This document shows positions 1 to 64,000 of a DNA stretch of 64,000 nucleotides, piece by piece; within the stretch, counting starts at the first letter, position 1, and the number at the start of each line of letters is the position of its first letter. Below the pieces are notes generated by a model. It searched no databases and was not told where the DNA came from. It saw nothing but the letters and a program-made list of their open reading frames with translations. The position numbers and the translations under genes are program-made. Origin of the DNA: Acidovorax sp. 106 (GTDB lineage: Bacteria; Pseudomonadota; Gammaproteobacteria; Burkholderiales; Burkholderiaceae_C); assembly GCF_003663825.1 (NCBI RefSeq), contig NZ_RCCC01000001.1, positions 3,542,501-3,606,500 on the forward strand, in the 5' to 3' direction.

Positions 1-1
1 A

Positions 2-1696
2 TTGCTGGCACTGATCGGCATCGTGATCGCTGTGATCGGCGCATTGAACATGCGCTCCATGGCCCAAGACCTTCAAGAGGTCTCTGAGAACCGCATGGTC
101 AAAGTGGCGCAGTTCACTGAGATCAAAGACAACCTCAATGCGATTGGGCGCTTTGCTCGCAACGTCCTGATTTCTGACGACCCCGCGTTTCGCAACCAAG
201 AAAAGCAAAAGATCGCAGAGTTGCGCAAGGCCAATAGCGAGCTCTTGGCGGCGTTGGACAAGACAATCGTTTTGCCTAAAGCCAAAGAGCAGCTTGAGAC
301 CATCCACAAAAACCGTGGCATCTACAACAAGGCCATAGACCGTGCGATAGAAACAGCAGAGCAAGGCGACAAAGCTGCCGCTGGGGCCTTGTTAGTGGGC
401 GAGGTGCGCACTCTGCAGAACGTGGTCTTCAAGGCGGTAGACGACTCTCGCGCCATGCAAAAAGAAATCGCAGACAAGCTTGCAAGTGAGGCTGCCAAAT
501 CAGCAGCCACCTCTACATTGCTGATGGCCTCCATGGGCGCTTCCATGCTGGTGCTGAGCCTGCTGGTGGGCTGGGTCATTGTGCGTGACTTGTCCAAGGC
601 CTTGGGTGCAGAGCCCGCAGAGTTGGCCGATGCTGCCCAACGCGTTGCAGCCGGTGACCTGAGCGTGGAGCTGCACACCCGCAGCGGTGACGAGGTCAGC
701 GTGATGGCGGCCATGAGCGCCATGCAAAAAGCGCTGACGGGTGTGGTGGCTACCGTGCGCAGCGGGGCCGATGGCGTTGCCACAGCCAGCTCCGAGATTG
801 CACAAGGCAACAGCGACCTGTCCAGCCGCACGGAGCAGCAAGCGAGCGCGCTGGAAGAAACGGCAGCGTCGATGGAAGAGCTGGCCAGCACCGTCAAGCA
901 AAACGCAGACAGCGCCCGCCAAGCCAATCAGCTGGCTGTGAACGCCTCCACCGTGGCGGTGCAGGGCGGCGACGTGGTGGGCCAGGTGGTCAATACCATG
1001 AAGGTCATCAACGAAAGCTCCAAGAAGATCGCGGACATCATCAGCGTCATTGACGGCATCGCCTTCCAGACCAACATCTTGGCGCTGAACGCTGCTGTGG
1101 AAGCCGCCCGTGCGGGCGAGCAAGGCCGAGGTTTTGCCGTGGTGGCCAGCGAAGTGCGCAACCTGGCCCAGCGCAGCGCCAGTGCGGCCAAGGACATCAA
1201 GATACTGATCGACAACAGCGTGACCGAAGTGGCGCGGGGAACCACCTTGGCGGACCAGGCGGGCACGACCATGACCGAGGTGGTCTCTGCCATTCGCCGC
1301 GTCACGGACCTGATTGCGGAGGTGAGTGCCGCGAGCAACGAGCAAAGCCAAGGCGTGGCCCAGGTGGGCGAGGCGGTGTCGCAGATGGACCAGGTCACGC
1401 AGCAGAACGCTGCGCTGGTGGAAGAGAGCGCGGCCGCAGCCAGCAGCCTGAGCACGCAGGCGCAGCAACTGCAGCACGCGGTGGCGGTGTTCAAGCTCGC
1501 CGGTGATGCCGCCCACGGCGCTGCCCGCCACAACACCTCGTTTGCTGCACATGCCTCGACACTTGCGCGTCCAGCAGCGTCGCCTGCATCGCGTCCTTTG
1601 GCTGCTAAGGCAACCAGTCAGAAGATTGCAATGGCTAGCAACAAACCTACCGCAGTCCCCGCAGCCGCTGGCGGCGGTGATTGGGAAAACTTCTGA
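2..1696 (+). CDS. Methyl-accepting chemotaxis protein, 5' end cut by the window
   Basis: Inner-membrane chemoreceptor that would control CheA through CheW. The visible frame opens inside the first membrane helix, so roughly 15-25 N-terminal residues are missing and the TTG at position 2 is not trusted as the start. A four-helix-bundle-type periplasmic domain follows, then a second membrane helix near residues 170-195, a HAMP-like linker and a cytoplasmic hairpin with methylation-type segments ([16 protein letters not shown]). The conserved receptor tip, around residues 355-395, reads [20 protein letters not shown]. The protein ends in DWENF after a Gly-rich linker, which resembles the CheR/CheB-tethering pentapeptide NWETF of enteric Tar and Tsr. 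cheW follows 12 bases after the stop, so the two are probably cotranscribed. The ligand is unknown. Confidence 0.93.
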
Positions 1697-1708
1697 TTGG
1701 GGAACCCA

Positions 1709-2230
1709 ATGCTCAATGCCGCCACCACCACACCATCGTCCTTTGCTGCATCCTCTGCAAGCACGGGCGCACTGACCGACATTCGAGAATTTCTGGCATT
1801 CAAGATTGCCAACGAGGAATACGGGGTGGACATCTTGCGCGTGCAGGAAATACGCTCTTACGAAAAGCCCACCACCATCGCCAATGCCCCCGAGCACCTC
1901 AAGGGGGTGGTGAATCTGCGCGGCGTCATCGTTCCCATCATCGACCTGCGCATCAAGCTGGGCGTGGCAGAAGTTCAATACGACCATCTGACCGTGGTGA
2001 TCGTGCTGAGTATCGGCCAGCGCGTGGTCGGGGCGGTGGTGGACAGCGTGTCGGACGTGCTGACATTGGAGCCATCGCAACTGCGCCCTGTGCCGTCACT
2101 CGACTCGAACTTCGACCGCGAGCACCTGCTGGCGATTGGTTCGGTGGACGAGCGCATGCTCATCTTGCTGGACATCGAGAAATTCCTGGCCGATACCGTG
2201 TTCGGCGAGATGGCTGCCACAGCCCATTAG
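1709..2230 (+). CDS. cheW: CheW chemotaxis coupling protein
   Basis: Adaptor of 173 residues that links chemoreceptors to the kinase CheA. The CheW fold is recognisable from the segments EFLAFKIANEEYGVDIL, VVNLRGVIVPIIDLR and VVGAVVDSVSDVL. Residues 1-25 form a Ser/Thr/Ala-rich leader before the domain. The ATG at 1709 is preferred over an in-frame TTG at 1697 because GGGGA lies six bases upstream of it. The gene follows the chemoreceptor directly on the same strand. No cheA, cheY, cheR or cheB is visible nearby, so this is either the end of a longer cluster to the left or an accessory CheW dedicated to this receptor. Confidence 0.95.
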   Translation: MLNAATTTPSSFAASSASTGALTDIREFLAFKIANEEYGVDILRVQEIRSYEKPTTIANAPEHLKGVVNLRGVIVPIIDLRIKLGVAEVQYDHLTVVIVLSIGQRVVGAVVDSVSDVLTLEPSQLRPVPSLDSNFDREHLLAIGSVDERMLILLDIEKFLADTVFGEMAATAH

Positions 2231-2337
2231 CACGCCAACGCCTCTCTCAGCGGACCGCGCCAGGGCGAGACGGTGCCGCCCTGCAGCTACCTGGTGTCTA
2301 CCCCGGCAGTCATAGGCAGGGCTGATCGCGAATGACT

Positions 2338-2356
2338 GGCTGCATTTACTGCAGCC
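2338..2356 (+). terminator. Hairpin after cheW (no U-tract)
   Basis: Perfect 7-bp stem GGCTGCA/TGCAGCC with loop TTTAC, 108 bases after the cheW stop. It is followed by C-rich rather than T-rich sequence, so it is not a classical intrinsic terminator. It may mark the 3' end of the mcp-cheW transcript. Confidence 0.3.
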
Positions 2357-2497
2357 CCTCACGCCCCATCGCCCGTGTCGGGGGGAGGGCGGCAGCACAC
2401 AACCCCAGCGGCCATCCCTTGCACACTGGCCTAGGGACCGCAGCGCCGCGCTCCTCAGCCCTGATTTGAATCAAGGGCCTGCGGAACTACTTTTGTA

Positions 2498-2518
2498 AAA
2501 TGAGAACCAAACTCATTT
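2498..2518 (+). promoter_or_regulatory. Fur box upstream of feoAB
   Basis: A 21-bp imperfect palindrome with arms AAATGAG and CTCATTT. It matches the classical Fur-box layout (AAATGAGAA, two bases, then a mirrored half) at about 18 of 21 positions by eye. It lies 18 bases before the likely feoA start at 2536, where bound Fur-Fe would block transcription. An in-frame ATG at 2500 falls inside the box and is unlikely to be a start codon. Confidence 0.75.
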
Positions 2519-2535
2519 GCACAAAGATAAACCGC

Positions 2536-2874
2536 ATGAAAACAATGCACGAGGGTGCTGCCGCCGCCTTGCACCCCAGCCCATCGGTTGTGACACCGGC
2601 TGTGGCACCGGCACCTGCCTCTATGGCCTTGGGCCTGGACAGCCTGAAGGCCCGCACGCCTGCGTTGGTGACCGGGCTGGTGCCCGCTAGCGATGGGCGC
2701 GAGCACAGCACCTTGCTGCGCTTGCTAGAGATTGGCTTTGTGCCCGGCGAGGCGGTGCAAGTGCTGGCCCGTGGCGCCTGGGGGGGCGACCCGCTGGCCG
2801 TGCGGGTGGGGCAGGCCACGTTTGCCCTGCGCCAGCAAGAGGCCGCCATGGTGCAAGTGCAGGTGTTGGCATGA
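2536..2874 (+). CDS. feoA: Ferrous iron transport protein A
   Basis: Small cytoplasmic SH3-like partner of FeoB, 112 residues from the ATG at 2536. The FeoA domain occupies about residues 33-112, with the family pattern LLRLLEIGFVPGEAVQVL followed by DPLAVRVGQATFALR. An N-terminal Ala/Pro-rich stretch of about 30 residues precedes the domain. A start at 2623 (MALGLDSLK) would give the usual length of about 83 residues, so the start is uncertain. The stop overlaps the feoB start as ATGA, a sign of translational coupling. A Fur box immediately upstream indicates iron-repressed expression. Confidence 0.88.
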   Translation: MKTMHEGAAAALHPSPSVVTPAVAPAPASMALGLDSLKARTPALVTGLVPASDGREHSTLLRLLEIGFVPGEAVQVLARGAWGGDPLAVRVGQATFALRQQEAAMVQVQVLA

Positions 2875-4808
2875 ACGCGGCGGTGACTATGGGCGCAGGC
2901 GCAGCCACCCCGGCGGGCGAGCTGATGCGTGTGGCCCTGCTGGGCAACCCCAACTGCGGCAAGACAGCATTGTTCAACCTGCTGACCGGTGCCCGCCAAA
3001 AGGTGGCCAATTACGCGGGTGTGACGGTGGAGCGCAAAGAGGGCGTGCTGCACACCGCCACCGGCCGCAAGGTGCGGGTGCTGGACTTGCCCGGCGCCTA
3101 CAGCTTGCACGCGCACAGCCTGGACGAAGCCATCACCCGCGACATCGTGCGGGGTCGCCGCCCTGGCGAAGCCTTGCCCGACCTGCTGGTGTGCGTGACG
3201 GACGCCACCCACCTGCGGCTGAACCTGCGCCTGGTGCTGGAGGCGCGGGCCCTGGGCCTGCCTATGGTGCTGGTACTGAACATGAGCGACATGGCCGAGC
3301 GCCAGGGCATCCAGATCGACCGCGAGGTGCTGGCCCGCGAGTTGGGCATGCCTGTGCTGGCCACCGTGGGCGTGCGCGGCGATGGCGCCAGCGAGCTGCT
3401 GGCCTGGCTGGATTCGCCCGCTGCGCAGGCGCTGAAGGCGCCGCAGGTGCCCGCCCAGGAGGCGGTGGCGCTAGATGCCTCTGCGCTGGATGCGCAGACC
3501 CAGGTCATCCGCACCCACCAGCAGGTGCACCGGCTGATGGAGTTGGCGGTGCGCGCCCCGGCGGCCAGCCTGCGGGCGGACGACCGCATCGATGCCGTGG
3601 TGCTGCACCCGGTGTGGGGCATGCTGCTGCTCTTGACCACGCTTTTCTTGATGTTCCAGGCCGTGTTCACCTGGGCGACGGTGCCGACCGATGGGATCAA
3701 GGCGGGAATCGAGTGGACTTCGGGCCTGATCCAGGAGCACATGGCCGATGGACCGCTGCGCAGCCTGTTGGTGGACGGTGTGGTGGCAGGGGCCGGGGGC
3801 GTGCTGGTCTTCTTGCCGCAAATCCTGACGCTGTTCCTGTTCATCCTGGCGCTTGAAGATTCAGGCTACCTGCCGCGTGCCGCCTTCTTGCTGGACCGCG
3901 TGATGGGCACCGTGGGGCTTTCGGGCCGTTCGTTCATTCCGCTGTTGTCGAGCTTTGCCTGCGCCGTGCCAGGCGTGATGGCCACGCGCTCCATCACCCA
4001 CTGGCGCGATCGCCTGGTCACCATCATGATTGCGCCGCTCATGACCTGCTCGGCCCGGTTGCCGGTGTATGCGCTGCTGATCGGTGCCTTCATCCCTGAG
4101 CGCACGGTGGCGGGCCTGTTTAACCTGCAAGGCGTGGTGTTGTTTGCGCTGTACGTGGGCGGCATTGCCAGCGCTATGGCGGTGGCGGGTGTGGCCAAGC
4201 TGGCGCGCTCTGACCAGCGCGCCCCCCAGTTGCTGATGGAGCTGCCTGCCTACCGCTGGCCCAGCGTGCGCAGCTTGGCGCACGGCCTGTTCGAGCGGGC
4301 GATGATTTTCATCAAGCGCGTGGGCGGCATCATCCTGGCCGTCACGGTGCTGCTGTGGTTCTTGTCCACCTACCCGGCGCCACCCGAAGGCGCCACCGAG
4401 GCGGCCATCACCTACAGCTTTGCAGGCCAGCTGGGGCGATTGCTGGAGGTGCTGGTGGCTCCGATTGGCTTTAACTGGCAGATCGCCATCGCCTTGGTGC
4501 CCGGCATGGCCGCGCGCGAGGTGGCAGTGGGCGCGCTGGGCACGGTGTATGCCTTGTCCGTGACAGGCGAAGAGGTGGCCAGCGAGCTGGGGCCGCTGAT
4601 TGCGCAGAGCTGGTCCTTGGCCACGGCGCTGTCGTTGCTGGTGTGGTTTGTGTTTGCGCCGCAGTGCATCTCCACCATCGCCGCCGTGCGGCGCGAGACC
4701 AACAGCTGGCGCTATCCGCTGGTGATGGTGGTGTACCTGTTCGGCCTAGCCTATGCGGCCAGCTTTGTGACCTACCGAATCGCCTTGGCCCTGGGAGGTG
4801 GCGCGTGA
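2871..4808 (+). CDS. feoB: Ferrous iron transporter FeoB
   Basis: Inner-membrane Fe(II) transporter with an N-terminal GTPase, 645 residues. The G motifs are visible: G1 GNPNCGKT at 25-32, G2 region NYAGVTVERKEG near 47-58, G3 DLPG at 72-75 and G4 NMSD at 137-140. The transmembrane gate domains follow from about residue 245 and include LPRAAFLLDRVMGTVGLSGR and a second gate repeat with VPGMAAREVAVGALG. It is shorter than the enteric protein (about 770 residues). Translation is coupled to feoA (ATGA overlap) and to the following small gene (TGATG overlap), so the three form one operon under the Fur box. Confidence 0.97.
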   Translation: MNAAVTMGAGAATPAGELMRVALLGNPNCGKTALFNLLTGARQKVANYAGVTVERKEGVLHTATGRKVRVLDLPGAYSLHAHSLDEAITRDIVRGRRPGEALPDLLVCVTDATHLRLNLRLVLEARALGLPMVLVLNMSDMAERQGIQIDREVLARELGMPVLATVGVRGDGASELLAWLDSPAAQALKAPQVPAQEAVALDASALDAQTQVIRTHQQVHRLMELAVRAPAASLRADDRIDAVVLHPVWGMLLLLTTLFLMFQAVFTWATVPTDGIKAGIEWTSGLIQEHMADGPLRSLLVDGVVAGAGGVLVFLPQILTLFLFILALEDSGYLPRAAFLLDRVMGTVGLSGRSFIPLLSSFACAVPGVMATRSITHWRDRLVTIMIAPLMTCSARLPVYALLIGAFIPERTVAGLFNLQGVVLFALYVGGIASAMAVAGVAKLARSDQRAPQLLMELPAYRWPSVRSLAHGLFERAMIFIKRVGGIILAVTVLLWFLSTYPAPPEGATEAAITYSFAGQLGRLLEVLVAPIGFNWQIAIALVPGMAAREVAVGALGTVYALSVTGEEVASELGPLIAQSWSLATALSLLVWFVFAPQCISTIAAVRRETNSWRYPLVMVVYLFGLAYAASFVTYRIALALGGGA

Positions 4809-5077
4809 TGTGGCAACAATGGATCACCGGCTTGATCGTGGCGCTGGCCGCCGCCTACATGGTGTGGCGCTGGCTGCCCGCCGGGCTGCGCAAAAAGCTG
4901 GGCCGGGTGCACCCGGCCATGGCGCAGAGTGCGGGGTGTGGCAGTGGAGGCGGAGGCGGAGGCGGAGGCGGAGGCGGCTGCAGTAGTTGCGGCAGTTGTG
5001 CGTCTTCCGGTTCGGCTGGTAACGCTCCTCAGTCGGTGCACGGCCCTTGGGCCGCCGAGGGCAAAGAGCGCTTTTGA
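4808..5077 (+). CDS. Small Cys- and Gly-rich membrane protein of the feo operon
   Basis: Single-pass membrane protein of 89 residues. An N-terminal hydrophobic helix (ITGLIVALAAAYMVWRWL) is followed by a basic patch (GLRKKLGR). The tail is low in complexity, with a Cys, an 11-Gly run and a CSSCGSC cluster. The start codon overlaps the feoB stop (TGATG), which fixes the start and implies coupled translation. Position and shape match the FeoB-associated Cys-rich membrane proteins and the DUF6587-type proteins of betaproteobacteria, whose role is not established. A part in iron handling, perhaps transient metal binding by the Cys cluster, is inference. The Gly run is encoded by a perfect hexanucleotide tandem repeat. 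Confidence 0.75.
   Translation: MWQQWITGLIVALAAAYMVWRWLPAGLRKKLGRVHPAMAQSAGCGSGGGGGGGGGGGCSSCGSCASSGSAGNAPQSVHGPWAAEGKERF
4946..4975 (+). repeat. GGAGGC hexanucleotide tandem repeat (5 units)
   Basis: Five perfect GGAGGC units encode Gly-Gly inside the small feo-operon protein. A copy-number change would lengthen or shorten the Gly linker without a frameshift. Confidence 0.95.
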
Positions 5078-5172
5078 GGGCGTGTTGGCTTTGCCGGGTG
5101 ACTGGGGTGGGCCTCGCGATCTTGCGGGGCCGCATCGTTGACGGCGCCCACAACGCAGCGCCTGCAATCCGG

Positions 5173-5850
5173 TCAGGCGTAAATCGTGCCCGACTGCAGC
5201 GCGGCGAGGGCCTGAGCCAGGTTGGTGCGGGCCTGAGCCTCGTAGCGGTAGAAAAACCACTCGTTGTGGTAGATGCGTGGGCGGCTCAGAAAGCCCTGCA
5301 GCACCTTGCTGCGCCCTGCCATATAGCGTGGCCAGCGCACAAAGAAATACTCACGGCGCACGTTGCGCTCAAACTGGCGGTACACCGCATCGCTTTGGCC
5401 CAGCACGGCCAGGTCGATGTCTACCACCCAAGTGGCGTCGCCCTGCAGCACGCCCGGGTTGTGGCAGGTGGCCATGATGTGTTCGTGCACGGTGCGCGCC
5501 AGGCTGGGTGGCAAGGGCTGGCCGTTGAGGAAGCGTGACGCCCACTGTGCGCTGCGTGCCTCGTTGTGGGCACTCCAGGGCCAATACACCGCGTCGTGAA
5601 ACCACAGGGCCAGCGCCACGGCTTGGGGTTGCTCTAGCGCGCCGGGCAGTTCGTTTTGCACTGTGTGCCAATGGCCCAGGCAGGCCTGCAGGTGCGATGC
5701 GTTGTGGTACGCCCGGGGCCAGCGTTGCCAGCTGCGCAGCAGGCGCTGGCCTTCTTTCATCCACGCGTTGTCAGGGCAGCCCAGTGCTGTGCCCAGGGCT
5801 TCCCATTGCCCCAGTAGCGCTTCGGTGTCTGGGCTACTGCGGTGGAACAT
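5173..5850 (-). CDS. HD-superfamily metal-dependent phosphohydrolase-like protein
   Basis: Predicted soluble protein of 225 residues from the COG4339 type of small HD-domain proteins. The metal-binding pattern is present: RAYHNASH near residue 46, FHDAVY near residue 84 and EHIMATCH near residue 122, with a later acidic VDIDLAVLG. The substrate is unknown. Members of this family are sometimes misnamed as an NMDA-receptor-like subunit, a name with no functional meaning. It follows argF after 12 bases on the same strand and is probably the last gene of an argD-argF-HD transcript. It converges with the feo operon. Confidence 0.8.
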   Translation of the reverse strand: MFHRSSPDTEALLGQWEALGTALGCPDNAWMKEGQRLLRSWQRWPRAYHNASHLQACLGHWHTVQNELPGALEQPQAVALALWFHDAVYWPWSAHNEARSAQWASRFLNGQPLPPSLARTVHEHIMATCHNPGVLQGDATWVVDIDLAVLGQSDAVYRQFERNVRREYFFVRWPRYMAGRSKVLQGFLSRPRIYHNEWFFYRYEAQARTNLAQALAALQSGTIYA

Positions 5851-5862
5851 CGGTGCGCAGAT

Positions 5863-6783
5863 TTATGCCACGCGGCCGAGCAGAAGGTACTCCATGAGTG
5901 CCTTTTGCACGTGCATCCTGTTTTCTGCTTCATCCCACACTACGGATTGGGGGCCGTCGATGACATCAGCTTCCACCTCTTCGCCCCGGTGCGCGGGCAG
6001 GCAGTGCATGAAGAGGGCGTCGGGCTGGGCGGCAGCCATCATTTCGGCATCTACGCACCAGTCGGCAAAGGCCTTTTTGCGGGCCTCGTTTTCGGCCTCG
6101 TAGCCCATGCTGGTCCACACATCGGTGGTGACCAGGTCAGCGTCCTTGCAGGCTTCAAGGGGGTTGCTATAAAACTGATAGCTGCTTGCGCTTACTCCGT
6201 GAGCGCCAGAGGCCAATTTTTCATCAATTTCGTAGCCGCGAGGCGTGCTCACGTTGACCTTGAAGCCCAGTAGCGCAGCGGCCTGCAGCCAGGTGTTGGC
6301 CATGTTGTTGCCATCACCCACCCAGGCCACTGTCTTGCCCGCGATGGAACCACGGTGCTCGATGTACGTGAAGATGTCGGCCAGGATCTGGCAGGGGTGG
6401 TATTCGTTGGTCAGCCCATTGATGACCGGCACGCGCGAGTGCGCGGCAAAGCGCTCTAGCTTGGTCTGCTCGTAGGTGCGGATCATCACCAGATCGGTCA
6501 TGCGGCTGATGACCTTGGCGCTGTCTTCAATAGGCTCCGCGCGGCCCAGTTGGCTGTCGCCGGTGGTCAGGTGCACCACGCTGCCACCCAGCTGGTACAT
6601 GCCCGCTTCAAAGCTCACGCGGGTGCGGGTGCTGGCCTTTTCAAAAATCATGGCCAGCGTGCGGTCGACCAGCGGGTGGTGTTTCTCGTACGACTTGAAC
6701 TTTTTCTTGATGATCGCAGCGCGCTCGAACAGGTAAGCGTATTCGTCAGCGGTGAGGTCGGTGAACTGCAGATAGTGTTTCAT
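5863..6783 (-). CDS. argF: Ornithine carbamoyltransferase
   Basis: Cytoplasmic enzyme of arginine synthesis: ornithine plus carbamoyl phosphate gives citrulline. It has 306 residues, normal for the anabolic form. The carbamoyl-phosphate loop STRTR near residue 53, HPCQ in the middle, DVWTSMG and HCLPAHRGEE are all present. The ATG at 6783 is chosen over a TTG two codons earlier. The gene lies 38 bases downstream of argD and 12 bases upstream of the HD gene, so the three form an operon. The stretch around 6164-6220 matches the interspersed stem-loop repeat found six more times in the window. It encodes ASGAHGVSASSYQFYSN in a surface region that is variable in the family, and the active-site motifs are intact. 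Confidence 0.97.
   Translation of the reverse strand: MKHYLQFTDLTADEYAYLFERAAIIKKKFKSYEKHHPLVDRTLAMIFEKASTRTRVSFEAGMYQLGGSVVHLTTGDSQLGRAEPIEDSAKVISRMTDLVMIRTYEQTKLERFAAHSRVPVINGLTNEYHPCQILADIFTYIEHRGSIAGKTVAWVGDGNNMANTWLQAAALLGFKVNVSTPRGYEIDEKLASGAHGVSASSYQFYSNPLEACKDADLVTTDVWTSMGYEAENEARKKAFADWCVDAEMMAAAQPDALFMHCLPAHRGEEVEADVIDGPQSVVWDEAENRMHVQKALMEYLLLGRVA
6164..6220 (+). repeat. Interspersed stem-loop repeat, copy A (inside argF)
   Basis: Shares TTGCTAT, TGATAGCTGC, a GCGCTT half, a mirrored AGCGC half and AGAGGCCAATTTT with the six other copies. It is antisense to argF and leaves the frame open. The central palindrome is more decayed than in the intergenic copies. Confidence 0.75.
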
Positions 6784-6821
6784 GGGCAAAAAAGGGCCCG
6801 CCGTGGCGTGCCCTGCAAGGT

Positions 6822-8018
6822 TTATTCGGCCAGGATGGCTTTGACCAGAGGGGTGAGCTTGGCCACGATTTCGTCGGCCTCGGCCACGGTAAGGATCAGC
6901 GAGGGCACCAGGCGGATAACGCTGTCGGCCGTCACGCTGATCAGCAGGCCCGCTTCGGCGGCGCGGCCGGTGAGGGCGCCGCAGGGCTTGTTCAGCTCAA
7001 TGCCCAGCATCAGGCCCTGGCCACGGATTTCCTTCACGCCGCTCAGGCTGCCCAGCTCGCGCTCCAGCGCGGCCTTCAGGTGCGCGCCCACGGCGGCTGC
7101 GTTGTCGAGCAAGCCGTCTTCTTCCATGATGCGGATGGTCTCGTTGCCTGCGCGCATGGCCAGCTGGTTGCCGCCAAAGGTGGTGCCATGGTTGCCGGGC
7201 TGCAGCACATTGGCGGCCTTGGGGCCTGCCACCACCGCGCCAATCGGCACGCCCGAGCCCAGGCCCTTGGCCAGAGGCATCACGTCAGGCACGATGCCTG
7301 CCCACTGGTGGGCAAACCACTTGCCAGTGCGGCCCATGCCGCACTGCACTTCGTCAATCATCATCAGCCAGCCGCGCTCGTCGCACAGGGCGCGCAGTTG
7401 CTGCAAATATTCCACGCGGGTAGGGTTCACGCCGCCTTCGCCCTGGATGGTTTCAAAGAACACGGCGACCACATTGGGGTTGCCTTCGGTGGCCTTCTTG
7501 ATGGCTTCGATGTCGTTGAGCGGCACGCGCACAAAACCTTCGACCAGCGGGCCAAAGCCGCTGTAGATCTTGGGGTTGCCAGTGGCCGACATGGTGGCGA
7601 TGGAGCGGCCGTGGAAGGCTTTTTCGTAGACCACGATCTCGGGCTTGGCGATGCCCTTGTCCACGCCGTACTTGCGCGCGATCTTGATGGCGGCCTCGTT
7701 GGCCTCCAGGCCCGAGTTGCAGAAGAACACGTTGGTCATGCCCGAGCGCTCCACCAGCTTGGCTGCCAGCGCCTCTTGTAGCGGTGAGTGGTAGTAGTTG
7801 GAGGTGTGGATGAGCTTGGTGATCTGGTCTTGCAGCGCAGGCACCAGCTTGGGGTGGTTGTGGCCCAGCGTGTTCACGGCGATGCCGCCCAGCGCGTCCA
7901 GGTACTCCTTGCCGTTCACATCCCAGACTCGGCAGCCCTGACCGCGAGCCAGCGCAATCGGTACGCGGCCATAGGTGTTCATTACGTGGGGCGAGGCTGC
8001 CTCAATGAAAGCGGTCAT
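6822..8018 (-). CDS. argD: Acetylornithine aminotransferase
   Basis: PLP-dependent class-III aminotransferase of arginine synthesis, 398 residues, converting N-acetylglutamate semialdehyde to N-acetylornithine with glutamate as donor. Visible landmarks are CNSGLEANEAAIKIARK (PLP phosphate region), FHGRSIATMSATG, ETIQGEGG, MIDEVQCGMGRTG and the PLP lysine in MPLAKGLGSGVPIG. The frame stays open upstream of the chosen ATG, but GGAGA seven bases before 8018 and family alignment at MTAFIEAASPHVMNTYGR support this start. It is first in the probable argD-argF-HD operon and divergent from the DUF3579 gene. The same family can also act on succinyl-diaminopimelate. Confidence 0.96.
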   Translation of the reverse strand: MTAFIEAASPHVMNTYGRVPIALARGQGCRVWDVNGKEYLDALGGIAVNTLGHNHPKLVPALQDQITKLIHTSNYYHSPLQEALAAKLVERSGMTNVFFCNSGLEANEAAIKIARKYGVDKGIAKPEIVVYEKAFHGRSIATMSATGNPKIYSGFGPLVEGFVRVPLNDIEAIKKATEGNPNVVAVFFETIQGEGGVNPTRVEYLQQLRALCDERGWLMMIDEVQCGMGRTGKWFAHQWAGIVPDVMPLAKGLGSGVPIGAVVAGPKAANVLQPGNHGTTFGGNQLAMRAGNETIRIMEEDGLLDNAAAVGAHLKAALERELGSLSGVKEIRGQGLMLGIELNKPCGALTGRAAEAGLLISVTADSVIRLVPSLILTVAEADEIVAKLTPLVKAILAE

Positions 8019-8279
8019 GCAGAGATCTCCAGACGGTGCAAAAAAGGGTTGGGCTTGTGGCCCGCAATAGGTCGGTGATAGACCAGATACAGGGTCTTCA
8101 ACCCGAAAAACGAAGCACGATTCTAGGGGGAGAGCCATGGCTGGCTGTTGACAATTGCGCATCACTGCAATGCGTTACCCGACGACCCACTGGGAATACC
8201 GGGTTAGCTCTTATATAAGAGTTAGAATGCGGGGCCGTAGCAACACTGCGGTGAGCTGCCACTTACCCAAGCGACCCCG

Positions 8280-8603
8280 ATGGTTTCCCCCTCCACAAAA
8301 GAAGTCTTCATCCAGGGCATTACCCACGACGGGAAAACCTTCAGGCCCAGTGACTGGGCCGAGCGGTTGGCTGGCGTCATGAGCCAGTTCCGCCCCGGCG
8401 GTTCGCGGCCGGGCAGCCACCTGAGCTATTCACCCTGGTGCATCCCGACCACGCTCAATGGCATCAAGTGTGTGGTGGTGCACCGCGACCTGCGCGACCA
8501 TGAGCCCATGGCTTGGGACTTTGTGCTCAACTTCGCCAGGGACAACAGCTTGCAGGTGGCTGAAGCGTGCTTGCTGCCTGATGCCCCCACCCCGAAGGCC
8601 TGA
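8280..8603 (+). CDS. DUF3579 domain protein
   Basis: Protein of 107 residues from a betaproteobacterial family of unknown function. The whole length belongs to the domain, with the recognisable segments EVFIQGITHDGKTFRPSDWAE and VVVHRDLRDHEPMAWDFVLNFAR. It has no signal peptide or membrane helix and is predicted cytosolic. It is transcribed divergently from argD. This pairing with the arginine genes recurs in relatives as far as I recall, but no link to arginine metabolism has been shown. A strong terminator overlaps its stop codon. Confidence 0.88.
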   Translation: MVSPSTKEVFIQGITHDGKTFRPSDWAERLAGVMSQFRPGGSRPGSHLSYSPWCIPTTLNGIKCVVVHRDLRDHEPMAWDFVLNFARDNSLQVAEACLLPDAPTPKA

Positions 8604-8617
8604 CAGGCCTTTTTTTT
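8595..8617 (+). terminator. Intrinsic terminator of the DUF3579 gene
   Basis: Perfect 7-bp stem AAGGCCT/AGGCCTT with loop GAC, running into eight T. The stop codon TGA (8601-8603) lies inside the hairpin, so termination structure and coding end overlap. Confidence 0.9.
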
Positions 8618-8773
8618 CGCCCTCTGTTTTCTCGCACCTTGGCTTGAATTGCTTTGCCCATTGCTTGGGTGAGGCGGGTTTGCGCCCAGGCCGGTCACGC
8701 TCCACAAGCCGGGCGCTGTGATGTCGTGTGCTTGCGGCGTGGCGCTGGCTGAGTGTGCATGCATTGCGGGCAC

Positions 8774-8798
8774 AAAAAAACCGCCCGAAGGCGGTTTT
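8774..8798 (-). terminator. Intrinsic terminator of rpsT
   Basis: On the minus strand, AACCGCC, the stable tetraloop TTCG, GGCGGTT and a run of seven T, about 75 bases after the rpsT stop. The A/T flanks would also allow weaker termination from the other side. Confidence 0.92.
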
Positions 8799-8871
8799 GA
8801 TGTTTGCTGACAGCGCACCCGTTACAAACGGCGGGCAGCGGAGGCTACCCGTGCTGTTTGCCTGAAGTGGG

Positions 8872-9171
8872 TCAGGCGGCCAGTGCCAGGGCTTTCACCT
8901 TGGCTGCCAGGCGGCTCTTATCGCGAGCTGCCTTGTTCTTGTGGAAGATGCCCTTGTCTGCAACGGTATCGACCACGCTTTGTGCCTTGGCGAAAGCTTC
9001 AGCAGCCTTCACCTTGTCGCCAGCCAAAACAGCCTTTTCGACGTTCTTGACAGCGGTGCGGTATTTGGAACGCAGCGATGTGTTGGCTGCGTTGATCTTG
9101 ACGTCCTGACGGACGCGCTTGCGGCCCGACGCCAGGCGTGGGTTCTTTTTCTTTGGTTTAGCGGATGCCAT
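8872..9171 (-). CDS. rpsT: Small ribosomal subunit protein bS20
   Basis: Primary 16S rRNA-binding protein of the small subunit, 99 residues, normal length. The N-terminal Lys/Arg-rich segment ([19 protein letters not shown]) and the three-helix pattern ([32 protein letters not shown]) are typical. AAGGA lies eight bases before the ATG. It is monocistronic, divergent from murJ and closed by a TTCG-loop terminator. The rpsT/murJ divergent pair is a conserved arrangement in this bacterial group. Confidence 0.98.
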
Positions 9172-9415
9172 TATTTAATTCCTTGAGTCTGAGGATGATG
9201 CCAGCAAAGCCGATGATTATAGCCCACCCGGGGCGCAAGGGGCTAGTCCCTGTTTCGCCGCCTGGCGGTGAGCCGCTGCGGGCCCTGCCTTGGGCTTTCA
9301 CCATCGCCCGGTCCTGTGGGACGCCAGGGAGGCAATAGCCTGGTGGACGTAAGCGAGCGCAACAAGGGGCCCCGCTGCTCGGCTCGTACTGCGCGCAGCG
9401 AATACACTCCCGGCG

Positions 9416-10981
9416 GTGTCACTGTTCAAAGCCGCCTCCACCGTATCCCTGCTGACCCTGGCCTCCCGCGTAACGGGCCTGGCGCGCGACCTTTTGATGG
9501 CATCCATGTTTGGTGCCAGCGCCCTCACGGACGCCTTCAACGTCGCCTTCCGCATTCCCAACCTGTTTCGCCGCTTGTTTGCTGAGGGCGCGTTTGCGCA
9601 GGCCTTTGTGCCTGTGCTGGCCACCACCAAGGCCAAAGAGGGCGAAGAAGCCACCCGCCGCCTGATGGCCGCCGTGGCCACCGTGCTGGCCTGGGTGCTG
9701 CTGCTGACCTGTGTGGTGGGTGTGCTGGGCGCACCACTGCTGGTGTGGGCGCTGGCCAGTGGCATGCGCCAAAGCCCCGAGGCCTTTGACGCCGCTGTGT
9801 TGATGACGCGCTGGATGTTCCCCTACATCGGCTTCATGTCCATGGTGGCGCTGGCTGCTGGCATCCTCAATACCTGGAAGCACTTTGCGGTGCCCGCAGC
9901 TTCGCCGGTGCTGCTCAATGTCAGCATGATCGCTGCCGCCTGGTTGGGGGCGCCCCAGCTAGAGGCGCGTGGCATCGAGCCCATCTTTGCGATGGCCGGT
10001 GGGGTGATGCTGGGTGGCATTCTGCAACTGGGGATGCAGATCCCGGTGCTGCTGCGCATGGGGCTCATGCCGCGCATTGGTCTGACTTGGGGCTCCATTC
10101 GGGCGGCCTGGGCAGAGCCGGGCGTGCGCCGCGTGCTGGCGCTGATGGCGCCCATCTTGCTGGGCGTGGGGGTGGCGCAGGTGTCATTGATGATCAACAC
10201 CCAGATCGCCTCGTACCTGGCTCCGGGCAGTGTCACCTGGCTGTTTTATGCCGACCGGCTGATGGAGTTCCCGACGGCGCTGCTGGGCGTGGCGCTGGGG
10301 GTGGTGCTGACGCCGCAGCTCACGGCGGCCAAAGCGGCGGGCGATGGCGCCAAGTATTCGGCCATGATGGACTGGGGCCTGCGCATTGTGGTGCTGTTGG
10401 CCGTGCCCTGTGCGGTGGCGTTGCTCACATTCTCCAAGCCGCTGGTGGCCACTTTGTTCCATTACGGCAAGTTGGCCGACGGAGACGTGGGGCAGATCGC
10501 CGTGGCACTGGCGGGGTATGGCGCTGGCCTGTTGGGGCTGGTGGCCATCAAGGTGCTGGCGCCGGGCTACTACGCCAGCCAGGATGTGCGCACGCCGGTC
10601 AAGATCGCCATCGCGGTGCTGGTCATTACCCAAATTCTGAACGCTGTCCTGGTGCCGCTCATTGACCATGCCGGACTGGCGCTGTCGATTGGCCTGGGTG
10701 CCTTGGTCAACGCCTTGTGGCTGTTGATCGGCTTGATCCGCAAGGGCAGCTACCAGCCGCAGCCGGGCTGGGCACGCTTTGCCTTGCAGGTGGTGGCCGC
10801 CAGCGCCTTGCTGGCCATTTTGTTGGCCTGGGGCTCGCACTATTTCGACTGGGTGGCCTTGCGTGCCCACAGTGCCCAGCGGGTGCTGTTGCTGGCGGGG
10901 TTGATGGCGGCAGCGGCGGCTTTGTACTTTGGCGCGCTGTGGGCTGCAGGCCTCAAGCTGCGGCAAATGCTGCGGCGCTGA
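9416..10981 (+). CDS. murJ: Lipid II flippase MurJ
   Basis: Multi-pass inner-membrane flippase of the MOP superfamily that moves lipid II across the membrane for peptidoglycan synthesis. It has 521 residues, as expected for about 14 helices. The N-terminus LASRVTGLARDLLMASMFGASA and the loop FRIPNLFRRLFAEGAFAQAF are diagnostic. The start is GTG at 9416 with no convincing ribosome site, but the conserved family N-terminus begins exactly there. It is divergent from rpsT. The SirB1-like gene follows on the same strand 112 bases downstream. Confidence 0.96.
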   Translation: MSLFKAASTVSLLTLASRVTGLARDLLMASMFGASALTDAFNVAFRIPNLFRRLFAEGAFAQAFVPVLATTKAKEGEEATRRLMAAVATVLAWVLLLTCVVGVLGAPLLVWALASGMRQSPEAFDAAVLMTRWMFPYIGFMSMVALAAGILNTWKHFAVPAASPVLLNVSMIAAAWLGAPQLEARGIEPIFAMAGGVMLGGILQLGMQIPVLLRMGLMPRIGLTWGSIRAAWAEPGVRRVLALMAPILLGVGVAQVSLMINTQIASYLAPGSVTWLFYADRLMEFPTALLGVALGVVLTPQLTAAKAAGDGAKYSAMMDWGLRIVVLLAVPCAVALLTFSKPLVATLFHYGKLADGDVGQIAVALAGYGAGLLGLVAIKVLAPGYYASQDVRTPVKIAIAVLVITQILNAVLVPLIDHAGLALSIGLGALVNALWLLIGLIRKGSYQPQPGWARFALQVVAASALLAILLAWGSHYFDWVALRAHSAQRVLLLAGLMAAAAALYFGALWAAGLKLRQMLRR

Positions 10982-11093
10982 TGGCCCCTGGCAGGTGGGG
11001 CTGCCAGGGCCCAGGCCATGACCGCCGAAATGCCGGGTGAATCCATGGGTTTTGCGCCTTGACGTTGCGGCCCGCTCGTTCTCAAAATCTGCC

Positions 11094-11945
11094 ATGTCCC
11101 TGAGCTACACCGTCCCCTCGTCCTTGGAATATTTCGCCTGCCTGGTGCAAAGCGATGAGCACTTCCCCCTGCTCGAAGCGGCCGCCAGCATTGCCCAGGA
11201 TGAATACCCCGAGCTGGACGTGCAACAACTGCTGGGCGATGTGGACCAGATGCAGGCCCGCATCGGCAGGCGCCTGGCGGTCGATGCACCCGCGCTGCAG
11301 CGGCTGCACATGCTCAACCAGTTCTTTTTTTCGGACCTCGGCTTTGCGGGCAACGTCAACAACTACTACGACCCCGAAAACAGCTACCTGAATGCGGTGC
11401 TGCGCATGCGCCGGGGTATTCCTATCAGTCTGGCCGTGCTGTGGATGGAGCTGGCCCAGGGGCTGGGCCTGCATGTGCGCGGGGTGGGCTTCCCGGGGCA
11501 CTTCATGGTGAAGGTGCTGCTGCCCAAAGGGCAGGTGGTGATGGACCCCACCAATGGCCAATCGCTCAGCCGCGAAGACCTGTCAGAGCGGCTGGAGCCC
11601 TACAAGCGCCAAAGCGGACTGGTGGACGACTACGATGTGCCGCTGGGCCTGTATTTGCAAGCCGCCACACCGCGCGACATCATTGCCCGCATGCTGCGCA
11701 ACCTCAAGGAAGTGCACCGGTCCCAGCAAGACTGGCAGCGCCTGACGGCGGTGCTGGACCGCTTGATCGTGCTGTCCCCCCAGACCTGGGGCGAGCGGCG
11801 GGACCGGGGTCTGGCCCACGCCGAGCTGGGCCACGCCAAAGAGGCCGTGGTGGACCTGGAGGCCTACCTGGCCCACGCTGAAGATGGGCTGGATGTGGAC
11901 ATGGTGGCAGACCGGCTCAGCGCGCTGCGGCGCTCGCTGAGCTAG
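11094..11945 (+). CDS. SirB1-family transglutaminase-like/TPR protein
   Basis: Predicted cytoplasmic protein of 283 residues. The N-terminal two thirds is a transglutaminase-like fold with the family signature NYYDPENSYLNAVLRMRRGIPISL and GVGFPGHFMVKV. The C-terminal third looks like TPR-type helices (residues about 200-270). The biochemical activity of the family is not established. The start at 11094 (MSLSYTVPSSLEYF) matches the domain boundary, and an upstream in-frame start would only add 19 unrelated residues. The gene may be cotranscribed with murJ. Confidence 0.85.
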   Translation: MSLSYTVPSSLEYFACLVQSDEHFPLLEAAASIAQDEYPELDVQQLLGDVDQMQARIGRRLAVDAPALQRLHMLNQFFFSDLGFAGNVNNYYDPENSYLNAVLRMRRGIPISLAVLWMELAQGLGLHVRGVGFPGHFMVKVLLPKGQVVMDPTNGQSLSREDLSERLEPYKRQSGLVDDYDVPLGLYLQAATPRDIIARMLRNLKEVHRSQQDWQRLTAVLDRLIVLSPQTWGERRDRGLAHAELGHAKEAVVDLEAYLAHAEDGLDVDMVADRLSALRRSLS

Positions 11946-11986
11946 GTGTCTGGTACGAATCCGCGCTCAGGTCATTGGAATCCAAA

Positions 11987-12045
11987 CCGTTCGGGCTGAG
12001 CTTGTCGAAGCCTTGCGCAGCGCTTCGACCGCGCTCAGTGAACGG
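11987..12045. repeat. REP-like imperfect palindrome
   Basis: Begins CCGTTCGGGCTGAGC, continues with TTGTCGAAG, turns at a CTTGCGCAGCG loop and returns as CTTCGAC, GCTCAGT and GAACGG. This is the common REP-type palindrome (TTCGGGCTGAGC with GTCGAAG) of proteobacterial genomes. It lies between two convergent genes, where such elements usually sit. Confidence 0.75.
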
Positions 12046-12127
12046 ATTTAGAGGTTTGAATGGATACCGGTTGAGGGCCGTGCCCTGCAGCTGGCCCAGT
12101 TGTCTAAAGAATCAACCGGGCTTCGCC

Positions 12128-13006
12128 TCAAAACGGTTGCCCGTCGTCCCCTGAGGAGGGCGCATCAGACCCGCGCAGTTGGGCCAGTTGCTGGCGCAGT
12201 GCTTCGTTCTCCGCGGTCAGTTCGGCCACGCGGGCCCTCAGGGTTTGCAGCTCATCTGCGGCGGGGGCGTCAGTGGGGCCCACGGCTTCATCGGCGGCCT
12301 TCACAGGCGTCTCTTCACGTGTTTTGCGCTTGGCTTCACGCACGCGCTTGGCGGCTTGCTTGAGTTCGTCCTTGCCTGCCACGGCGGCGGCCACTTGCTC
12401 TTCGGCGGGCAGCGTTGCCACAGCGGCAGCAGCGTTGAGCGAGATGGTGCCTGATTTGACGGCGGCCACCAGCTCGGGCGCTGCCTGCTTCTGGATTTTC
12501 TCGATCATGACCACCTGGCTGCTGCTCAGGCGCGCAGCGCGGGCAATGGCTTCGCGGCTGCTCAGGTCGTCTGCTGGGGCTGCGTTGGTCGTTGCGGTGG
12601 CCACATCTGTCGAAGGCGCCGCCTCGGTTTGGGATTCTTCTGACGGGGCGCTGGCCACAAAGGCGGCCGCAGCGCGCGCACGGCGGTCGGCCACGATTTC
12701 GCGCTTGCGCAGTGCCAGCACGCCGCGCTGGAAGTCGGATACGCTGCGGCGGCCCAGGTGCTGGTCAATCATCCACAGGTGCACGTCTTCCATCGACTGG
12801 AAGTGGGTGTTTTGCACGGTTTGGAAAGGCAGACTGTGCTTTTGGCAAATGCCGTAGCGGTTGTGTCCGTCCACCAGCACATCGCCCCATAGCACCAGGG
12901 CGTCCCGGCAGCCCTCGGCCAAGATGCTGCGCTCTAGCGCATCGTGCTCGTCAGGGGTCAGGGGGTCGATATAGGCTTTGAGTTCTTCGTTGACAACGAT
13001 GTTCAT
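12128..13006 (-). CDS. Orphan ParB/Srx-like domain protein
   Basis: Protein of 292 residues. The first ~100 residues look like a ParB/Srx-type nuclease or partition domain, with DGHNRYGICQ and the QHLGRRSVSDFQRG segment. A central Ala/Ser/Thr-rich linker (about 125-160) is followed by a helical region with a possible helix-turn-helix (SREAIARAARLSSSQVVMIEKI). The C-terminal coiled coil ELQTLRARVAELTAENEALR is heptad-like. The start at 13006 matches the domain. There is no parA or parS cluster next to it, so this is not the chromosomal partition ParB. A plasmid- or phage-derived DNA-binding regulator is a plausible but unproven reading. Confidence 0.6.
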   Translation of the reverse strand: MNIVVNEELKAYIDPLTPDEHDALERSILAEGCRDALVLWGDVLVDGHNRYGICQKHSLPFQTVQNTHFQSMEDVHLWMIDQHLGRRSVSDFQRGVLALRKREIVADRRARAAAAFVASAPSEESQTEAAPSTDVATATTNAAPADDLSSREAIARAARLSSSQVVMIEKIQKQAAPELVAAVKSGTISLNAAAAVATLPAEEQVAAAVAGKDELKQAAKRVREAKRKTREETPVKAADEAVGPTDAPAADELQTLRARVAELTAENEALRQQLAQLRGSDAPSSGDDGQPF

Positions 13007-13076
13007 GGTGTGCGGGCGCGGGGCCGGGTCTACAGGGCAGGGGCGGCATTGTAGTTGCACGCTGCTGCGGTGCAGG

Positions 13077-13100
13077 CCTCAGACGCCTCAGACGCCTCAG
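13077..13100. repeat. 9-bp tandem repeat giving three in-frame stop codons
   Basis: Unit CCTCAGACG present 2.7 times. On the minus strand it reads TGA GGC GTC repeatedly in the frame of the ZntB-like gene, so the gene ends in three successive in-frame TGA codons nine bases apart. Confidence 0.85.
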
Positions 13101-14176
13101 TTGTCGCGGTTGCCCCTGAGCGCCAGCCAGCCTGCCACAGCTGTAAAGACCACCAGGATGCACACGATCACCCAAAAGCCGTGCTCGCTGCTTGCCAGCG
13201 GGATGCCGCCCACATTCATGCCCAGCAGCCCGGTGAGGATGTTGATGGGCAGCGCCAGCACCGTCACCACCGTCAGCACAAACAGGCTGCGGCTGTTGGC
13301 CTCTTGCACGCTGGCAGCCAGCTCTTCTTGCAGCAGTTTGATACGCTCTTGCAGCCCCTGCATGTCGCGCAGCACCACAGAGAATTCTTCGGTGGAGTCG
13401 CGCAGCTCTTGCACATCTTCGGCGCCCATCCACTGCGGCGGGTGCGCCAGCAGCCGGAACAGGGCGGCGGGCTCGGGCGCCAGCAGGCGCTGCAGCCGCA
13501 CCAGCAGCCTGCGCAGCACGCCCAGGCGCGCGCGCTTGTGGTTGAGTCTGCCCGCCAGCAGCTCGTCTTCAATGCCGTCGATGCGCTGCGTCACGCCTCG
13601 CACGATGTCCACCAGCCCTGCGGCCTGGGTGCGCATCAGCTGCTCCAGCAGGGCCACGCTGGAGCGCGGTGTGTGCCCTTGGCGCACCGCCGTGCGCAGG
13701 GCATCCACCGATCGCAGCGGGTGCGCCCGCGCGGTAATCACCAGGTGGGGCAGCACGCAAATCCACAGCGTGGCAATGTCGGACGGCTCGAATGCAAAGT
13801 CAAAGTGCGCATCGTTGAGCACGCCCATCAAGGCGTCGTCGTCGCGCTCAATGCGTGTGGAGTAAGAGCCGTCTTTGAGGGCTTCAAAAAAAGCGTCAGG
13901 CAGGTCGGCGTGGCGCTGCATCCAGCGCACGGCTTGCGCGTGGGCCAGGTTGAAATGCAGCCACACAAAGGCGGCAGTCTGGGCGGGGTCCTGCGGCGTC
14001 GCGGTGTCTGGTGCTGCGCCTTGCAGCCGATGGGCGTCCAGCCACTGCACGGCTTCGGTACTGTCCAGTGGGCGGGCGTGGTGGCCGCCGTCTTGCATCA
14101 GATAGCCACAGATCAGGCCTGCGGTATCGCCTCCGTAGCCGCCATGGGGTGCCGTGCTGGCAAGGGGTGCAGTCAT
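13097..14176 (-). CDS. ZntB/CorA-family divalent metal transporter
   Basis: Inner-membrane protein of 359 residues with the CorA-family layout: a large cytoplasmic N-terminal domain, long coiled helices (residues about 215-300) and two C-terminal membrane helices. The signature after the first helix is GMNVGGIP, closer to the zinc transporter ZntB than to the plain GMN of CorA, so zinc transport is likelier than magnesium. The ATG at 14176 fits family alignment, though no clear ribosome site is visible and a TTG further upstream stays in frame. The gene ends inside a short tandem repeat. Confidence 0.82.
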   Translation of the reverse strand: MTAPLASTAPHGGYGGDTAGLICGYLMQDGGHHARPLDSTEAVQWLDAHRLQGAAPDTATPQDPAQTAAFVWLHFNLAHAQAVRWMQRHADLPDAFFEALKDGSYSTRIERDDDALMGVLNDAHFDFAFEPSDIATLWICVLPHLVITARAHPLRSVDALRTAVRQGHTPRSSVALLEQLMRTQAAGLVDIVRGVTQRIDGIEDELLAGRLNHKRARLGVLRRLLVRLQRLLAPEPAALFRLLAHPPQWMGAEDVQELRDSTEEFSVVLRDMQGLQERIKLLQEELAASVQEANSRSLFVLTVVTVLALPINILTGLLGMNVGGIPLASSEHGFWVIVCILVVFTAVAGWLALRGNRDN

Positions 14177-14333
14177 GAAGAGGAGAGGGCGAAAACGAAG
14201 AGCGGAGGTGCTGATGCCAGCGTGCAATGTTGCGGCGGTTGTGTGACTTTTTCATGACTTTTCCGTGGCTGTCATCACTTTGTCACTGGGGCTTGGCAGC
14301 ATCGGCGCCATCTTTTTTGCACTTCTGACCACC

Positions 14334-15248
14334 ATGCTCCAGAACGCCCCGTTCGACGCCCAGGACCTGATGCAGCGCATCGCCAACGATCTGATCGACA
14401 GCTACGACGAAGAGTTGGAGCTGGAGATTGAGGACCGCAACGTGGACGAAGAGGGCGACCTGGTTGCCACCGACAAGCTGGAGCGCCAGCGTTACTTCAA
14501 AGAGCTGTTTCGCCTGCAGGGTGAGCTGGTCAAACTGCAAGACTGGGTGCAGCACAGCCGCCAGAAGGTGGTGATCTTGTTTGAAGGCCGCGACGCGGCG
14601 GGCAAGGGCGGCGTCATCAAGCGCATCACCCAGCGGCTGAACCCGCGCGTAGCCCGCGTGGCGGCGCTGCCTGCGCCCAACGACCGTGAGCGCACGCAGT
14701 GGTACTTTCAGCGCTATGTGGCGCACCTGCCTGCGGCCGGTGAGATGGTGCTGTTCGACCGCAGCTGGTACAACCGCGCAGGCGTCGAGCGGGTGATGGG
14801 CTTTTGCTCTGACGACGAGTACGAAGAGTTTTTCCGCACCGTGCCTGACTTTGAAAGAATGCTCGTGCGCTCGGGTATCACGCTGGTCAAATACTGGTTC
14901 TCCATCACCGACGAAGAGCAGCACCTGCGCTTTCTGGGGCGCATCCATGACCCGCTCAAGCAGTGGAAGCTCAGCCCCATGGACCTGGAAAGCCGTGTGC
15001 GCTGGGAGGCCTACACCAAGGCCAAAGAAACGATGCTGGAGCGCACCCACATCCCCGAAGCGCCTTGGTGGGTGGTGCAGGCGGTCGACAAGAAAAAGGC
15101 CCGCCTCAACTGCATTGCCCACCTGCTGGGCCAGTTGCCATACCAGGAGGTGCCCCACGCACCCGTGGTGCTGCCAGACCGGGTGCGCAACCCCGAATAC
15201 CTGCGCCAGCCGGTGCCTGCCTCGATGTACGTGCCAGAGATGTACTGA
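14334..15248 (+). CDS. ppk2: Polyphosphate kinase 2 (PPK2), first paralogue
   Basis: Cytoplasmic kinase of 304 residues that moves phosphate between polyphosphate and nucleotides. Walker A GRDAAGKGG, the segment QWYFQRYVAHLPAAGEM, Walker B FDRSWYNRAGVERVMGF and the lid region DPLKQWKLSPMDLESR match the one-domain PA0141-type group. About 60 acidic N-terminal residues (DSYDEELELEIEDRNVDEE) precede the kinase core. The ATG at 14334 is chosen because the upstream frame encodes an unrelated hydrophobic stretch. A second PPK2 lies at 42665. Whether this copy prefers ADP, GDP or AMP cannot be told by eye. Confidence 0.93.
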   Translation: MLQNAPFDAQDLMQRIANDLIDSYDEELELEIEDRNVDEEGDLVATDKLERQRYFKELFRLQGELVKLQDWVQHSRQKVVILFEGRDAAGKGGVIKRITQRLNPRVARVAALPAPNDRERTQWYFQRYVAHLPAAGEMVLFDRSWYNRAGVERVMGFCSDDEYEEFFRTVPDFERMLVRSGITLVKYWFSITDEEQHLRFLGRIHDPLKQWKLSPMDLESRVRWEAYTKAKETMLERTHIPEAPWWVVQAVDKKKARLNCIAHLLGQLPYQEVPHAPVVLPDRVRNPEYLRQPVPASMYVPEMY

Positions 15249-15292
15249 CGAGAGGGTGTGGGCGAAGGTGTGAGCCAGTCTGTAGGGTGGTT

Positions 15293-15348
15293 TTGCTCCT
15301 GTTTTGGTAGCTGCTAGCGCTTATTTATCGAGCGCTAGGGGCTGAAAT
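15293..15348 (+). repeat. Interspersed stem-loop repeat, copy B (after ppk2)
   Basis: Well-conserved copy: TAGCTGCTAGCGCTT, seven-base loop, then a mirrored AGCGCTAG and GGGCTGAAAT. It starts 45 bases after the ppk2 stop in the sense direction. Confidence 0.85.
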
Positions 15349-15383
15349 GGCACCTATCCCACCTGGCCGGGCAAAGGTTCGCA

Positions 15384-16379
15384 TCAGTGCCCGTGCGCAT
15401 TGCCGCCGGCCTGCGATGGCGTGCCGCTGCGGCCAAACTGGTGCCAGGCCCGCCGCAATTGCGTGTCTGAACTGAACCCTGCCAACTCTGCAGCCTGGGT
15501 GACGTTGCGACCCGACTGCAGGGCTGCTTCGGCGGTGGCCAGGCGGATGCGGCGCAGGTACTGCAGCGGCGCAATGCCCGCATGCTCCAGAAACAACCGG
15601 GTCAGGTGCCTGGGCGAGGTGTGGGCCACCTCGGCCATGGCGGGCACATTCCACGGCGACTGGGGCTGCTGCCCGATGGCGTCCTGCACGCGGTGCAGGG
15701 CGGGGTGCAAGTGGTTGCGGTGGTGCAGAAAGGGCGAGAACTCCGGGTCGTTGGGCCCACGGCGCAGGGCCACCACCATGGCCTGCGCCACCTGGGCGGC
15801 CAGCGCGGGGCTGCAGGTTTCGCTGATGCGGTGCAGCAGCAGGTCGATGCCTGTGGTCACCCCGGCGCTGCTGTGCACCGGGCCATCGGCCACAAACACG
15901 CGGTTGGCGGCCACGTCGCAGCGCGGGTCCACTTGTGCCAGCTCGCCCAGGTGCAGGTGGTGCGTGGTGGCACGGCGGCCGCTGAGCAAGCCCGCGTGCG
16001 CCGCCAGCACGGCACCAGCGCACACGGTCACCAGCTCCAGCTGCCCCGCCGCCAGTCGCAGGCCGCGCAGCCAGTGCAGCAAGGCGCGTGCCTCTGGGTT
16101 GTCCACGTCAATGCGCTGCCCCGCCAAGCCCACCAGCACCACCCAGGCGGGTTGCGCCAGGGTGGCGGGTAGCGGCGCCAAGCCGGTCAGCATGGCCCCC
16201 ACCGAGGTCACAGACTGCGGCGTGGGGCTGACGAAGTGCTGCACAAACCGCGCAGCCTGCCCTTGTGCCACCAGCGCCTGGTTGGCAATGCGCAGTGCCT
16301 CGGCAGGGCCTGCCCAGTCAAGCACCAGGCTGCCCGGCAACAGGGCAAAGTAGACGTGGATGGGGTGTGTTGCTGGCAT
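15384..16379 (-). CDS. GlxA-type transcriptional regulator (DJ-1/PfpI plus AraC)
   Basis: Regulator of 331 residues. Residues about 5-175 form a DJ-1/PfpI-like amidase-fold sensor domain with the nucleophile-elbow-like VTVCAGAVLAAHAG. Residues about 220-320 form an AraC-type double helix-turn-helix ending in GFSSDTQLRRAWHQFG. Such proteins regulate amine, amino-acid or nitrile catabolism in relatives. Here it is the third gene behind a cysteine hydrolase and a stand-alone DJ-1/PfpI protein, with a 69-base gap holding a hairpin. It probably regulates this operon or a linked amide-catabolic function. Confidence 0.9.
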   Translation of the reverse strand: MPATHPIHVYFALLPGSLVLDWAGPAEALRIANQALVAQGQAARFVQHFVSPTPQSVTSVGAMLTGLAPLPATLAQPAWVVLVGLAGQRIDVDNPEARALLHWLRGLRLAAGQLELVTVCAGAVLAAHAGLLSGRRATTHHLHLGELAQVDPRCDVAANRVFVADGPVHSSAGVTTGIDLLLHRISETCSPALAAQVAQAMVVALRRGPNDPEFSPFLHHRNHLHPALHRVQDAIGQQPQSPWNVPAMAEVAHTSPRHLTRLFLEHAGIAPLQYLRRIRLATAEAALQSGRNVTQAAELAGFSSDTQLRRAWHQFGRSGTPSQAGGNAHGH

Positions 16380-16390
16380 CGCTTATTTTG

Positions 16391-16429
16391 GCCCACCCGC
16401 CATGCAGCTGGCGCCGCCTGGCGGTGGGC
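16391..16429 (-). terminator. Hairpin between the DJ-1 gene and the glxA-type gene
   Basis: Inverted repeat GCCCACCCGCCA/TGGCGGTGGGC with one bulge, in the intergenic gap of the operon. On the minus strand only short T runs (TTTT at 16385-16388) follow, so it may attenuate rather than stop transcription into the regulator gene. Confidence 0.4.
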
Positions 16430-16448
16430 TGCATGGCCCGTGGGTGGT

Positions 16449-17060
16449 TTAAGGCGCGGGGTTCCAGGGCGTGTCCATTTGGCGGGCTGTGCGCTCGGCC
16501 AGGGCAGGGCTCAGCAGGCGGCTGACCAGGTGCAGGCTCATGTCGATGCCCGCGCTGATGCCCGCCGAGGTGACCAGCCGCCCCTGATCGACCCAGCGCA
16601 CATGCTCTTGCACGGTGAGTTGCGGAAACTGCGAGCGCAGATCGCCAATATCTTCCCAATGGGTGGTGACGGGGCCCTCACGCAGCACACCGGCCGCCGC
16701 CAGAATGAACGCCCCGGTGCACACAGATGCTGTGATGCTGGCGCCCTGGGCGGCCTGTGCCACCCACTGGCGTGTAGCGGCGCAGGCAGCGGCGGAATCG
16801 ACCACGCCGCCGGGCACGACCAGCACATCGGGTGGTGCCGCGCTGGCAAAGTCGGCATCCGGCAGCACCCGCAGCCCAGCGCGGGCTCGTATGGCATCCA
16901 GGGTGCGGGCCACGCATTGCACGCTGAAGGCCGGGGCTGCACCGGGCTGCGCGCGCTGGTGCATGCGGGTGGCGGTGGTGAAGACTTCATACGGGCCGCC
17001 CAGGTCCAGGGCTTCCACATCGTCAAACACCAAGATGGCGATGTTCAGGGTGCAGCTCAT
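16449..17060 (-). CDS. DJ-1/PfpI family protein
   Basis: Cytosolic class-I glutamine-amidotransferase-like protein of 203 residues. The nucleophile elbow ASVCTGAFILAAAG carries the expected Cys, with a preceding acidic segment (VLVVPGG) and WEDIGDL further on. The overall pattern is that of the isonitrile-hydratase/ThiJ branch, though the exact reaction cannot be assigned. Its start overlaps the stop of the cysteine hydrolase gene (ATGA), so the two are translationally coupled. The next gene encodes a regulator built on the same fold. Confidence 0.85.
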   Translation of the reverse strand: MSCTLNIAILVFDDVEALDLGGPYEVFTTATRMHQRAQPGAAPAFSVQCVARTLDAIRARAGLRVLPDADFASAAPPDVLVVPGGVVDSAAACAATRQWVAQAAQGASITASVCTGAFILAAAGVLREGPVTTHWEDIGDLRSQFPQLTVQEHVRWVDQGRLVTSAGISAGIDMSLHLVSRLLSPALAERTARQMDTPWNPAP

Positions 17061-17641
17061 GAGCGCACCCCGGTCAAGGCGGCAGACTGTACCCGTGCAA
17101 GTGCTTCATCCACCGTGCACAGCGTGGCAAAGCGGCCTTGCAGCACGGTCGCGGTGCGGGTCTTGATGTCGGCGGCTGGCAGCACCTGGCCGTCGGGTTG
17201 CACCATGTCCCAGGTGTGGGTGGCATCTAGCACGTAGTCCACCTCCCAGCCCAGGTCTGAGGCGTGGCGTGTGGTGGTCTCGCAGCATTGTTCGGTGCGA
17301 ATGCCGCTGATGATGAGTCGCTGAACCCCATGGCGTGTCAGCCATACGTCGAGCCCTGTGCCCACCAGCGCGCTGTGGCGCGACTTGGTGAAGGTGGCTG
17401 CGGCATCAAAGTCCGTGAGTCCCTTGAGGGGGCTGACGTGGCCGGAGGTGTGCGAGAAGGGATTGGCGACCGTCTCTGGCCCATCGGCATGAAATACCCG
17501 CACCACCGGAATGCTCTGGGCGATGCAGCCCTCGATCAAGGCATTTTGTGCGGCCAGGTAGGCGGGCAGGCCTGTTTCTGTGAAAAACGGGCGGTGCCGA
17601 AATGATTCTTGGACATCAATCACTATCAGACAAGTTTTCAT
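17057..17641 (-). CDS. Isochorismatase-family cysteine hydrolase
   Basis: Soluble hydrolase of 194 residues. The catalytic set of the family is visible: Asp in LIVIDVQESF near residue 9, Lys in FTKSRHSALVGTGL near residue 85 and Cys in SGIRTEQCCETTTRHA near residue 120. Relatives hydrolyse amides such as nicotinamide, N-carbamoyl compounds or ureidoacrylate. The substrate is not determined here. It is the first gene of the minus-strand operon with the DJ-1 protein and the GlxA-type regulator, so all three probably serve one amide or nitrile substrate. Confidence 0.9.
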   Translation of the reverse strand: MKTCLIVIDVQESFRHRPFFTETGLPAYLAAQNALIEGCIAQSIPVVRVFHADGPETVANPFSHTSGHVSPLKGLTDFDAAATFTKSRHSALVGTGLDVWLTRHGVQRLIISGIRTEQCCETTTRHASDLGWEVDYVLDATHTWDMVQPDGQVLPAADIKTRTATVLQGRFATLCTVDEALARVQSAALTGVRS

Positions 17642-17913
17642 GAGGTGGCCTTTTGCAATCGAGTGAATATGCGCCCATTTTGAAAGCGCTACAGCCTTCC
17701 GTCAGTTCGGAGTTGGACGAGTTTCGATCAAATCAGGACATGCGTTGAGAAATCTGTGCGCAGTCTTTTCTGGGCTTTTGTGGGCCATGTGGGGGCCCTG
17801 CGCCGGGCCCGCGCCTTGCCAGCGTGGTTTGCAACCTGCCGTAAATCAAGGCTTGGGCCAATACCTGCTATGGTGATCAGGGTTTTCCCTTATTTTCTGG
17901 AGCCATTGCCCCC

Positions 17914-19014
17914 ATGCCTCATAAAAGCAGTCTGTTTTCGTTGGCGGCGCTCACCCGCGCGTACCGACGCAATCTGGCGGCGTTGGTGCGCGTGGCCAAG
18001 CCTGTGAAGGGCAAGAAACGCGCGCCGGTGCAGAGTAGCGCTGTGGCCCGCAAAGCGGCGCGGGCGGCGCCCAGGCGCACCACCCCGCTGGCAGGTACGT
18101 CTTCCGAGTGGTTGGCGGGGATTGCCCCCGGCCCGGCAGGGGCGCGGCGCTTCCATCTTTTTGTGCCTGCGGGGTTGGCGCCAGCCCCGGGGGAGTTGTT
18201 TCCGTTGCTGGTCATGTTGCATGGCTGCGGGCAAACGGGGCGCGACCTGGCGGCCAGCTCGCGCATGAACCGCCTAGCGGCACGCAAGCGTTTTTTGGTG
18301 CTGTACCCCGAGCAAGAGCGTGTGGCCAATGCCCATGGTTGCTGGAATTGGTACGACCGCCGCAGTGGCAAGGCCGATGCCGAGGCTGCCACCTTGCTGG
18401 CCGCTGTGGACCAGGTTGCGCGTCGCCATCCGGTGGATCTGGGGCGTGTGGCTGTGGCGGGCTTGTCTGCTGGCGGCAGCATGGCTGCGCTGCTGGGGGC
18501 GCGCTACCCATCGCGCTTTTGCGCGGTGGTCATGCACTCCGGGGTGGCCCCGGGCACGGCTGAATCGGCCGCCACCGCCGTAGCGGCCATGCGTGGCAGC
18601 CGCGATGCGCATTTGCCCATCGCACAGGCTCCGTTGCCTGCGGGCGGCCTGGGGGGCACTGGCGATGGGGCTGCGGCAGATCGCCAGACCTTGCCGCCGC
18701 TGCTCATCCTGCATGGCGATGCCGATGGCGTGGTCTCGGTGCGCAATGCCGCCGCCACGGCGGTGCTGTGGGCCGATGCTGCGGGCGCACGGGCGACGGC
18801 ATCGCGCACCCTGCGCCGAGGCCAGCGTTACCCCATGCAGGCCATGGAGTTCAAGGCCCACGGCCAGGTGGTGGTGTCGGTGCGAGAGATCACGGGGCTG
18901 GGCCACGCCTGGAGCGGCGGGGCACCAGGCTTGCCCCACAGCGATCCGGCGGGGCCTGATGCTTCGGCGTTGGCCTGGGCTTTTGTTGTAAGGCAGTTCG
19001 GCCGCCTGGCTTAG
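17914..19014 (+). CDS. PHB-depolymerase-family esterase
   Basis: Alpha/beta hydrolase of 366 residues resembling short-chain polyhydroxyalkanoate depolymerases. The oxyanion segment VMLHGCGQTG, the lipase box GLSAGGSM, the Asp region LHGDADGVVSV and the His region GLGHAWSGG give a complete triad. The N-terminal 60 residues are basic and Ala-rich (RVAKPVKGKKR) without a Sec signal, so an intracellular, granule- or polyanion-associated enzyme is more likely than a secreted one. It stands alone, and no phaC or phasin gene is visible nearby. Confidence 0.85.
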   Translation: MPHKSSLFSLAALTRAYRRNLAALVRVAKPVKGKKRAPVQSSAVARKAARAAPRRTTPLAGTSSEWLAGIAPGPAGARRFHLFVPAGLAPAPGELFPLLVMLHGCGQTGRDLAASSRMNRLAARKRFLVLYPEQERVANAHGCWNWYDRRSGKADAEAATLLAAVDQVARRHPVDLGRVAVAGLSAGGSMAALLGARYPSRFCAVVMHSGVAPGTAESAATAVAAMRGSRDAHLPIAQAPLPAGGLGGTGDGAAADRQTLPPLLILHGDADGVVSVRNAAATAVLWADAAGARATASRTLRRGQRYPMQAMEFKAHGQVVVSVREITGLGHAWSGGAPGLPHSDPAGPDASALAWAFVVRQFGRLA

Positions 19015-19035
19015 GGGTAGGAGATAGATGCGAAA

Positions 19036-19086
19036 TATGCCTCTATCGCCCGATGGATAAGCGCAAGGCGCTATCAATTTTGAATA
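19036..19086 (-). repeat. Interspersed stem-loop repeat, copy C (minus orientation)
   Basis: On the minus strand: TTGATAGCGCC, TGCGCTT, loop ATCCATC, then GGGCGATAGAGGC. It begins 16 bases after the stop of the minus-strand AI-2E-type gene, again in the sense direction of that gene. It lies between two convergent genes. Confidence 0.75.
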
Positions 19087-19101
19087 GAATCGGCGGGCAA
19101 A

Positions 19102-20229
19102 TCAAACCAGCCGTGCAGCGACCAGCTCTTTCTTGAGGTACGCATAAAACAAGGGTGCAGCCACCAGCCCGGCCGGGCCAAAAACGGCTTCGGCCACAAA
19201 CATCACGCTCAGCAGCTCCCACACGCCCATCTGTGTGCGCTGGCCCACCACCTTGGCGTTGATGACGTACTCTGCTTTGTGGATCAGGATCAGAAAGCCC
19301 AGGCAGGCGGCTGCTGCCATGGGCGACACCGACAGGCCTACGATGGTCATCACCACGTTACACAGCAAATTACCCACGATGGGCACCAGGCCTGCGACAA
19401 AGGTGAGGGTGATGAGCACCGGGGTATAGGGCAGGGCCATGCCCCAGAACGGCAGCACAAACAGCAGGAACAGCGCGGTCAGCAGCGTGTTAAACGCCGC
19501 AATCCAAAATTGTGCTGCCACGATTTGCCGGAATGCCTCGCCAAACAGCGTGATGCGCTGGCCCAGTTGCTGGGCCAGGGGGCCTAGGGATGCGTTGGAA
19601 GTGCGTACCGCCGCCAGGGAGCCGATGAGCAGGCCCACATAGGCAAATAGCACGCTACCCAGCCAGGCCCGCCCGGCCATGGCCAACGCGCCAGCCTTGG
19701 CGCCCAGGTAGCTGGCGATGATGCGTTGGATTTCTGCCGCGCCCTCGGGCAGGTGGGCGGCCATGTCGGCCGGCAGCTTCAGGCGCAGCTCTAGCACCGT
19801 GCGGGCCATGTAGGTGAGCAGCTCGCGGTACTGCTGGGGTGCATCGACCAGGTACCCCCGCGAGTGGGTAAGCCCGGCTGCCAGCAATGCCAGTGGCATG
19901 AGCATGACCACGGCGGCGGCCACCACCTGGGCTGCGCGGGGCGTGGCGCGCTGCGCCGCCTTAGCGCCTTGCAGGCGGCGCAACCCGGCCGTGAGCCAGC
20001 TAGTGAGGGCGCGGGTGAGCAGGAAGCCCAGGCACACGCACAGCAGCCCGGGCAGCAGCCCGCGCCACATCACCAGCAGCAATGCAGAGGCCATCAGCAG
20101 GTAGCTGGCCAGCACAACGCCCGAGCGCGCAGCCCACAGGGGCTGCGTCGGCTGTGTGGGGGCGTTGTAGCTGGTCAGCGCTGCCGAGGGCGCTTCAGGC
20201 GGGAGGGCTGGGGGCTGGTGCTGCGCCAT
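19102..20229 (-). CDS. AI-2E/PerM family transporter
   Basis: Multi-pass inner-membrane protein of 375 residues. The AI-2E transporter fold is indicated by an N-terminal pair of helices, a soluble central stretch (about 130-215) and the C-terminal signature GLVPIVGNLLCNVV followed by FGPAGLVAAPLFYAYLKKEL. The substrate is unknown, since family members include AI-2 exporters and Na/H antiporters. The start at 20229 is chosen because the frame upstream overlaps purM and shows no family similarity. It lies 25 bases behind purM on the same strand and is probably cotranscribed with it. Confidence 0.88.
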   Translation of the reverse strand: MAQHQPPALPPEAPSAALTSYNAPTQPTQPLWAARSGVVLASYLLMASALLLVMWRGLLPGLLCVCLGFLLTRALTSWLTAGLRRLQGAKAAQRATPRAAQVVAAAVVMLMPLALLAAGLTHSRGYLVDAPQQYRELLTYMARTVLELRLKLPADMAAHLPEGAAEIQRIIASYLGAKAGALAMAGRAWLGSVLFAYVGLLIGSLAAVRTSNASLGPLAQQLGQRITLFGEAFRQIVAAQFWIAAFNTLLTALFLLFVLPFWGMALPYTPVLITLTFVAGLVPIVGNLLCNVVMTIVGLSVSPMAAAACLGFLILIHKAEYVINAKVVGQRTQMGVWELLSVMFVAEAVFGPAGLVAAPLFYAYLKKELVAARLV

Positions 20230-20254
20230 GCGCGTGTGGGTACGGCGGTTGGGG

Positions 20255-21307
20255 TTAGCCGACGACCACGGCGGCACCTTCGCCGCGCGGCGCAATGGCG
20301 CCGATGGTGTAGACCTGCTCGCCTGCAGCGCGCAGCGTGGCGGCCGTGGCTTCAGCGTTGGCGGCATCAACCACCACCACCATGCCAATGCCGTTGTTGA
20401 AGGTGCGGTTCATCTCGATGTCGTCGATGCCTGCCGTCTTTTGCAGCCAGGCAAACAGTTCGGTCTGGGGCCAGCTGCCCTTGGTCAGGTGGGCTGCAGT
20501 GCCTTCGGGCAGCACGCGGGGAATGTTCTCCAGCAGGCCGCCACCGGTGATGTGGGCCAGGGCCTTGATGGGGTGCTGGGCCAGCGCGGCCAGCACGTTC
20601 TTCACGTACAGGCGCGTGGGCTCCATGATGGCTTGCTTGAAGGGCTTGCCGTCCAGCGTGGCGGGCACATTGCCTGCGGCTTCGGCGCGGTCAATGCACT
20701 TGCGCACCAGGCTGAAACCGTTGGAATGCACGCCGTGGCTGGCCAGCCCCAGTACCACGTCGCCGGGCTGCACGGTTTGGCCGGTCAGGATTTTGGATTT
20801 TTCGACCGCGCCGACGGCAAAACCGGCCAGGTCGTATTCGCCAGCGGGGTACATGCCGGGCATTTCAGCGGTTTCGCCGCCAATCAGTGCGCAGCCAGAC
20901 AGCTCGCAGCCCTTTGCAATGCCGCCCACCACGGCCGCAGCCGTGTCCACGTCCAGCTTGCCGCAGGCAAAGTAGTCGAGGAAGAACAGGGGCTCGGCGC
21001 CTTGCACCAGCACGTCGTTCACGCTCATGGCCACCAGGTCGATGCCCACGGTGTCGTGCATGTTCCATTCAAACGCCAGCTTGAGCTTGGTGCCCACACC
21101 GTCGGTGCCGCTGACCAGCACGGGTTCCTTGTAGCGCTTGGGCACTTCAAACAGGGCACCAAAGCCGCCAATGCCTGCCAGCACGCCTTCGCGCATGGTT
21201 TTTTTGGCCAGGGGCTTGATGCGCTCGACAAGGGCGTCACCAGCGTCGATGTCAACGCCAGCGTCTTTGTAGGACAGGGGGGTAGGGGTAGCGGCAGAGT
21301 TGCTCAT
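20255..21307 (-). CDS. purM: Phosphoribosylformylglycinamidine cyclo-ligase (AIR synthetase)
   Basis: Cytoplasmic enzyme of purine synthesis that closes the imidazole ring of aminoimidazole ribotide using ATP. It has 350 residues, normal length. The family segments [43 protein letters not shown] and [16 protein letters not shown] are all present. The start at 21307 ([20 protein letters not shown]) matches the family. It is transcribed divergently from hda with about 130 bases between and is followed by the AI-2E-type transporter gene. Confidence 0.98.
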
Positions 21308-21435
21308 GGCAGGGTAAGCACGGACCAGCGTGCGCAGCAGACTAAAATTTGCCCAGATTTTACGGGCTGCGCGCTGACCACCCCGCCGCAACCCTTCCAT
21401 ACTGTCCTGTTTTCTCTCTGATCTCTCTGGAGCCC

Positions 21436-21495
21436 ATGCAGTTCTACGCTTTTTCTTCTCGCTCCAGCATGTCGCCCAGCAGGCTGCTGCCATGA
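21436..21495 (+). CDS. 19-codon upstream ORF coupled to hda
   Basis: Short frame encoding [19 protein letters not shown]. It has a good ribosome site (GGAG four bases before the ATG), and its TGA overlaps the hda ATG as ATGA in a different frame. hda itself lacks a strong ribosome site. The peptide shows no recognisable function. A role as a translational coupler or leader is inference from the layout. Confidence 0.45.
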
Positions 21496-22190
21496 AGCAG
21501 CTGGCGCTGGATATCGGCCTGGTCACCGGGCCGACGCTGTCGAGCTTCTATGCAGGCCCCAATGATGCTGCTTTGCAACACCTGCGCCTGTGGGCGGGTG
21601 AGGGCAGCAGCCAGAGCACGCGCTCACCGGTGCCCACCTATTTGTGGGGCGAGGCGGGCAGCGGCAAAACCCATTTGCTCAAGGCCGTGTGTGAAGCCCT
21701 GCACGAGCAGGGCGCCAGCGTGGGCTGGATGGACGCCTCCGTGGCCAACCCGCCAGACTTTGACGAACGCTGGGCGGCCGTGGTGATGGACGAAGTGCAT
21801 CTTTACAACACCGCACAGCAGGCCAGTGCCTTTAACTGGTTTGTGAATGCCATCAACCCGGCCACGGGCGGTCAGCGCTGGGTGCTTGCGGCTGGCGATT
21901 TACCCCCGGCCGACTTGCCGCTGCGCGACGATCTGCGCAGCCGCATGGGTTGGGGCCACGTTTTTCAGCTGCAGTTGCTCGATGAAACCGCCCGCCGCGC
22001 GGTGCTGCGCCAAGAGGCCGACGCCCGGGGCGTGTTCCTGGGCGACGAGGTCATGGACTTCATGCTCAAGCGCTTCTCTCGGGATCTGGGCAGCCTGATG
22101 CAATTGCTTGACCAGTTGGACGCCTTTGCGCTGCGCACCCAGCGCGCCATCACCATTCCGCTGCTCAAGGCCATGCTCGAATCGGAATGA
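21492..22190 (+). CDS. hda: DnaA regulatory inactivator Hda
   Basis: DnaA-like AAA+ protein of 232 residues that, with the sliding clamp, promotes hydrolysis of DnaA-ATP after replication starts. The N-terminal QLALDI is the expected clamp-binding peptide. Walker [12 protein letters not shown] and Walker B VVMDEVHL are present, with sensor-type [14 protein letters not shown]. There is no DNA-binding domain IV, which separates it from DnaA. It is divergent from purM and overlaps a 19-codon upstream frame. A GC-rich repeat block follows it. Confidence 0.94.
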
Positions 22191-22194
22191 AGAA

Positions 22195-22340
22195 TGAGGG
22201 ACAACCCCCTGAGCGGCTTCGCCGCTTCCCCCTTCTCTCGCTGTGCTGTGCACTGCGGGAAGGAGGACGCCGCCAGCGCACGCCAGCGAAGCGCCGCCAG
22301 CGTGGCGGGGCGGCCCTTGCGCGGCGGCCGCTGGGTTTAG
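22195..22340. repeat. GC-rich intergenic repeat block after hda
   Basis: Non-coding block with GCGGCTTCGCCGC hairpin, CCCCTGAGCGGC start, GAAGGAGGACGCCGCCAGCG core and a GCGGCGGCCGCTGGG end. Its wording resembles blocks I know from other Comamonadaceae genomes. No second full copy was found in this window. Confidence 0.5.
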
Positions 22341-22384
22341 GCAGTGACAGTTTTTGCAACCGCTCGCGCAACGCAACTTATTGA

Positions 22385-23116
22385 ATGATTGAAATGCAAA
22401 GAAGCCGCCTTCGCTTGGCACTTTTTGACTTGGACCACACGCTGCTGCCGCTCGACTCGGACTACGAGTGGGGCGAGTTCACCATCCGCATCGGCTGGAA
22501 CGACCCGGTGGAGTTTGCACGTCGCAACGATGAGTTTTACGCCCACTACCAGGCTGGAACGCTCAATGTGCACGACTACGTGCGCTTTGCCACCGAAGCC
22601 GTGCGCCTTCGGGGTGCCGATGCGGCGGCCACGGCGCACCAGCAATTCATGCGTGAGGTGATTGGCCCGGCCATTCGCCCCCAGGCGCTTGATTTGATCC
22701 GCCAGCACGAGGCCGCAGGCGACCAAGTGGTCATCGTCACGGCCACCAACGAGTTCGTGACCCGCCCCATCGCCCAGGCTCTGGGCGTGCCAGAGTTGCT
22801 GGCCGTGCAACTGGCCCGCGACGCCAACGGCTGGTACACCGGCGAAATTGACGGCATCCCGACCATGCGCGAGGGCAAGGTGCTGCGCATGGAACAATGG
22901 CTGGCTGCGCGCCAGCTCACTTGGGCCGATGTGGACAGCACCTTCTACAGCGATTCGATGAACGACGTGCCGCTGCTGGAAAAAGTCAATCACCCCGTGC
23001 CCACCAACCCCGACCCGCGCCTGCGCGCCCTGGCGCAAGAGCGCGGCTGGCGCATACTGGACCTGTTTTCGGCAGACGCATCCGCTGCCGCTACAGGCGC
23101 CCCTGCCGCTGCCTGA
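22385..23116 (+). CDS. HAD-IB family phosphatase (SerB-like)
   Basis: Soluble hydrolase of 243 residues in the HAD subfamily IB. Motif I is FDLDHTLLPLDSDYEWG, motif II is VIVTATNEFVTRPIAQ, and motif III/IV is FYSDSMNDVPLLEKV. Similar proteins hydrolyse small phosphate esters, and several resemble phosphoserine phosphatase without having that role. It lies between hda and pcnB. The start could be the ATG at 22385 or at 22394. The Ala-rich tail (ASAAATGAPAAA) is outside the fold. Confidence 0.9.
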   Translation: MIEMQRSRLRLALFDLDHTLLPLDSDYEWGEFTIRIGWNDPVEFARRNDEFYAHYQAGTLNVHDYVRFATEAVRLRGADAAATAHQQFMREVIGPAIRPQALDLIRQHEAAGDQVVIVTATNEFVTRPIAQALGVPELLAVQLARDANGWYTGEIDGIPTMREGKVLRMEQWLAARQLTWADVDSTFYSDSMNDVPLLEKVNHPVPTNPDPRLRALAQERGWRILDLFSADASAAATGAPAAA

Positions 23117-23158
23117 AGGCTGCCCCACAGCGCCCATTCACCTGTTTACTGCATACCC

Positions 23159-24742
23159 ATGATCAAGAAGTTCATCGACAAACTGCTGGGCAAATCGACG
23201 CCCGGCACCTCTGGCGGCAAGCCACATTTTGGCAAGCGCGAAGAGGTGCCAGCGTCCGTGCACGGCATCAACCCCGAGCTGGTGGACCGACGGGCGGCCG
23301 ATGTGGTGCACACCCTCAAGGACGCGGGCTTTGAGGCCTACATCGTGGGCGGCGCGGTGCGGGACTTGCTGCTGGGCCTGCGCCCCAAGGACTTTGACGT
23401 GGCAACCAACGCCACGCCTGAGCAGGTCAAGGCGCTGTTTCGCCGCGCATTCATTATTGGCAAGCGCTTTCGCATCGTGCACGTGGTGCATGGCCGGGGG
23501 CGTGAGCATGAGGTGATCGAGGTCTCCACCTTCCGCGCCTACCTCGACAACTCGGCTGCAGGCCAGGTCAGCGGCAATGAAAAGACCAGCAAGGCCCAAC
23601 TGTCGGGCATGCAGCATGCGGTGGACGCCAGCGGCCGTGTGCTGCGCGACAACGTGTGGGGCCCGCAAGACGAAGACGCCACCCGCCGCGACTTCACGGT
23701 GAACGCCATGTATTACGACCCAGTCAGTCAGATCGTGGTCGACTATCACAAGGGCTTGCAAGACGCCAAGAAGAAGACGCTGCGCATGATTGGCGACCCG
23801 GCCACGCGCTACCGCGAAGACCCGGTGCGCATCATCCGCGCGGTGCGGTTTGCCGCCAAGCTCAGCCCGCTGGGCTTCAGCATCGACGCCAAGTCGGCAG
23901 CGCCCCTAGTGCAGTCGCAGGCTCTGCTGGCCGAGGTGCCGCAAAGCCGCATGTTTGACGAAATGCTCAAGCTGCTGCAAACCGGCCACGCCATTGCCAC
24001 CATCGAGCAGTTGCGCAAGCTGGGCATGTCCAAGGGCATCTACCCGCTGCTGGACGTGGCGGTGGAGCGTGCCGACAGCCCGTTTGTCAAAGCCGCATTG
24101 GTGGATACCGACCGCCGCGTGAACGAAGGCAAACCCGTGGCGCCCAGCTTCTTGCTGGCCTGTGTGCTGTGGGAAGACGTACGCAAGGGCTGGGAAGTCC
24201 GCATGGGCCGTCGCGAGCACGCTTTGCCTGCGCTGCAAGACTCCATTGATGAGGTGTTTGAGCGGCGCATTGGCGATGTGTCTGGCCGCGGCAAGCTGGC
24301 CGCCGACATGCGCGAAATCTGGGTCATGCAACCCCGCTTTGAAAAGCGCGTGGGTAACACGCCGTTTGGCATGGTGATGCAGCCCCGCTTCCGCGCAGGC
24401 TTTGACTTCATGCGTTTGCGCGCCGACATTGGCGAGGTGGAAGAGGCGCTGGCCGAATGGTGGCAAGACTTTCAGACGGCAGACGATGAGCGCCGTGAAG
24501 ACCTGCTGGACCAGGCCCGCGAAGAGCAAAAGGCGCGCCTTAAAGCCCAGCAGCAAGCACAACAACCCGTGGTGCGCCGCGTGCCCAAAAAGCCCGCTGC
24601 TGGAGCCGCTGCCACGGCCGATGCCGCCGCAGCCGAACTGCCGGAGTCTGCTGAAGACGGGGCAGCCCCCAAAAAACGCCGCCGCCGTCGCCGCAAGCCG
24701 GGTGGCGCTGGCGGGGATGTATCCCCAGCCACCAGCGAATGA
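23159..24742 (+). CDS. pcnB: Poly(A) polymerase I
   Basis: Class-II nucleotidyltransferase that adds 3' A tails to RNA and promotes decay, 527 residues. The N-terminal catalytic region contains GGAVRDLLLGLRPKDFDVATN, and the RNA-binding part contains RREDFTVNAM-type sequence (here TRRDFTVNAMYYDP). REDPVRIIRAVRFAAKL follows. The C-terminus is long, Ala-rich and strongly basic (KKRRRRRRKPGG), as in the beta/gamma PcnB branch rather than the CCA-adding enzymes. The stop overlaps the folK start (ATGA), the conserved pcnB-folK pair. Confidence 0.95.
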   Translation: MIKKFIDKLLGKSTPGTSGGKPHFGKREEVPASVHGINPELVDRRAADVVHTLKDAGFEAYIVGGAVRDLLLGLRPKDFDVATNATPEQVKALFRRAFIIGKRFRIVHVVHGRGREHEVIEVSTFRAYLDNSAAGQVSGNEKTSKAQLSGMQHAVDASGRVLRDNVWGPQDEDATRRDFTVNAMYYDPVSQIVVDYHKGLQDAKKKTLRMIGDPATRYREDPVRIIRAVRFAAKLSPLGFSIDAKSAAPLVQSQALLAEVPQSRMFDEMLKLLQTGHAIATIEQLRKLGMSKGIYPLLDVAVERADSPFVKAALVDTDRRVNEGKPVAPSFLLACVLWEDVRKGWEVRMGRREHALPALQDSIDEVFERRIGDVSGRGKLAADMREIWVMQPRFEKRVGNTPFGMVMQPRFRAGFDFMRLRADIGEVEEALAEWWQDFQTADDERREDLLDQAREEQKARLKAQQQAQQPVVRRVPKKPAAGAAATADAAAAELPESAEDGAAPKKRRRRRRKPGGAGGDVSPATSE

Positions 24743-25245
24743 GCGCGGCGGTGCCTGTGGATGTCTGGGTGGGCCTGGGCGCCAACCTGGGCGAGCGCGA
24801 GCAGGCGCTGCGCGAGGCCTTGCAGGCTATGGCCCGTTGGCCAGACACGCGGCTGGTCAATGTTTCGGCCTTGTACGCCAGCTCGCCAATCGATGCGGGT
24901 GGCCCGGACTATTTGAATGCGGTGGCCTTGCTGCGCACCACGTTGCCTGCGCTGGATGTGCTGCAGCGCCTGCAATCGATAGAGCAGGGCGCTGGCCGCG
25001 AGCGGCCCTACCGCAACGCTCCGCGCACGCTGGACTTGGACATCCTGCGCTATGGCAACGCGGAGCTGGACACACCCACTCTCACCGTGCCGCACCCCCG
25101 CATGGCCGAGCGCGCCTTTGTGCTGCTGCCGATGGCCGAAGTCTCGCCCGCGCTGGTGAGCGAGGCCGCCTTGCAGGCCGTGGCAGACCAGCGCATTGAG
25201 CGACTGCCAAAAGCCTGGGTGGCTGATTTGCTATCAAAAAAGTAG
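24739..25245 (+). CDS. folK: 2-amino-4-hydroxy-6-hydroxymethyldihydropteridine pyrophosphokinase
   Basis: Enzyme of folate synthesis that transfers pyrophosphate from ATP to hydroxymethyl-dihydropterin, 168 residues. GLGANLGEREQALREAL, YRNAPRTLDLDIL and VPHPRMAERAFVLLPM are typical. It is translationally coupled to pcnB. The last codons (LLSKK and the TAG stop) are supplied by copy D of the interspersed repeat, which implies that the original C-terminus was replaced or trimmed when the repeat arrived. Confidence 0.96.
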   Translation: MSAAVPVDVWVGLGANLGEREQALREALQAMARWPDTRLVNVSALYASSPIDAGGPDYLNAVALLRTTLPALDVLQRLQSIEQGAGRERPYRNAPRTLDLDILRYGNAELDTPTLTVPHPRMAERAFVLLPMAEVSPALVSEAALQAVADQRIERLPKAWVADLLSKK

Positions 25246-25283
25246 CTGCTGGCGCTTGATGGATAAGCGCTGCAGCCTATTTT
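25228..25283 (+). repeat. Interspersed stem-loop repeat, copy D (overlaps folK stop)
   Basis: TTGCTATCAAAAAAG, TAGCTGCTGGCGCTT, loop GATGGAT, then AAGCGCTGCAGCCTATTTT. It supplies the folK stop codon and ends four bases before the stop of the convergent Bug-receptor gene. Confidence 0.85.
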
Positions 25284-25286
25284 CTC

Positions 25287-26264
25287 TTAATCGACCTTGG
25301 CGCCCGAGAGCTTGACCACTTCCTGGTACCTGGCGCGCTCGCTGGCCATGAAGCTCTCAAACTGTTGCGGTGTGGTGGGCACAGGCTCGGCCAGCAGGGC
25401 GCCAAAACGGGTTTTGGTCTCAGGGGCCTGCAGCGCAGCCACAAAGGCCTTGTTGAGTTTGTCGATCACGGGTTTGGGCGTGCCCTTGGGGGCCACCAGG
25501 CCCCACCAGGTGTCGATGGAGAACCCCTTGAAGGTGTTGGCCATGGGGGGCACTCCGGGCAGTGCCGAAGAGGCCTCCAGTGATGTCACGGCCAGCGCCT
25601 TGAGCTTGCCTGAGCGGATGTTGGGCGCAGCCGCAGCCAGGTTGTCGATGTTGAAGTCCACCTCGCCTGCCAAAAGCGCCAGCTGTGCGGGGTTGGCCCC
25701 ACGGTAGGGGATGTGCAGCGCAAAGATGTTGGCGCGCTGCTTGAACATTTCTCCGGCCAGATGGCCCGCGCTGCCGTTGCCACCGCTGCCGTAGTTGAGC
25801 TTAGCGGGATTGGCCTTGGCGTAGGCGATGAGGTCTGCCAGGGTGTGGATCTTGAGTTGTTCCGCTTTGGCTGCGTTCATCACCAGCACATTGGGCACGC
25901 GCACCATCTGCGTGATGGCCGTGAAGTCTTTGCCCGCGTCAAAGGGCATCCGGGTGTAGAGCCAGGGGTTGACGGCGTGGGTGGCCGTGGCGGCAATGCC
26001 GATGGTCAGCCCGTCGGGTGCGGCTTTGGCAATGGCGTCTGCGCCGATGTTGCCGCCCGCGCCCCCCTTGTTATCGATGATCACGGTGCCCAGCGAGTCG
26101 CGCACACGCTCTGCCAGTGCCCGCGCCGTCACATCGATCGGGCCACCCGGCGCATAAGGCACGATCAGCCGAATGGGCTGCCCGGCGTCTTGCGCCAAGG
26201 TCAGCGGGGTGGAAAAGGCGGCGGTGACTGCCGCACTGGCAATGAGGAGGTTTCTGCGGTTCAT
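25287..26264 (-). CDS. Bug-family periplasmic solute receptor (TctC-like)
   Basis: Secreted binding protein of 325 residues with an N-terminal Sec signal (NLLIASAAVTAAFSTPLTLA). The family landmarks are IRLIVPYAPGGPIDVTARALAE, DNKGGAGGNIGADAIAKAAPDG and YGSGGNGSAGHLAGEMFK. Such receptors bind carboxylates or other small organic acids for tripartite tricarboxylate transporters. No tctA or tctB is adjacent, so this is one of the orphan receptors that are very numerous in Burkholderiales. The ligand is unknown. Confidence 0.9.
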   Translation of the reverse strand: MNRRNLLIASAAVTAAFSTPLTLAQDAGQPIRLIVPYAPGGPIDVTARALAERVRDSLGTVIIDNKGGAGGNIGADAIAKAAPDGLTIGIAATATHAVNPWLYTRMPFDAGKDFTAITQMVRVPNVLVMNAAKAEQLKIHTLADLIAYAKANPAKLNYGSGGNGSAGHLAGEMFKQRANIFALHIPYRGANPAQLALLAGEVDFNIDNLAAAAPNIRSGKLKALAVTSLEASSALPGVPPMANTFKGFSIDTWWGLVAPKGTPKPVIDKLNKAFVAALQAPETKTRFGALLAEPVPTTPQQFESFMASERARYQEVVKLSGAKVD

Positions 26265-26278
26265 GGTGTGATTGTTGC

Positions 26279-26332
26279 AAAAAAGAAAACTGCCTTGGTG
26301 CTGAGAACCTTTTCATACAGGGCCAAAGGCAG
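26279..26332 (-). terminator. Probable terminator of the ferredoxin-type reductase gene
   Basis: On the minus strand: CTGCCTTTGG, a 24-base loop, CCAAGGCAG and a T-rich tail (TTTTCTTTTTT). It lies 40 bases after the stop of the reductase gene and just before the Bug-receptor gene. The long loop makes it weaker than a typical terminator. Confidence 0.5.
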
Positions 26333-26371
26333 CCCTTCATGCTGCGTGGGGCTGCCAACGCAGTGCCCTCG

Positions 26372-27442
26372 TCACGCAGAAGGGCCGTGCTTGTCAGCTT
26401 CGGAGGTGAAAGAGTCTGCGTAAAACTCGTCAGTAGGCAGCCCCCGCTGGGCGCTGTACGCCGTGCGTGCGGACTCCACCACGATGGGAGCACCGCAGGC
26501 GTACACCTGGTGGCCAGAGAGGTCGGCAAAATCATCCAGCACGGCCTGGTGCACAAAGCCTGTGCGGCCAGTCCACCCGTCTTGCGGCTGGGCGTCAGAC
26601 ACCACGGGCACATAGCGCAGGTGTGGCATGTGTGCTGCTTGTTCCAGCACCCACTGGTGCATGTACAGGTCTTCGGGGCGGCGCCCGCCCCAGTACAGCG
26701 TGGTGGGGCGGGTGATGGCCTTGGCTTGCATGTGCTCGATCAAGGCCTTGATGGGCGCAAAGCCCGTTCCAGAAGCCAGCAGCACGATGGGTTTGTCAGA
26801 GTCTTCGCGCAGGAAGAAGCTGCCAAAGGGGCCCTCGATCCGCAGGATTTCTTTCTCTTTCATTGCTCCGAACACATGGTCGGTGAACTTACCGCCCGGC
26901 AGGTGGCGGATGTGCAGCTCAATGCCTGCGGCAGCCTCTTGCGTATGTGGCGCATTGGCCATGGAATAGGCCCGGCGGGCCCCGTCGCGCAGGATGAACT
27001 CCACGTATTGCCCTGCGTGGTAGCGGAAGGTGTCTGCCGCAGGCAGTTGCAGGCGAATCCGCATCACGTCGTGGGACTGTTTCTCCAGCGAGGAGACACG
27101 CACCGGCATTTTCTTGATGGGGTAGGCGCTTTCATCGGTCACCTGGCGCGACTCCAGCACCACATCGGACAGTGGCCGTGCACAGCAGGTCAGCACAAAA
27201 CCGGCAGCCTCTTCTTCCGCGCTCAGCGCCTTGGCCTGATGATCGGTATGGGTGACGGAGCCGCTGGTCTTTTTGCACTTGCAGGAGCCACAGGCGCCGT
27301 CTTTGCAGCCGTAGGGCAGGCCTACGCCGCTGCGGATGGCTGCGGCCAGGATGGTTTCATCGCCTTGGCTTTGGAAGGTGCGCCCGCTGGGCGTTACGGA
27401 GATCTGGAATGCGGCGCCAGCAGCGTCGTCGGGTCGCGTCAT
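26372..27442 (-). CDS. Ferredoxin-domain NAD(P)H oxidoreductase (CDP-6-deoxy-delta-3,4-glucoseen reductase-like)
   Basis: Electron-transfer protein of 356 residues. An N-terminal plant-type [2Fe-2S] domain has the Cys pattern GCKDGACGSCKC with a distant LTCC. The FAD domain has RAYSMANAP, and the NAD domain has LLASGTGFAPIKALIEHM and YACGAP. This matches the reductases often annotated as CDP-6-deoxy-delta-3,4-glucoseen reductase or as phenol/benzoate-type reductases. No partner oxygenase or deoxysugar gene is nearby, so the physiological acceptor is unknown and the specific name should not be taken literally. Confidence 0.85.
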   Translation of the reverse strand: MTRPDDAAGAAFQISVTPSGRTFQSQGDETILAAAIRSGVGLPYGCKDGACGSCKCKKTSGSVTHTDHQAKALSAEEEAAGFVLTCCARPLSDVVLESRQVTDESAYPIKKMPVRVSSLEKQSHDVMRIRLQLPAADTFRYHAGQYVEFILRDGARRAYSMANAPHTQEAAAGIELHIRHLPGGKFTDHVFGAMKEKEILRIEGPFGSFFLREDSDKPIVLLASGTGFAPIKALIEHMQAKAITRPTTLYWGGRRPEDLYMHQWVLEQAAHMPHLRYVPVVSDAQPQDGWTGRTGFVHQAVLDDFADLSGHQVYACGAPIVVESARTAYSAQRGLPTDEFYADSFTSEADKHGPSA

Positions 27443-27639
27443 GTTGTGGGTATCCTCGGGGGCTTATGCAAATGGCGTCAATTTTGCCCGCAGAAACTGA
27501 AGGTGTGCTGAGCCGCACGGCTTTGCATTGCGTTTGTTCAGCGCGCCGCAGGGGGTTGGCCTTGGCGCTGTGGGCTTCAGAGCCTGTGGGTAGCCTGTTT
27601 GACCATTGAATTTCTCCGCTTGTTCACCCGAAAGAAATC

Positions 27640-28602
27640 ATGAGTACCGTGGCTTTGTCCAGTGCCCTGGGCGCCTTGCCTGCCCGTTTTCGCCGTGAGC
27701 GATTGTTGATCGTGGGCTGTGGCGATGTTGGCAGCCGTGTGGCCCGCAACTTGGCGCAGGGGGCCGGGGCGGGGCGCATGCGGGTTCTGGCCCTGACCTC
27801 CAGCCCAGACCGCCGCGCCGCACTGCGTCAGTTGGGGGCAACCCCGGTGCTGGGCAATCTGGACGACGCAGCGAGCTTGCGGCGCTTGGCGGGCGTTGCC
27901 ACGCGGGTGTTGCATCTGGCACCACCGCCTGGAGAAGGCGGGGGGCGCGATGCCTGGTGGCGTGACCCACGCACCCAGGCCCTGGGCCGCGTGCTGCGCA
28001 TGCGCCGCTTGCCCGCATCGCTGGTGTACGCATCAACCAGTGGCGTGTACGGCGACTGCGCCGGAGCGCTGGTGCGTGAGGAGCGTCTGCTGGCGCCCGC
28101 CACACCCCGTGCCCAGCGGCGGGTGGATGCCGAGGCGGCTGTGCGCCACCTGGGGCGTGCGGGCGTGCGTGCCAGCATTTTGCGCATTCCCGGCATTTAT
28201 GCGCCAGACCGTGAGGGGGGGACGCCCCGGGCCCGGTTGCTCAAAGGCACACCCGTGCTGGAGGCCGCTGATGATGTCTTCACCAACCACATCCATGCCG
28301 ATGACTTGGCCCGGGCCTGCCTGGCGGCGCTGTGGCGAGGGCGTGCCCAGCGGGTGTACAACGTGAGCGACGGGCACCACCTGCGAATGGGTGACTATTT
28401 TGATTTGGCTGCGGACCTGTACGGGCTCCCCCGCCCACCCCGTATTGCGCGCAGCGCCGCCAAGGAGCAATTGCCTCTGGTGCTGCTGAGCTTTATGAGC
28501 GAATCGCGCCGCTTGGACAACCAGCGCATGGTGCAGGAGCTGGGCTTGCGGCTGCAGTTTCCAGACGTTGCAACGGGGTTGTCGGCTCGCCCCGCCGCTT
28601 GA
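27640..28602 (+). CDS. NAD-dependent epimerase/dehydratase-family protein
   Basis: Soluble Rossmann-fold protein of 320 residues in the extended short-chain group (YeeZ-like). The nucleotide-binding motif is VGCGDVGSRVARNL and the segment YASTSGVYGDCAG holds the catalytic-type Tyr/Ser region, though the classical YxxxK is not clear. A conserved region FTNHIHADDLARACLAAL follows. The substrate is unknown. It stands alone, divergent from the reductase gene and convergent with the DUF4124 gene. Confidence 0.85.
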   Translation: MSTVALSSALGALPARFRRERLLIVGCGDVGSRVARNLAQGAGAGRMRVLALTSSPDRRAALRQLGATPVLGNLDDAASLRRLAGVATRVLHLAPPPGEGGGRDAWWRDPRTQALGRVLRMRRLPASLVYASTSGVYGDCAGALVREERLLAPATPRAQRRVDAEAAVRHLGRAGVRASILRIPGIYAPDREGGTPRARLLKGTPVLEAADDVFTNHIHADDLARACLAALWRGRAQRVYNVSDGHHLRMGDYFDLAADLYGLPRPPRIARSAAKEQLPLVLLSFMSESRRLDNQRMVQELGLRLQFPDVATGLSARPAA

Positions 28603-28636
28603 GGTCACATCTCGGGGCTTGGCCGCTGGGGGATTG

Positions 28637-29362
28637 TCAGCAGGGGGCCTGCCCGCCTTTGGATTTGCACACGCCGCCATTGCCTGGAAACTGGCCGGGG
28701 CCTGACCGTGGGTAGCGTGCCCCGGTGTTGTCGATGCAGTGGAAGTTGCTGCAGGTCGTCAGGTAAGGCTGCTGGGGTACCGGAGCCGGCGTGGGATAGA
28801 CCGGGCGTCGCTGCGGAGTGACCACGACGCGGGGTTGAGCGGCCCGGGCGCGCTCTAGCTCCGCATAGCCTTGCGGCCCCAGGCAGTCCAGGTCCATTTG
28901 CCGTTGTGCCGCTTCAATGCGCATCTCCTGGTCGTAGTTGGAGCGAGACAGACCGGTCGACACCAGTTCCAGGTTTCTGCGCGATTTGGCGCATTCGGGT
29001 GAGCTGGCGTAGTCTTTGGGCAAGGGGGCTGCGGCGGCGGCCCGTGCGGCGCGCAGGCGCTCTTGTTCCACCTCGCGCTGGCTTTGCGCACTGGCTGCTG
29101 CACTTTCGGCTTGCTGCCGCTGTTGTTTGAGTTCCAGCGCCCGCTCGGCAGAGCGTCGCTCCTGCTCAATTTCCTCCGCTGTGCGTTTGGCTTCCACCTC
29201 GTGGGCAGCGGCACCCGTTGCGCACTTGCCGTCGGTGTAGGTGACTTGTCCGGTCTTGGCGTCGGTGCAGCGAATGACTTGGCTGAACGCAGGCAGGGCA
29301 CTGCAGGCACAAAGTACCACTGCGGCGGGCCATTTCCACAGGGGCTTCAGGCGGTAAGGCAT
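28637..29362 (-). CDS. DUF4124 secreted protein
   Basis: Protein of 241 residues with a Sec signal (WKWPAAVVLCACSALPAFS). The DUF4124 domain follows immediately (IRCTDAKTGQVTYTDGKCATG). The middle (about 60-115) is a charged, Gln/Glu/Ala-rich helix likely to form a coiled coil (RTAEEIEQERRSAERALELK). The C-terminal part is Pro-rich with four Cys that could form disulfides. The function of DUF4124 is unknown. It lies 36 bases downstream of a lipoprotein gene on the same strand. Confidence 0.8.
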   Translation of the reverse strand: MPYRLKPLWKWPAAVVLCACSALPAFSQVIRCTDAKTGQVTYTDGKCATGAAAHEVEAKRTAEEIEQERRSAERALELKQQRQQAESAAASAQSQREVEQERLRAARAAAAAPLPKDYASSPECAKSRRNLELVSTGLSRSNYDQEMRIEAAQRQMDLDCLGPQGYAELERARAAQPRVVVTPQRRPVYPTPAPVPQQPYLTTCSNFHCIDNTGARYPRSGPGQFPGNGGVCKSKGGQAPC

Positions 29363-29398
29363 GGCATTGTTCCGGGTTGGAGTGGGCGGCGCAGGCGG

Positions 29399-29920
29399 TC
29401 AGCGGTTTGTCGGGTCTGAAGGCCTGGCGCCTCGGCCGCGATTGTCCTCTGCAGACTGGCCTTGGCTCGGTGGCCGGGCATCGCGCCAGACCCTGTCCGG
29501 GCTTTGCGCAGGCGGTGGGGGGGGCGGCTGAACGCGTTCAGGGGGGCGTCCTCGCTGGGCCTCTCGGTCGTGGCGCTCTCTGTCTTCCCGGTCTCTGCGG
29601 TCGCGATCGGCGCGGTCTCTGTCGCGGGCGTTGTCTCGATCACGGCCATTGTCTCGGTCGCGCCAGCGGTCGTTGGCTGCAGGCGGGTGGTTCCAGCCCC
29701 GGCGGTCATCGTCGTAGGGGCGCCCATAGTAAACAGGCGGGGGCGGCGCCACCGGGTAGGGGCGAATCAGCGGAGGCTGGTTGTATATATACACCGGTTG
29801 GGGTTGGTACGCCGGGTAGTAAGGGGCCTCGTAATAGGGGTCTCCGGGCACGGTGGTGCAGGCGGCCAGCCCTGCGCACAGCGCAAAAGCACCTGCGAAT
29901 CGGCTGATGGATGGTTTCAT
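29399..29920 (-). CDS. Low-complexity lipoprotein
   Basis: Predicted lipoprotein of 173 residues. The signal peptide ends in the lipobox LAAC with the lipidated Cys at about residue 20. A Tyr/Pro-rich section (YYEAPYYPAYQPQPVY) follows. From about residue 70 comes a long Arg/Asp-repeat stretch (DRWRDRDNGRDRDN type) and then a Pro-rich tail. The Arg/Asp section is an alternating charged polymer with no recognised fold. The function is unknown. It is followed by the DUF4124 gene and both may be one envelope-related unit. Confidence 0.72.
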   Translation of the reverse strand: MKPSISRFAGAFALCAGLAACTTVPGDPYYEAPYYPAYQPQPVYIYNQPPLIRPYPVAPPPPVYYGRPYDDDRRGWNHPPAANDRWRDRDNGRDRDNARDRDRADRDRRDREDRERHDREAQRGRPPERVQPPPPPPAQSPDRVWRDARPPSQGQSAEDNRGRGARPSDPTNR

Positions 29921-30374
29921 GGGTGGATCCCTTTGGGGCAGGCTGCGTGCCCCGTGTGCCTGAGTCTAGGCCGCGACTGGTGCGGTGGCTTGCAGTGGCG
30001 GTGCATCACACCATGACGCCTGGGGCCCTGTTTTGGTTGACGGGGCTGGGGTTTTGAGCGCGCTGAGCCTTTCGGCTGTGCGGTAGAGGCTCTCAGCGCC
30101 ATGCCGTCGGGGCGCTGTCGTGAGCGACGGTGTTGTCCGTGTCAGGAGGTGAAAGCACGCACCCAGGCAGGCTTACATCGGTTCACCAAACTCCCTGGCG
30201 TCGTTGTCTCGTCCTGGCGCACTGCTTGTACTGCCTTCGACGTGGCGTCTGGCCAGGGCCGCTTCGCTTCGTTTTGCCAGCCGCTCTTCATCCTGGTCCA
30301 CAAGCTGCTAATGCTTGTGGACGGACGCAGCAGTGTCTTTCCATCCCTGGCATTGCCAGGGACGGGGTAAGTCA
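29921..30374. other. Intergenic region between cheV and the lipoprotein gene
   Basis: No convincing gene in 454 bases. It contains a hairpin CCACAAGC/GCTTGTGG (30298-30320) and a perfect hairpin TCCCTGGC/GCCAGGGA with loop ATT (30344-30362), 13 bases after the cheV stop on the minus strand. Neither has a U-tract. They are the only structure seen. Confidence 0.6.
30344..30362 (-). terminator. Hairpin after cheV
   Basis: Perfect 8-bp stem TCCCTGGC/GCCAGGGA with a three-base loop, 13 bases downstream of the cheV stop. The following minus-strand sequence is TGGAAAG, so there is no U-tract. Confidence 0.4.
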
Positions 30375-31334
30375 TCAGCGGGGGAGAACGCGTCGAATGG
30401 TTTCGGCCAAGTCTTCGGCCACAAACTTGGCGACGTAGCCGTCCGCGCCCACACTGCGGACGTGGTCTTCGTTGGCCGAGCCAGACAGTGAGGAGTGAAT
30501 CACCACAGGCAGGCCACTGAAGCGAGCGTCTTGCTTGATGTTGCGGGTGAGGGTGAACCCGTCCATCTCGGGCATTTCCAGGTCGGTCAACACCATGGCC
30601 ACACGGTCTGTAACAGACTTGCCCTCGGCTTCTGCGGCCTTGGCAATGGCATTCAGCCGGTCCCAGGCTTCTTTGCCGGACTTGACCATCTCGTACGGAG
30701 CTTGGAGGACCTTCAGTTCCTGCTCGATGAGTGAGCGGGCCACAAAGGAGTCATCCGCTGCGAGGATGATGGTGCCGGGCTTGAGCTTGAGCTTGGCGCC
30801 CACTTTCTCTTCCGTGACTTCATGGCCGTCGGAGGGCGAGACCATTTGCAAAATGGCTTCCACGTCCAGCACCTGGGCCAGGCGGGACTCATCGGTGTTG
30901 CCATCCAGGCGTGCAATGCTGGTGACCAGCTTGCCTGCAGCGCCGCTGGTTTCAGCCGACAGCACTTGTTTCCAGTCGAGGCGAACGATGTCCTCCACCG
31001 ATTCGACTGCAAAGGCTTGCGTAGTGCGCGCGTATTCAGTCACCAACATGATGTTGAGCCCCGTTTGGGGCTTGCAGCCCACGATGGAGGGCAAGTCCAG
31101 CACCGGGATCACCTGGCCGCGCAGGTTGACCACCCCCAATGAATGGGCCGTGGTTCCGGCGATGGGCGTGATGCTGGGCATGGCCACGATCTCGCGGATC
31201 TTGAACACATTGATCCCGAACAGCTCTGATTTGCCCAGCGCACTGTCAATACCCAGTCGGAACAACAGCAGCTCGAACTTGTTCGTGCTGGTGAGGTTGG
31301 TCCGTTCGTCGATTTCTTGCTGAACTGCTTTCAT
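30375..31334 (-). CDS. cheV: Chemotaxis protein CheV
   Basis: Coupling protein of 319 residues that joins a CheW domain to a response-regulator receiver. Residues about 15-165 are CheW-like (LFGINVFKIREIVAMP, GVVNLRGQVIPVLDLPSIVG). Residues about 190-315 are the receiver with AADDS, the phospho-acceptor Asp in VLTDLEMPEMDGFTL and HSSLSG/YVAKF near the end. Phosphorylation by CheA is thought to tune receptor coupling. GAAGGA upstream of the ATG supports the start. It is monocistronic, about 29 kb from the cheW gene at the left end. Confidence 0.95.
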   Translation of the reverse strand: MKAVQQEIDERTNLTSTNKFELLLFRLGIDSALGKSELFGINVFKIREIVAMPSITPIAGTTAHSLGVVNLRGQVIPVLDLPSIVGCKPQTGLNIMLVTEYARTTQAFAVESVEDIVRLDWKQVLSAETSGAAGKLVTSIARLDGNTDESRLAQVLDVEAILQMVSPSDGHEVTEEKVGAKLKLKPGTIILAADDSFVARSLIEQELKVLQAPYEMVKSGKEAWDRLNAIAKAAEAEGKSVTDRVAMVLTDLEMPEMDGFTLTRNIKQDARFSGLPVVIHSSLSGSANEDHVRSVGADGYVAKFVAEDLAETIRRVLPR

Positions 31335-31649
31335 GGTCGATGTCCTTCGCGCTGATACGCACGTTTACAAATTCTAGAAGCAGTTCGGGGTGCGTTGGGG
31401 GGGAATTTTTCAGGCTTAACCCCAATAACCTGCGTTTGGCTGGCACTGCCCCTGTATCTCGGGGGCTACAAGGCCGTGGCAGCGTCCTGAAAATGCATTG
31501 TCAATGCGTGAGGGCGTAGCGTTTACGCATCATTTTGCGCAGTTTCCGCTCTCGACCCCCTGCGCGTCAGGGGCAAAAGCCCGTGCGCGCAGACCGGTTC
31601 GATGCACCCAACGCCGGTGCCAGCGCCGGGTTGTCATTCTGCGGGGTTC
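31335..31649. other. Intergenic region between the FAH hydrolase gene and cheV
   Basis: No gene seen in 315 bases. It should hold the cheV promoter on the minus strand. A small hairpin GCGTA/TACGC occurs near 31516-31530. No terminator with a U-tract was found after the hydrolase gene on either side. Confidence 0.5.
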
Positions 31650-32513
31650 TCAGCCATCAATGAGCTGAGGGTCCCAGGCGAAGACCGTCTGGCGTTGGTC
31701 GCCCAGCTTTTCGATGCCCAGGGTGATGACATCGCCTGGCTTCAAAAACTGGGGTGCGGGCTTTTTGCCCATGCCCACACCTGGCGGGGTACCTGTGGTG
31801 ATGAGGTCTCCCGGCTCCAGGGTCATGAAGCGGCTGAGGTAGCTGACGAGCTGAGCCACCGTAAAAATCATGGTGCGGGTATTGCCGGTTTGCTGGCGTT
31901 CGCCATTCACATCCAGCCACATCGCCAAGTTTTGCGGATCACCTACCTCGTCGGCACTGACCAGCCAAGGGCCAATGGGGCCAAAGGTGTCGCAGCCCTT
32001 GCCCTTGTCCCAGGTGCCACCGCGCTCGAGCTGGTACTCGCGTTCGGAAATATCGTTGATGGTGCAGTAGCCCGCCACATGCTTTAACGCATCAGCTTCA
32101 CTCACATAGCGCGCACGGGTGCCGATGACGACGCCCAACTCCACTTCCCAGTCTGTCTTGACGGAGCCCTGCGGCAGCACCACCGGGTGGTTGCAGCCCA
32201 CGGCGCAATCCACAGTCTTGGTGAAAACGATGGGCTCTTGTGGGATGGGCATGTTGGCCTCGGCGGCGTGGTCTGCGTAGTTCAGGCCAATGGCAATGAA
32301 TTTGCGCATGCCTGTCCAGGGCACGGCCAGGCGACCAGGCGCCACCACCGGCAGGGTGGATGCGTCCAGACTGGCCAGTGCGGCCATGCCCGTGGGAGAC
32401 AGGGTGCTGGGGCCGATGTCCGGCAGCACGGCGCTGAGATCGCGCACCGTGCCATCGATGTGCAGCAGGGCGGGCTTTTCTTGCCCCTTGGGGCCGTGGC
32501 GTAGCAGTTTCAC
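31650..32513 (-). CDS. FAH-family hydrolase, probable 2,4-diketo-3-deoxy-aldonate hydrolase
   Basis: Soluble metal-dependent hydrolase of 287 residues in the fumarylacetoacetate hydrolase superfamily. The active-site region has GLNYADHAAEAN, the metal-ligand segment KTDWEVELGVVIG and TGTPPGVGMG. The closest known role I recognise is the last step of the L-fuconate-type pathway, cleaving a 2,4-diketo-3-deoxy acid to pyruvate plus lactate (or glycolate from pentonates). The start is GTG at 32513, with AAGGAG seven bases before it. It is last in the operon and directly follows the SDR that would make its substrate. Confidence 0.85.
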   Translation of the reverse strand: MKLLRHGPKGQEKPALLHIDGTVRDLSAVLPDIGPSTLSPTGMAALASLDASTLPVVAPGRLAVPWTGMRKFIAIGLNYADHAAEANMPIPQEPIVFTKTVDCAVGCNHPVVLPQGSVKTDWEVELGVVIGTRARYVSEADALKHVAGYCTINDISEREYQLERGGTWDKGKGCDTFGPIGPWLVSADEVGDPQNLAMWLDVNGERQQTGNTRTMIFTVAQLVSYLSRFMTLEPGDLITTGTPPGVGMGKKPAPQFLKPGDVITLGIEKLGDQRQTVFAWDPQLIDG

Positions 32514-32537
32514 TTCATGTCTCCTTGGTAAGTCGGT

Positions 32538-33296
32538 TCAGTTGGACCAACCGCCGTCGATGATCTGGGTGGTGCCTGTGGTGAAGGACGATTCATCGCT
32601 GGCGAGGTACACGGCCAGCGCCGCAATTTCTTCGGCGCGCCCCAGGCGGCCCATGGGCTGGCGTTCGACAAAGCCTGACTCTACCTGCGCCAAGCTTTGG
32701 CCCGTAGCCAGGGCCTGGGCACTGATGCGCTCTTGCAGCGAGGGCGACAGCACGGTGCCGGGGCAAATGGCATTGCAGCGAATGCCTTGGGCCACAAAGT
32801 CTGCGGCCACGGATTTGGTCAGGCCGACGATGGCCGCCTTGGTGGTGCCGTAGACAAACCGGTTGGGCGCCCCTTTGATGCTGCCTGCGACCGACGCCAC
32901 GTTGATGATGGAGCCGCCACCTTGGGCCAGCATGCCGGGCAGAAACGCCTTGATGGTGCGAAATTGCGAGCGCACGTTCAGCTCGAACGCAAACGCCCAT
33001 TCGTCTTCGGTGCAGTCCAGCACGCTGCCTGCATGCACAAACCCGGCACCGTTAAACAGCACCTGGATGGGGCCCGCAGACTGCGCCACCGCGGCGATGG
33101 CCAGTGGGTCGGTGACATCCAGGGTGTGCACTGCGCAGCCAATGTCGTCCTGGAGCGTGGCGAGCGCTTGGGCATTGATGTCGGTGGCGATCACGCGTGC
33201 GCCCTGGGCCGCAAAAGCGACGGCGGTGGCGCGGCCTATGCCTTGGCCTGCAGCGGTGACAAAAGCGGTTTTGTTGGCAAGTCGAAGGGTGGGCAT
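32538..33296 (-). CDS. SDR dehydrogenase, probable 2-keto-3-deoxy-aldonate 4-dehydrogenase
   Basis: NAD-dependent short-chain dehydrogenase of 252 residues. The cofactor motif is TAAGQGIGRATAVAFA, the catalytic Ser lies in NVASVAGSIKG, and Tyr/Lys lie in VYGTTKAAIVGLTKSVAADF. The wording is very close to the DHRS6/BDH2-type group, which includes the 2-keto-3-deoxy-L-fuconate dehydrogenases. It oxidises C4 of the keto-deoxy acid in the proposed pathway, handing the diketo acid to the hydrolase 24 bases downstream. It is clearly different from the xylose dehydrogenase XylB. Confidence 0.87.
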   Translation of the reverse strand: MPTLRLANKTAFVTAAGQGIGRATAVAFAAQGARVIATDINAQALATLQDDIGCAVHTLDVTDPLAIAAVAQSAGPIQVLFNGAGFVHAGSVLDCTEDEWAFAFELNVRSQFRTIKAFLPGMLAQGGGSIINVASVAGSIKGAPNRFVYGTTKAAIVGLTKSVAADFVAQGIRCNAICPGTVLSPSLQERISAQALATGQSLAQVESGFVERQPMGRLGRAEEIAALAVYLASDESSFTTGTTQIIDGGWSN

Positions 33297-33361
33297 GGTT
33301 TTGGAGAGGGAGCAAGGGTGATGGCGATGGAGGGGCTCAGATGCGGGGAGCGCTGCAGCCC

Positions 33362-34642
33362 CTAGCCGATGAACCAGCGCATAGGCACCAGCACGATGGA
33401 GGGAAACAGCACCATCAAAAACATCACGGCGAACTGGGCCGCCATGAAGGGGATGACGCCCCGGGTGACCTCGTCCATCCGCATCTTTCCGACCCCAGCC
33501 ACCACGTTCAGCACCGTGCCCACGGGGGGCGTGATCAGCCCGATGGCGTTGTTGATGATGAACAGCACGCCGAAGTACACGGGGTCGATGCCCGCGGCCT
33601 TGACCACGGGCATCAGCACTGGCGTCATGATCAGGATGGTGGGGGTCATGTCCATGGCGGTGCCCACGGCCATCACCAGCAGCATGATGGCGATCATGAG
33701 CAGCGTAGGGCTGTCCATGAAGGGGCGCAGTAGCGCAATCAGCTGCCGGGGGATGTCGGCCACCGTGATGAGCCAGGCGCTCACCATGGCTGCAGCCACC
33801 AGGAACATGATCACCGCCGTGGTCTTGGCAGCGCTCACAAACACAGCTGTGAGCTCGCGCCAGTGCAGTTCTCGGTAGACCAGCGTGGCCACCAACAGGG
33901 CGTACACCGCCGCCACGGCCGCTGCTTCGGTGGGTGTGAAAACGCCCATCTTTAAGCCCACGATCACTATCACGGGAAGAACCAGCGCCCAGGTGGAATC
34001 CTTGAGTGCCTGCAGCATTTCTGCGGTGGATGCTTTGGGTGGCGGTGTGATGTTCTCGCGCTGCGATACCCAATACCAGGCCACTGCGATGGCCAGCCCC
34101 ATCATCAAGCCCGGCACGATGCCCGCTAGAAACAGCTTGCTGATCGACACGTTGGCGGCCACGCCAAACACCACGAACCCGATGGACGGCGGGATGACGG
34201 GTGCGATGATGCCCGCCGAGGCAATCAGCCCCCCGGCGCGCGCCTTGTCGTGCCCGGCCTTCACCATCATGGGCAGCAGCAGGGCCGCCAGTGCCGCCGT
34301 GTCGGCCACGGCAGAGCCCGACAGTGCGGCCAGCATGCAGGCCGCCAAAATGGCCACAAACCCCAGCCCGCCGCGCTTGTGCCCCACCAGCGTCAGCGCG
34401 AGCTTGACGATGCGTTGGGACAAGCCGCCCACGTTCATGATCTCGCCCGCCAGCATGAAGAACGGCACCGCCAGCAGCGGAAACGAGTCCGCCCCGTTGA
34501 TGACGTTCTGTGCAAGGATTTGGGCGTCAAACAGGTCCAGGTGCCACATCAGTGCCGCTCCAGACACCAGCAGAGCGTAAGCGATGGGCACGCCAATGGC
34601 CATGGCGGCCAGCAGAGAGCCAAGGAAGATGAAAACAGTCAT
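33362..34642 (-). CDS. dctM: TRAP transporter large permease DctM
   Basis: Inner-membrane protein of 426 residues with about twelve helices, the ion-coupled channel subunit of a TRAP transporter. The DctM landmarks are GVPIAYALLVSG, PFFMLAGEIMNVGGLSQRIV and PPSIGFVVFGVAANVSI, with GLITPPVGTVLNVVAGVG near the C-terminus. AGGAGA lies eight bases before the start. It follows dctQ after 21 bases. With dctQ and dctP in the same operon the transporter is complete, and its substrate is inferred from the catabolic genes as a sugar acid. Confidence 0.95.
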   Translation of the reverse strand: MTVFIFLGSLLAAMAIGVPIAYALLVSGAALMWHLDLFDAQILAQNVINGADSFPLLAVPFFMLAGEIMNVGGLSQRIVKLALTLVGHKRGGLGFVAILAACMLAALSGSAVADTAALAALLLPMMVKAGHDKARAGGLIASAGIIAPVIPPSIGFVVFGVAANVSISKLFLAGIVPGLMMGLAIAVAWYWVSQRENITPPPKASTAEMLQALKDSTWALVLPVIVIVGLKMGVFTPTEAAAVAAVYALLVATLVYRELHWRELTAVFVSAAKTTAVIMFLVAAAMVSAWLITVADIPRQLIALLRPFMDSPTLLMIAIMLLVMAVGTAMDMTPTILIMTPVLMPVVKAAGIDPVYFGVLFIINNAIGLITPPVGTVLNVVAGVGKMRMDEVTRGVIPFMAAQFAVMFLMVLFPSIVLVPMRWFIG

Positions 34643-34663
34643 GTTGCAGGTCTCCTGGGCGGA

Positions 34664-35224
34664 TTACTTGTGGGGTGCGCCGGTGCGATCGAGGTGCAGG
34701 TCCTCGACCGAGGCCAGGTCTTCCGATTCGGTGACTTGCACCAGCTCGTCGTCTCTGATCTGGCCCGACAGAAGGCGCCAGAGGTCCATCAGCAGCAAGA
34801 GACCGGACGCCACGGCAAACACTACGCCTGATGCATAGAAGATGGCCATGGAGGCTCCCGTCACCGGCGCCTCCACATCCAGGTTGATGCGCGCCTGGGC
34901 CAGGGCCCCGCTGAACAGCAGCCAGGTGCAAAACAGCATCAGCCCGTAGCTGGCCACCAGGCAGATGCGCTGGACGAAGGGTGGTAGCTTGGTGAGCAGC
35001 ATGTCGGTGCCCAGGTGGCCATGCTCGCGGACCGCCACGATGGCCCCGAGGAACGTGATCCACACGAACAGCCAGCGCGACAGCTCTTCGCTGACCGAAA
35101 TGCCGGAGTTGAAGGCGTAGCGCAACACCACGTTGCCAAATACCAGCAGCACCATCACCGCAAGGGCCAGGGCGATCAGCAGGTTGATGCAGCGGCAGCA
35201 CCGGTCAATGAAAGAGGTCAGCAT
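34664..35224 (-). CDS. dctQ: TRAP transporter small permease DctQ
   Basis: Inner-membrane protein of 186 residues with four helices, the partner of DctM. The pattern LLVFGNVVLRYAFNSGISVSEELSRWLFVWITFLGA is typical of the family but is cited here only by its parts FGNVVLRY and SEELSRWLFVW. The start at 35224 is chosen for GGAGAC upstream. The C-terminal tail (about 150-186) is acidic and cytoplasmic. It lies between the XylX-like gene and dctM. Confidence 0.92.
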   Translation of the reverse strand: MLTSFIDRCCRCINLLIALALAVMVLLVFGNVVLRYAFNSGISVSEELSRWLFVWITFLGAIVAVREHGHLGTDMLLTKLPPFVQRICLVASYGLMLFCTWLLFSGALAQARINLDVEAPVTGASMAIFYASGVVFAVASGLLLLMDLWRLLSGQIRDDELVQVTESEDLASVEDLHLDRTGAPHK

Positions 35225-35283
35225 GCGTATGTCTCCGTGATGGCGGGGCCATTCATTGGGGGTTGGAGGCGCGTGATGCCGAC

Positions 35284-36531
35284 TCACAAGCGGGCGTTGC
35301 GCAACAGGCCGCGCTGTGCCAGGTTGTTGATGAAAGCGCGCAGACCAAACTGCCAGGGCGCTGCCGTTTCACTGTGCGTCACGCGGTTGTGCAGGCCGCC
35401 CAGCCATGCGCTGTGGATGGTGACCACGTCGCCCAGTTTGTGGGTGAAGCCGCTGCCCGGCTGGTCGCGGTCTTCAATGGGTGCAAACAGCGTGCCGAGA
35501 AACAGCATGAACCCGTCGGGGTACTGGTGTGCCGCCAGCGTCTGCGCCACCAGGTCGGCCGGGTCGCGGCTGATGCTGGCCATGGTGTTGATGCCACGCA
35601 GCTCAAAGCCGTCCACCCCGGCCACGCGCAAGTGCACGGTTTCGTTGCGCACCTGGTCCAGGCCAAAACCCGCATCGAACAGGCGGATGAATGGCCCCAA
35701 TGCGCACGATGCGTTGTTGTCCTTGGCTTTGCCCAGCAGCAGCGCGCTGCGGCCTTCGATGTCGCGCAGGTTCACGTCGTTGCCCAGCGTGGCGCCCACG
35801 ATGTCACCGCGTCCATTCACTGCCAGCACCACCTCGGGCTCGGGGTTGTTCCAGGCCGAATCGGCGCGTATGCCGATGTCCTGGCCGCAGCCCACTGAGG
35901 CCAGCACGGGCGCCTTGGTGAACACTTCCGCGTCGGGACCAATGCCTACCTCCAGGTACTGCGACCACAGGCCTTTTTCCTGCAGCAGCGCTTTCAGCGC
36001 CATGGCTTGGGGCGAGCCGGGGTGGATGTCGGCCAGGCTCTCGCCAATCAGCCCGATCACCTGGCTTCTGAGCCCCTGTGCGCGGCTGGCGTCGCCCCGT
36101 GCCTGTTCCTCGATCACCCGCTCAATCAGGCTCGCGGCAAAGGTGACGCCAGCGGCTTTGACCACCTGCAGATCGCAGGGTGCCAACAGCCATGGCGCGC
36201 CTGCGTTGCGTTGGCCGGGCAGGCTGTTCTGAATGAGGTCTTCCACACTGCACAACCACTGGCCCTGCGTGCCTTGCACCGCCTGTGCGGGTTGGGCTTG
36301 GTCCAGCAGGGTGCTCATGGTGGGGTAGTGTTCGGTCAGGTCGAACACACCTTCGGGCCGCAGTGCGACCACGGCGGGCCCGGGGATGGCTCCGGGGGCC
36401 CACACACGGCCCACCAAGGCGCCTTGCAGGCCGTCTGTGGGCAGCACCTGGGCGGTGGATGGGCTTGGGTGGGCTGAGGCAGGGGCGTGCTTGTCCGCAC
36501 CGGCCTTAGTGGCCGCTGTTGTGGGGGTCAT
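35284..36531 (-). CDS. xylX: XylX-like 2-keto-3-deoxy-aldonate dehydratase (FAH superfamily)
   Basis: Enzyme of 415 residues predicted to dehydrate 2-keto-3-deoxy-D-xylonate (or L-arabinonate) to alpha-ketoglutarate semialdehyde. From memory it closely follows the Caulobacter XylX sequence: KAAGVTFAASLIERVIEEQA, GLWSQYLEVGIGPDAEVFTK, WNNPEPEVVL and GNDVNLRDIEGRSALLLGKA. AAGGA eight bases before the ATG at 36531 supports the start. The first 30 residues are Ala/Thr-rich. It lies 88 bases behind the XylD-like gene. No semialdehyde dehydrogenase is in the operon. Confidence 0.85.
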   Translation of the reverse strand: MTPTTAATKAGADKHAPASAHPSPSTAQVLPTDGLQGALVGRVWAPGAIPGPAVVALRPEGVFDLTEHYPTMSTLLDQAQPAQAVQGTQGQWLCSVEDLIQNSLPGQRNAGAPWLLAPCDLQVVKAAGVTFAASLIERVIEEQARGDASRAQGLRSQVIGLIGESLADIHPGSPQAMALKALLQEKGLWSQYLEVGIGPDAEVFTKAPVLASVGCGQDIGIRADSAWNNPEPEVVLAVNGRGDIVGATLGNDVNLRDIEGRSALLLGKAKDNNASCALGPFIRLFDAGFGLDQVRNETVHLRVAGVDGFELRGINTMASISRDPADLVAQTLAAHQYPDGFMLFLGTLFAPIEDRDQPGSGFTHKLGDVVTIHSAWLGGLHNRVTHSETAAPWQFGLRAFINNLAQRGLLRNARL

Positions 36532-36619
36532 GGAATGTCCTTTAAGTTGCCCGGCTGCAGCTTGCGCAACGCACGCCATGGTCGGCGTGGTGCCGTGGTG
36601 GCGCGCTGCAGGGCCGGGC

Positions 36620-38401
36620 TCAGTGGTTGTGGCGTGGGGTGTTTTCAGAGATGCGCTGGAACTGCAGCGCGAAGTCCAGCGTCGCGCCATCCACCAGTTG
36701 GCCCGTCTTTTCGCGGTAAAGCGCTTCCCACGGAGACTGGCTCTTGGGGATCGGGGGCGCGGGTAGCTCGCGGCGGCGGCGTGCGATCTCTTCGGGCACC
36801 ACCAGCGCATTGCAGCGGCCCGTGTTCAGGTCAATGCGGATGGTGTCGCCGCTTTGCAGCCAGCTTAGGCCTCCGCCCACGGCACTCTCTGGCGATACGT
36901 TCAGGATGGAGGGGCTATCGGCCGTGCCGGACTGTCGACCATCGCCCAGGGTGGGCAGGGTGTTGATGCCGCGCTGGATCAGTGCATCGGGCGGCTGCAT
37001 GTTGACCACTTCGGCCGATCCCGGCCAGCCAATGGGCCCCGCGCCGCGCATCACCAGAATGCAGCCTTCGTCGATGTTCAGTGCGGGGTCGTTGATGCGG
37101 GCGTGGTAGTCGTCCGCGCCTTCAAACACCACGGCGCGGGCTTCAAAAGTGCCCTCCTGGCCTGGGCGGCTCAGGTAGCGGGCGCGGAAGGCCTCGGAGA
37201 TCACCGAGGTCTTCAAAATACCAAAGTCAAACAGGTTGCCGCTGAGCACCAGGAAGCCTGCCTTTTGCAGCAACGGCCGATCAAATGGGCGAATCACCTC
37301 GCGGTCGCGGGTTTCGCGGCCTTGCAGGTTGTCGCCCACTGTGCGGCCCGTCACGCTGGCGCAGTCGTTGTGCAGGCGCCCGGCTTGCTGCAACTCCCAC
37401 ATCAGTGCGGGCACCCCACCGGCGCGGAAAAAGCGCTCGCCCAGGAACTGGCCTGCGGGCTGCATGTTCAGCAGCAGAGGCAGGTCGTAGGCGTGTTCGG
37501 TCCAGTCCTTGGCTTCTAGCACCACGCCAGCGTGGCGCGCCATGGCCATGATGTGCACCTGTGCGTTGCTTGATCCCCCGGCCACGCTCACCACCGACAG
37601 CGCGTTGAGAAAGCTCTCGCGCGTCAGGATGCGGGAGGGGCGCAGGTCTTCATAGGCCATCTCGACGATGCGGCGCCCGGTTTCATAGGCCATCTGGCCC
37701 CGCTCTCGGTAAGGCGCCGGAATGGCCGCGCAGCCGGGCAGCGACAGGCCCAGGGCTTCGGCCACGGCGTTCATGGTCGATGCCGTGCCCATGGTGTTGC
37801 AGTGCCCGGCAGAGGGCGCACTGCTGCAGGCGCGTTGCAAAAATTCCTCTTCGTCAATCTCACCAGCGGCCAACTGGCGGCGGCTGCGCCAGATGACGGT
37901 GCCTGAGCCCACCAACTCACCGTTGTGCCAGCCGTCCAGCATGGGGCCGCCGGAGAGCACGATCGCCGGAATGTCCACTGTGCTGGCCGCCATCACGCCC
38001 GCAGGGGTCGTTTTGTCGCAGCCCGTGGTCAGCACCACGGCGTCGATGGGGTAGCCGTACAGCGTCTCTACCAGGCCCAGGTAGGCCAGGTTGCGGTCCA
38101 GTGCCGCAGTGGGGCGACGGCAGTTCTCAAAAATGGGATGCACGGGGAATTCCATGGGAATGCCCCCTGCGTCGCGGATGCCCTCGCGCACACGGCGTGC
38201 CAGATCGACATGGATGCGGTTGCAGGGCGACAAGTCACTGCCTGTTTGTGCGATGCCGATGATGGGGCGGCCTGAGCGCAGTTCTTCGGGTGTGAGTCCA
38301 TAGTTCATGAACCGCTCTAGGTACAGCGCAGTCATGTCCGAGCGCGCAGGGTCGGCAAACCAGTCGCGGGAGCGAAAGGGGCGGCGAGGTGTCTTTTGCA
38401 T
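36620..38401 (-). CDS. xylD: XylD-like aldonate dehydratase (IlvD/Edd family)
   Basis: Iron-sulfur dehydratase of 593 residues that removes water from an aldonic acid, most likely D-xylonate, to give the 2-keto-3-deoxy acid. From memory it runs nearly colinear with Caulobacter XylD, including RFRSRDWF-type start (RPFRSRDWFADP), SDLSPCNRIH, TTGCDKTTPAGVMA, SAGHCNTMGTASTMN and the C-terminal PRHNH. The Cys residues of SPCN, TGCDK and GHCN are those that bind the cluster. L-arabinonate or another C5/C6 acid cannot be excluded. It lies between dctP and the XylX-like gene. Confidence 0.93.
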   Translation of the reverse strand: MQKTPRRPFRSRDWFADPARSDMTALYLERFMNYGLTPEELRSGRPIIGIAQTGSDLSPCNRIHVDLARRVREGIRDAGGIPMEFPVHPIFENCRRPTAALDRNLAYLGLVETLYGYPIDAVVLTTGCDKTTPAGVMAASTVDIPAIVLSGGPMLDGWHNGELVGSGTVIWRSRRQLAAGEIDEEEFLQRACSSAPSAGHCNTMGTASTMNAVAEALGLSLPGCAAIPAPYRERGQMAYETGRRIVEMAYEDLRPSRILTRESFLNALSVVSVAGGSSNAQVHIMAMARHAGVVLEAKDWTEHAYDLPLLLNMQPAGQFLGERFFRAGGVPALMWELQQAGRLHNDCASVTGRTVGDNLQGRETRDREVIRPFDRPLLQKAGFLVLSGNLFDFGILKTSVISEAFRARYLSRPGQEGTFEARAVVFEGADDYHARINDPALNIDEGCILVMRGAGPIGWPGSAEVVNMQPPDALIQRGINTLPTLGDGRQSGTADSPSILNVSPESAVGGGLSWLQSGDTIRIDLNTGRCNALVVPEEIARRRRELPAPPIPKSQSPWEALYREKTGQLVDGATLDFALQFQRISENTPRHNH

Positions 38402-38488
38402 GGGGCTACCAGTGGCGCAGGTATGAGGGGTTGGCGGCGTTGGCCCACGCGCGGCATCACACCGCGCGGTTCAAGTGGTGATACAGGT

Positions 38489-39502
38489 TTACTTGGCGGG
38501 GGTGCCGCGCGCTTTGGCCAGTTCGCCCATCAGTTCGCTGGTCGTTGCCTCTCCAAACTCACGCCCGTATTTGGTCAACACTGGCTGCAGTTTGGTGCGC
38601 AGCTTGGCCTGCTCTGCGGCAGGCAGCTCGGTGATCTGCATGCCTGCCTTCTTCAGTTCGCCCAGCGCAGTTTCGCTGAAGGCGCGGATGGTCTTGCGCT
38701 CAAACAGCGTGGCTTCGCGTGCGGCCTCCTGCACGATCTTTTGCTCTTCGGCCGACAGGCCATCCCAGGTCTTCTTGGACATCAGCAGCACCCACGCGCT
38801 GTATATGTGGCGCGACAGCACCAGGTGCTTTTGCACTTCGTAGAACTTGCTGGCCAGGATGGTGGCCGGTGGGTTCTCCTGCCCGTCCACGGCAGCTTGC
38901 TCCATGGCGGTGTACAGCTCGGTAAACGGCATGGGCGTGGCATTGGTGCCCAGTGCGTTGAAGGTGTCCAGGAACAGGGGGCTCTGGATTACGCGCAGTT
39001 TCAGGCCTGCCAGATCATCCGCTTTGTTGATAGGGCGTCGCGAGTTGGTCACGTGGCGAAAGCCGTTCTCCCAGTAGCCCAGGCCGATGAGGCCCTTGTC
39101 GGGCAGCATGGCCAGCAGCTTCTGGCCGAAGGGGCCATCCAGCACGGCGTCGGCTTCTTGCTCGTTGTTGAAGGTGAGCGGCAGGTTCAGCACGCCAAAG
39201 GGTTTGATCAGCGACATCAGCGTGGAGGAATCCGGCACCGTCATCTCCAGCGTGCCGCCACGCAAGGCCGATGTCATGCTCACGTCGTTGCCCAGTGAGC
39301 CGCTGGCAAACAGCTTGGCGTTCATCTTGCCGCCGCTCTTGGCTTGGAGCCTTTCGGCAAAGTGCTTGACCGCCAGTGCCTGGGGGTGGTCTTCGCTCAG
39401 GCCGATGCCTACCTTGAACACATGCTCTTTGATTTGCGCGGACACCGGGGCGGCCAAAGCGGCCAGCACCGTGGCGGCCAGGGCGAGGGATTTGAACTTC
39501 AT
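38489..39502 (-). CDS. dctP: TRAP transporter solute receptor DctP
   Basis: Periplasmic binding protein of 337 residues with a Sec signal (SLALAATVLAALAAPVSA). The DctP fold is shown by KVGIGLSEDHPQALAVKHFAE, GTLEMTVPDSSTL, LKLRVIQSP-type sequence (GLKLRVIQSPLFLDTF) with the substrate-carboxylate Arg in LRV, and AVDGQENPPATILASKFYEV. GGAGA before the ATG supports the start. It is the first gene of the seven-gene minus-strand operon, so the receptor is made first and most, and it is divergent from the LysR gene. Confidence 0.94.
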   Translation of the reverse strand: MKFKSLALAATVLAALAAPVSAQIKEHVFKVGIGLSEDHPQALAVKHFAERLQAKSGGKMNAKLFASGSLGNDVSMTSALRGGTLEMTVPDSSTLMSLIKPFGVLNLPLTFNNEQEADAVLDGPFGQKLLAMLPDKGLIGLGYWENGFRHVTNSRRPINKADDLAGLKLRVIQSPLFLDTFNALGTNATPMPFTELYTAMEQAAVDGQENPPATILASKFYEVQKHLVLSRHIYSAWVLLMSKKTWDGLSAEEQKIVQEAAREATLFERKTIRAFSETALGELKKAGMQITELPAAEQAKLRTKLQPVLTKYGREFGEATTSELMGELAKARGTPAK

Positions 39503-39639
39503 GTCTGTCTCCGTTGGTATGGCTGTGTCGCGGCAGGTGTGCCGCCCACGCCCTGCGGTTCCTTTGTAGGCCCGTCAGTGACGCAGGCCGAAGGGTAGGT
39601 CTGGCCCCTGTATGGGTCTACTGAATTTTTTGCTACGAT

Positions 39640-39652
39640 CCATTCCAAATGG
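39640..39652. promoter_or_regulatory. Possible LysR operator in the divergent dctP/lysR region
   Basis: Perfect inverted repeat CCATT/AATGG with three bases between, in the 146-base divergent region. It overlaps the first possible ATG of the LysR gene (39649), so autoregulation, or a real start at 39655, would be consistent. Confidence 0.35.
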
Positions 39653-40623
39653 TTATGGGTGCAGACATTTTTCCGGGTAAACCCTTGTCTTTGGCGCAGG
39701 CCTGTGCGCGGCTGCGGTTTCGGCATTTGCAGTTTCTGGACATCCTCGGGCGCACCCGCAACCTGCGTTTGACAGCCGAGCAGATGCACGTTACCCAGCC
39801 TGCGGCCACCAAGATCCTCATGGACATAGAGGAGATCCTGGAGGCTCGTTTGTTCGACCGCTTGTCTCGCGGCATGCGGCCCAACGAACTGGGGCTTTTT
39901 ACCCTGCGCTACGCCAGCGCTGTGCTCGACGGCCAGCGCCAGTTTGTGGACGAGTTCAATGCCCTCAAGCAAGGCGGGCATGGCCACTTATCGATTGGCG
40001 CCATCACCGGCTCCGCGGCCCATTTGCTGGTGGCGTCTGTGGCTGAAATCCAGCGTTTGCGACCTTTGCTGGTGCTCAAAATTCTGGAGCAGAGCAGCGA
40101 CCAGTTGGTGCTATGGCTGGCAGAGCGCAAGATCGACCTGATGATTGGTCGCTTCACCGAAGATGCGCAGCGCAGCCAGTTCCATTACGAGCGTTTGTCT
40201 GCCGAGCCACTGCAGGTGGTGGCCGGGCTGCACCACCCTTTGCGCGGCACGGTGGACCTGGCCTTGACCGAGCTGGCCCACTGGCCCTGGATTCTGTACC
40301 CCGCCTCTACCGCCGTGCGCAAGGTGTCTGACGATATCTTTGGCAGCGCCGGGCTGGCGCCCACCTCCGGGGTGGTGGAGACGCCTTCTTTTTTATTTGC
40401 ACTGGAGTTGATGCACGCCACCGACATGCTGTCGCTGCAGCCCGCTGCGCTGGTCGAAAAATACGTGAACAAAGGCCTGCTGGCCCGCATCCCGGTGGAG
40501 CTGCCGGACCGCATGCCCGACTACGGCCTGATCACCCGGCTGGGCGAGCCGCCGACACCGGCCGCGCAGGCCTTCATGGACGTGCTGCGCGAGGCGGCCA
40601 GTCGTCCAATGGACGGTTTTTGA
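39649..40623 (+). CDS. LysR-family regulator of the sugar-acid operon
   Basis: DNA-binding regulator of 324 residues. The N-terminal winged helix-turn-helix is at about 20-80 (FLDILGRTRNLRLTAEQMHVTQPAATKIL), cited by its parts LTAEQMHVTQPAATK. The rest is the ligand-binding domain. The helix wording resembles the GbpR branch of LysR proteins, which regulate sugar uptake and catabolism. It is divergent from the dctP-led operon and is its obvious regulator, probably responding to an aldonate or keto-deoxy intermediate. The start may be 39649 or the ATG two codons later. Confidence 0.92.
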   Translation: MVMGADIFPGKPLSLAQACARLRFRHLQFLDILGRTRNLRLTAEQMHVTQPAATKILMDIEEILEARLFDRLSRGMRPNELGLFTLRYASAVLDGQRQFVDEFNALKQGGHGHLSIGAITGSAAHLLVASVAEIQRLRPLLVLKILEQSSDQLVLWLAERKIDLMIGRFTEDAQRSQFHYERLSAEPLQVVAGLHHPLRGTVDLALTELAHWPWILYPASTAVRKVSDDIFGSAGLAPTSGVVETPSFLFALELMHATDMLSLQPAALVEKYVNKGLLARIPVELPDRMPDYGLITRLGEPPTPAAQAFMDVLREAASRPMDGF

Positions 40624-40803
40624 TCGCCCCGATCCATAACGAACAGTTATTGAAAAACAGGTTGATGGCTGCAGGCCAGCGCTGCGCCTCACGGGGCAAT
40701 GGCCCTGCGAGGTGGCTCTGAATCGCAGCTTTCAGTGCAAGGCGCCCCGAGCCGTTATGCTCTGCGCCCCTTCTTCGCCTCCTTGGCTTTTTTCGCCCCG
40801 CCC

Positions 40804-41286
40804 ATGCAAGACACCCACGACACGACCGACGCTATTCAGGAACCACGCCTTTGGAGCGACGGCCGCTGGACGGCGCGTGTCGTCAAAAATGAAGACGACG
40901 ACGGTTGGGCCGTGGCGATGACCCTGCAGGGTGAGGCCGAGCCCGCCCTGGTGGGCCCGTGGACCATGGGGCGCGACAAGAAGAACCCCAAGCCCCTGGA
41001 TGTGTCGGCTTTCAATACCCTGGTCAAAACCGCCAGCGAGGTGATTCGCCGCCACGAGCAGCAGTTGCATGCCCAGCTCAACAAGAGTGTGCACATCACC
41101 GTGCAAGGCCAGCGCCTGCGGGTGGCCCTGGCCATCGTGCCGGACGAGGAGGGCGCCACGGCCACCTTGAGCGCGCAGGACGAACTGGGGGAAGAGCTGG
41201 GGCGCGTGCGTGTGCCGCCCACCTTCAAGCTCACGGTTGCCAGTGCTGCCGCCTGGGCCGAGGGCGGCTTTGAGCGGCCCCGGTAA
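40804..41286 (+). CDS. Conserved-type hypothetical protein
   Basis: Soluble protein of 160 residues with no domain I can name. The N-terminus is acidic (MQDTHDTTDAIQEPRLWSD). The middle has WTARVVKNEDDDGWAVAMTL and GPWTMGRDKKNPKPLDVSAF, and the C-terminal half looks like alternating strands and a helix. There are no Cys-rich motifs, signal or membrane segments. Coding is supported by codon-phase GC and a full-length frame between two regulatory regions. The start at 40804 excludes 35 upstream residues of unrelated character. Confidence 0.65.
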   Translation: MQDTHDTTDAIQEPRLWSDGRWTARVVKNEDDDGWAVAMTLQGEAEPALVGPWTMGRDKKNPKPLDVSAFNTLVKTASEVIRRHEQQLHAQLNKSVHITVQGQRLRVALAIVPDEEGATATLSAQDELGEELGRVRVPPTFKLTVASAAAWAEGGFERPR

Positions 41287-41439
41287 GGCATGCACAGCAG
41301 CGCTTGACCACGCAGCCCCTGGAACTTAGCCCCTGAGAATCGCACTGCCAGAGCGGGCAAAGCAGCTGCCTATCACTGCACGCCTGGGCGGACCTAGAAT
41401 CGCTTGCGTCGGGCTTGGAGCTTTTTCACGCCCGGCAGC

Positions 41440-41612
41440 GTTCTCAGGGCGGGGTGAAATTCCCCACCGGCGGTATCTGTGGCCTCACAAGGTTGCAGGA
41501 GCCCGCGAGCGCCTGCAGGGCCGTTCCTTCTTGTGGAAGAACCACCCCGCAGGGTCAGCAGATCTGGTGCGATGCCAGAGCCGACGGTCACAGTCCGGAT
41601 GAAAGAGATCGC
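41440..41612 (+). promoter_or_regulatory. FMN riboswitch (RFN element)
   Basis: The conserved RFN blocks occur in order: TTCTCAGGGCGGGGTGAAAT, TCCCCACCGGCGGTA, then an extended arm, AGCCCGCGAGCG, GGTCAGCAGATCTGGTG and finally CCGACGGTCACAGTCCGGAT with GAAAGAGA. The spacing fits the FMN aptamer. About 200 bases of expression platform follow before the ribH start, including a GTGCC/GGCAC hairpin. When FMN is high it would lower lumazine synthase expression. Confidence 0.96.
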
Positions 41613-41815
41613 GAAACCATGGGCCTCCCGTTCAGTGGGGTGCCTGTGTGTGGTGCTGCGCGTGTAGCGGCGGCTGGCTTGCTGTCCCTTGTTGTGGCAG
41701 AGCAGGTGGGCTGCGCAATGTGCGTGGTGCTGTGCGCGGGTGCCTTTTGTGGCACGGGTGCCCTTGTTCGCGCGCCCTGATTCTGGTAACCCTTTCTTCG
41801 CAACGAGATAAGTCC

Positions 41816-42343
41816 ATGAATCAGTCCTTCCACTCCCATGCCGCAGCCGCCAACGCCGAGTTGGGCCGCACCAGCGCAGTGCCCCGCAACGAGCGCGTGG
41901 CCATTCTCTGCGCCAACTGGCATCGGGACATCGTTCACCAGGCCCGCGATGCTGCGGTGGCAGAGTTCGCTCGCAGTGGCTTGTCGCCCAGCCAGGTGGT
42001 GCACTACGAGGTGCCTGGAGCCTTCGAGATACCGCTGCTGGCCAAAAAGCTGGCGCGCAGCGGGCGCTACGACGCCATCGTGGCTTGCGCGCTGGTGGTG
42101 AACGGTGGCATCTACCGCCACGAGTTTGTGACCTCTGCCGTGATCGACGGGATGATGCGTGTGCAACTGGACACCGAAGTGCCCGTGTTGTCTGCCGTTC
42201 TCACCCCCCGCGACTTTCACGAGCACGAGGACCATCTGCGCTTTTACCGCGAGCACTTCGTGAAGAAGGGCGTTGAAGTGGCCCAGGCCTGCCTGGCCAC
42301 GCTGGACAATCTGAGCGCCCTGGTGGAGCCAGACAGTCAGTGA
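41816..42343 (+). CDS. ribH: 6,7-dimethyl-8-ribityllumazine synthase, RibH2-type
   Basis: Riboflavin-pathway enzyme of 175 residues that joins dihydroxybutanone phosphate and the ribityl-pyrimidine. CANWHRDIVHQARDAA, YEVPGAFEIPLLAKKLA, ALVVNGGIYRHEFV and VLTPRDFHEHEDH are present. The NGGIYRHEFV and DFHEH wording is that of the Brucella-type RibH2 branch rather than the usual RibH with GAT/H loops. It is preceded by an FMN riboswitch and is transcribed alone. A canonical ribH beside ribBA may exist elsewhere. The ribosome site is weak, consistent with riboswitch control. Confidence 0.93.
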   Translation: MNQSFHSHAAAANAELGRTSAVPRNERVAILCANWHRDIVHQARDAAVAEFARSGLSPSQVVHYEVPGAFEIPLLAKKLARSGRYDAIVACALVVNGGIYRHEFVTSAVIDGMMRVQLDTEVPVLSAVLTPRDFHEHEDHLRFYREHFVKKGVEVAQACLATLDNLSALVEPDSQ

Positions 42344-42664
42344 TTGATTTGCTATTAAAAATATAGCTGCTAGCGCTGGTGTATCAAGCGCTGAAGTGTA
42401 TTTTTATTTGGATTCTCAGCGGATGGCCGCCTCGGCGAAGTGGCTGGCCAGGGCGCTGCCGGATATTGCAAACCGTCTTGATGTCTGTCAAACCGCTGTG
42501 GGCCCTGCGCGCAAGAATGGTGCTTTTGACGATTTTGTGACGTACCCCCAGGTGTACCGTGAGGCCTGCTTCAGCGGCCTGGGGAGAGCCTTTGTCGATG
42601 CCCATGCACGCCAGCGTAGCCTGCAACGCTGCATGCGTGGGCGCCCCCCACCGGAGACCTTGCC
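42344..42664. other. Intergenic region between ribH and the second ppk2 gene
   Basis: Holds copy E of the interspersed repeat at its left end. The rest is open in several frames but shows no start with a ribosome site and no recognisable protein. The promoter of the second ppk2 gene should lie here. Confidence 0.5.
42349..42405 (+). repeat. Interspersed stem-loop repeat, copy E (after ribH)
   Basis: TTGCTATTAAAAATA, TAGCTGCTAGCGCT, loop, AAGCGCTGAAGTGTATTTTT. It starts six bases after the ribH stop, in the sense direction, and ends in a T-rich tail like a terminator. Confidence 0.85.
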
Positions 42665-43918
42665 ATGACCCAACGCCGCGCGCCCGCCACCCCTGTCTCT
42701 TCCCTCAGCGCTCCCAGCCCTGCTGGGGGCGCTGCGACTGCCTCGCGCCGCCGCGCACCCGCTGTGGCGGGTGCTGCAGGGGGCGCTGTGAAGGCCTCGC
42801 CACGCACGGTGCGCACCGTGGCCCGTGGGGATGTGTCGCCCAGCTTGCAGTCTGGCACTTTGGCCCGGCACGTGGCGCAGCAAGCGGTGCAGGCCGCGCA
42901 GGGGCAGCAGACGGCGGCGGTGTTGTCCTTGCTCAGCAGCGATGACGCCACCCAATCCACCCCGCAGCGCATTGCCAGCCTGCGGGCGCTGCTGGAGGGT
43001 GCATCGCAAGATGACCTGGAGGCGCTGCATGAAGCCCTGCGCCAGCACGCGGGCACGGGGGCCAACGGCGATCAGGATGCCGACGGTGTGAACCCCGACG
43101 AGGAGCTGGCCCGCGAGTGGCGCCGGGGGGCCTACCCTTACCGCAACCTGCTGCGCCGTTCCACCTATGAGCGCGAAAAATTCCGCCTGCAAGTGGAGTT
43201 GCTCAAGCTCCAGGCCTGGGTCAAGGAGACAGGCCAGCGCGTGGTGATCTTGTTCGAGGGCCGAGACGCTGCGGGCAAGGGCGGCGCCATCAAGCGCTTT
43301 ATGGAGCACCTCAACCCCCGTGGCGCGCGCGTGGTGGCGCTGCAAAAACCCACCGAGACCGAGCGCGGTCAGTGGTACTTCCAGCGCTACGTGCAGCACT
43401 TGCCCACGCAGGGCGAGATCGTGATGTTTGACCGCAGCTGGTACAACCGCGCCGGGGTGGAGCGTGTGATGGGTTTTTGCTCGGATGCCGAGTACGCCGA
43501 ATTCATGCGCCAGGCGCCCGAGTTTGAGCGCCACCTGGTGCGCAGCGGCGTGCATGTGATCAAGTTCTGGTTCTCGGTCAGCCAAAAGGAGCAGCGCCGC
43601 CGCTTCAAGGAGCGCGAGGCGCACCCGCTCAAGCAGTGGAAGCTCAGCCCCATCGACACCGCATCGCTCGATAAATGGGACGACTACACCCGGGCCAAAG
43701 AAGCCATGTTTTGCGACACCGACACGGCCGACGCGCCCTGGACGGTGATCAAGAGCGACTGCAAAAAGCGCGCACGCCTGAACGCGATGCGCTACGTGCT
43801 GCACAAGCTGCCCTATGCCGCGAAAGACTTGGCACGCCTGGGGGCCCTTGACCCTTTGATCGTGGGCCGCGCCCATGTGGTGTACGAACGCGGGGAGCAG
43901 CCAGGTGCTATTTTGTGA
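42665..43918 (+). CDS. ppk2: Polyphosphate kinase 2 (PPK2), second paralogue with N-terminal extension
   Basis: Kinase of 417 residues. The PPK2 core (about 165-400) has Walker A EGRDAAGKGGAIKRF, QWYFQRYVQHLPTQGEI, Walker B FDRSWYNRAGVERVMGF and the lid DPLKQWKLSP-like HPLKQWKLSPIDTASLDKWD. It belongs to the same one-domain group as the copy at 14334. The first ~150 residues are Ala/Arg/Gln-rich, probably disordered at first (ASRRRAPAVAGAAGG) and then helical (RHVAQQAVQAAQGQQ). That extension is absent from the first copy and may direct localisation or binding. Confidence 0.93.
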   Translation: MTQRRAPATPVSSLSAPSPAGGAATASRRRAPAVAGAAGGAVKASPRTVRTVARGDVSPSLQSGTLARHVAQQAVQAAQGQQTAAVLSLLSSDDATQSTPQRIASLRALLEGASQDDLEALHEALRQHAGTGANGDQDADGVNPDEELAREWRRGAYPYRNLLRRSTYEREKFRLQVELLKLQAWVKETGQRVVILFEGRDAAGKGGAIKRFMEHLNPRGARVVALQKPTETERGQWYFQRYVQHLPTQGEIVMFDRSWYNRAGVERVMGFCSDAEYAEFMRQAPEFERHLVRSGVHVIKFWFSVSQKEQRRRFKEREAHPLKQWKLSPIDTASLDKWDDYTRAKEAMFCDTDTADAPWTVIKSDCKKRARLNAMRYVLHKLPYAAKDLARLGALDPLIVGRAHVVYERGEQPGAIL

Positions 43919-44043
43919 GTTGCCTTAATGTGAAATAGCTTTCATGGTCCAGGGCGGCTCTGCAGCCGAAGCCATGAAACTCATGGGTGACGGATCCAGA
44001 GGCCGCCATGACGGCCCCGGGATACTGTGGTTGCAGCGTGTGG

Positions 44044-45633
44044 TCAGCCCCCGGCCAACCGCAGGTTGCCTGTGGTGCCTGCCAGTGCGTGCGCGTCGGC
44101 ATCGCACGCTGACAGGCGGAACACCGCCACCGCCTCCACCAGTTGCTGTGCCTGCAGCCTGAGGCTGTCGGCTGCGGCAGCGCTTTCTTCGACCAAGGCG
44201 GCGTTCTGCTGGGTGACCTGGTCCATCTGGGTGATGGCCTCGCCCACCTGGCTCACGCCCTGGCTTTGCTCGCTGCTGGCGGCACTGATCTCGGCCACGA
44301 TGTCCGTCACGCGGCGAATCGAGGCCACCACCTCGGTCATGGTGGTGCCCGCCTGATCGACCAGTGCCGAGCCTTGCTCCACCCGCTCCACGCTGGTGTG
44401 GATGAGCCCCTTGATCTCTTTGGCGGCCTGGGCGCTGCGCTGGGCCAGATTGCGCACCTCGCTGGCCACCACTGCAAAGCCCCGGCCTTGCTCGCCCGCG
44501 CGGGCGGCTTCCACGGCCGCGTTCAGGGCCAGAATGTTGGTTTGGAAGGCGATGCCGTCAATCACGCCAATGATGTCGGCAATCTTCTTGCTGCTGTCGT
44601 TGATGCCACGCATGGTGCTGACCACCTCGGCCACCACGTTGCCGCCTTGCACCGCTACGGACGATGCATTCACCGCCAGCTGGCTGGCCTGGCGCGCGTT
44701 GTCGGCGTTGGCCTGCACGGTGGAGTTGAGTTCCTCCATGGAGGCCGAGGTTTCCTCCAGCGCGCTGGCTTGCTGCTCGGTACGCATGGACAGGTCGTTG
44801 TTGCCCATGGCAATTTCGGTGCTGGCCCCAGCCACGCTGTGGGCGTTGGTGCGCACACGCTGCACCACCTGGGCCAGGCTGCCTTGCATATCGTGCAGGG
44901 CGTTGAGCAATTGCGCGATCTCATCCTTGCCGCGCGATGGGTTGGCTGCCGTCAGGTCGCCCTTGGCCACAGCCTGTGACACCTGCACCGCCTGCCCAAT
45001 GGGGCGCACCACCGAGCGGCTGAACGCCAGTGCACCCACCACGCTGGCCGCGCACACCACCAGCATCACCAGCAGGCTGATGGTGTTGGCCTGGTTGGCC
45101 CGCTGACCGGCCGATTTGGCCACGTCGGCGCTGGCCTGGGCAATCAGGTCGCCCGCCTGGTCCAGCAGTTGCGAGGGTTCCCGGTCCATGCCCTGCACGG
45201 CTTTGTCGCCCGCCTGGGCATCGTTGTCTGCGGCCTGAAAGGCCTCGTAGCCCTTGCGGTAGGCCGCACCCATGCGTTCGTGCGCTTGGCTGAAGGCCCG
45301 CACTTTGTCCAGCGCCGGGCCACTGGGCAGGTCGCTTTGCAACTGGCTGGCGGCCTGGGCCACGGCTTTTTCCTGCTTTTGAAAGGCCGCCCAGTAACGG
45401 TCGCGTTGGGCGGCGTCCTTGCCGCGCAGCAGCACGTTCTTCCACTCTTGCACCTGCACCTTGAAGTCTTGCAGCATGGTGGCGGCACGCCGCTCGTGCT
45501 CGTAGTTGTGGGCCACCGTGGTTTCGTACACGTTCAGTGCTTGGTTGAGTTGCTGGATGCCGAACAGCGCGGCCATCATGAGCAGCATCAGTGCAGCCAT
45601 GAATGCGAGTGGGAGCTTGACGCTGAGTTTCAT
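44044..45633 (-). CDS. Methyl-accepting chemotaxis protein
   Basis: Inner-membrane chemoreceptor of 529 residues. It has two membrane helices (about 8-30 and 187-210) around a helical periplasmic domain of the four-helix-bundle type, then HAMP ([18 protein letters not shown]) and the signalling hairpin with tip [25 protein letters not shown] eight bases before 45633 favours this start over an ATG three codons upstream. The C-terminus lacks the DWENF-type tether of the receptor at the left end. It stands alone. The sensory domain gives no ligand. Confidence 0.94.
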
Positions 45634-45719
45634 GGCGAACATCCTTCTGTGGACACGGAGCCCGGTTGGGTCATGGAAAGGCCGCGCAGTCGTTAAGCAC
45701 CGGCTCGGCGTGTCCCGCA

Positions 45720-45790
45720 GTTTAGCAAAAATATCATCAATATCATAGTTATTGAAATTTTGAGGAGTTTTGCGATGCGCTAAACAAAAA
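45720..45790 (-). promoter_or_regulatory. AT-rich upstream region of the chemoreceptor gene
   Basis: A markedly AT-rich stretch (repeated ATATCAT and TTATTGAAATTTT words) in an otherwise GC-rich window, 80-150 bases upstream of the minus-strand receptor gene. It is the likely promoter or an activator site. A sigma-28 site could not be recognised with correct spacing. Confidence 0.4.
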
Positions 45791-45848
45791 GACGGTGGTG
45801 TGTGCCGTGATCGCGGGAGGGTACTGCGGTGTGCCGTAGCTGGTCTAT

Positions 45849-45876
45849 GAAAAAGCCCCGCACAGGCGGGGCTTTG
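45849..45876 (-). terminator. Intrinsic terminator of the second Bug-receptor gene
   Basis: On the minus strand AAAGCCCCGC, loop CTGT, GCGGGGCTTTTT, 25 bases after the receptor-gene stop. The stem is perfect and followed by five T. Confidence 0.92.
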
Positions 45877-45900
45877 AGAGGTATTTCCTGTGCGCGGGGC

Positions 45901-46887
45901 TCAGTCCATGGTCAGCTTTTGCTTGGCCACCACGTCTTTGTACACAGCCAGTTCTTCGCGCATTTGCTTGGCAAAGGCGTCCGGGGTGTCGGCCATGATG
46001 ATGGAGCCGGTCTCCTCAATGCGTTTGCGGATGGCCGGGTCTTGCACCACTTTGCGCACGGCGGCGTTCACTTTGTCCACGATGTCTTTGGGCAGGCCCT
46101 TGGGGCCTACTACGCCGTAGTAAGCCATGCGGTTCACCTGCTCCAGGCCCACTTCCTTGAAGGTGGGTACGTCGGGCAGAGCGGGCACGCGCTGCGGCGC
46201 CGCCACCACCAGGGCCACCAAGCGCTTTTCCTTGATGAAGGGCAGGGCAGAGGGCAGGTTGTCAAAAATCAGCGGCACCTGGCCTGCCACTGCATCGGTC
46301 AGTGCGGGGCCAGACCCCCGGTAGGGCACGTGCACCATGAAGGTTTGGGTGCCCAGCTTGTACATCTCCATCATCAGGTGGGTGATGCTGCCGTTGCCGG
46401 GCGATGCGTACGAGTATTTGCCAGGCTCCCTCTTCACCGCGGCCAGCATGCCCTTGTAGTCCTGAAACGGCAGCTTGGGGTAGGCCGCGATCACGTTGGG
46501 CGTGGCGGCGATGTTCACGATAGGCGTGAAATCGGTGGCCACGTTGTACGGAATCTTGGGGTTGATGGCCGGGTTGGTGGCGGTGGTGGACACGGTGGCC
46601 ACGCCCAGGTTGTAGCCGTCTGGTGTGGCGCGCGCGGTTTCTGCGGCGCCAATGCTGCCGCCGCCACCACCGCGGTTTTCCACCACCACGGGCTGGCCCA
46701 ACTCGCGGCCCAGGGGCTCGGCGATGACGCGGGCGATCAGGTCTGTGGTGCCCCCTGCGGCAAAGGGCACCAGCAGGCGAATCGGCTTGGTGGGCCACGC
46801 TGTTTGGGCGTGGGCAGTGGTGCCGACAACGGTAGCTGTGCAAGTGAGTGCGAGGACGCCCAGGGACAGGGCGGTGCGACGGATCAT
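45901..46887 (-). CDS. Bug-family periplasmic solute receptor (TctC-like)
   Basis: Secreted receptor of 328 residues with signal LSLGVLALTCTATVVGTTAHA. IRLLVPFAAGGTTDLIARVIAE, ENRGGGGGSIGAAETARATPDG and YASPGNGSITHLMMEMYK are family landmarks. GGAGACAACACC precedes the ATG. No tctAB genes are present. It lies on the same strand behind the glutarate CoA-transferase gene (194-base gap), so it may bind glutarate or a related dicarboxylate, but this is only an inference from position. A strong terminator follows. Confidence 0.9.
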   Translation of the reverse strand: MIRRTALSLGVLALTCTATVVGTTAHAQTAWPTKPIRLLVPFAAGGTTDLIARVIAEPLGRELGQPVVVENRGGGGGSIGAAETARATPDGYNLGVATVSTTATNPAINPKIPYNVATDFTPIVNIAATPNVIAAYPKLPFQDYKGMLAAVKREPGKYSYASPGNGSITHLMMEMYKLGTQTFMVHVPYRGSGPALTDAVAGQVPLIFDNLPSALPFIKEKRLVALVVAAPQRVPALPDVPTFKEVGLEQVNRMAYYGVVGPKGLPKDIVDKVNAAVRKVVQDPAIRKRIEETGSIIMADTPDAFAKQMREELAVYKDVVAKQKLTMD

Positions 46888-47081
46888 GGTGTTGTCTCCT
46901 TGTTATAGGTGGCGGGCAGCACAGGCTGGCGCGTGGAATCGCAGCAAAGGGCGCCTGTGCGCCCTGGGGTGTCAAGCTGGCCCACACCACTTGGCGGGCG
47001 CTGTGGCAGCGCCGCTGGGTGGGATGAGTCGACTTGAGCGTTGGCGTTGCCTCAAGCCGTCAAGCGTTGAAGCGGAAGAGG

Positions 47082-48353
47082 TCAAATGGCTTTGGCGGCC
47101 CGCAGCGCTGCAATGCGCGCGTCGTCCAGTCCCAGCTCACGCAGCACCTCGTCGGTGTGCTGGCCCAGGGCCGGAGGCGCATTGCGCAACACAGGAGGCG
47201 TGGCCGACAGGCGCAGCGGGCTGGCCACACCGGTGATCTGTTGCACGCCATCGCCTGTCTCGCCGTCCTTCCACCGTGGCAACGATACGGCCAGGCCGCG
47301 CGCCTGCACTTGCGCGTCGTCAAACGCTTGGGCAATCGTGTTGATGGGGCCGCAGGGCACGGCCTTGTCTTCCAGCAGGGCGATCCAGTCGGCCGTGGTG
47401 CGTGTGCGCGTCACGGCCTCCATGGCGGGGATCAGTACGGTGCGGTTTTGCACGCGCAGCGTGTTGGTGGCATAGCGCGGGTCGCTGGCCCACTGGGGCT
47501 GGCCTGCGGCGGCGCAAAAGCGCTGGAACTGCCCGTCGTTGCCGATGGCCAGCAGCATGTTGCCGTCGGCGGTCGCAAAGTCCTGGTAGGGCGCGAGGCT
47601 CGGGTGGCTGTTGCCCATGCGGCCAGGCGCCTTGCCGGTGGCGAGGAAGCCCGAGGCCTGGTTGGCCAGCACGGCCATGCCCACGTCGAGCAGCGCCATG
47701 TCGATGTGTTGGCCCTGGCCTGTGCCATTGGTGGCGTTGTCGCGCACATGCAGCGCGGCCAGGATGGCATTGCTGGCGTACAGGCCGGTGAACAGGTCAA
47801 TGACGGCCACACCCACGCGCATCGGGCCGCCGCCGGGCTGGCTGTCGGCCTGGCCGGTGATGCTCATGAGGCCCGTCATGGCCTGCACCATCAGGTCGTA
47901 GCCCGCGCGCTCGGCATAGGGCCCGTCTTGCCCGAAGCCGGTGACGGAGCAGTAGATGAGGCGCGGGTTGAGCGCGCGCAGGCTCTCGTGGTCCAGGCCG
48001 TATTGCTTGAGGCCGCCGACCTTGAAGTTCTCCACCACGATGTCGGCCTCTTGCGCCATCTGCCGGATGAGCGCCTGCCCGTCGGGCGAGGCCATATCGA
48101 TGGTGACGGAACGCTTGTTGCGATTGCAGGCCGTGTAGTAGCTGGCCTGGTTCGTGTCGTTGCCCTCAGCGTCCTTCAAGAAGGGCGGGCCCCACTGGCG
48201 TGTGTCGTCGCCCACGCCGGGGCGCTCCACCTTCACCACATCCGCACCCAGGTCGGCCAGGATCTGCGTACACCAGGGGCCTGCGAGCACGCGGGAGAGG
48301 TCGAGCACCTTGATGCCTGCGAGGGCGCCAGCGTTAGGGGAGGGGGTGGTCAT
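47082..48353 (-). CDS. CaiB/BaiF family III CoA-transferase, probable succinate/glutarate CoA-transferase
   Basis: CoA-transferase of 423 residues. VLDLSRVLAGPWCTQILADLGADVVKVE is the family N-terminus, cited by its parts LAGPWCTQ and ADVVKVE. The catalytic-type Asp lies in GQHIDMALLDVG near residue 180. Linkage to the glutaryl-CoA dehydrogenase gene and a LysR regulator is the known gcd arrangement, where this enzyme loads CoA from succinyl-CoA onto glutarate. A 237-base gap with a repeat and a long inverted repeat separates the two genes, so coexpression may be reduced. The repeat copy F lies immediately before the start. Confidence 0.88.
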   Translation of the reverse strand: MTTPSPNAGALAGIKVLDLSRVLAGPWCTQILADLGADVVKVERPGVGDDTRQWGPPFLKDAEGNDTNQASYYTACNRNKRSVTIDMASPDGQALIRQMAQEADIVVENFKVGGLKQYGLDHESLRALNPRLIYCSVTGFGQDGPYAERAGYDLMVQAMTGLMSITGQADSQPGGGPMRVGVAVIDLFTGLYASNAILAALHVRDNATNGTGQGQHIDMALLDVGMAVLANQASGFLATGKAPGRMGNSHPSLAPYQDFATADGNMLLAIGNDGQFQRFCAAAGQPQWASDPRYATNTLRVQNRTVLIPAMEAVTRTRTTADWIALLEDKAVPCGPINTIAQAFDDAQVQARGLAVSLPRWKDGETGDGVQQITGVASPLRLSATPPVLRNAPPALGQHTDEVLRELGLDDARIAALRAAKAI

Positions 48354-48357
48354 GGGG

Positions 48358-48413
48358 GACTATTAAATTGATAGCTGCTAGCGCTTTTCTATCAAGCGCT
48401 AGAGGCCTAAAAC
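48358..48413 (+). repeat. Interspersed stem-loop repeat, copy F (before the CoA-transferase gene)
   Basis: The cleanest copy: CTATTAAATTG, ATAGCTGCTAGCGCTT, loop TTCTATC, AAGCGCTAGAGGCC. It is antisense to the adjacent gene and begins four bases upstream of its start codon, so it would lie in the mRNA leader and displace the normal ribosome site. Confidence 0.9.
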
Positions 48414-48443
48414 ACTTGAAATTCGCGTAGGAGGGCACCGTTT

Positions 48444-48555
48444 AACTCCCTCTCCCCTCGCGGGAGAGGGTGGGGGCGAGGGGGCGATCAGTTACAACGT
48501 ATGCGCCGCTACCCCCTCTCCCCCGGCCCCTCTCCCGCGAGGGGCGAGGGGAGTT
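48444..48555. repeat. Long inverted repeat between gcdH and the CoA-transferase gene
   Basis: Arms of about 42 bases: AACTCCCTCTCCCCTCGCGG with GAGAGGGTGGGGGCGAGGGG on the left, mirrored by CCCCCTCTCCCCCGGCCCC and CGCGAGGGGCGAGGGGAGTT on the right, around a 27-base loop. Each arm contains a smaller palindrome. CCCTCTCCC/GGGAGAGGG blocks of this kind recur in many GC-rich genomes. Confidence 0.85.
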
Positions 48556-48590
48556 CTCACTGCCGCAGTGGGCAGCAGAGAGGCCGGGCC

Positions 48591-49787
48591 TCAGTTGGCG
48601 AACGCCGCGATACCCGTCTGGGCGCGGCCCAGAATCAGCGCATGCACATCGTGCGTGCCTTCGTAGGTGTTCACCACTTCCAGGTTCACCAGATGGCGCG
48701 CCACGCCAAACTCGTCGCTGATGCCGTTGCCGCCCATCATGTCGCGGGCCAGGCGGGCGATGTCCAAGGCCTTGCCGCAGCTGTTGCGCTTGATGATGGA
48801 GGTGCCTTCCAGGCTGGCGGTGCCGGCGTCCTTCATGCGGCCAAACTGCAGGCAGGCCTGCAGGCCGATGGCGATCTCGGTCTGCATGTCGGCCAGCTTT
48901 TTCTGGATGAGCTGGTTGGCGGCCAGGGGGCGGCCGAATTGTTTACGGTCCAGCGTGTACTGGCGGGCGGTGTGCCAGCAGAACTCGGCCGCACCCAGCG
49001 CGCCCCAGGCGATGCCGTAGCGGGCGCTGTTCAGGCAGGTGAAGGGGCCCTTGAGGCCCTGCACTTCAGGGAAGGCGTTTTCTTCGGGCACGAACACATC
49101 GTCCATCACGATCTCGCCGGTGATGGAGGCGCGCAGGCCCACCTTGCCGTGGATGGCAGGAGCGGTCAGGCCCTTCCAGCCCTTCTCCAGCACAAAGCCG
49201 CGAATCGGGCCTACGGCACCGCCTTCGGACACTTCCTTGGCCCAGACCACGAACACGTCGGCCACGGGGCTGTTGGTGATCCACATCTTGCTGCCCTTGA
49301 GCTTGTAGCCGCCATCGACCTTGTAGGCGCGCGTGGCCATGCTGCCTGGGTCGGAGCCGTGGTCGGGCTCGGTCAGGCCAAAGCAGCCGATCCACTCGCC
49401 GGTGGCGAGCTTGGGCAGGTACTTCTGCTTTTGCGCTTCAGTGCCGAATTCATGGATGGGCACCATCACCAGCGACGACTGCACGCTGGCCATCGAGCGG
49501 TAGCCCGAATCCACGCGCTCGACCTCGCGAGCGATCAGGCCGTAGGCCACGTACGACAGGCCGGGGCCGCCGTACTGCTCAGGGATGGTGGGGCCCAGCA
49601 GGCCCACTTCGCCCATCTCGCGGAAGATGCTCACGTCCATCTTTTCGTGGCGGAAGGCGTCGAGCACGCGGGGGGCCAGCTTGTTCTGGCAGTAGGCGGC
49701 GGCGGCGGCCTGGATGGCACGCTCGTCGTCGGTCAGTTGCTGGCTGAGCAGGAAAGGGTCATCCCATTGAAAAGCGGCGTGGGCCAT
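48591..49787 (-). CDS. gcdH: Glutaryl-CoA dehydrogenase
   Basis: FAD enzyme of 398 residues that oxidises and decarboxylates glutaryl-CoA to crotonyl-CoA in lysine/tryptophan and glutarate breakdown. Landmarks are [16 protein letters not shown] (FAD/substrate), [17 protein letters not shown], the Arg-bearing [20 protein letters not shown] and the catalytic Glu in [23 protein letters not shown] before 49787 and the conserved FQWDDPFLL start fix the N-terminus. The gene is divergent from a LysR gene and followed by the CoA-transferase gene. Confidence 0.96.
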
Positions 49788-49901
49788 GTGTATCTCCAAG
49801 TCGAAAAAAGCGTGAAAAGAAACGGGTCTGGGGTGCATCGTAGGTTGTGGCGTGGCGCCCCGCAAGCGAGTTCTTTTCATCCAGACATGCGTTTATGGAA
49901 T

Positions 49902-49912
49902 GTATGGAATAC
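49902..49912. promoter_or_regulatory. Possible LysR binding site in the gcdH/lysR region
   Basis: Palindrome GTAT-GGA-ATAC, overlapping a direct repeat TATGGAAT (49894 and 49903). GTAT/ATAC arms are common in LysR sites, and it lies midway in the 178-base divergent region. Confidence 0.4.
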
Positions 49913-49965
49913 TTGCCGCAACCAGAATCAAGGGGTGGTTGCCTCTTCACAAATTCCTGTTCATC

Positions 49966-50892
49966 ATGCGCCGCAACATTCCATCGACCCAGGCCCTGGC
50001 CTGTTTTGAAGTCGCCGCCCGCCACGAAAGCTACACCCGCGCCGCGCAGGAGCTGTCGCTCACCCAAAGCGCCGTTTCGCGCCAGATCCAGGCGTTGGAG
50101 GAATTTTTGGGCGTGCAGCTCTTTCGCCGCACACGCCACGGCGTGGTGCTGACGACTGCGGGCGCGCACTACGGCCGCCAGGTGGCGCGCTGGCTGCAGG
50201 GGCTGGAGCGCGACACGCTCGATGTGATGGCGCACCAGGGCGAGGGTGGCACTATTTCGCTTGCTGCGGTTCCTACGTTTGCCACGCGTTGGCTCATCCC
50301 GCGCTTGCCGCAGCTGGCCCAGGTGCATCCCGACATCGTGGTCCACATTGACACGCAGACGCGGCCTTTTTTGTTTGCTGACACCACGTTTGATGCCGCG
50401 CTGTACGCAGGCACACCCGAGCAGGTGGCCAATTGGCCTGGTGTGCAGGCGCAGTTGCTGATGCACGAAGAGGTCGTGCCCGTGTGCAGTCCGCGCCTGC
50501 TCGAATCTGCCGCGCCCAGGGGGCGGGGCCGCGCCCACCAGCCTGTAGCCGCAGCGGCACTGGCCGACTTGCCCTTGCTGCAACAAAGCACACGCCCTTA
50601 TGCCTGGCGGCAGTGGTTCGATGCGATGGCAGTGGACGCGCCCCGCGCCTTAGACGGCCCGCGCTATGAACTGTTCTCTATGCTCGCCGTGGCCGCCACC
50701 CACGGCATGGGCGTGGCGCTCATGCCACCCATGCTGATCGAGGCCGAGTTGGCCAGCGGTGACTTGGTGGTGGCATGCAACCGCCCGCTGCGGGGGGAGC
50801 GGGGGTATTACTTGGTCAGTCCTACGCCGTTGCAATCGCCCGTTCTCAAAGTTTTTTCTCAATGGATTGGGAAAATGGCGAGTGCAGACTAG
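49966..50892 (+). CDS. LysR-family regulator, GcdR-like
   Basis: Regulator of 308 residues in the GcvA-like branch. The helix-turn-helix is at about 10-65 (ARHESYTRAAQELSLTQSAVSRQIQALE, cited by its part RAAQELSLTQSAVSRQ). The ligand domain follows with VPTFATRWLIPRLPQL. The ATG at 49966 (MRRNIPSTQALACFEVAARH) is the family start. Upstream in-frame residues are unrelated. Divergence from gcdH makes it the likely activator of glutarate catabolism, as known for GcdR in pseudomonads. Confidence 0.92.
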   Translation: MRRNIPSTQALACFEVAARHESYTRAAQELSLTQSAVSRQIQALEEFLGVQLFRRTRHGVVLTTAGAHYGRQVARWLQGLERDTLDVMAHQGEGGTISLAAVPTFATRWLIPRLPQLAQVHPDIVVHIDTQTRPFLFADTTFDAALYAGTPEQVANWPGVQAQLLMHEEVVPVCSPRLLESAAPRGRGRAHQPVAAAALADLPLLQQSTRPYAWRQWFDAMAVDAPRALDGPRYELFSMLAVAATHGMGVALMPPMLIEAELASGDLVVACNRPLRGERGYYLVSPTPLQSPVLKVFSQWIGKMASAD

Positions 50893-50930
50893 TACCTGTG
50901 AGCGGAACCTGAATGGCAAGAACCTTCAAG

Positions 50931-52349
50931 TCAGGGCTTGCTGTGCCCCACCACGCGTTGAATCAAAACGGTATCGTTGTCCGTGTTAGTGGCCGCAGGG
51001 TCTCGGTCCACGTTGACCACTAGCCATCGGCCTTGAGCATCTGGCAGGAATTGAATGGGGGCAATGGTGGACAGTGCTGTGCTCAGTATGCCTTGCGTGC
51101 CGAACTCCGTGATGGGTTCTCCATTGGGGCCCATGCGCATCCAGACACCGCCGACTCTGGGGTTGCTGAAGTCCGCGTCGTAGACAAGCTTGCTCGCAAG
51201 AACCATCAGGCTGTGATCGGGCAGGGACAGTGCAGATGCAAGGTATGTATTTTCGGGAATGGACATGCGCGCTATGCCTTGTTGGCCGTACGAGGTCAGG
51301 ATTGCTCCGTCCAATCCATAACGTGCGACGCCTAACTGGCAATTTTTGAGCGCACAGCTTGTACCCACGGCAGAGAACCCGTCATCCGTAGTCGGTATCA
51401 GTCCTAAAAAGGTGTAGTTACCGCCAAAACGGGTCCATGCGCCCGATGTTTGTAAACCTGACTGGAGGTCATGTGTCGCAACGCATACACCAGGGTGCGC
51501 GGCAGGCTCAGCATACGTCACATAGCCTTGCCCCCCTGCTGAAACAATGCGCCCATTGTTTTGAACCAGCAACGACTCACCGCTGGCTTCACAAGCCTCT
51601 GGTGAGGTCGGTTGTGGGGGGGATGCTTCCGGGGTGCCGTTAGCCGAGAAACGGTCCAGGCTGCGTCCGTAGATTTGGAAACGGGCGATCCCTGTAGATC
51701 GCAGCAAAAGAAGACTTTGATCGCTTTTCACAGCCAGCGAGAGGCGCTGTGGGTTCTGGCTCGCACCTGTTTCCGCCACTCCGTTTTGACCGAAAGTTTT
51801 GTCCAGCACACCATCTGGCGTCAAGGCCACCAGGTTGCTGCTGCGCACCGCAGAGGTTCCAGAAGCAGTTACGCACGGGGCAGAGATACTGAGAATGGTG
51901 ACTACGCATGGCTCCCCTGCGAGCACTGCAACGACGATGCGCCCGTTCTTTTGCAGTTTGATATCCCCAAGTGAGTCGCTGCCTTTGACGTTGAACTTCA
52001 CCTCTCCATTGTTCCCAAAGCTAGGGTCTAGGGCTCCGTTCGTTGTTAGCCGGCGTACATAAACTTCCTGCGCAGGCGCGCCACCATAGTTCCCTGCCGG
52101 GAGTGACCCTGTTTGTCGTGATCCCGCGAGCAGCAGTTTGCCATCAGGCTGGAGCGCTGCTGCAGACGGTGCGGGCAAGCGCATTTTTGCCGTGCCTTCC
52201 ACGCCGTAGCTGGTGTCTACCTTCAGCGGATCGACAGGCAACAGTGAGGTGTTGGAGCCACCGCCGCAGCCTGCCAGCGCTGCAAGCAGGCAGGTGGTCC
52301 AAAGAATAACTCGGATCGGTAAGGCGAAAGGGTTGGCGGTAGGTGGCAT
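50931..52349 (-). CDS. Delta-60 repeat (DUF5122-type) lipoprotein
   Basis: Predicted lipoprotein of 472 residues. The signal ends in the lipobox LAGC followed by GGGS. The rest consists of imperfect repeats such as TTNGALDPSFGNNGEVKF and TPDGVLDKTFGQNGVAETG spaced 50-70 residues apart, plus DGAILTSYGQQGIARM, the delta-60 pattern of a beta-propeller-like protein. Such proteins are exported and of unknown function. Codon use is slightly less GC-rich than in neighbouring genes, which may indicate acquisition. It ends 38 bases from the convergent LysR gene. Confidence 0.75.
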   Translation of the reverse strand: MPPTANPFALPIRVILWTTCLLAALAGCGGGSNTSLLPVDPLKVDTSYGVEGTAKMRLPAPSAAALQPDGKLLLAGSRQTGSLPAGNYGGAPAQEVYVRRLTTNGALDPSFGNNGEVKFNVKGSDSLGDIKLQKNGRIVVAVLAGEPCVVTILSISAPCVTASGTSAVRSSNLVALTPDGVLDKTFGQNGVAETGASQNPQRLSLAVKSDQSLLLLRSTGIARFQIYGRSLDRFSANGTPEASPPQPTSPEACEASGESLLVQNNGRIVSAGGQGYVTYAEPAAHPGVCVATHDLQSGLQTSGAWTRFGGNYTFLGLIPTTDDGFSAVGTSCALKNCQLGVARYGLDGAILTSYGQQGIARMSIPENTYLASALSLPDHSLMVLASKLVYDADFSNPRVGGVWMRMGPNGEPITEFGTQGILSTALSTIAPIQFLPDAQGRWLVVNVDRDPAATNTDNDTVLIQRVVGHSKP

Positions 52350-52448
52350 GGGCAGTTTGGTAAATGGTTCGTGATCGTTGGATTGTGAATCATTGTGAAT
52401 TTGCTGTCTCGATAGGACTTTGCGCGCTCCCCATGCCAATTTCGAAAG

Positions 52449-53072
52449 TCAGCCTTGCACAAACTCCGGTCGGTCGTTCTGCTGCGGCTTCAACGGCACC
52501 GCCGCCTTGCCTTCCGCTCTCTCCTTGCGCCATTGCTCCTTGCGGGCAGTCCACTCGTTCAATCGGGCATGTGCCACGGTGCTGTCCTTGGCCATCTGCT
52601 CTTCGTTGGCTACCTGCGCCGCCAGTTCCAGGCGGATGCCGTTGGGGTCGAAGAAGTAAATGCTTTTGAAAATATGGTGGTCGGTTACGCCCAGCACTTC
52701 GATGCCGTGGGCTTGCAGGCGGGCCTTGGTGTTCTCCAGCTCCTGCACGGTGTTAACTCGAAAGGCGATGTGGTTCACCCACAAAGGGGTATTGGGCGAG
52801 GGGTCAGGCTTGACATCGTCACCAAGGTCAAAGAACGCGATGAACGAGCCGTCCTGCAGGCGAAAGAAGAAGTGCGTGTAGGGGCAGTACTCGCCCGTGC
52901 TGGGCACGTAGTCGCTTTGGATGATGTGGTACAGCGGCAGGCCCAGGATGTCTTCGTAGAAGTGGCGGGTTTCCTCGGCATCACGGGCCTTGTAGGCGTA
53001 GTGGTGCAGCTGCTGGACGGCGGCTGGTGGGGGCAAGGCGGTGGTTGGCGCTGGGGTGCTGGGGGCGGTCAT
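52449..53072 (-). CDS. VOC-family (glyoxalase/dioxygenase-like) protein
   Basis: Soluble protein of 207 residues. The VOC fold is at about 18-155. Likely metal ligands are His in QLHHYAYKA, His in WVNHIAFRV and Glu in NGIRLELAAQ. GRFF-type central strands are replaced by HFFFRLQDGSFIAFFDLG. The long C-terminal helix (about 160-205) is charged and unusual. Similar proteins include extradiol dioxygenases and glyoxalases, and a substrate cannot be given. GGAGACGCCAG before the ATG supports the start. Confidence 0.82.
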   Translation of the reverse strand: MTAPSTPAPTTALPPPAAVQQLHHYAYKARDAEETRHFYEDILGLPLYHIIQSDYVPSTGEYCPYTHFFFRLQDGSFIAFFDLGDDVKPDPSPNTPLWVNHIAFRVNTVQELENTKARLQAHGIEVLGVTDHHIFKSIYFFDPNGIRLELAAQVANEEQMAKDSTVAHARLNEWTARKEQWRKERAEGKAAVPLKPQQNDRPEFVQG

Positions 53073-53153
53073 CTGGCGTCTCCTGAATGTGGATCAAATT
53101 CTACTATTCATAATTAATTTACTTAAAAATAATTTCAGAGAAGCGGTAGGCGT

Positions 53154-53190
53154 AAAAAAGCCACCGCTGCGGCGTGCGCAGCGGTGGCTT
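53154..53190 (-). terminator. Intrinsic terminator of the cytochrome b561-yceI operon
   Basis: On the minus strand AAGCCACCGCTGC, a short loop, GCAGCGGTGGCTT and TTTTT, 23 bases after the last yceI stop. A 13-bp perfect stem makes it one of the strongest terminators in the window. Confidence 0.95.
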
Positions 53191-53212
53191 CGGATGAATG
53201 CTGGGGCGTGAA

Positions 53213-53788
53213 TTACTGCTTCACGGCTTCCACTTGCACGACCAGGCGCACGTTCTTGGCAAAGCCCCAATCCACGCCGTAGTTCATGCCCCACTGGGTG
53301 CGGTCGATGGTGGCCTCGAAGTCGCCGCCGCACACTTCGCGCTTGAGCATGGGGCTTTGGTAGCAGGCGAATTGGTTGGCCTTCAGTGTGATGGGGGCTG
53401 TCTTGCCCAGAAGGGTCAGCTGGCCAGTCACTTCGCTCACGTTGTCGCCTTTGAAACTGAACTTGTCAGAGACGAATTTGATGGTGGGGTGGGCGGCTGC
53501 GTTGAACAGGTCAGCGCTTTGCAGGTGCTTGTCGAATGCGGGGGTGCCGGAGCTGATGGAGGTTGCGTCAAAAGTGATCTCTACCTTGCCGCTCTTGCCG
53601 GCGCGGTCCAGTTGCACAGAACCTTCCTTCTTGTCGAAGCGGGCGCGGTTGACCGAGGCGCCGAAGTGGTTGATCTCGAACGTCACAAAGGTGTGGGTGG
53701 GATCGATCGCGTAGTTGGCGGATTCGGCCTGTGCAGCACCGGCAAACAAAGCGGCGACGGCGGCCAGGGCGAAGAGGGATTTGCGCAT
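53213..53788 (-). CDS. YceI-family periplasmic protein (second of pair)
   Basis: Secreted lipocalin-like protein of 191 residues, signal LFALAAVAALFAGAAQA. The YceI pattern begins YAIDPTHTFVTFEINHFGAS and continues with ITFDATSISSGTPAFDKHLQ and VTGQLTLLGKTAPITLKA. YceI proteins bind isoprenoid-like lipids such as ubiquinone precursors. Two Cys (ACYQ and REVC) may pair. It follows the other yceI copy and cytochrome b561 on one transcript ending in a strong terminator. Confidence 0.92.
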   Translation of the reverse strand: MRKSLFALAAVAALFAGAAQAESANYAIDPTHTFVTFEINHFGASVNRARFDKKEGSVQLDRAGKSGKVEITFDATSISSGTPAFDKHLQSADLFNAAAHPTIKFVSDKFSFKGDNVSEVTGQLTLLGKTAPITLKANQFACYQSPMLKREVCGGDFEATIDRTQWGMNYGVDWGFAKNVRLVVQVEAVKQ

Positions 53789-53866
53789 GAAAGGCTCCTA
53801 AAAAACCAGAGGTTGAAAGAAAAGATCGCAGGGAGAGAAAAGGACGGCTCTAAAGGCGCTTGCGCC

Positions 53867-54436
53867 TCAGAGCTTGGCCACGCCGGTCAGCGCCAGCTTG
53901 AACTTGACTTGAACGTCGTCGGCCACCATGGAGGTGTCAGCCCATTCGTTTTCGCCAATCTTGAATGCGAGGCGTTTGATGGGCAGAGTGCCGGTGGCTG
54001 TGGTCACTGCACCGTTTTGGGTGAGCGTGACGGGGGCCACTACGTTGACCGCATTGCCCTTGATGGTGAGCTTGCCAGCCACTTCAAACTTGCCGCCGCC
54101 CAGGGCCTTGATGCTGCTCGATTCAAAGGTGGCCTGCGGGAACTTCGGCACGTTGAACCACACGGCCTTGGGCAGTTCAGCGTCCGTCTCTTTCGAGCCC
54201 AGGGTGGCGCTGCCGGTGTCCACGGTGAAGGTGATCTTGCTGGTGGCCAGCTTGGCGGGGTCGAAGGCAACCTGGGCGTCAAATTTCTTGAACTGGCCGT
54301 CCAGGGGCACACCCATCTGGCGGGCTGTGAATTGGACTTCGCTGCGGGCGGTGTCCAGTTTTTGCTGGGCCCAGGCGGTGGGTGTCAACAAGGCGGTGCC
54401 CAGGGTGATGGCGGACACGATGCTTGCAATCTTCAT
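53867..54436 (-). CDS. YceI-family periplasmic protein (first of pair)
   Basis: Secreted protein of 189 residues, signal IVSAITLGTALLTPTAWA. DTARSEVQFTARQMGVPLDG, FDPAKLATSKITFTVDTGS and FEVAGKLTIKGNAVNVVAPV are family segments. It is clearly diverged from the following copy, with the usual N-terminal DxxHS replaced by DTARSEV, so the two probably bind different lipids. AAGGAG precedes the ATG. It lies 59 bases behind the cytochrome b561 gene. Confidence 0.92.
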   Translation of the reverse strand: MKIASIVSAITLGTALLTPTAWAQQKLDTARSEVQFTARQMGVPLDGQFKKFDAQVAFDPAKLATSKITFTVDTGSATLGSKETDAELPKAVWFNVPKFPQATFESSSIKALGGGKFEVAGKLTIKGNAVNVVAPVTLTQNGAVTTATGTLPIKRLAFKIGENEWADTSMVADDVQVKFKLALTGVAKL

Positions 54437-54495
54437 GAAAACTCCTTGGTGCGGAAAAGGTGAGCAGCGCAGTGGGGCTGCAGGGGTGTGGGGGC

Positions 54496-55071
54496 TCAGC
54501 GTGGGCCGGGCAGCATGCGCTGCAGCAGACCGTCGCGGTCAATGATCTGGTGCTTGAGGGCGGCAGCGACATGCAGCAGCACGAGGCCCGCCATGGCAAA
54601 CGCTGAGATCTCGTGCCAGGGCTTGATGGCTTCTGCCAGTTCCTTGCTTACGGGCACAAAGTCAGGCAGTTGCCAAAGGCCCAGGAACACGATGGGAAAC
54701 CCTGCGGCCGAGCTATAGGCCCAGCCGATCAACGGCACGGCAAAGAACAGCAGATACAGCAGATGGTGAGTGGCATGGTGGGCCATTTTTTGCCAACTGG
54801 GCATGGCCTGCTCCATGGCGCGTGGCAGTGCGGGGGGGCGATGGGTGGCGCGCCACACGAGGCGCAGCAGCGACAGGGCCAGAATGGTCACCCCGGCCCA
54901 TTTGTGCCAGTTGTAGAGCTTCAGGCGCTGGGGCGAGAAGGGCAAGCCGGTCATGTACAGGCCCAGACCGAAGATGGCAATCAGTGCAATGCCAAGCACC
55001 CAGTGCAGCAGGATGGCGACGCCGGAATACCGGGCGGGGCGAGGGCTCACAGGGTGAGGGGTGGAAGACAT
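54496..55071 (-). CDS. Cytochrome b561-family protein
   Basis: Inner-membrane diheme cytochrome of 191 residues with four helices. Haem-ligand-type His are present in AILLHWVLGIALI, LYNWHKWAGVTIL, MAHHATHHLLYLLF and VLLHVAAALKHQ. YGPGL-type ends are absent. Such proteins pass electrons from quinol, and the association with YceI genes (yceJ-yceI) is conserved. It leads the three-gene operon. Confidence 0.9.
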   Translation of the reverse strand: MSSTPHPVSPRPARYSGVAILLHWVLGIALIAIFGLGLYMTGLPFSPQRLKLYNWHKWAGVTILALSLLRLVWRATHRPPALPRAMEQAMPSWQKMAHHATHHLLYLLFFAVPLIGWAYSSAAGFPIVFLGLWQLPDFVPVSKELAEAIKPWHEISAFAMAGLVLLHVAAALKHQIIDRDGLLQRMLPGPR

Positions 55072-55447
55072 GGGCAGTTGGGTCGAAGGGGTTATTGAAC
55101 GGGGCCGCCCGTTGGGTGCTGCAGCCGGTGCACTGGGTGCAATGCCTGCAGTTTAGGAAGAGCGCCCCTGTGGCAGTTTCAGGTGGATTGATGCCTTGAT
55201 TCAAAAAAACTGAATTGATAAGGCTTTTGCGCTCAAAGTTCCCCAATGTTTGAGGGGCGCATGCGACTTGCTGTCGCCGTCTCGTCTTGACGCGGGTCAC
55301 GACGCCATGGAGGCAGAGGTATGCACAAAGAGCGGTTCAAACCCTATTGCTCTGGATGTTGAGCACCACCGCTGCGCGTGCGGTGGGCTCTGGATGGGTT
55401 GGCTTGGAGGCCTGGGGTGCTGCTAGCCCCCGGCGCAGGGCTGCGTC
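55072..55447. other. Intergenic region between hemY and the cytochrome b561 gene
   Basis: No gene supported in 376 bases. It holds an imperfect inverted repeat GCCTTGATTCA/TGAATTGATAAGGC (55192-55223) and CTCAAA/TTTGAG (55232-55254). They probably belong to the promoter or operator of the minus-strand cytochrome b561 operon, or to the hemY 3' end. Confidence 0.5.
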
Positions 55448-56725
55448 TCAGTGCTGCAGCGCCGCTGCTTTCCAGGCTTGGGCGGCGGCGTCTGCATCGC
55501 CACGCTGTTCTGCCAGCTCGGCCAAATGCCGCCATGCGCTGGCGCGCAGGGGGGCGTCATGCAGGTGGGAACTGGCCTGGGCCAGCAATTGCTGGGCTTT
55601 GCCCCACAGCTGCCGCTTCAGGCAGGCCATGCCTGCGAGGTATTGCAGGCGGGCATCGCGCGGGTTGGATTGCTGTGCCGATTCGATGCGGGCCAGCCAG
55701 GCTGCATCGATGGTGTCCAGTCCGTCTTCCAGCGAGCGGATCAGCTTGAGTGCCAACCCCTCGGGCAAGCCCTCTGGCAGGTCCACCATGCGCTCCCACA
55801 CGGGCAGCAGCCAGGCGCGCACCTGGTTGGCGTCTCCACCCAGATGGGCCAGGCGCTGGGCGGCCTGCACGGCCAGCTCGGGCATATTGCGCTCGGTGTT
55901 TTCCAGCGAGGTCCAGATTTGCACCAGTTGCACTGGGTCGTGCGCCGACTGGATCAGCTCTGTGGCCAGGCCCCGCACAATGCTTTGCGCCGCTCCCGCC
56001 GAGAAGGCGCGGTGCTTGCCTAGCAAGCGGGCTGTGTCGAGTGCCTCGCTGGTTTGGCGAGCCTGGCGCGTGGCCTTGAGCTTGATGCGCAAGGCCAGTG
56101 TGCGGCGGGCGGCGCCTTGGGGCAGGGCGGCTAGGCGCTCCAGGGTGACTTGGGGGTCGCGGTCGTCCAGGCTCCAGCGCGCCGCTCGGATTTGGGCACC
56201 TTCACGCATTTCTTGCTCTTGGCCATTGCCGCGCACGGGAGCTTCTTCCAGGGCGTTTTGCAGATGGCTTTCGCGGGTGGCACGGTCTTGCAGGGCGTGG
56301 GACGATTCGGCGGCGATCAGGTGCGCCAAGGCGCGCAGTTGTTTGCCGTGTGGAACGGGCTCACCCGCCGCCTGCAGGGCGCTTTCTTGGGAGATGGATG
56401 CCAGCGCCGATTTGCGAGAGCGCAGAAAACGCCCCGCCAGCATGTGTGTGAGGGCATCGAGCAACGCGTGGTGCATGGCGCGCTCTTTTTGCTGCACGCG
56501 CCAGCGGCGTGCCTGGTGCGGCAACTCCAGCAGCGCTGCCAGCGCCCGCAGCGCGGCGTACACGGTGGTGAACCCGCCCACCAGCAGCAACACGACCAAG
56601 TTGAGCGACAGGTCGACGCGGTAGGGGGGCCAATACAGGGTGATGGTGCCCTGGTTGTTTCCTGCAAACAGCGCGGCCGCTACGGCAACACCAAACAGAG
56701 CCAAAAGCCAAAGAGCTGCACGCAT
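55448..56725 (-). CDS. hemY: HemY, TPR membrane protein of the haem operon
   Basis: Inner-membrane protein of 425 residues. Two N-terminal helices (ALWLLALFGVAVAAALFAG and SLNLVVLLLVGGFTTVYAAL) precede a long cytoplasmic or periplasmic TPR-like helical domain. Motif GNNQGTITLYWPPYRVDLSL between the helices is typical. It is associated with haem synthesis by operon conservation, and its role is not understood. It is not the Bacillus protoporphyrinogen oxidase of the same name. It is last in the hemCDXY operon. Confidence 0.9.
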   Translation of the reverse strand: MRAALWLLALFGVAVAAALFAGNNQGTITLYWPPYRVDLSLNLVVLLLVGGFTTVYAALRALAALLELPHQARRWRVQQKERAMHHALLDALTHMLAGRFLRSRKSALASISQESALQAAGEPVPHGKQLRALAHLIAAESSHALQDRATRESHLQNALEEAPVRGNGQEQEMREGAQIRAARWSLDDRDPQVTLERLAALPQGAARRTLALRIKLKATRQARQTSEALDTARLLGKHRAFSAGAAQSIVRGLATELIQSAHDPVQLVQIWTSLENTERNMPELAVQAAQRLAHLGGDANQVRAWLLPVWERMVDLPEGLPEGLALKLIRSLEDGLDTIDAAWLARIESAQQSNPRDARLQYLAGMACLKRQLWGKAQQLLAQASSHLHDAPLRASAWRHLAELAEQRGDADAAAQAWKAAALQH

Positions 56726-56787
56726 ATTAGTTTTCCAATGCTCCGCGAGCGTCCTGGACCTTCAAAAGCGACTCAGGGTGCATCATC

Positions 56788-57912
56788 TCATCGTCCCGCT
56801 GCGGCCGTAGCCAGTGCAGACAGGGTTTCGTCCAGCCGGGGTAGCTCGGCGTCCTTCATGTGCTGCTGGGCTTGTTGCAGCATGGTGGCTGCGTTTTGGG
56901 TGCGGCGCGATGCGGGGTCGAAGTACTTGTTCAGTGCGGCCGTGGCAGCCGTCAGGTCCGCGCGGGCAGAGTCAAACTGCCGGGCCAGCACGCCCAGTCG
57001 GGCGTTGAGTAGCTTGAGTTTGAGGTTTTCGCGCAGGAAAAAAGTTTGCTCGGGTGCCAGCAAAATGGCCTCGGGCTGGTCGATGCGGCTGACGCGCACC
57101 AGCCCACGGGCTTCGTCGCGCACGACTTCCCAGCTGCGCTGCAGTGCAGCTTGCCACCACGGCATGGCTGGGTCTTCGGCGGTGCCCGTGCTACTGGCTG
57201 GGGTTGCTGCTTTGCGGGTGCCAGGGGCTTGTGCCACGGCGTTGAGCACGGGCAGTTCATCCACTTGGCGCACCAAGTCGTCCAGGCGGCCCAGCAGGCC
57301 TGCGGTGTCGGTCACGGTGGCGCGGGTCAGCCGATCCAGGTCGCGCGCAATGGCCCTTTGCAGGGGGGCCAGGCGGGGCTGGGCAGCCCGGTCAATGCGT
57401 TGGTGGGCGGTTTTCAGGGTGGCGACCAGGGGCTCCAGGCCGCCGGTGAGCTGGGCCTGTTGCTGCGCCAGTCGAATGGCCGATTCAATGTCCACCACCA
57501 GGTTTTCGTCGCGTGAGCGCGACAGGCTTTGCATCAGCTCTTCCAGTTGGCTGCGTTGCAGGGCGACTTCGCTCACCCGGGCTTCGGCCACCGAGAGGCG
57601 GGCGGCGGTCTCGCGCACCTGGTCTTCTGCCTGACGGGCAATGGTGCGGGCCTCGATGGCCAGCGTGCCCGAGTCGGCCGATTGCCGGGCCAGTTGCTCT
57701 TGAATGCTGCTGAGTTTTTGCCACAGCAGGACGCTGCTGGTCAGTGCAGCAGCGGCCACGGCCCCCAGCAGCAGGTTGGCCAAGCCCATGCCCGCCGTGC
57801 CGCTGGGGCGTGTGGGGGCAGCAACAGGGGGCGCTGCCTGGCCTGGATGGGATGCGGCTGGAGCTGCGGGCGCAGGGGGCTGCGGCAGATCAGTGGGGGG
57901 CACAGAACTCAT
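56788..57912 (-). CDS. hemX: HemX-like membrane protein
   Basis: Membrane-anchored protein of 374 residues. A Pro/Ala-rich cytoplasmic leader (about 1-50) precedes one helix (LLLGAVAAAALTSSVLLWQ). After it come long coiled coils (QEQLARQSADSGTLAIEARTI) and a globular C-terminal half with VSRIDQPEAILLAPEQTFFL and LRENLKLKLLNARLGVLARQ typical of the HemX family. It was once thought to be a uroporphyrin methylase, which is no longer held. The start overlaps the hemD stop (ATGA). Its function is unknown. Confidence 0.88.
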   Translation of the reverse strand: MSSVPPTDLPQPPAPAAPAASHPGQAAPPVAAPTRPSGTAGMGLANLLLGAVAAAALTSSVLLWQKLSSIQEQLARQSADSGTLAIEARTIARQAEDQVRETAARLSVAEARVSEVALQRSQLEELMQSLSRSRDENLVVDIESAIRLAQQQAQLTGGLEPLVATLKTAHQRIDRAAQPRLAPLQRAIARDLDRLTRATVTDTAGLLGRLDDLVRQVDELPVLNAVAQAPGTRKAATPASSTGTAEDPAMPWWQAALQRSWEVVRDEARGLVRVSRIDQPEAILLAPEQTFFLRENLKLKLLNARLGVLARQFDSARADLTAATAALNKYFDPASRRTQNAATMLQQAQQHMKDAELPRLDETLSALATAAAGR

Positions 57913-58724
57913 GCGCCCGATTCTATCGATGCCACCACGTCCGCCAAGGCGGGGCGGCATTCCCGCACCTCGCCAAACCCGGCGTCGCGCGCAGCCTGGG
58001 CGATGCGCGGGTGCGTTGCCAGTGCGCGTGCCGTGTGCCAGTTTTGCTGGGGCAGGGCGGCCGCGAGATGGGCCACGGCTTCAGAGCTACTGAGCAGCCA
58101 GAGCGATCCACTGTGGGCGGCTTGCCGTGCCAGGTCCAGGTCTTGGGCTGACAGGTGGGGGGCTGTGCGCTCGTAAGCCACCACAAAGTCCACCTGGGCG
58201 CCTGCGGCTTCGATCTGGCGGGCCAGCCAGTCGCGGCCCGAGCCCTGGCTCTCATGCACCCCGGCAGAGCGCCCGCGCACGATCAGGATGCGGTCACCCG
58301 CCTGCACTTGGGGGTGGACTTGTTGCCACAGGGCTTCGGAGTCAAATTGCGGTGCATCGGGTGCAGGGCCGTCGATGCGCTCGGCCGGGAACCCCGCCTC
58401 CAGCAGCGCCCTTGCAGTCCCCGGGCCGGGTGACCATGCTCTTGTTTTGATAGCTGCCAGCGCTTGATTAGAAAGCGCTAGGACCATATTTTGTTCAAAA
58501 AAGTACAGCGCCGCGTTGCCGCTGACGAACATGGCGGCGCGGTAGTCGCCCAGGCGCGCACGGGCTTGATGCAGCGCTTGTACAAGGACCGGGTCTGCGG
58601 CTGGGCCGACATGGATCAGGGGCAGGGCTGTAGCGGCGATGCCCCGTTGGGTGAACTGCTGTACCCAGTGCGCAGCCTCGCGTGCGGGGCGGGTGACGAT
58701 GACCTGGGGGGCTGCAGCGGTCAA
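57909..58724 (-). CDS. hemD: Uroporphyrinogen-III synthase
   Basis: Enzyme of 271 residues that inverts and closes the tetrapyrrole. The family is weakly conserved, but VIVTRPAREAAHW, MFVSGNAALYFFEQ, SPGPGTARALLEAGF and DFVVAYERTAP are right. The start is TTG at 58724, 18 bases after hemC, with no alternative ATG. The segment at 58437-58493 matches the interspersed repeat (copy G) and encodes NMVLALSNQALAAIKT, a loop between two core strands, longer than usual. The enzyme is probably functional, but this segment is worth checking. Confidence 0.9.
   Translation of the reverse strand: MTAAAPQVIVTRPAREAAHWVQQFTQRGIAATALPLIHVGPAADPVLVQALHQARARLGDYRAAMFVSGNAALYFFEQNMVLALSNQALAAIKTRAWSPGPGTARALLEAGFPAERIDGPAPDAPQFDSEALWQQVHPQVQAGDRILIVRGRSAGVHESQGSGRDWLARQIEAAGAQVDFVVAYERTAPHLSAQDLDLARQAAHSGSLWLLSSSEAVAHLAAALPQQNWHTARALATHPRIAQAARDAGFGEVRECRPALADVVASIESGA
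58437..58493 (+). repeat. Interspersed stem-loop repeat, copy G (inside hemD)
   Basis: CTTGTTTTGATAGCTGCC, AGCGCTT, loop GATTAGA, AAGCGCTAGGACCATATTTTG. It is antisense to hemD, and the reading frame passes through it without a stop. Confidence 0.85.
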
Positions 58725-58742
58725 GACTGTGGCCTGCGGGCT

Positions 58743-59771
58743 TCAGGCCGTTGCATGGGGCGCGGCACCTTGGGCGCCACCGTCGCGCAGCCGCTGAGCA
58801 ATGGCCAGGCCCAGGGCATCGGCTTCGGCCAGCGTGGTCACGCGGGCTGTGGCGCTGGCGCGCACCAGCGGCGCTTGGCCTTCGGTGTCGCCCCAGGCGG
58901 CATCCAGTTGCAGGGTGTCACCCACCAGGGTGCCATGTGCTGCAAGGGGCATGGAGCAGCTGCCGCCCATGGCGCGGCTCACTGCGCGCTCGGCGGTCAC
59001 GGTCAGCCAGGTGGGCTGGTGGGCCAAGGGGGCCAAGGCGTCGATCAGGTCTTGTCGGTCACTGCGCACTTCAATGCCCAGCGCGCCTTGGCCCGCTGCG
59101 GGCAGCATGGCGGTGAGCTCAAACGTGGCGCGGATGCGCGCACCCAGCTCCAGCCGCTTGAGACCCGCTGCCGCCAGCACAATGGCGTCGTACTGGCCTT
59201 CGTCCAGCTTGCGCAGGCGGGTGTCCAGGTTGCCACGCAGGGGTTCAATCTTCAGGTCGGGCCGAAGGGCCTGCAGCAGCACCTGGCGGCGCAGGCTGGA
59301 GGTGCCCACCACGGCCCCTTGGGGCAATTGGTCCAGGCTGGCGTATTGGGGCGAGACGAAGGCATCGCGGGGGTCTTCGCGCTCCATCACGCAGGCCAGG
59401 GCAAAGCCCTCGGGCAGCTCCATGGGCACGTCCTTGAGCGAGTGCACGGCAATGTGGGCGCGGCCTTCTTCGAGGGCCACTTCCAGCTCTTTCACAAACA
59501 GGCCTTTGCCACCCACCTTGGACAGCGATCGGTCCAGAATTTGGTCGCCCTTGGTGGTCATGCCCAGCAGCTCCACCTGGTGGCCTCGTGCGCGCAAGAG
59601 GGCTTGAACATGCTCTGCCTGCCACAGCGCCAGGCGGCTTTCGCGGGTTGCGATGACGATGGTGGAGGGGGCTTTCGCCGCCGGGCCCCCCCAAGGCGAA
59701 AGGCTCCCCCCTTGGGGGGGCAGCGACCCGCGAAGCGGCGGAGCGTGGGGGGCGTCTTTTTGGAGGCTCAA
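58743..59771 (-). CDS. hemC: Hydroxymethylbilane synthase (porphobilinogen deaminase)
   Basis: Haem-pathway enzyme of 342 residues joining four porphobilinogens. [59 protein letters not shown] and the dipyrromethane-binding Cys in [13 protein letters not shown] are present. The first ~36 residues ([20 protein letters not shown] region) are encoded by a GC-rich repeat and are not part of the family. No ATG or GTG lies between that repeat and the conserved start, so the TTG at 59771 is taken. The gene is divergent from ppc and leads hemCDXY. Confidence 0.93.
59672..59752. repeat. GC-rich double-hairpin repeat at the hemC 5' end
   Basis: Hairpin CTTTCGCC/GGCGAAAG (59672-59702) followed by GCTCCCCCC/GGGGGGGC (59704-59721) and a GACCCGCGAAGCGGCGGAGC section. 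It encodes the non-family N-terminus of HemC. Blocks of this wording are frequent in Comamonadaceae genomes as far as I know. Confidence 0.7.
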
Positions 59772-59802
59772 GTTCGTAACCTGTTTGTAATCATTCAGCG
59801 GC

Positions 59803-59823
59803 GGGCGATGCTAGCATGCGCCC
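59803..59823. promoter_or_regulatory. Imperfect palindrome in the hemC/ppc divergent region
   Basis: GGGCGATGC-TAG-CATGCGCCC, arms matching with one bulge, in the 137-base region between the divergent hemC and ppc starts. It may be an operator shared by the two promoters. Confidence 0.3.
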
Positions 59824-59908
59824 GCATCGGTGACCTTGATCTGGCGCGTGTCCCCTGTGGGGGGGCGCTGGCAAGGCGCCTCTTTTCAATCTCCGGAGAC
59901 CCTCGCGC

Positions 59909-62698
59909 ATGAAACGATCCGACAAGGACCAGCCCCTGATTGACGATATTCGCCTGCTGGGGCGTATTTTGGGCGACGTGATCCGCGAGCAAGAGGGGGT
60001 CGATGCCTATGAGCTGGTCGAGCAGGTGCGCAAGCTCTCGGTGGCCTTTCGCCGCGACGCCGACCAGGAGGCTGACCGCGCGCTCAAGAAGCTGCTCAAG
60101 TCCCTGTCGGGCGACCAGACGGTGAGCGTGATCCGCGCCTTCACTTACTTCAGCCACCTTGCCAACCTGGCCGAAGACCGCCATCACATCCGCCGCCGCG
60201 CCGTGCATGAGCGTGCGGGCGATACACAAGAGGGCAGCATCGAAGTGGCCTTGTCGCGTCTGCGCTGGGCAGGCATTGCGCCCAAGACCATCGCACAGAC
60301 TCTGGCCAGCAGCTACGTAGCGCCGGTGCTCACAGCCCATCCCACCGAAGTGCAGCGCAAGAGCATCCTCGACGCCGAGCGCGACATCGCCCAGTTACTC
60401 GCGACACGCGACGATATCCAGGTGCGCGCCCAGCTCTACAACAGTGCCAAGGATGCGCTCACCCCGCGCGAGCTGGCCGCCAACGAAGCCTTGCTGCGCG
60501 CCCGCGTGGCCCAGTTGTGGCAAACGCGCCTGCTGCGCTACAGCAAGCTCACAGTGGCCGACGAGATCGAGAATGCGCTCTCTTATTACGAAGCCACCTT
60601 CTTGCGCGAGATCCCCAAGATCTATGCCGACCTTGAAGCTGAACTCGGCCAATACCCCGTGCACAGTTTTTTGCGCATGGGGCAGTGGATTGGTGGCGAC
60701 CGCGACGGTAACCCCAACGTCACCGCACAGACCCTGCAATATGCGCTGAGCCACCAGGCTGAAGTGGCCCTGCGCCACTACCTGACCGAAGTGCACTACC
60801 TGGGCGGTGAGCTGTCTCTGTCGGCTCGCCTGGTGCAGGTATCGGCTGACATGGAGGCCCTGGCTCAACGTTCCCCAGACACCAACGAGCATCGCGTGGA
60901 TGAGCCTTACCGTCGCGCACTCACAGGCATCTATGCTCGCCTGGCGGCATCGCTCAAAGACTTGACTGGCGGCGAGGCCGCGCGCCATGCCGTTGCGCCG
61001 CAGAACGCCTATGCCAGCGCCGAAGAGTTTTTGGCCGATCTGCGGGTGATCGAGGCTTCGTTGAAGGCTCACCACGGCGAAGCCCTGGCCGCTGAGCGTC
61101 TGCACCCGCTGATCCGTGCCGTGCAGGTGTTTGGCTTCCACTTGGCCACGGTGGACCTGCGCCAAAGCTCCGACAAACACGAGGAGGTGGTGGCCGAGCT
61201 GCTGGCCAAGGCGCGCATCGAGCCGAACTATGCGGGCCTGCAAGAAGCCGCCAAGCGTGCCCTGCTGATCAAGCTGCTGAATGACGCGCGCCCGCTGCGC
61301 GTTGTGGGTGCCGAATACTCGGCCCATGCCCAGGGCGAACTGGCCATCTTCGAAACCGCCCGCGTGATGCGCGAGCGGTTTGGCCACGAGGCCATCCGCC
61401 ACTACATCATCAGCCACACCGAAACGGTGAGCGACCTGCTCGAAGTGCTGCTGCTGCAAAAGGAAGTGGGCCTGATGAGCGGCACACTCGATGCCGAGTC
61501 GAAGAACCACCTCATCGTGGTCCCCCTGTTCGAGACCATCGAAGACCTGCGCAACGCCGCGCCCATCATGCGCGAGTTCTACAGCCTGCCCGGCGTGGCC
61601 GCGCTGGTGCAGCGCAGTGGCGGCGAGCAGGACATCATGCTCGGCTACAGCGACAGCAACAAGGACGGCGGTATCTTCACCAGCAACTGGGAGCTGTACC
61701 GCGCCGAGATTGCCCTCGTCGAACTATTCGACGAACTCGCCACCAGCCATGGCATCCAGCTGCGCATGTTCCACGGCCGGGGCGGCACGGTGGGCCGGGG
61801 CGGCGGCCCCAGCTACCAGGCCATCCTGGCCCAACCCCCCGGCACCGTGCGCGGCCAGATCCGCCTGACGGAGCAGGGCGAGGTCATCGCATCGAAATAC
61901 GCCAACCCCGAGATCGGCCGCCGCAACCTTGAAACCCTGGTGGCCGCCACACTCGAAGCGACCTTGCTGCAGCCCACCAAGCCGGCCACCAAGGCGTTTT
62001 TGGATGCGGCTGCACAGTTGTCGCTGGCCAGCATGGGCAGCTACCGCGCGTTGGTATACGAAACCCCGGGCTTCACCGAGTATTTCTTCAATTCCACCCC
62101 TATCCGCGAGATCGCGGAGCTGAACATTGGCTCGCGTCCCGCCAGTCGCAAGGCCAGCCAGAAGATCGAAGACCTGCGCGCCATCCCCTGGGGCTTCAGC
62201 TGGGGCCAGTGCCGCCTCACGCTGCCAGGCTGGTTCGGTTTTGGTTCGGCGGTGGAAGCATTTGTGAACACCGAGGGCAAGGACCCCAAGGCGCAATTGG
62301 CCCTGCTGCAGAAGATGTACCGCCAGTGGCCGTTCTTCCGCACCCTGCTGTCCAACATGGACATGGTGCTGGCCAAGAGCGACCTGGCCTTGGCCTCGCG
62401 CTACAGCGAGCTGGTCACCGACGCCCGCCTGCGCAAAAAGGTGTTTACCAGCATCGAGGCCGAATGGCACCGCACTGCCGAATCCCTCACGCGCATCACC
62501 GGCGACAAGCAGCGCCTGACGCACAACACGGCGCTGGCCCGCTCCATCAAGCACCGCTTCCCGTACATCGATCCACTACACCACTTGCAGGTCGAGCTGG
62601 TGCGCCGCTGGCGCGCAGGGCAGGGCGATGAGCGGGTGCAGACCGGGATCCACATCTCCATCAACGGCATTGCAGCAGGGCTGCGTAATACGGGCTGA
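59909..62698 (+). CDS. ppc: Phosphoenolpyruvate carboxylase
   Basis: Anaplerotic enzyme of 929 residues making oxaloacetate from phosphoenolpyruvate and bicarbonate. The catalytic His lies in [16 protein letters not shown], and the second signature is [28 protein letters not shown] and [12 protein letters not shown] are present, and the C-terminus is the invariant NTG. CCGGAGA before the ATG fixes the start. It is transcribed alone, divergent from hemCDXY, and closed by a strong terminator. Confidence 0.98.
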
Positions 62699-62739
62699 GC
62701 GTTGCTTGTCCTGGTGGCTGTGCCGTGAGGCACGGCCTG

Positions 62740-62769
62740 AAAAAGCGGGTTGCGAGCCCGCTTTTTTTT
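62740..62769 (+). terminator. Intrinsic terminator of ppc
   Basis: AAAAAGCGGG, loop, CCCGCTTTTTTTT, 42 bases after the ppc stop. The stem is perfect and followed by eight T. Confidence 0.95.
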
Positions 62770-62982
62770 GCCCCTTATGGTGTGGATGTGCATTGCGTCG
62801 TGGGGGCAACATTCATGCGAATTCAGCATGGGTGTGCAGCGCTGCTGCCTACTTTGGTTTTGCCTGATGGGCGGGCAGCGTCTGCAACCCATGAAAACAT
62901 TTGTATCTTGTAGATCAATATTGTTTCTATTTGTTATTTGTTATTTGCTTAAATAAAGATAGCAAACTTGTGTTTGCAGGAG

Positions 62983-63001
62983 AGACTTAAGAGTCTTTTT
63001 T
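62983..63001 (+). terminator. Weak terminator-like hairpin in the AT-rich region
   Basis: AGACT-TAAG-AGTCT followed by six T. The 5-bp stem is short. With the hairpin 6 bases upstream it could end a small leader RNA. Confidence 0.35.
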
Positions 63002-63040
63002 GTCTGCCTAAAAAATTGTAATATTTTGTATGTTGTTTCA

Positions 63041-63079
63041 GTTGACGTTGGGTTGACTTTTGCGTTTTCCCTGTTGACT
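63041..63079 (+). promoter_or_regulatory. Three phased GTTGAC direct repeats
   Basis: GTTGAC begins at 63041, 63052 and 63073, spaced 11 and 21 bases, i.e. one and two helical turns, so all face the same side of the DNA. They lie 80-118 bases upstream of the DUF11 gene. Activator or repressor binding is inferred from the phasing. Confidence 0.4.
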
Positions 63080-63158
63080 TTAGTTTGCAATTCAAATTTT
63101 TTTGGCTCCCTAGAATCCGCCGCTCATAAGAGAGTTGTTTGGACTTCAGAGGGAACCC

Positions 63159-64000
63159 ATGACATATTTGCAAGGGAATTGGGCGCGAATGCGCTCCGGG
63201 GCCAAGGCCTTGGCGCTGTGCGCGGTGTGGATGCCTGCGCTGGCGTTGGCGCAATCGGCGGACATCGTTGTCAACCATTCGGATTCGCCAGACCCAGGCC
63301 CAGCGGGTGGTGTTTTCACCTACACACTGCGTCTGGACAACAATGGCCCTAATCTTGCGCAAGGTGTGACGCTGGCCGACACACTTCCTTCGGGCTCCAC
63401 CTTTGTCGATGTGAATACCACGAAGGGCAGCTGTGCCGCTCCCTCCGGTGGGGTTGTCAACTGCTCTATTGGTGACATTGCTTTTACAAGCTCTGAAACC
63501 GTCACGGTTCGGGTGCGCTTGCCGGTCGCTGGCGTGTACACCAACCGGGTAACGTCAGGTGCCACGACGGCGGATTCGAACAGCAGCAACAACACCAACA
63601 GCGTCCAGAATACGACGGCGCTGGCGGCTTCCAACCTTGCCGTGACTGCTGCGTCCTCCTCTGCCAATGTGGCCGCAGGTCAGGGTTACAGCTACACCGT
63701 GGGGGTGGCCAACCAAGGGCCGGACGACGTGCCTGCGGGTGGTGCCATCGCGGTAACGTTCGCTGTGCCCACGGGCTCTTCCATTACCAGCGTGCCAACC
63801 GGTTCCGGCTGGAGCTGCACGCCCTCTGGCGGCTATCCGCTCAGCTCGGGCTCTATCACTTGCACGCGCTCTGGCAGCCTGGCCAACGGCGCAGCCTCCG
63901 GGAACCTTACCATCTTCGCCGTGGCCAACGTGGCGGGCGCGGTGACTGCATCGTTCAGTGCTGCGGCCTCCAAGGCGGATGCGTCCGCGATGCCCGACAG
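63159..64000 (+). CDS. DUF11-repeat exported protein, 3' end cut by the window
   Basis: At least 280 residues, open at the right edge. A Sec signal (ALALCAVWMPALALAQ) is followed by a DUF11-type immunoglobulin-like repeat from about residue 33 (NHSDSPDPGPAGGVFTYTL, DNNGPNLAQGVTLADTLPSG, SSNNTNSVQNTT). A second repeat begins near residue 160 (SSANVAAGQGYSYTVGVANQ). Such proteins are large, cell-surface or secreted, often ending in an anchoring or sorting domain that is not seen here. AGAGGGA precedes the ATG. An AT-rich upstream region suggests special regulation. The function is unknown. Confidence 0.85.
   Translation, partial: MTYLQGNWARMRSGAKALALCAVWMPALALAQSADIVVNHSDSPDPGPAGGVFTYTLRLDNNGPNLAQGVTLADTLPSGSTFVDVNTTKGSCAAPSGGVVNCSIGDIAFTSSETVTVRVRLPVAGVYTNRVTSGATTADSNSSNNTNSVQNTTALAASNLAVTAASSSANVAAGQGYSYTVGVANQGPDDVPAGGAIAVTFAVPTGSSITSVPTGSGWSCTPSGGYPLSSGSITCTRSGSLANGAASGNLTIFAVANVAGAVTASFSAAASKADASAMPD

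Follow-up and report, generated by a model that had tools for sequence, protein, structure and literature searches.

A dispersed palindromic repeat family that seems to have stopped moving in Acidovorax and is kept at the same sites across species

The window analysed here is a stretch of 64,000 nt from Acidovorax sp. 106 (contig NZ_RCCC01000001.1, positions 3,542,501 to 3,606,500), whose genome is called the own genome below. An initial annotation had reported seven copies of a palindromic repeat in the window, and all seven were recovered at the positions and in the orientations given there; the copies at 6164 and 58437 were correctly placed, but it had been missed that each lies within a coding sequence, that of argF and that of hemD, respectively. 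The copies and their two host genes are listed with scores from R1, a covariance model of the element. A matrix was built from the same alignment as R1, and genes were called with our own codon-usage caller, which is not a standard tool.

5863-6780, minus strand: argF (ornithine carbamoyltransferase by sequence), host of copy 1
6159..6233, plus strand: copy 1, inside the argF coding sequence, antisense, read through in frame (68.7 bits, E 1.5e-16)
15288..15362, plus strand: copy 2, between convergent genes for a PPK2 polyphosphate kinase and an AraC-type regulator (Pfam names) (62.9 bits)
19019..19093, minus strand: copy 3, the weakest, between convergent genes, one for a PHB-depolymerase-type esterase and one whose product matches an AI-2E transporter below the cut-off (45.2 bits, E 4.9e-10)
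25223..25297, plus strand: copy 4, between convergent HPPK and TctC genes, overlapping the HPPK 3' end (55.4 bits)
42344..42418, plus strand: copy 5, immediately past the lumazine synthase stop codon and upstream of a second PPK2 gene (Pfam name; 42665-43918, same strand) (59.1 bits)
48352..48426, plus strand: copy 6, the highest-scoring of the seven, flanked by tandem minus-strand genes for an acyl-CoA dehydrogenase and a CoA-transferase III (71.1 bits)
57909-58724, minus strand: hemD (uroporphyrinogen-III synthase; Pfam HEM4, E 3.9e-23), host of copy 7
58431..58505, plus strand: copy 7, inside the hemD coding sequence, antisense, read through in frame (61.8 bits)

The seven window copies and 25 other genomic copies could be aligned without gaps over 75 columns. 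R1 found the seven at E values of 3e-17 to 5e-10, and its remaining six rows in the window (E up to 1) were the opposite strand of the same seven places. In a 200-kb region that comprises the window and its surroundings, the matrix detected 30 copies, as against none in three shuffled versions, and the exact pattern AGCGCTT-N7-AAGCGCT occurred at 169 sites genome-wide, as compared with 0 for the reversed control. When the best 150 of 2831 first-look candidates in the genome were scored with R1, all 150 reached E<1e-9, giving a count of at least 150 copies, above the floor of about twenty hits named in the initial annotation; the density of 30 copies per 200 kb extrapolates to a genome total of ~730 (about 700). 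The exact cores and this density support the earlier proposal of a dispersed palindromic repeat with several hundred copies per genome. The element was also present in many bacteria related to Acidovorax, the R1 matches in the large genome sets being drawn from the best 32-33 candidates scored; of the genera sampled, 49 were element-bearing, as compared with 92 others.

The element is ~63 bp long with 45% GC. The palindromic core described earlier indeed consists of inverted repeats, but of two rather than one (GCTAT-N7-ATAGC, then CTAGCGCTT-N7-AAGCGCTAG), and the loop, to which 5-8 bases had been assigned, was 7 nt in 7/7 copies in a common register. A/T tracts and an AGC box complete the element; AGC stood at columns 22-24 in 178/178 copies, all found with a matrix that rewards AGC. 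In REP sequences, the GTAG or CGTC tag stands at one end of the palindrome; here, the four positions 5' of hairpin B (columns 20-23) were ATAG in 121, GTAG in 19 and something else in 28 of 168 copies (the 178 minus ten with a matrix score under 10). As regards the terminal inverted repeats and target-site duplications of MITEs, the consensus ends are not inverted repeats of each other, and there were too few clean empty sites for duplications to be read. Intergenic length with minus without the element had a median of +34.5 (56 comparisons, in which the same sites are repeated), as compared with +9 in 315 controls; such data are too noisy to define the element ends.

Likeness between own and G341 copies (12 intergenic pairs) was.91 in arm A,.81 in arm B,.39 in loop B and.46-.48 in the far flanks; for own and G340 copies (12 intergenic pairs) the values were.94,.80,.61 and.48-.50, and for own paralogues.84,.75,.37 and.28-.31. 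Orthologues exceeded paralogues in every region, with two exceptions: loop B in the G341 comparison and the TG pair in that with G340. The A/T tracts had undergone 36 A<->T versus 21 A/T<->G/C changes, and loop B plus the far flanks 70 versus 217. Arms, AGC box and A/T tracts are conserved, with loop B and flanks much diverged, and the tracts tolerate A<->T swaps but G/C much less.

In the 200 kb of the own genome, 23/30 copies lay outside called genes: 11 were convergent, 12 tandem, 0 divergent and 7 coding. Among 221 copies from several genera, 68 were convergent, 104 tandem, 10 divergent, 24 coding and 15 at edges; the copies of 80 named loci in this and the covariation sets are biased to the consensus, since they were drawn by the exact core pattern. 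Copies avoid divergent promoters and favour convergent 3' ends, and no strand bias along the chromosome was found among the best 150 places. This strong preference for convergent and 3' positions, with copies rare between divergent genes, would fit a function at the RNA level, as bidirectional terminators or as 3' mRNA stem-loops (stability, RNase barriers), as would the A/T tract after arm B. However, the 104 tandem pairs showed no strand bias (48 same strand, 56 opposite), and at tract columns 59-61, T was replaced by A in 38, 35 and 23 of 168 copies. Single-stranded DNA folding was modestly better than that of shuffled sequences (z -0.16 to -2.99), and a scan of the window against Rfam at gathering score matched an FMN riboswitch alone, with no match for the element. 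Covariation in 32 copies was no better than in shuffles. A pooled set of 178 copies, in a test that dropped 82 copies with the exact core pattern, gave a weak pairing excess in arm B (columns 28:50 both changed 25 versus 16.6 expected, p.0035), but no covariation in arm A. Pairing beyond shuffles appeared in 2/10 single genome sets (g340, p.005; g002, p.009), and 8/10 had none in stem B; in genus G002, moreover, arm B was mostly unpaired (0, 16 and 16% at 30:48, 32:46 and 34:44; 6 copies). The weak pooled covariation in arm B and the two positive genome sets would fit a function at the RNA level; the lack of covariation in arm A and the eight sets without pairing weaken the case for a conserved RNA hairpin, and the nucleotide constraint within the translated hemD gene, given next, also speaks against an RNA-level function, which we regard as unlikely.

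The hemD copy was recognisable in 39/58 genomes with the gapless matrix, which misses copies with indels. This in-frame copy was missing from the homologues in all eight element-free genomes (six with 0 R1 matches listed, G114 likewise, and G053, which is absent from the 51 matching genomes). No copy was recognisable in hemD of two (G312, G306) of the seven same-genus genomes in the hemD set, own included, nor in nine genomes whose genera bear copies elsewhere, with remnants visible in one of these, G070; since it is missing in some element-bearing genomes, no single copy is indispensable. The same-codon fraction of hemD was.77 inside the copy and.54 elsewhere, with a maximum of.61 over 71 equal windows, even though the amino acids inside the copy are less conserved than elsewhere; this test covered own and 18/19 copy-positive loci of the first hemD set, leaving out L321, L312, L317, the element-free genera and 20 positive loci of the second set. 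The hemD gene is constrained at the nucleotide level inside the copy.

At the argF place, R1 matches were obtained in 30/30 same-genus argF loci fetched (of 47 genomes), with 16.4-68.7 bits and a weakest E of 0.094. ArgF alignments revealed no recognisable copy in several element-bearing genera (G136, G128, G010, G190, G295 and others), and the argF copy showed no excess of synonymous conservation (same-codon fraction.72 inside versus.74) among own and 21 loci picked as element-bearing. Own ArgF exceeds most copy-free homologues by 3 residues. Most genomes with the copy have a HemD stretch of 75 nt, and some genera have one of 87-132 nt; without the copy, it measures 54-63 nt in five genomes and 72 and 84 nt in two (G009, G018). 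A simple insertion of 21 residues was rejected, ArgF being just 3 residues longer and the HemD stretch variable in length; from these variable lengths we infer insertion followed by deletion. Rickettsia palindromic elements are likewise palindromic repeats in frame inside protein-coding genes, and the likeness is one of description; unlike them, the copies here are mostly intergenic, with a coding minority that includes argF and hemD.

Translations of the element, in 5/8 peptides tested, matched the N-terminal third of Pfam PF06231 (DUF1010); the eight peptides had been chosen out of 35 frames, themselves preselected for an ASS-type motif, and four of the five matches were weak and below cut-off, with one over the full profile. 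DUF1010 occurs in integron cassettes (PMC11616780). DUF1010 is a protein model, whereas the element is DNA and mostly untranslated; a translated copy of the chromosomal repeat explains part of Pfam DUF1010.

The family had been taken for a mobile palindrome of REP or MITE type, and we compared its sites among relatives. In three relatives at 92, 85 and 83% nucleotide identity, 26/26, 18/19 and 17/19 mapped own copies had a copy at the same place. The initial annotation had named a lack of empty sites in close relatives as refuting its reading, and this is nearly what the 64 mapped comparisons gave, with one candidate absence and two more below threshold at equal length. The site of copy 2 was filled in G323 and apparently absent from G340 (intergenic 135 versus 39 bp), and the syntenic counterparts of copy 6 in G341 and G340 were scored as lying the other way round. 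Orthologous intergenic regions with an own copy were filled in 36/37 cases within the genus and 8/8 in G120, G136 and G128, a thin cross-genus sample of 8 own intergenic copies; regions without an own copy were filled in the other genome in 1/186 and 2/46 cases, respectively. Where the orthologous gene was present, own coding copies were kept in 6/6, 5/5 and 5/5 cases within the genus, and in 1/1 (G120), 1/2 (G136) and 1/2 (G128) outside it. Copies are retained site by site among members of the genus and, judged from a small sample, in other genera as well. Some genus pairs had no site in common (g136/g128 and g136/g015, each with 3 only in the second; g015/g002, with 6 only in g015), so that bursts must have occurred after genera split as well.

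A still-mobile REP/REPIN- or MITE-type element, moved in trans by a RAYT or other transposase, would account for the hundreds of copies, the palindromic core, the 3' extragenic bias, the xTAG immediately 5' of hairpin B (19/168 with GTAG) and some genus-specific copies; G015 has 370 copies/Mb and 20 Y1-transposase matches. However, copies are fixed within the genus, and the linked REP-associated tyrosine transposase that the initial annotation had proposed to look for was not found: the single PF01797 match of the genome, the one Y1/RAYT-type gene found there, has no palindrome in the sequence around it and no such repeat in its 3.3-kb locus. Y1/RAYT-type genes occurred in 9/12 element-free and 22/23 element-bearing relatives tested and are not associated with the element, and present mobility by RAYT was rejected. 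One query copy matched 5 of 72,556 plasmid records and none of 50,697 phage records. For the genus as it is today, the mobile reading is largely refuted, and we consider it improbable overall. A past insertional origin is nevertheless likely from the discrete copies, the absence of half-sites and the longer HemD loop in many element-bearing genera.

REP/REPIN sequences with RAYT transposases, the subject of PMC2817692, PMC3733652 and PMC3116915, resemble the element in being hundreds of short, mostly extragenic 3'-end palindromes with TAG 5' of the hairpin; the element differs in having no RAYT neighbour, positions common across species and some genera, genus dialects and in-frame coding copies. 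The tags GTAG or CGTC appear in the title of PMC3733652. Neither PMC3733652 nor PMC2817692 mentions Acidovorax, Delftia, Comamonas, Polaromonas or Burkholderiales; Betaproteobacteria has a single mention in PMC2817692 and none in PMC3733652. The beta-proteobacterial repeat element, BRE (Hot et al. 2011, PMC3110155), is likewise found in Betaproteobacteria including Comamonadaceae, usually intergenic, with some copies in coding sequences; by that description it is set apart by about 90 bp, 69% GC in Bordetella, 1-29 copies per genome in a table and tandem copies at some loci, as compared with 45% GC, about 63 bp and about 700 dispersed copies per genome here. PMC2755013 yielded only CRISPR text for the terms looked up, and among the open PMC papers listed none dealt with this palindrome family.

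Consensus sequences were genus-specific. In a comparison over columns 26-56 of nine genera, chosen for available sequence, the G099 hemD copy scored 21.8 bits with the matrix of its genus and no more than 7.7 with any of the other eight, and the hemD copy ranked its own genus's matrix first in only 4/9 cases. The most deviant genus carried its dialect also at the hemD site common to other genera. DNA uptake signals (DUS/USS) similarly have many fixed sites, inverted-repeat copies and lineage dialects, and they grade into mismatched sites. An uptake signal of this kind, propagated and maintained through preferential uptake during transformation, would explain why copies are numerous and fixed in position, lie both between and within genes, and come in genus dialects; the element, however, is a long composite of about 60 bp, and all left-half matches of 16 bits or more in 200 kb lay within full copies, with no half-sites. 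We give that reading very little credence. Alternatively, the family may have no function, being an old repeat homogenised by gene conversion with some vertical inheritance, as genus-wide consensus sequences, present also at a shared site in the deviant genus, might suggest. However, likeness between paralogues is only about 0.75-0.84 for the arms and 0.28-0.47 for loops and flanks, with orthologues closer in nearly every region, which leaves little for gene conversion to act on; an A/T-only substitution pattern is also unexpected from conversion, and we attach hardly any credence to this reading.

Taken together, the family in Acidovorax seems to have stopped moving and to be kept at the same sites across species, and sequence conservation at the fixed sites suggests that a repeat has turned into a functional set of DNA sites. 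On balance, comparison of sequences leads us to think it probable that an old palindromic repeat burst, now immobile here, is kept as hundreds of sequence-specific duplex-DNA sites with a putative factor. An element of ~63 bp would have multiplied across the chromosome when Acidovorax and related genera still had a common ancestor, and would have inserted chiefly into 3' intergenic spacers but occasionally, in frame, into genes; movement would then have ceased in the Acidovorax lineage, with several hundred fixed double-strand DNA sites kept. A putative sequence-specific DNA-binding protein may read the site as duplex DNA, the A/T tracts by shape or minor groove and AGC and GCGC by base; it may influence how the chromosome is folded or supercoiled, or transcription that collides at 3' ends, and may have co-evolved with its sites when a genus changed dialect. 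More tentatively, the whole could be a co-evolving site-and-factor system and not an uptake signal: hundreds of protein-recognised sites that would stem from repeat bursts and be locked in many genera, with dialects shifting wholesale in some while sites like hemD stay, and a putative factor shaping the chromosome or managing 3' collisions.

DUF1010 has been an uncharacterised protein of resistance integron cassettes, and part of it is now accounted for as a translated repeat. Dispersed bacterial palindromes are usually viewed as mobile or decaying; here they are fixed among relatives at 83-92% nucleotide identity, at some sites across genera, and are under measurable constraint, which makes it testable in ordinary environmental bacteria whether a burst of repeats was exapted as several hundred maintained sites. 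A binding factor, should there be one, would be an abundant and as yet undescribed chromosome-associated protein of this family.

The seven window copies and 25 other genomic copies fell into a single gapless 75-column alignment with the order TT-GCTAT-N7-ATAGC-TG-CTAGCGCTT-N7-AAGCGCTAG-AGGCC-A/T tract-AAA, from which we built a covariance model (R1). With R1 at E up to 1, the window gave only these seven places, six further rows being opposite-strand hits to them. The proposal in the initial annotation that the copies form one repeat family was thus borne out, R1 and the gapless alignment both recovering all seven; the shared order and the palindromic core also stood, but the supposed 5-8 base loop gave way to two loops, each of 7 nt in the 75-column register. 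The predicted several hundred copies per genome were likewise supported. The Acidovorax sp. 106 genome (4.88 Mb, one contig) has 169 sites with exact AGCGCTT-N7-AAGCGCT (0 for the reversed control), and all 150 scored candidates gave E<1e-9 with R1, i.e., at least 150 copies. A position matrix from the same alignment detected 30 copies in the 200 kb around the window (0 in shuffled sequence), corresponding to about 700 per genome.

Among the 80 matches listed from an exact-consensus scan, the named genera were Acidovorax, Simplicispira, Comamonas, Polaromonas, Extensimonas, Paenacidovorax and Giesbergeria, among others. R1 matched 51 of 145 genomes (49 of 141 genera) within the family and 4 of 150 in an order-wide draw, three of these from the same family. 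The element was not found in a sampled 120 kb of genome G018, nor in 60 kb each of G007 and G114, and 60 kb of G002, from another genus, held six diverged copies. The highest density seen was 74 copies/200 kb in G015, also of another genus (loci L373-L378 and L421-L424), with several sites not common to other genera. Rfam gave no match to the element, and no paper on it was found in the open-access literature. Going by its published description (PMC3110155), the repeat BRE has another length and GC content than the element, and its copies differ in number and arrangement.

The copies had been said to look like a mobile REP- or MITE-type palindrome. We compared 200 kb of Acidovorax sp. 106 with the same-genus relatives G323 (92.2% nucleotide identity), G341 (84.6%) and G340 (83.3%). 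Copies with mappable flanks had a counterpart at the same place in 26/26, 18/19 and 17/19 cases, respectively, with 4, 11 and 11 of the 30 copies unmappable. The copy at window 15288 apparently lacks a counterpart in G340, and two copies score below threshold in relatives, the region length being equal. Syntenic copies of window 48352-48426 in G341 and G340 scored in the opposite orientation; the palindrome may have inverted in place, or the insertions may have been independent. By orthologous gene pairs, 36/37 intergenic copies were shared within the genus, and 8/8 in G120, G136 and G128, of other genera (71-75% mean protein identity). Orthologous regions empty in Acidovorax sp. 106 were filled in 1/72, 0/50 and 0/64 cases within the genus and in 1/15, 0/11 and 1/20 in G120, G136 and G128; coding copies were retained in 6/6, 5/5 and 5/5, and in 1/1, 1/2 and 1/2, respectively. 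Given these same-place copies in the three relatives, the element appears not to be moving in this genus at present. The link to a REP-associated tyrosine transposase (RAYT), which we also sought, failed, the single Y1-type gene detected in this genome having no copy next to it. The element resembles REP elements in copy number and location, and has TAG 5' of the hairpin (ATAG in 121/168, GTAG in 19/168), but differs in that both the RAYT link and present mobility fail. Y1 transposase matches numbered 37 in G341 and 20 in G015; the many with identical scores look like IS200-type bursts.

With more genera, site sharing became mixed. Acidovorax sp. 106 shared 1/1 site with G015, which has two further sites, and has two sites where the element-free G018 has none. 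G136 shared no sites with G128 or G015 (three each only in the second genome), nor did G015 with G002 (six only in G015). Old shared sites and later bursts therefore both exist.

Within the 200 kb, 7/30 copies lie in called genes, including argF (window 6159) and hemD (window 58431; identified by a HEM4 match). A recognisable hemD copy occurred in 39/58 genomes examined and in 0/8 element-free ones; it was absent or carried indels in two same-genus genomes and nine of genera with copies elsewhere. Among identical residues, the same-codon fraction was.77 within the hemD copy, as compared to.54 elsewhere (71 control windows: mean.54, sd.04, maximum.61), while the residues themselves were less conserved within it (.48 vs.63). 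Constraint on the hemD copy therefore acts on nucleotides. The argF copy showed no same-codon excess (.72 vs.74), was not recognisable in several element-bearing genera, and looks like plain coding sequence at present. The argF 3' end is partly repeated beside argF in some relatives (89-98% identity, about 55-63 bases):

Window 5867-5922: argF 3' end; argF loci of the relatives: G085, G333, G187 and G329

Identity between intergenic orthologues (12 pairs each) was.91 in the first inverted repeat (arm A),.81 in the second (arm B),.39 in loop B and.46-.48 in far flanks for G341, and.94,.80,.61 and.48-.50 for G340; paralogues within Acidovorax sp. 106 gave.84,.75,.37 and.28-.31. AGC at columns 22-24 was present in 178/178 copies from several genera, a count that may be somewhat biased as the search matrix rewards AGC. 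Covariation did not exceed shuffles in 32 copies; in 178 copies arm B showed a weak signal (28:50, p.0035; 35:43, p.04) and arm A none. Pairing of stem B beyond shuffles was seen in 2/10 genome sets, only those of G340 and G002, and the G002 pairs 30:48, 32:46 and 34:44 were mostly mismatched (six copies). The boxes are therefore more conserved than the palindrome. The majority sequence varies by genus, with GCCCA ... TGGGCT in G099 vs GCGCTT ... AAGCGCT in Acidovorax, and AAGGGCTA on the right side in G002. The hemD copy, a site common to these genera, matches the dialect in deviant genera: over columns 26-56, that of G099 scored 21.8 bits with its own-genus matrix and no more than 7.7 with any of the eight others, and that of G002 scored best with the matrices of G099 (18.2), its own genus (18.0) and G121 (16.2), no other exceeding 11.5. 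The own-genus matrix ranked first in 4/9 genera.

In the tracts (columns 14-18 and 58-61), 36 A<->T and 21 A/T<->G/C changes were counted; loop B together with the far flanks gave 70 and 217. This pattern is consistent with readout of duplex DNA shape, and a requirement for A/U-rich single strands would suit it too.

Of the 30 copies, 11 lay in convergent, 12 in tandem and 0 in divergent spacers, which number 27, 93 and 25, respectively, and 7 were coding. In a set of 221 copies drawn from Acidovorax sp. 106, 80 named loci and three further genera, convergent spacers (24.8 kb) held 68, tandem spacers (83.3 kb) 104, divergent spacers (24.8 kb) 10 and coding sequence (984 kb) 24, the remaining 15 lying at edges. 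This convergent bias would suit the main rival explanation, that the copies act as terminators or in mRNA 3' function; against it stand the A-for-T swaps in the tracts, the hemD constraint and the lack of strand bias, the copies in tandem spacers being oriented 48 same and 56 opposite, with no strand bias found along the chromosome. The sites are old, fixed, constrained, 3'-biased and strand-neutral. We prefer the hypothesis that a putative sequence-specific factor binding duplex DNA reads them and that this factor may act on the folding or topology of the chromosome or on colliding transcription.

Two PPK2 polyphosphate kinase genes (window 14265-15248 and 42665-43918) each adjoin an element copy. 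The lumazine synthase gene (window 41816-42343), followed by copy 5, lies shortly downstream of a riboswitch:

Window 41436-41614: FMN riboswitch, 103.4 bits

A plasmid search with the element matched DUF1010 genes in integron cassettes, and the match is an element copy (61.6 and 33.1 matrix bits):

L433:689-763, plasmid NZ_MZ513635.1: element in DUF1010 (PF06231) gene
L434:684-758, plasmid NZ_KJ588780.1: element in DUF1010 (PF06231) gene

On both plasmids, these cassettes adjoin resistance genes. Translated element-bearing frames from named genomes matched PF06231 in 5/8 cases, four weakly and below cut-off, whereas the fifth, from Paenacidovorax caeni, spanned the whole model. Judging from these sequence matches, the translated repeat probably accounts for part of DUF1010, and the DUF1010 cassettes may originate from this bacterial family.
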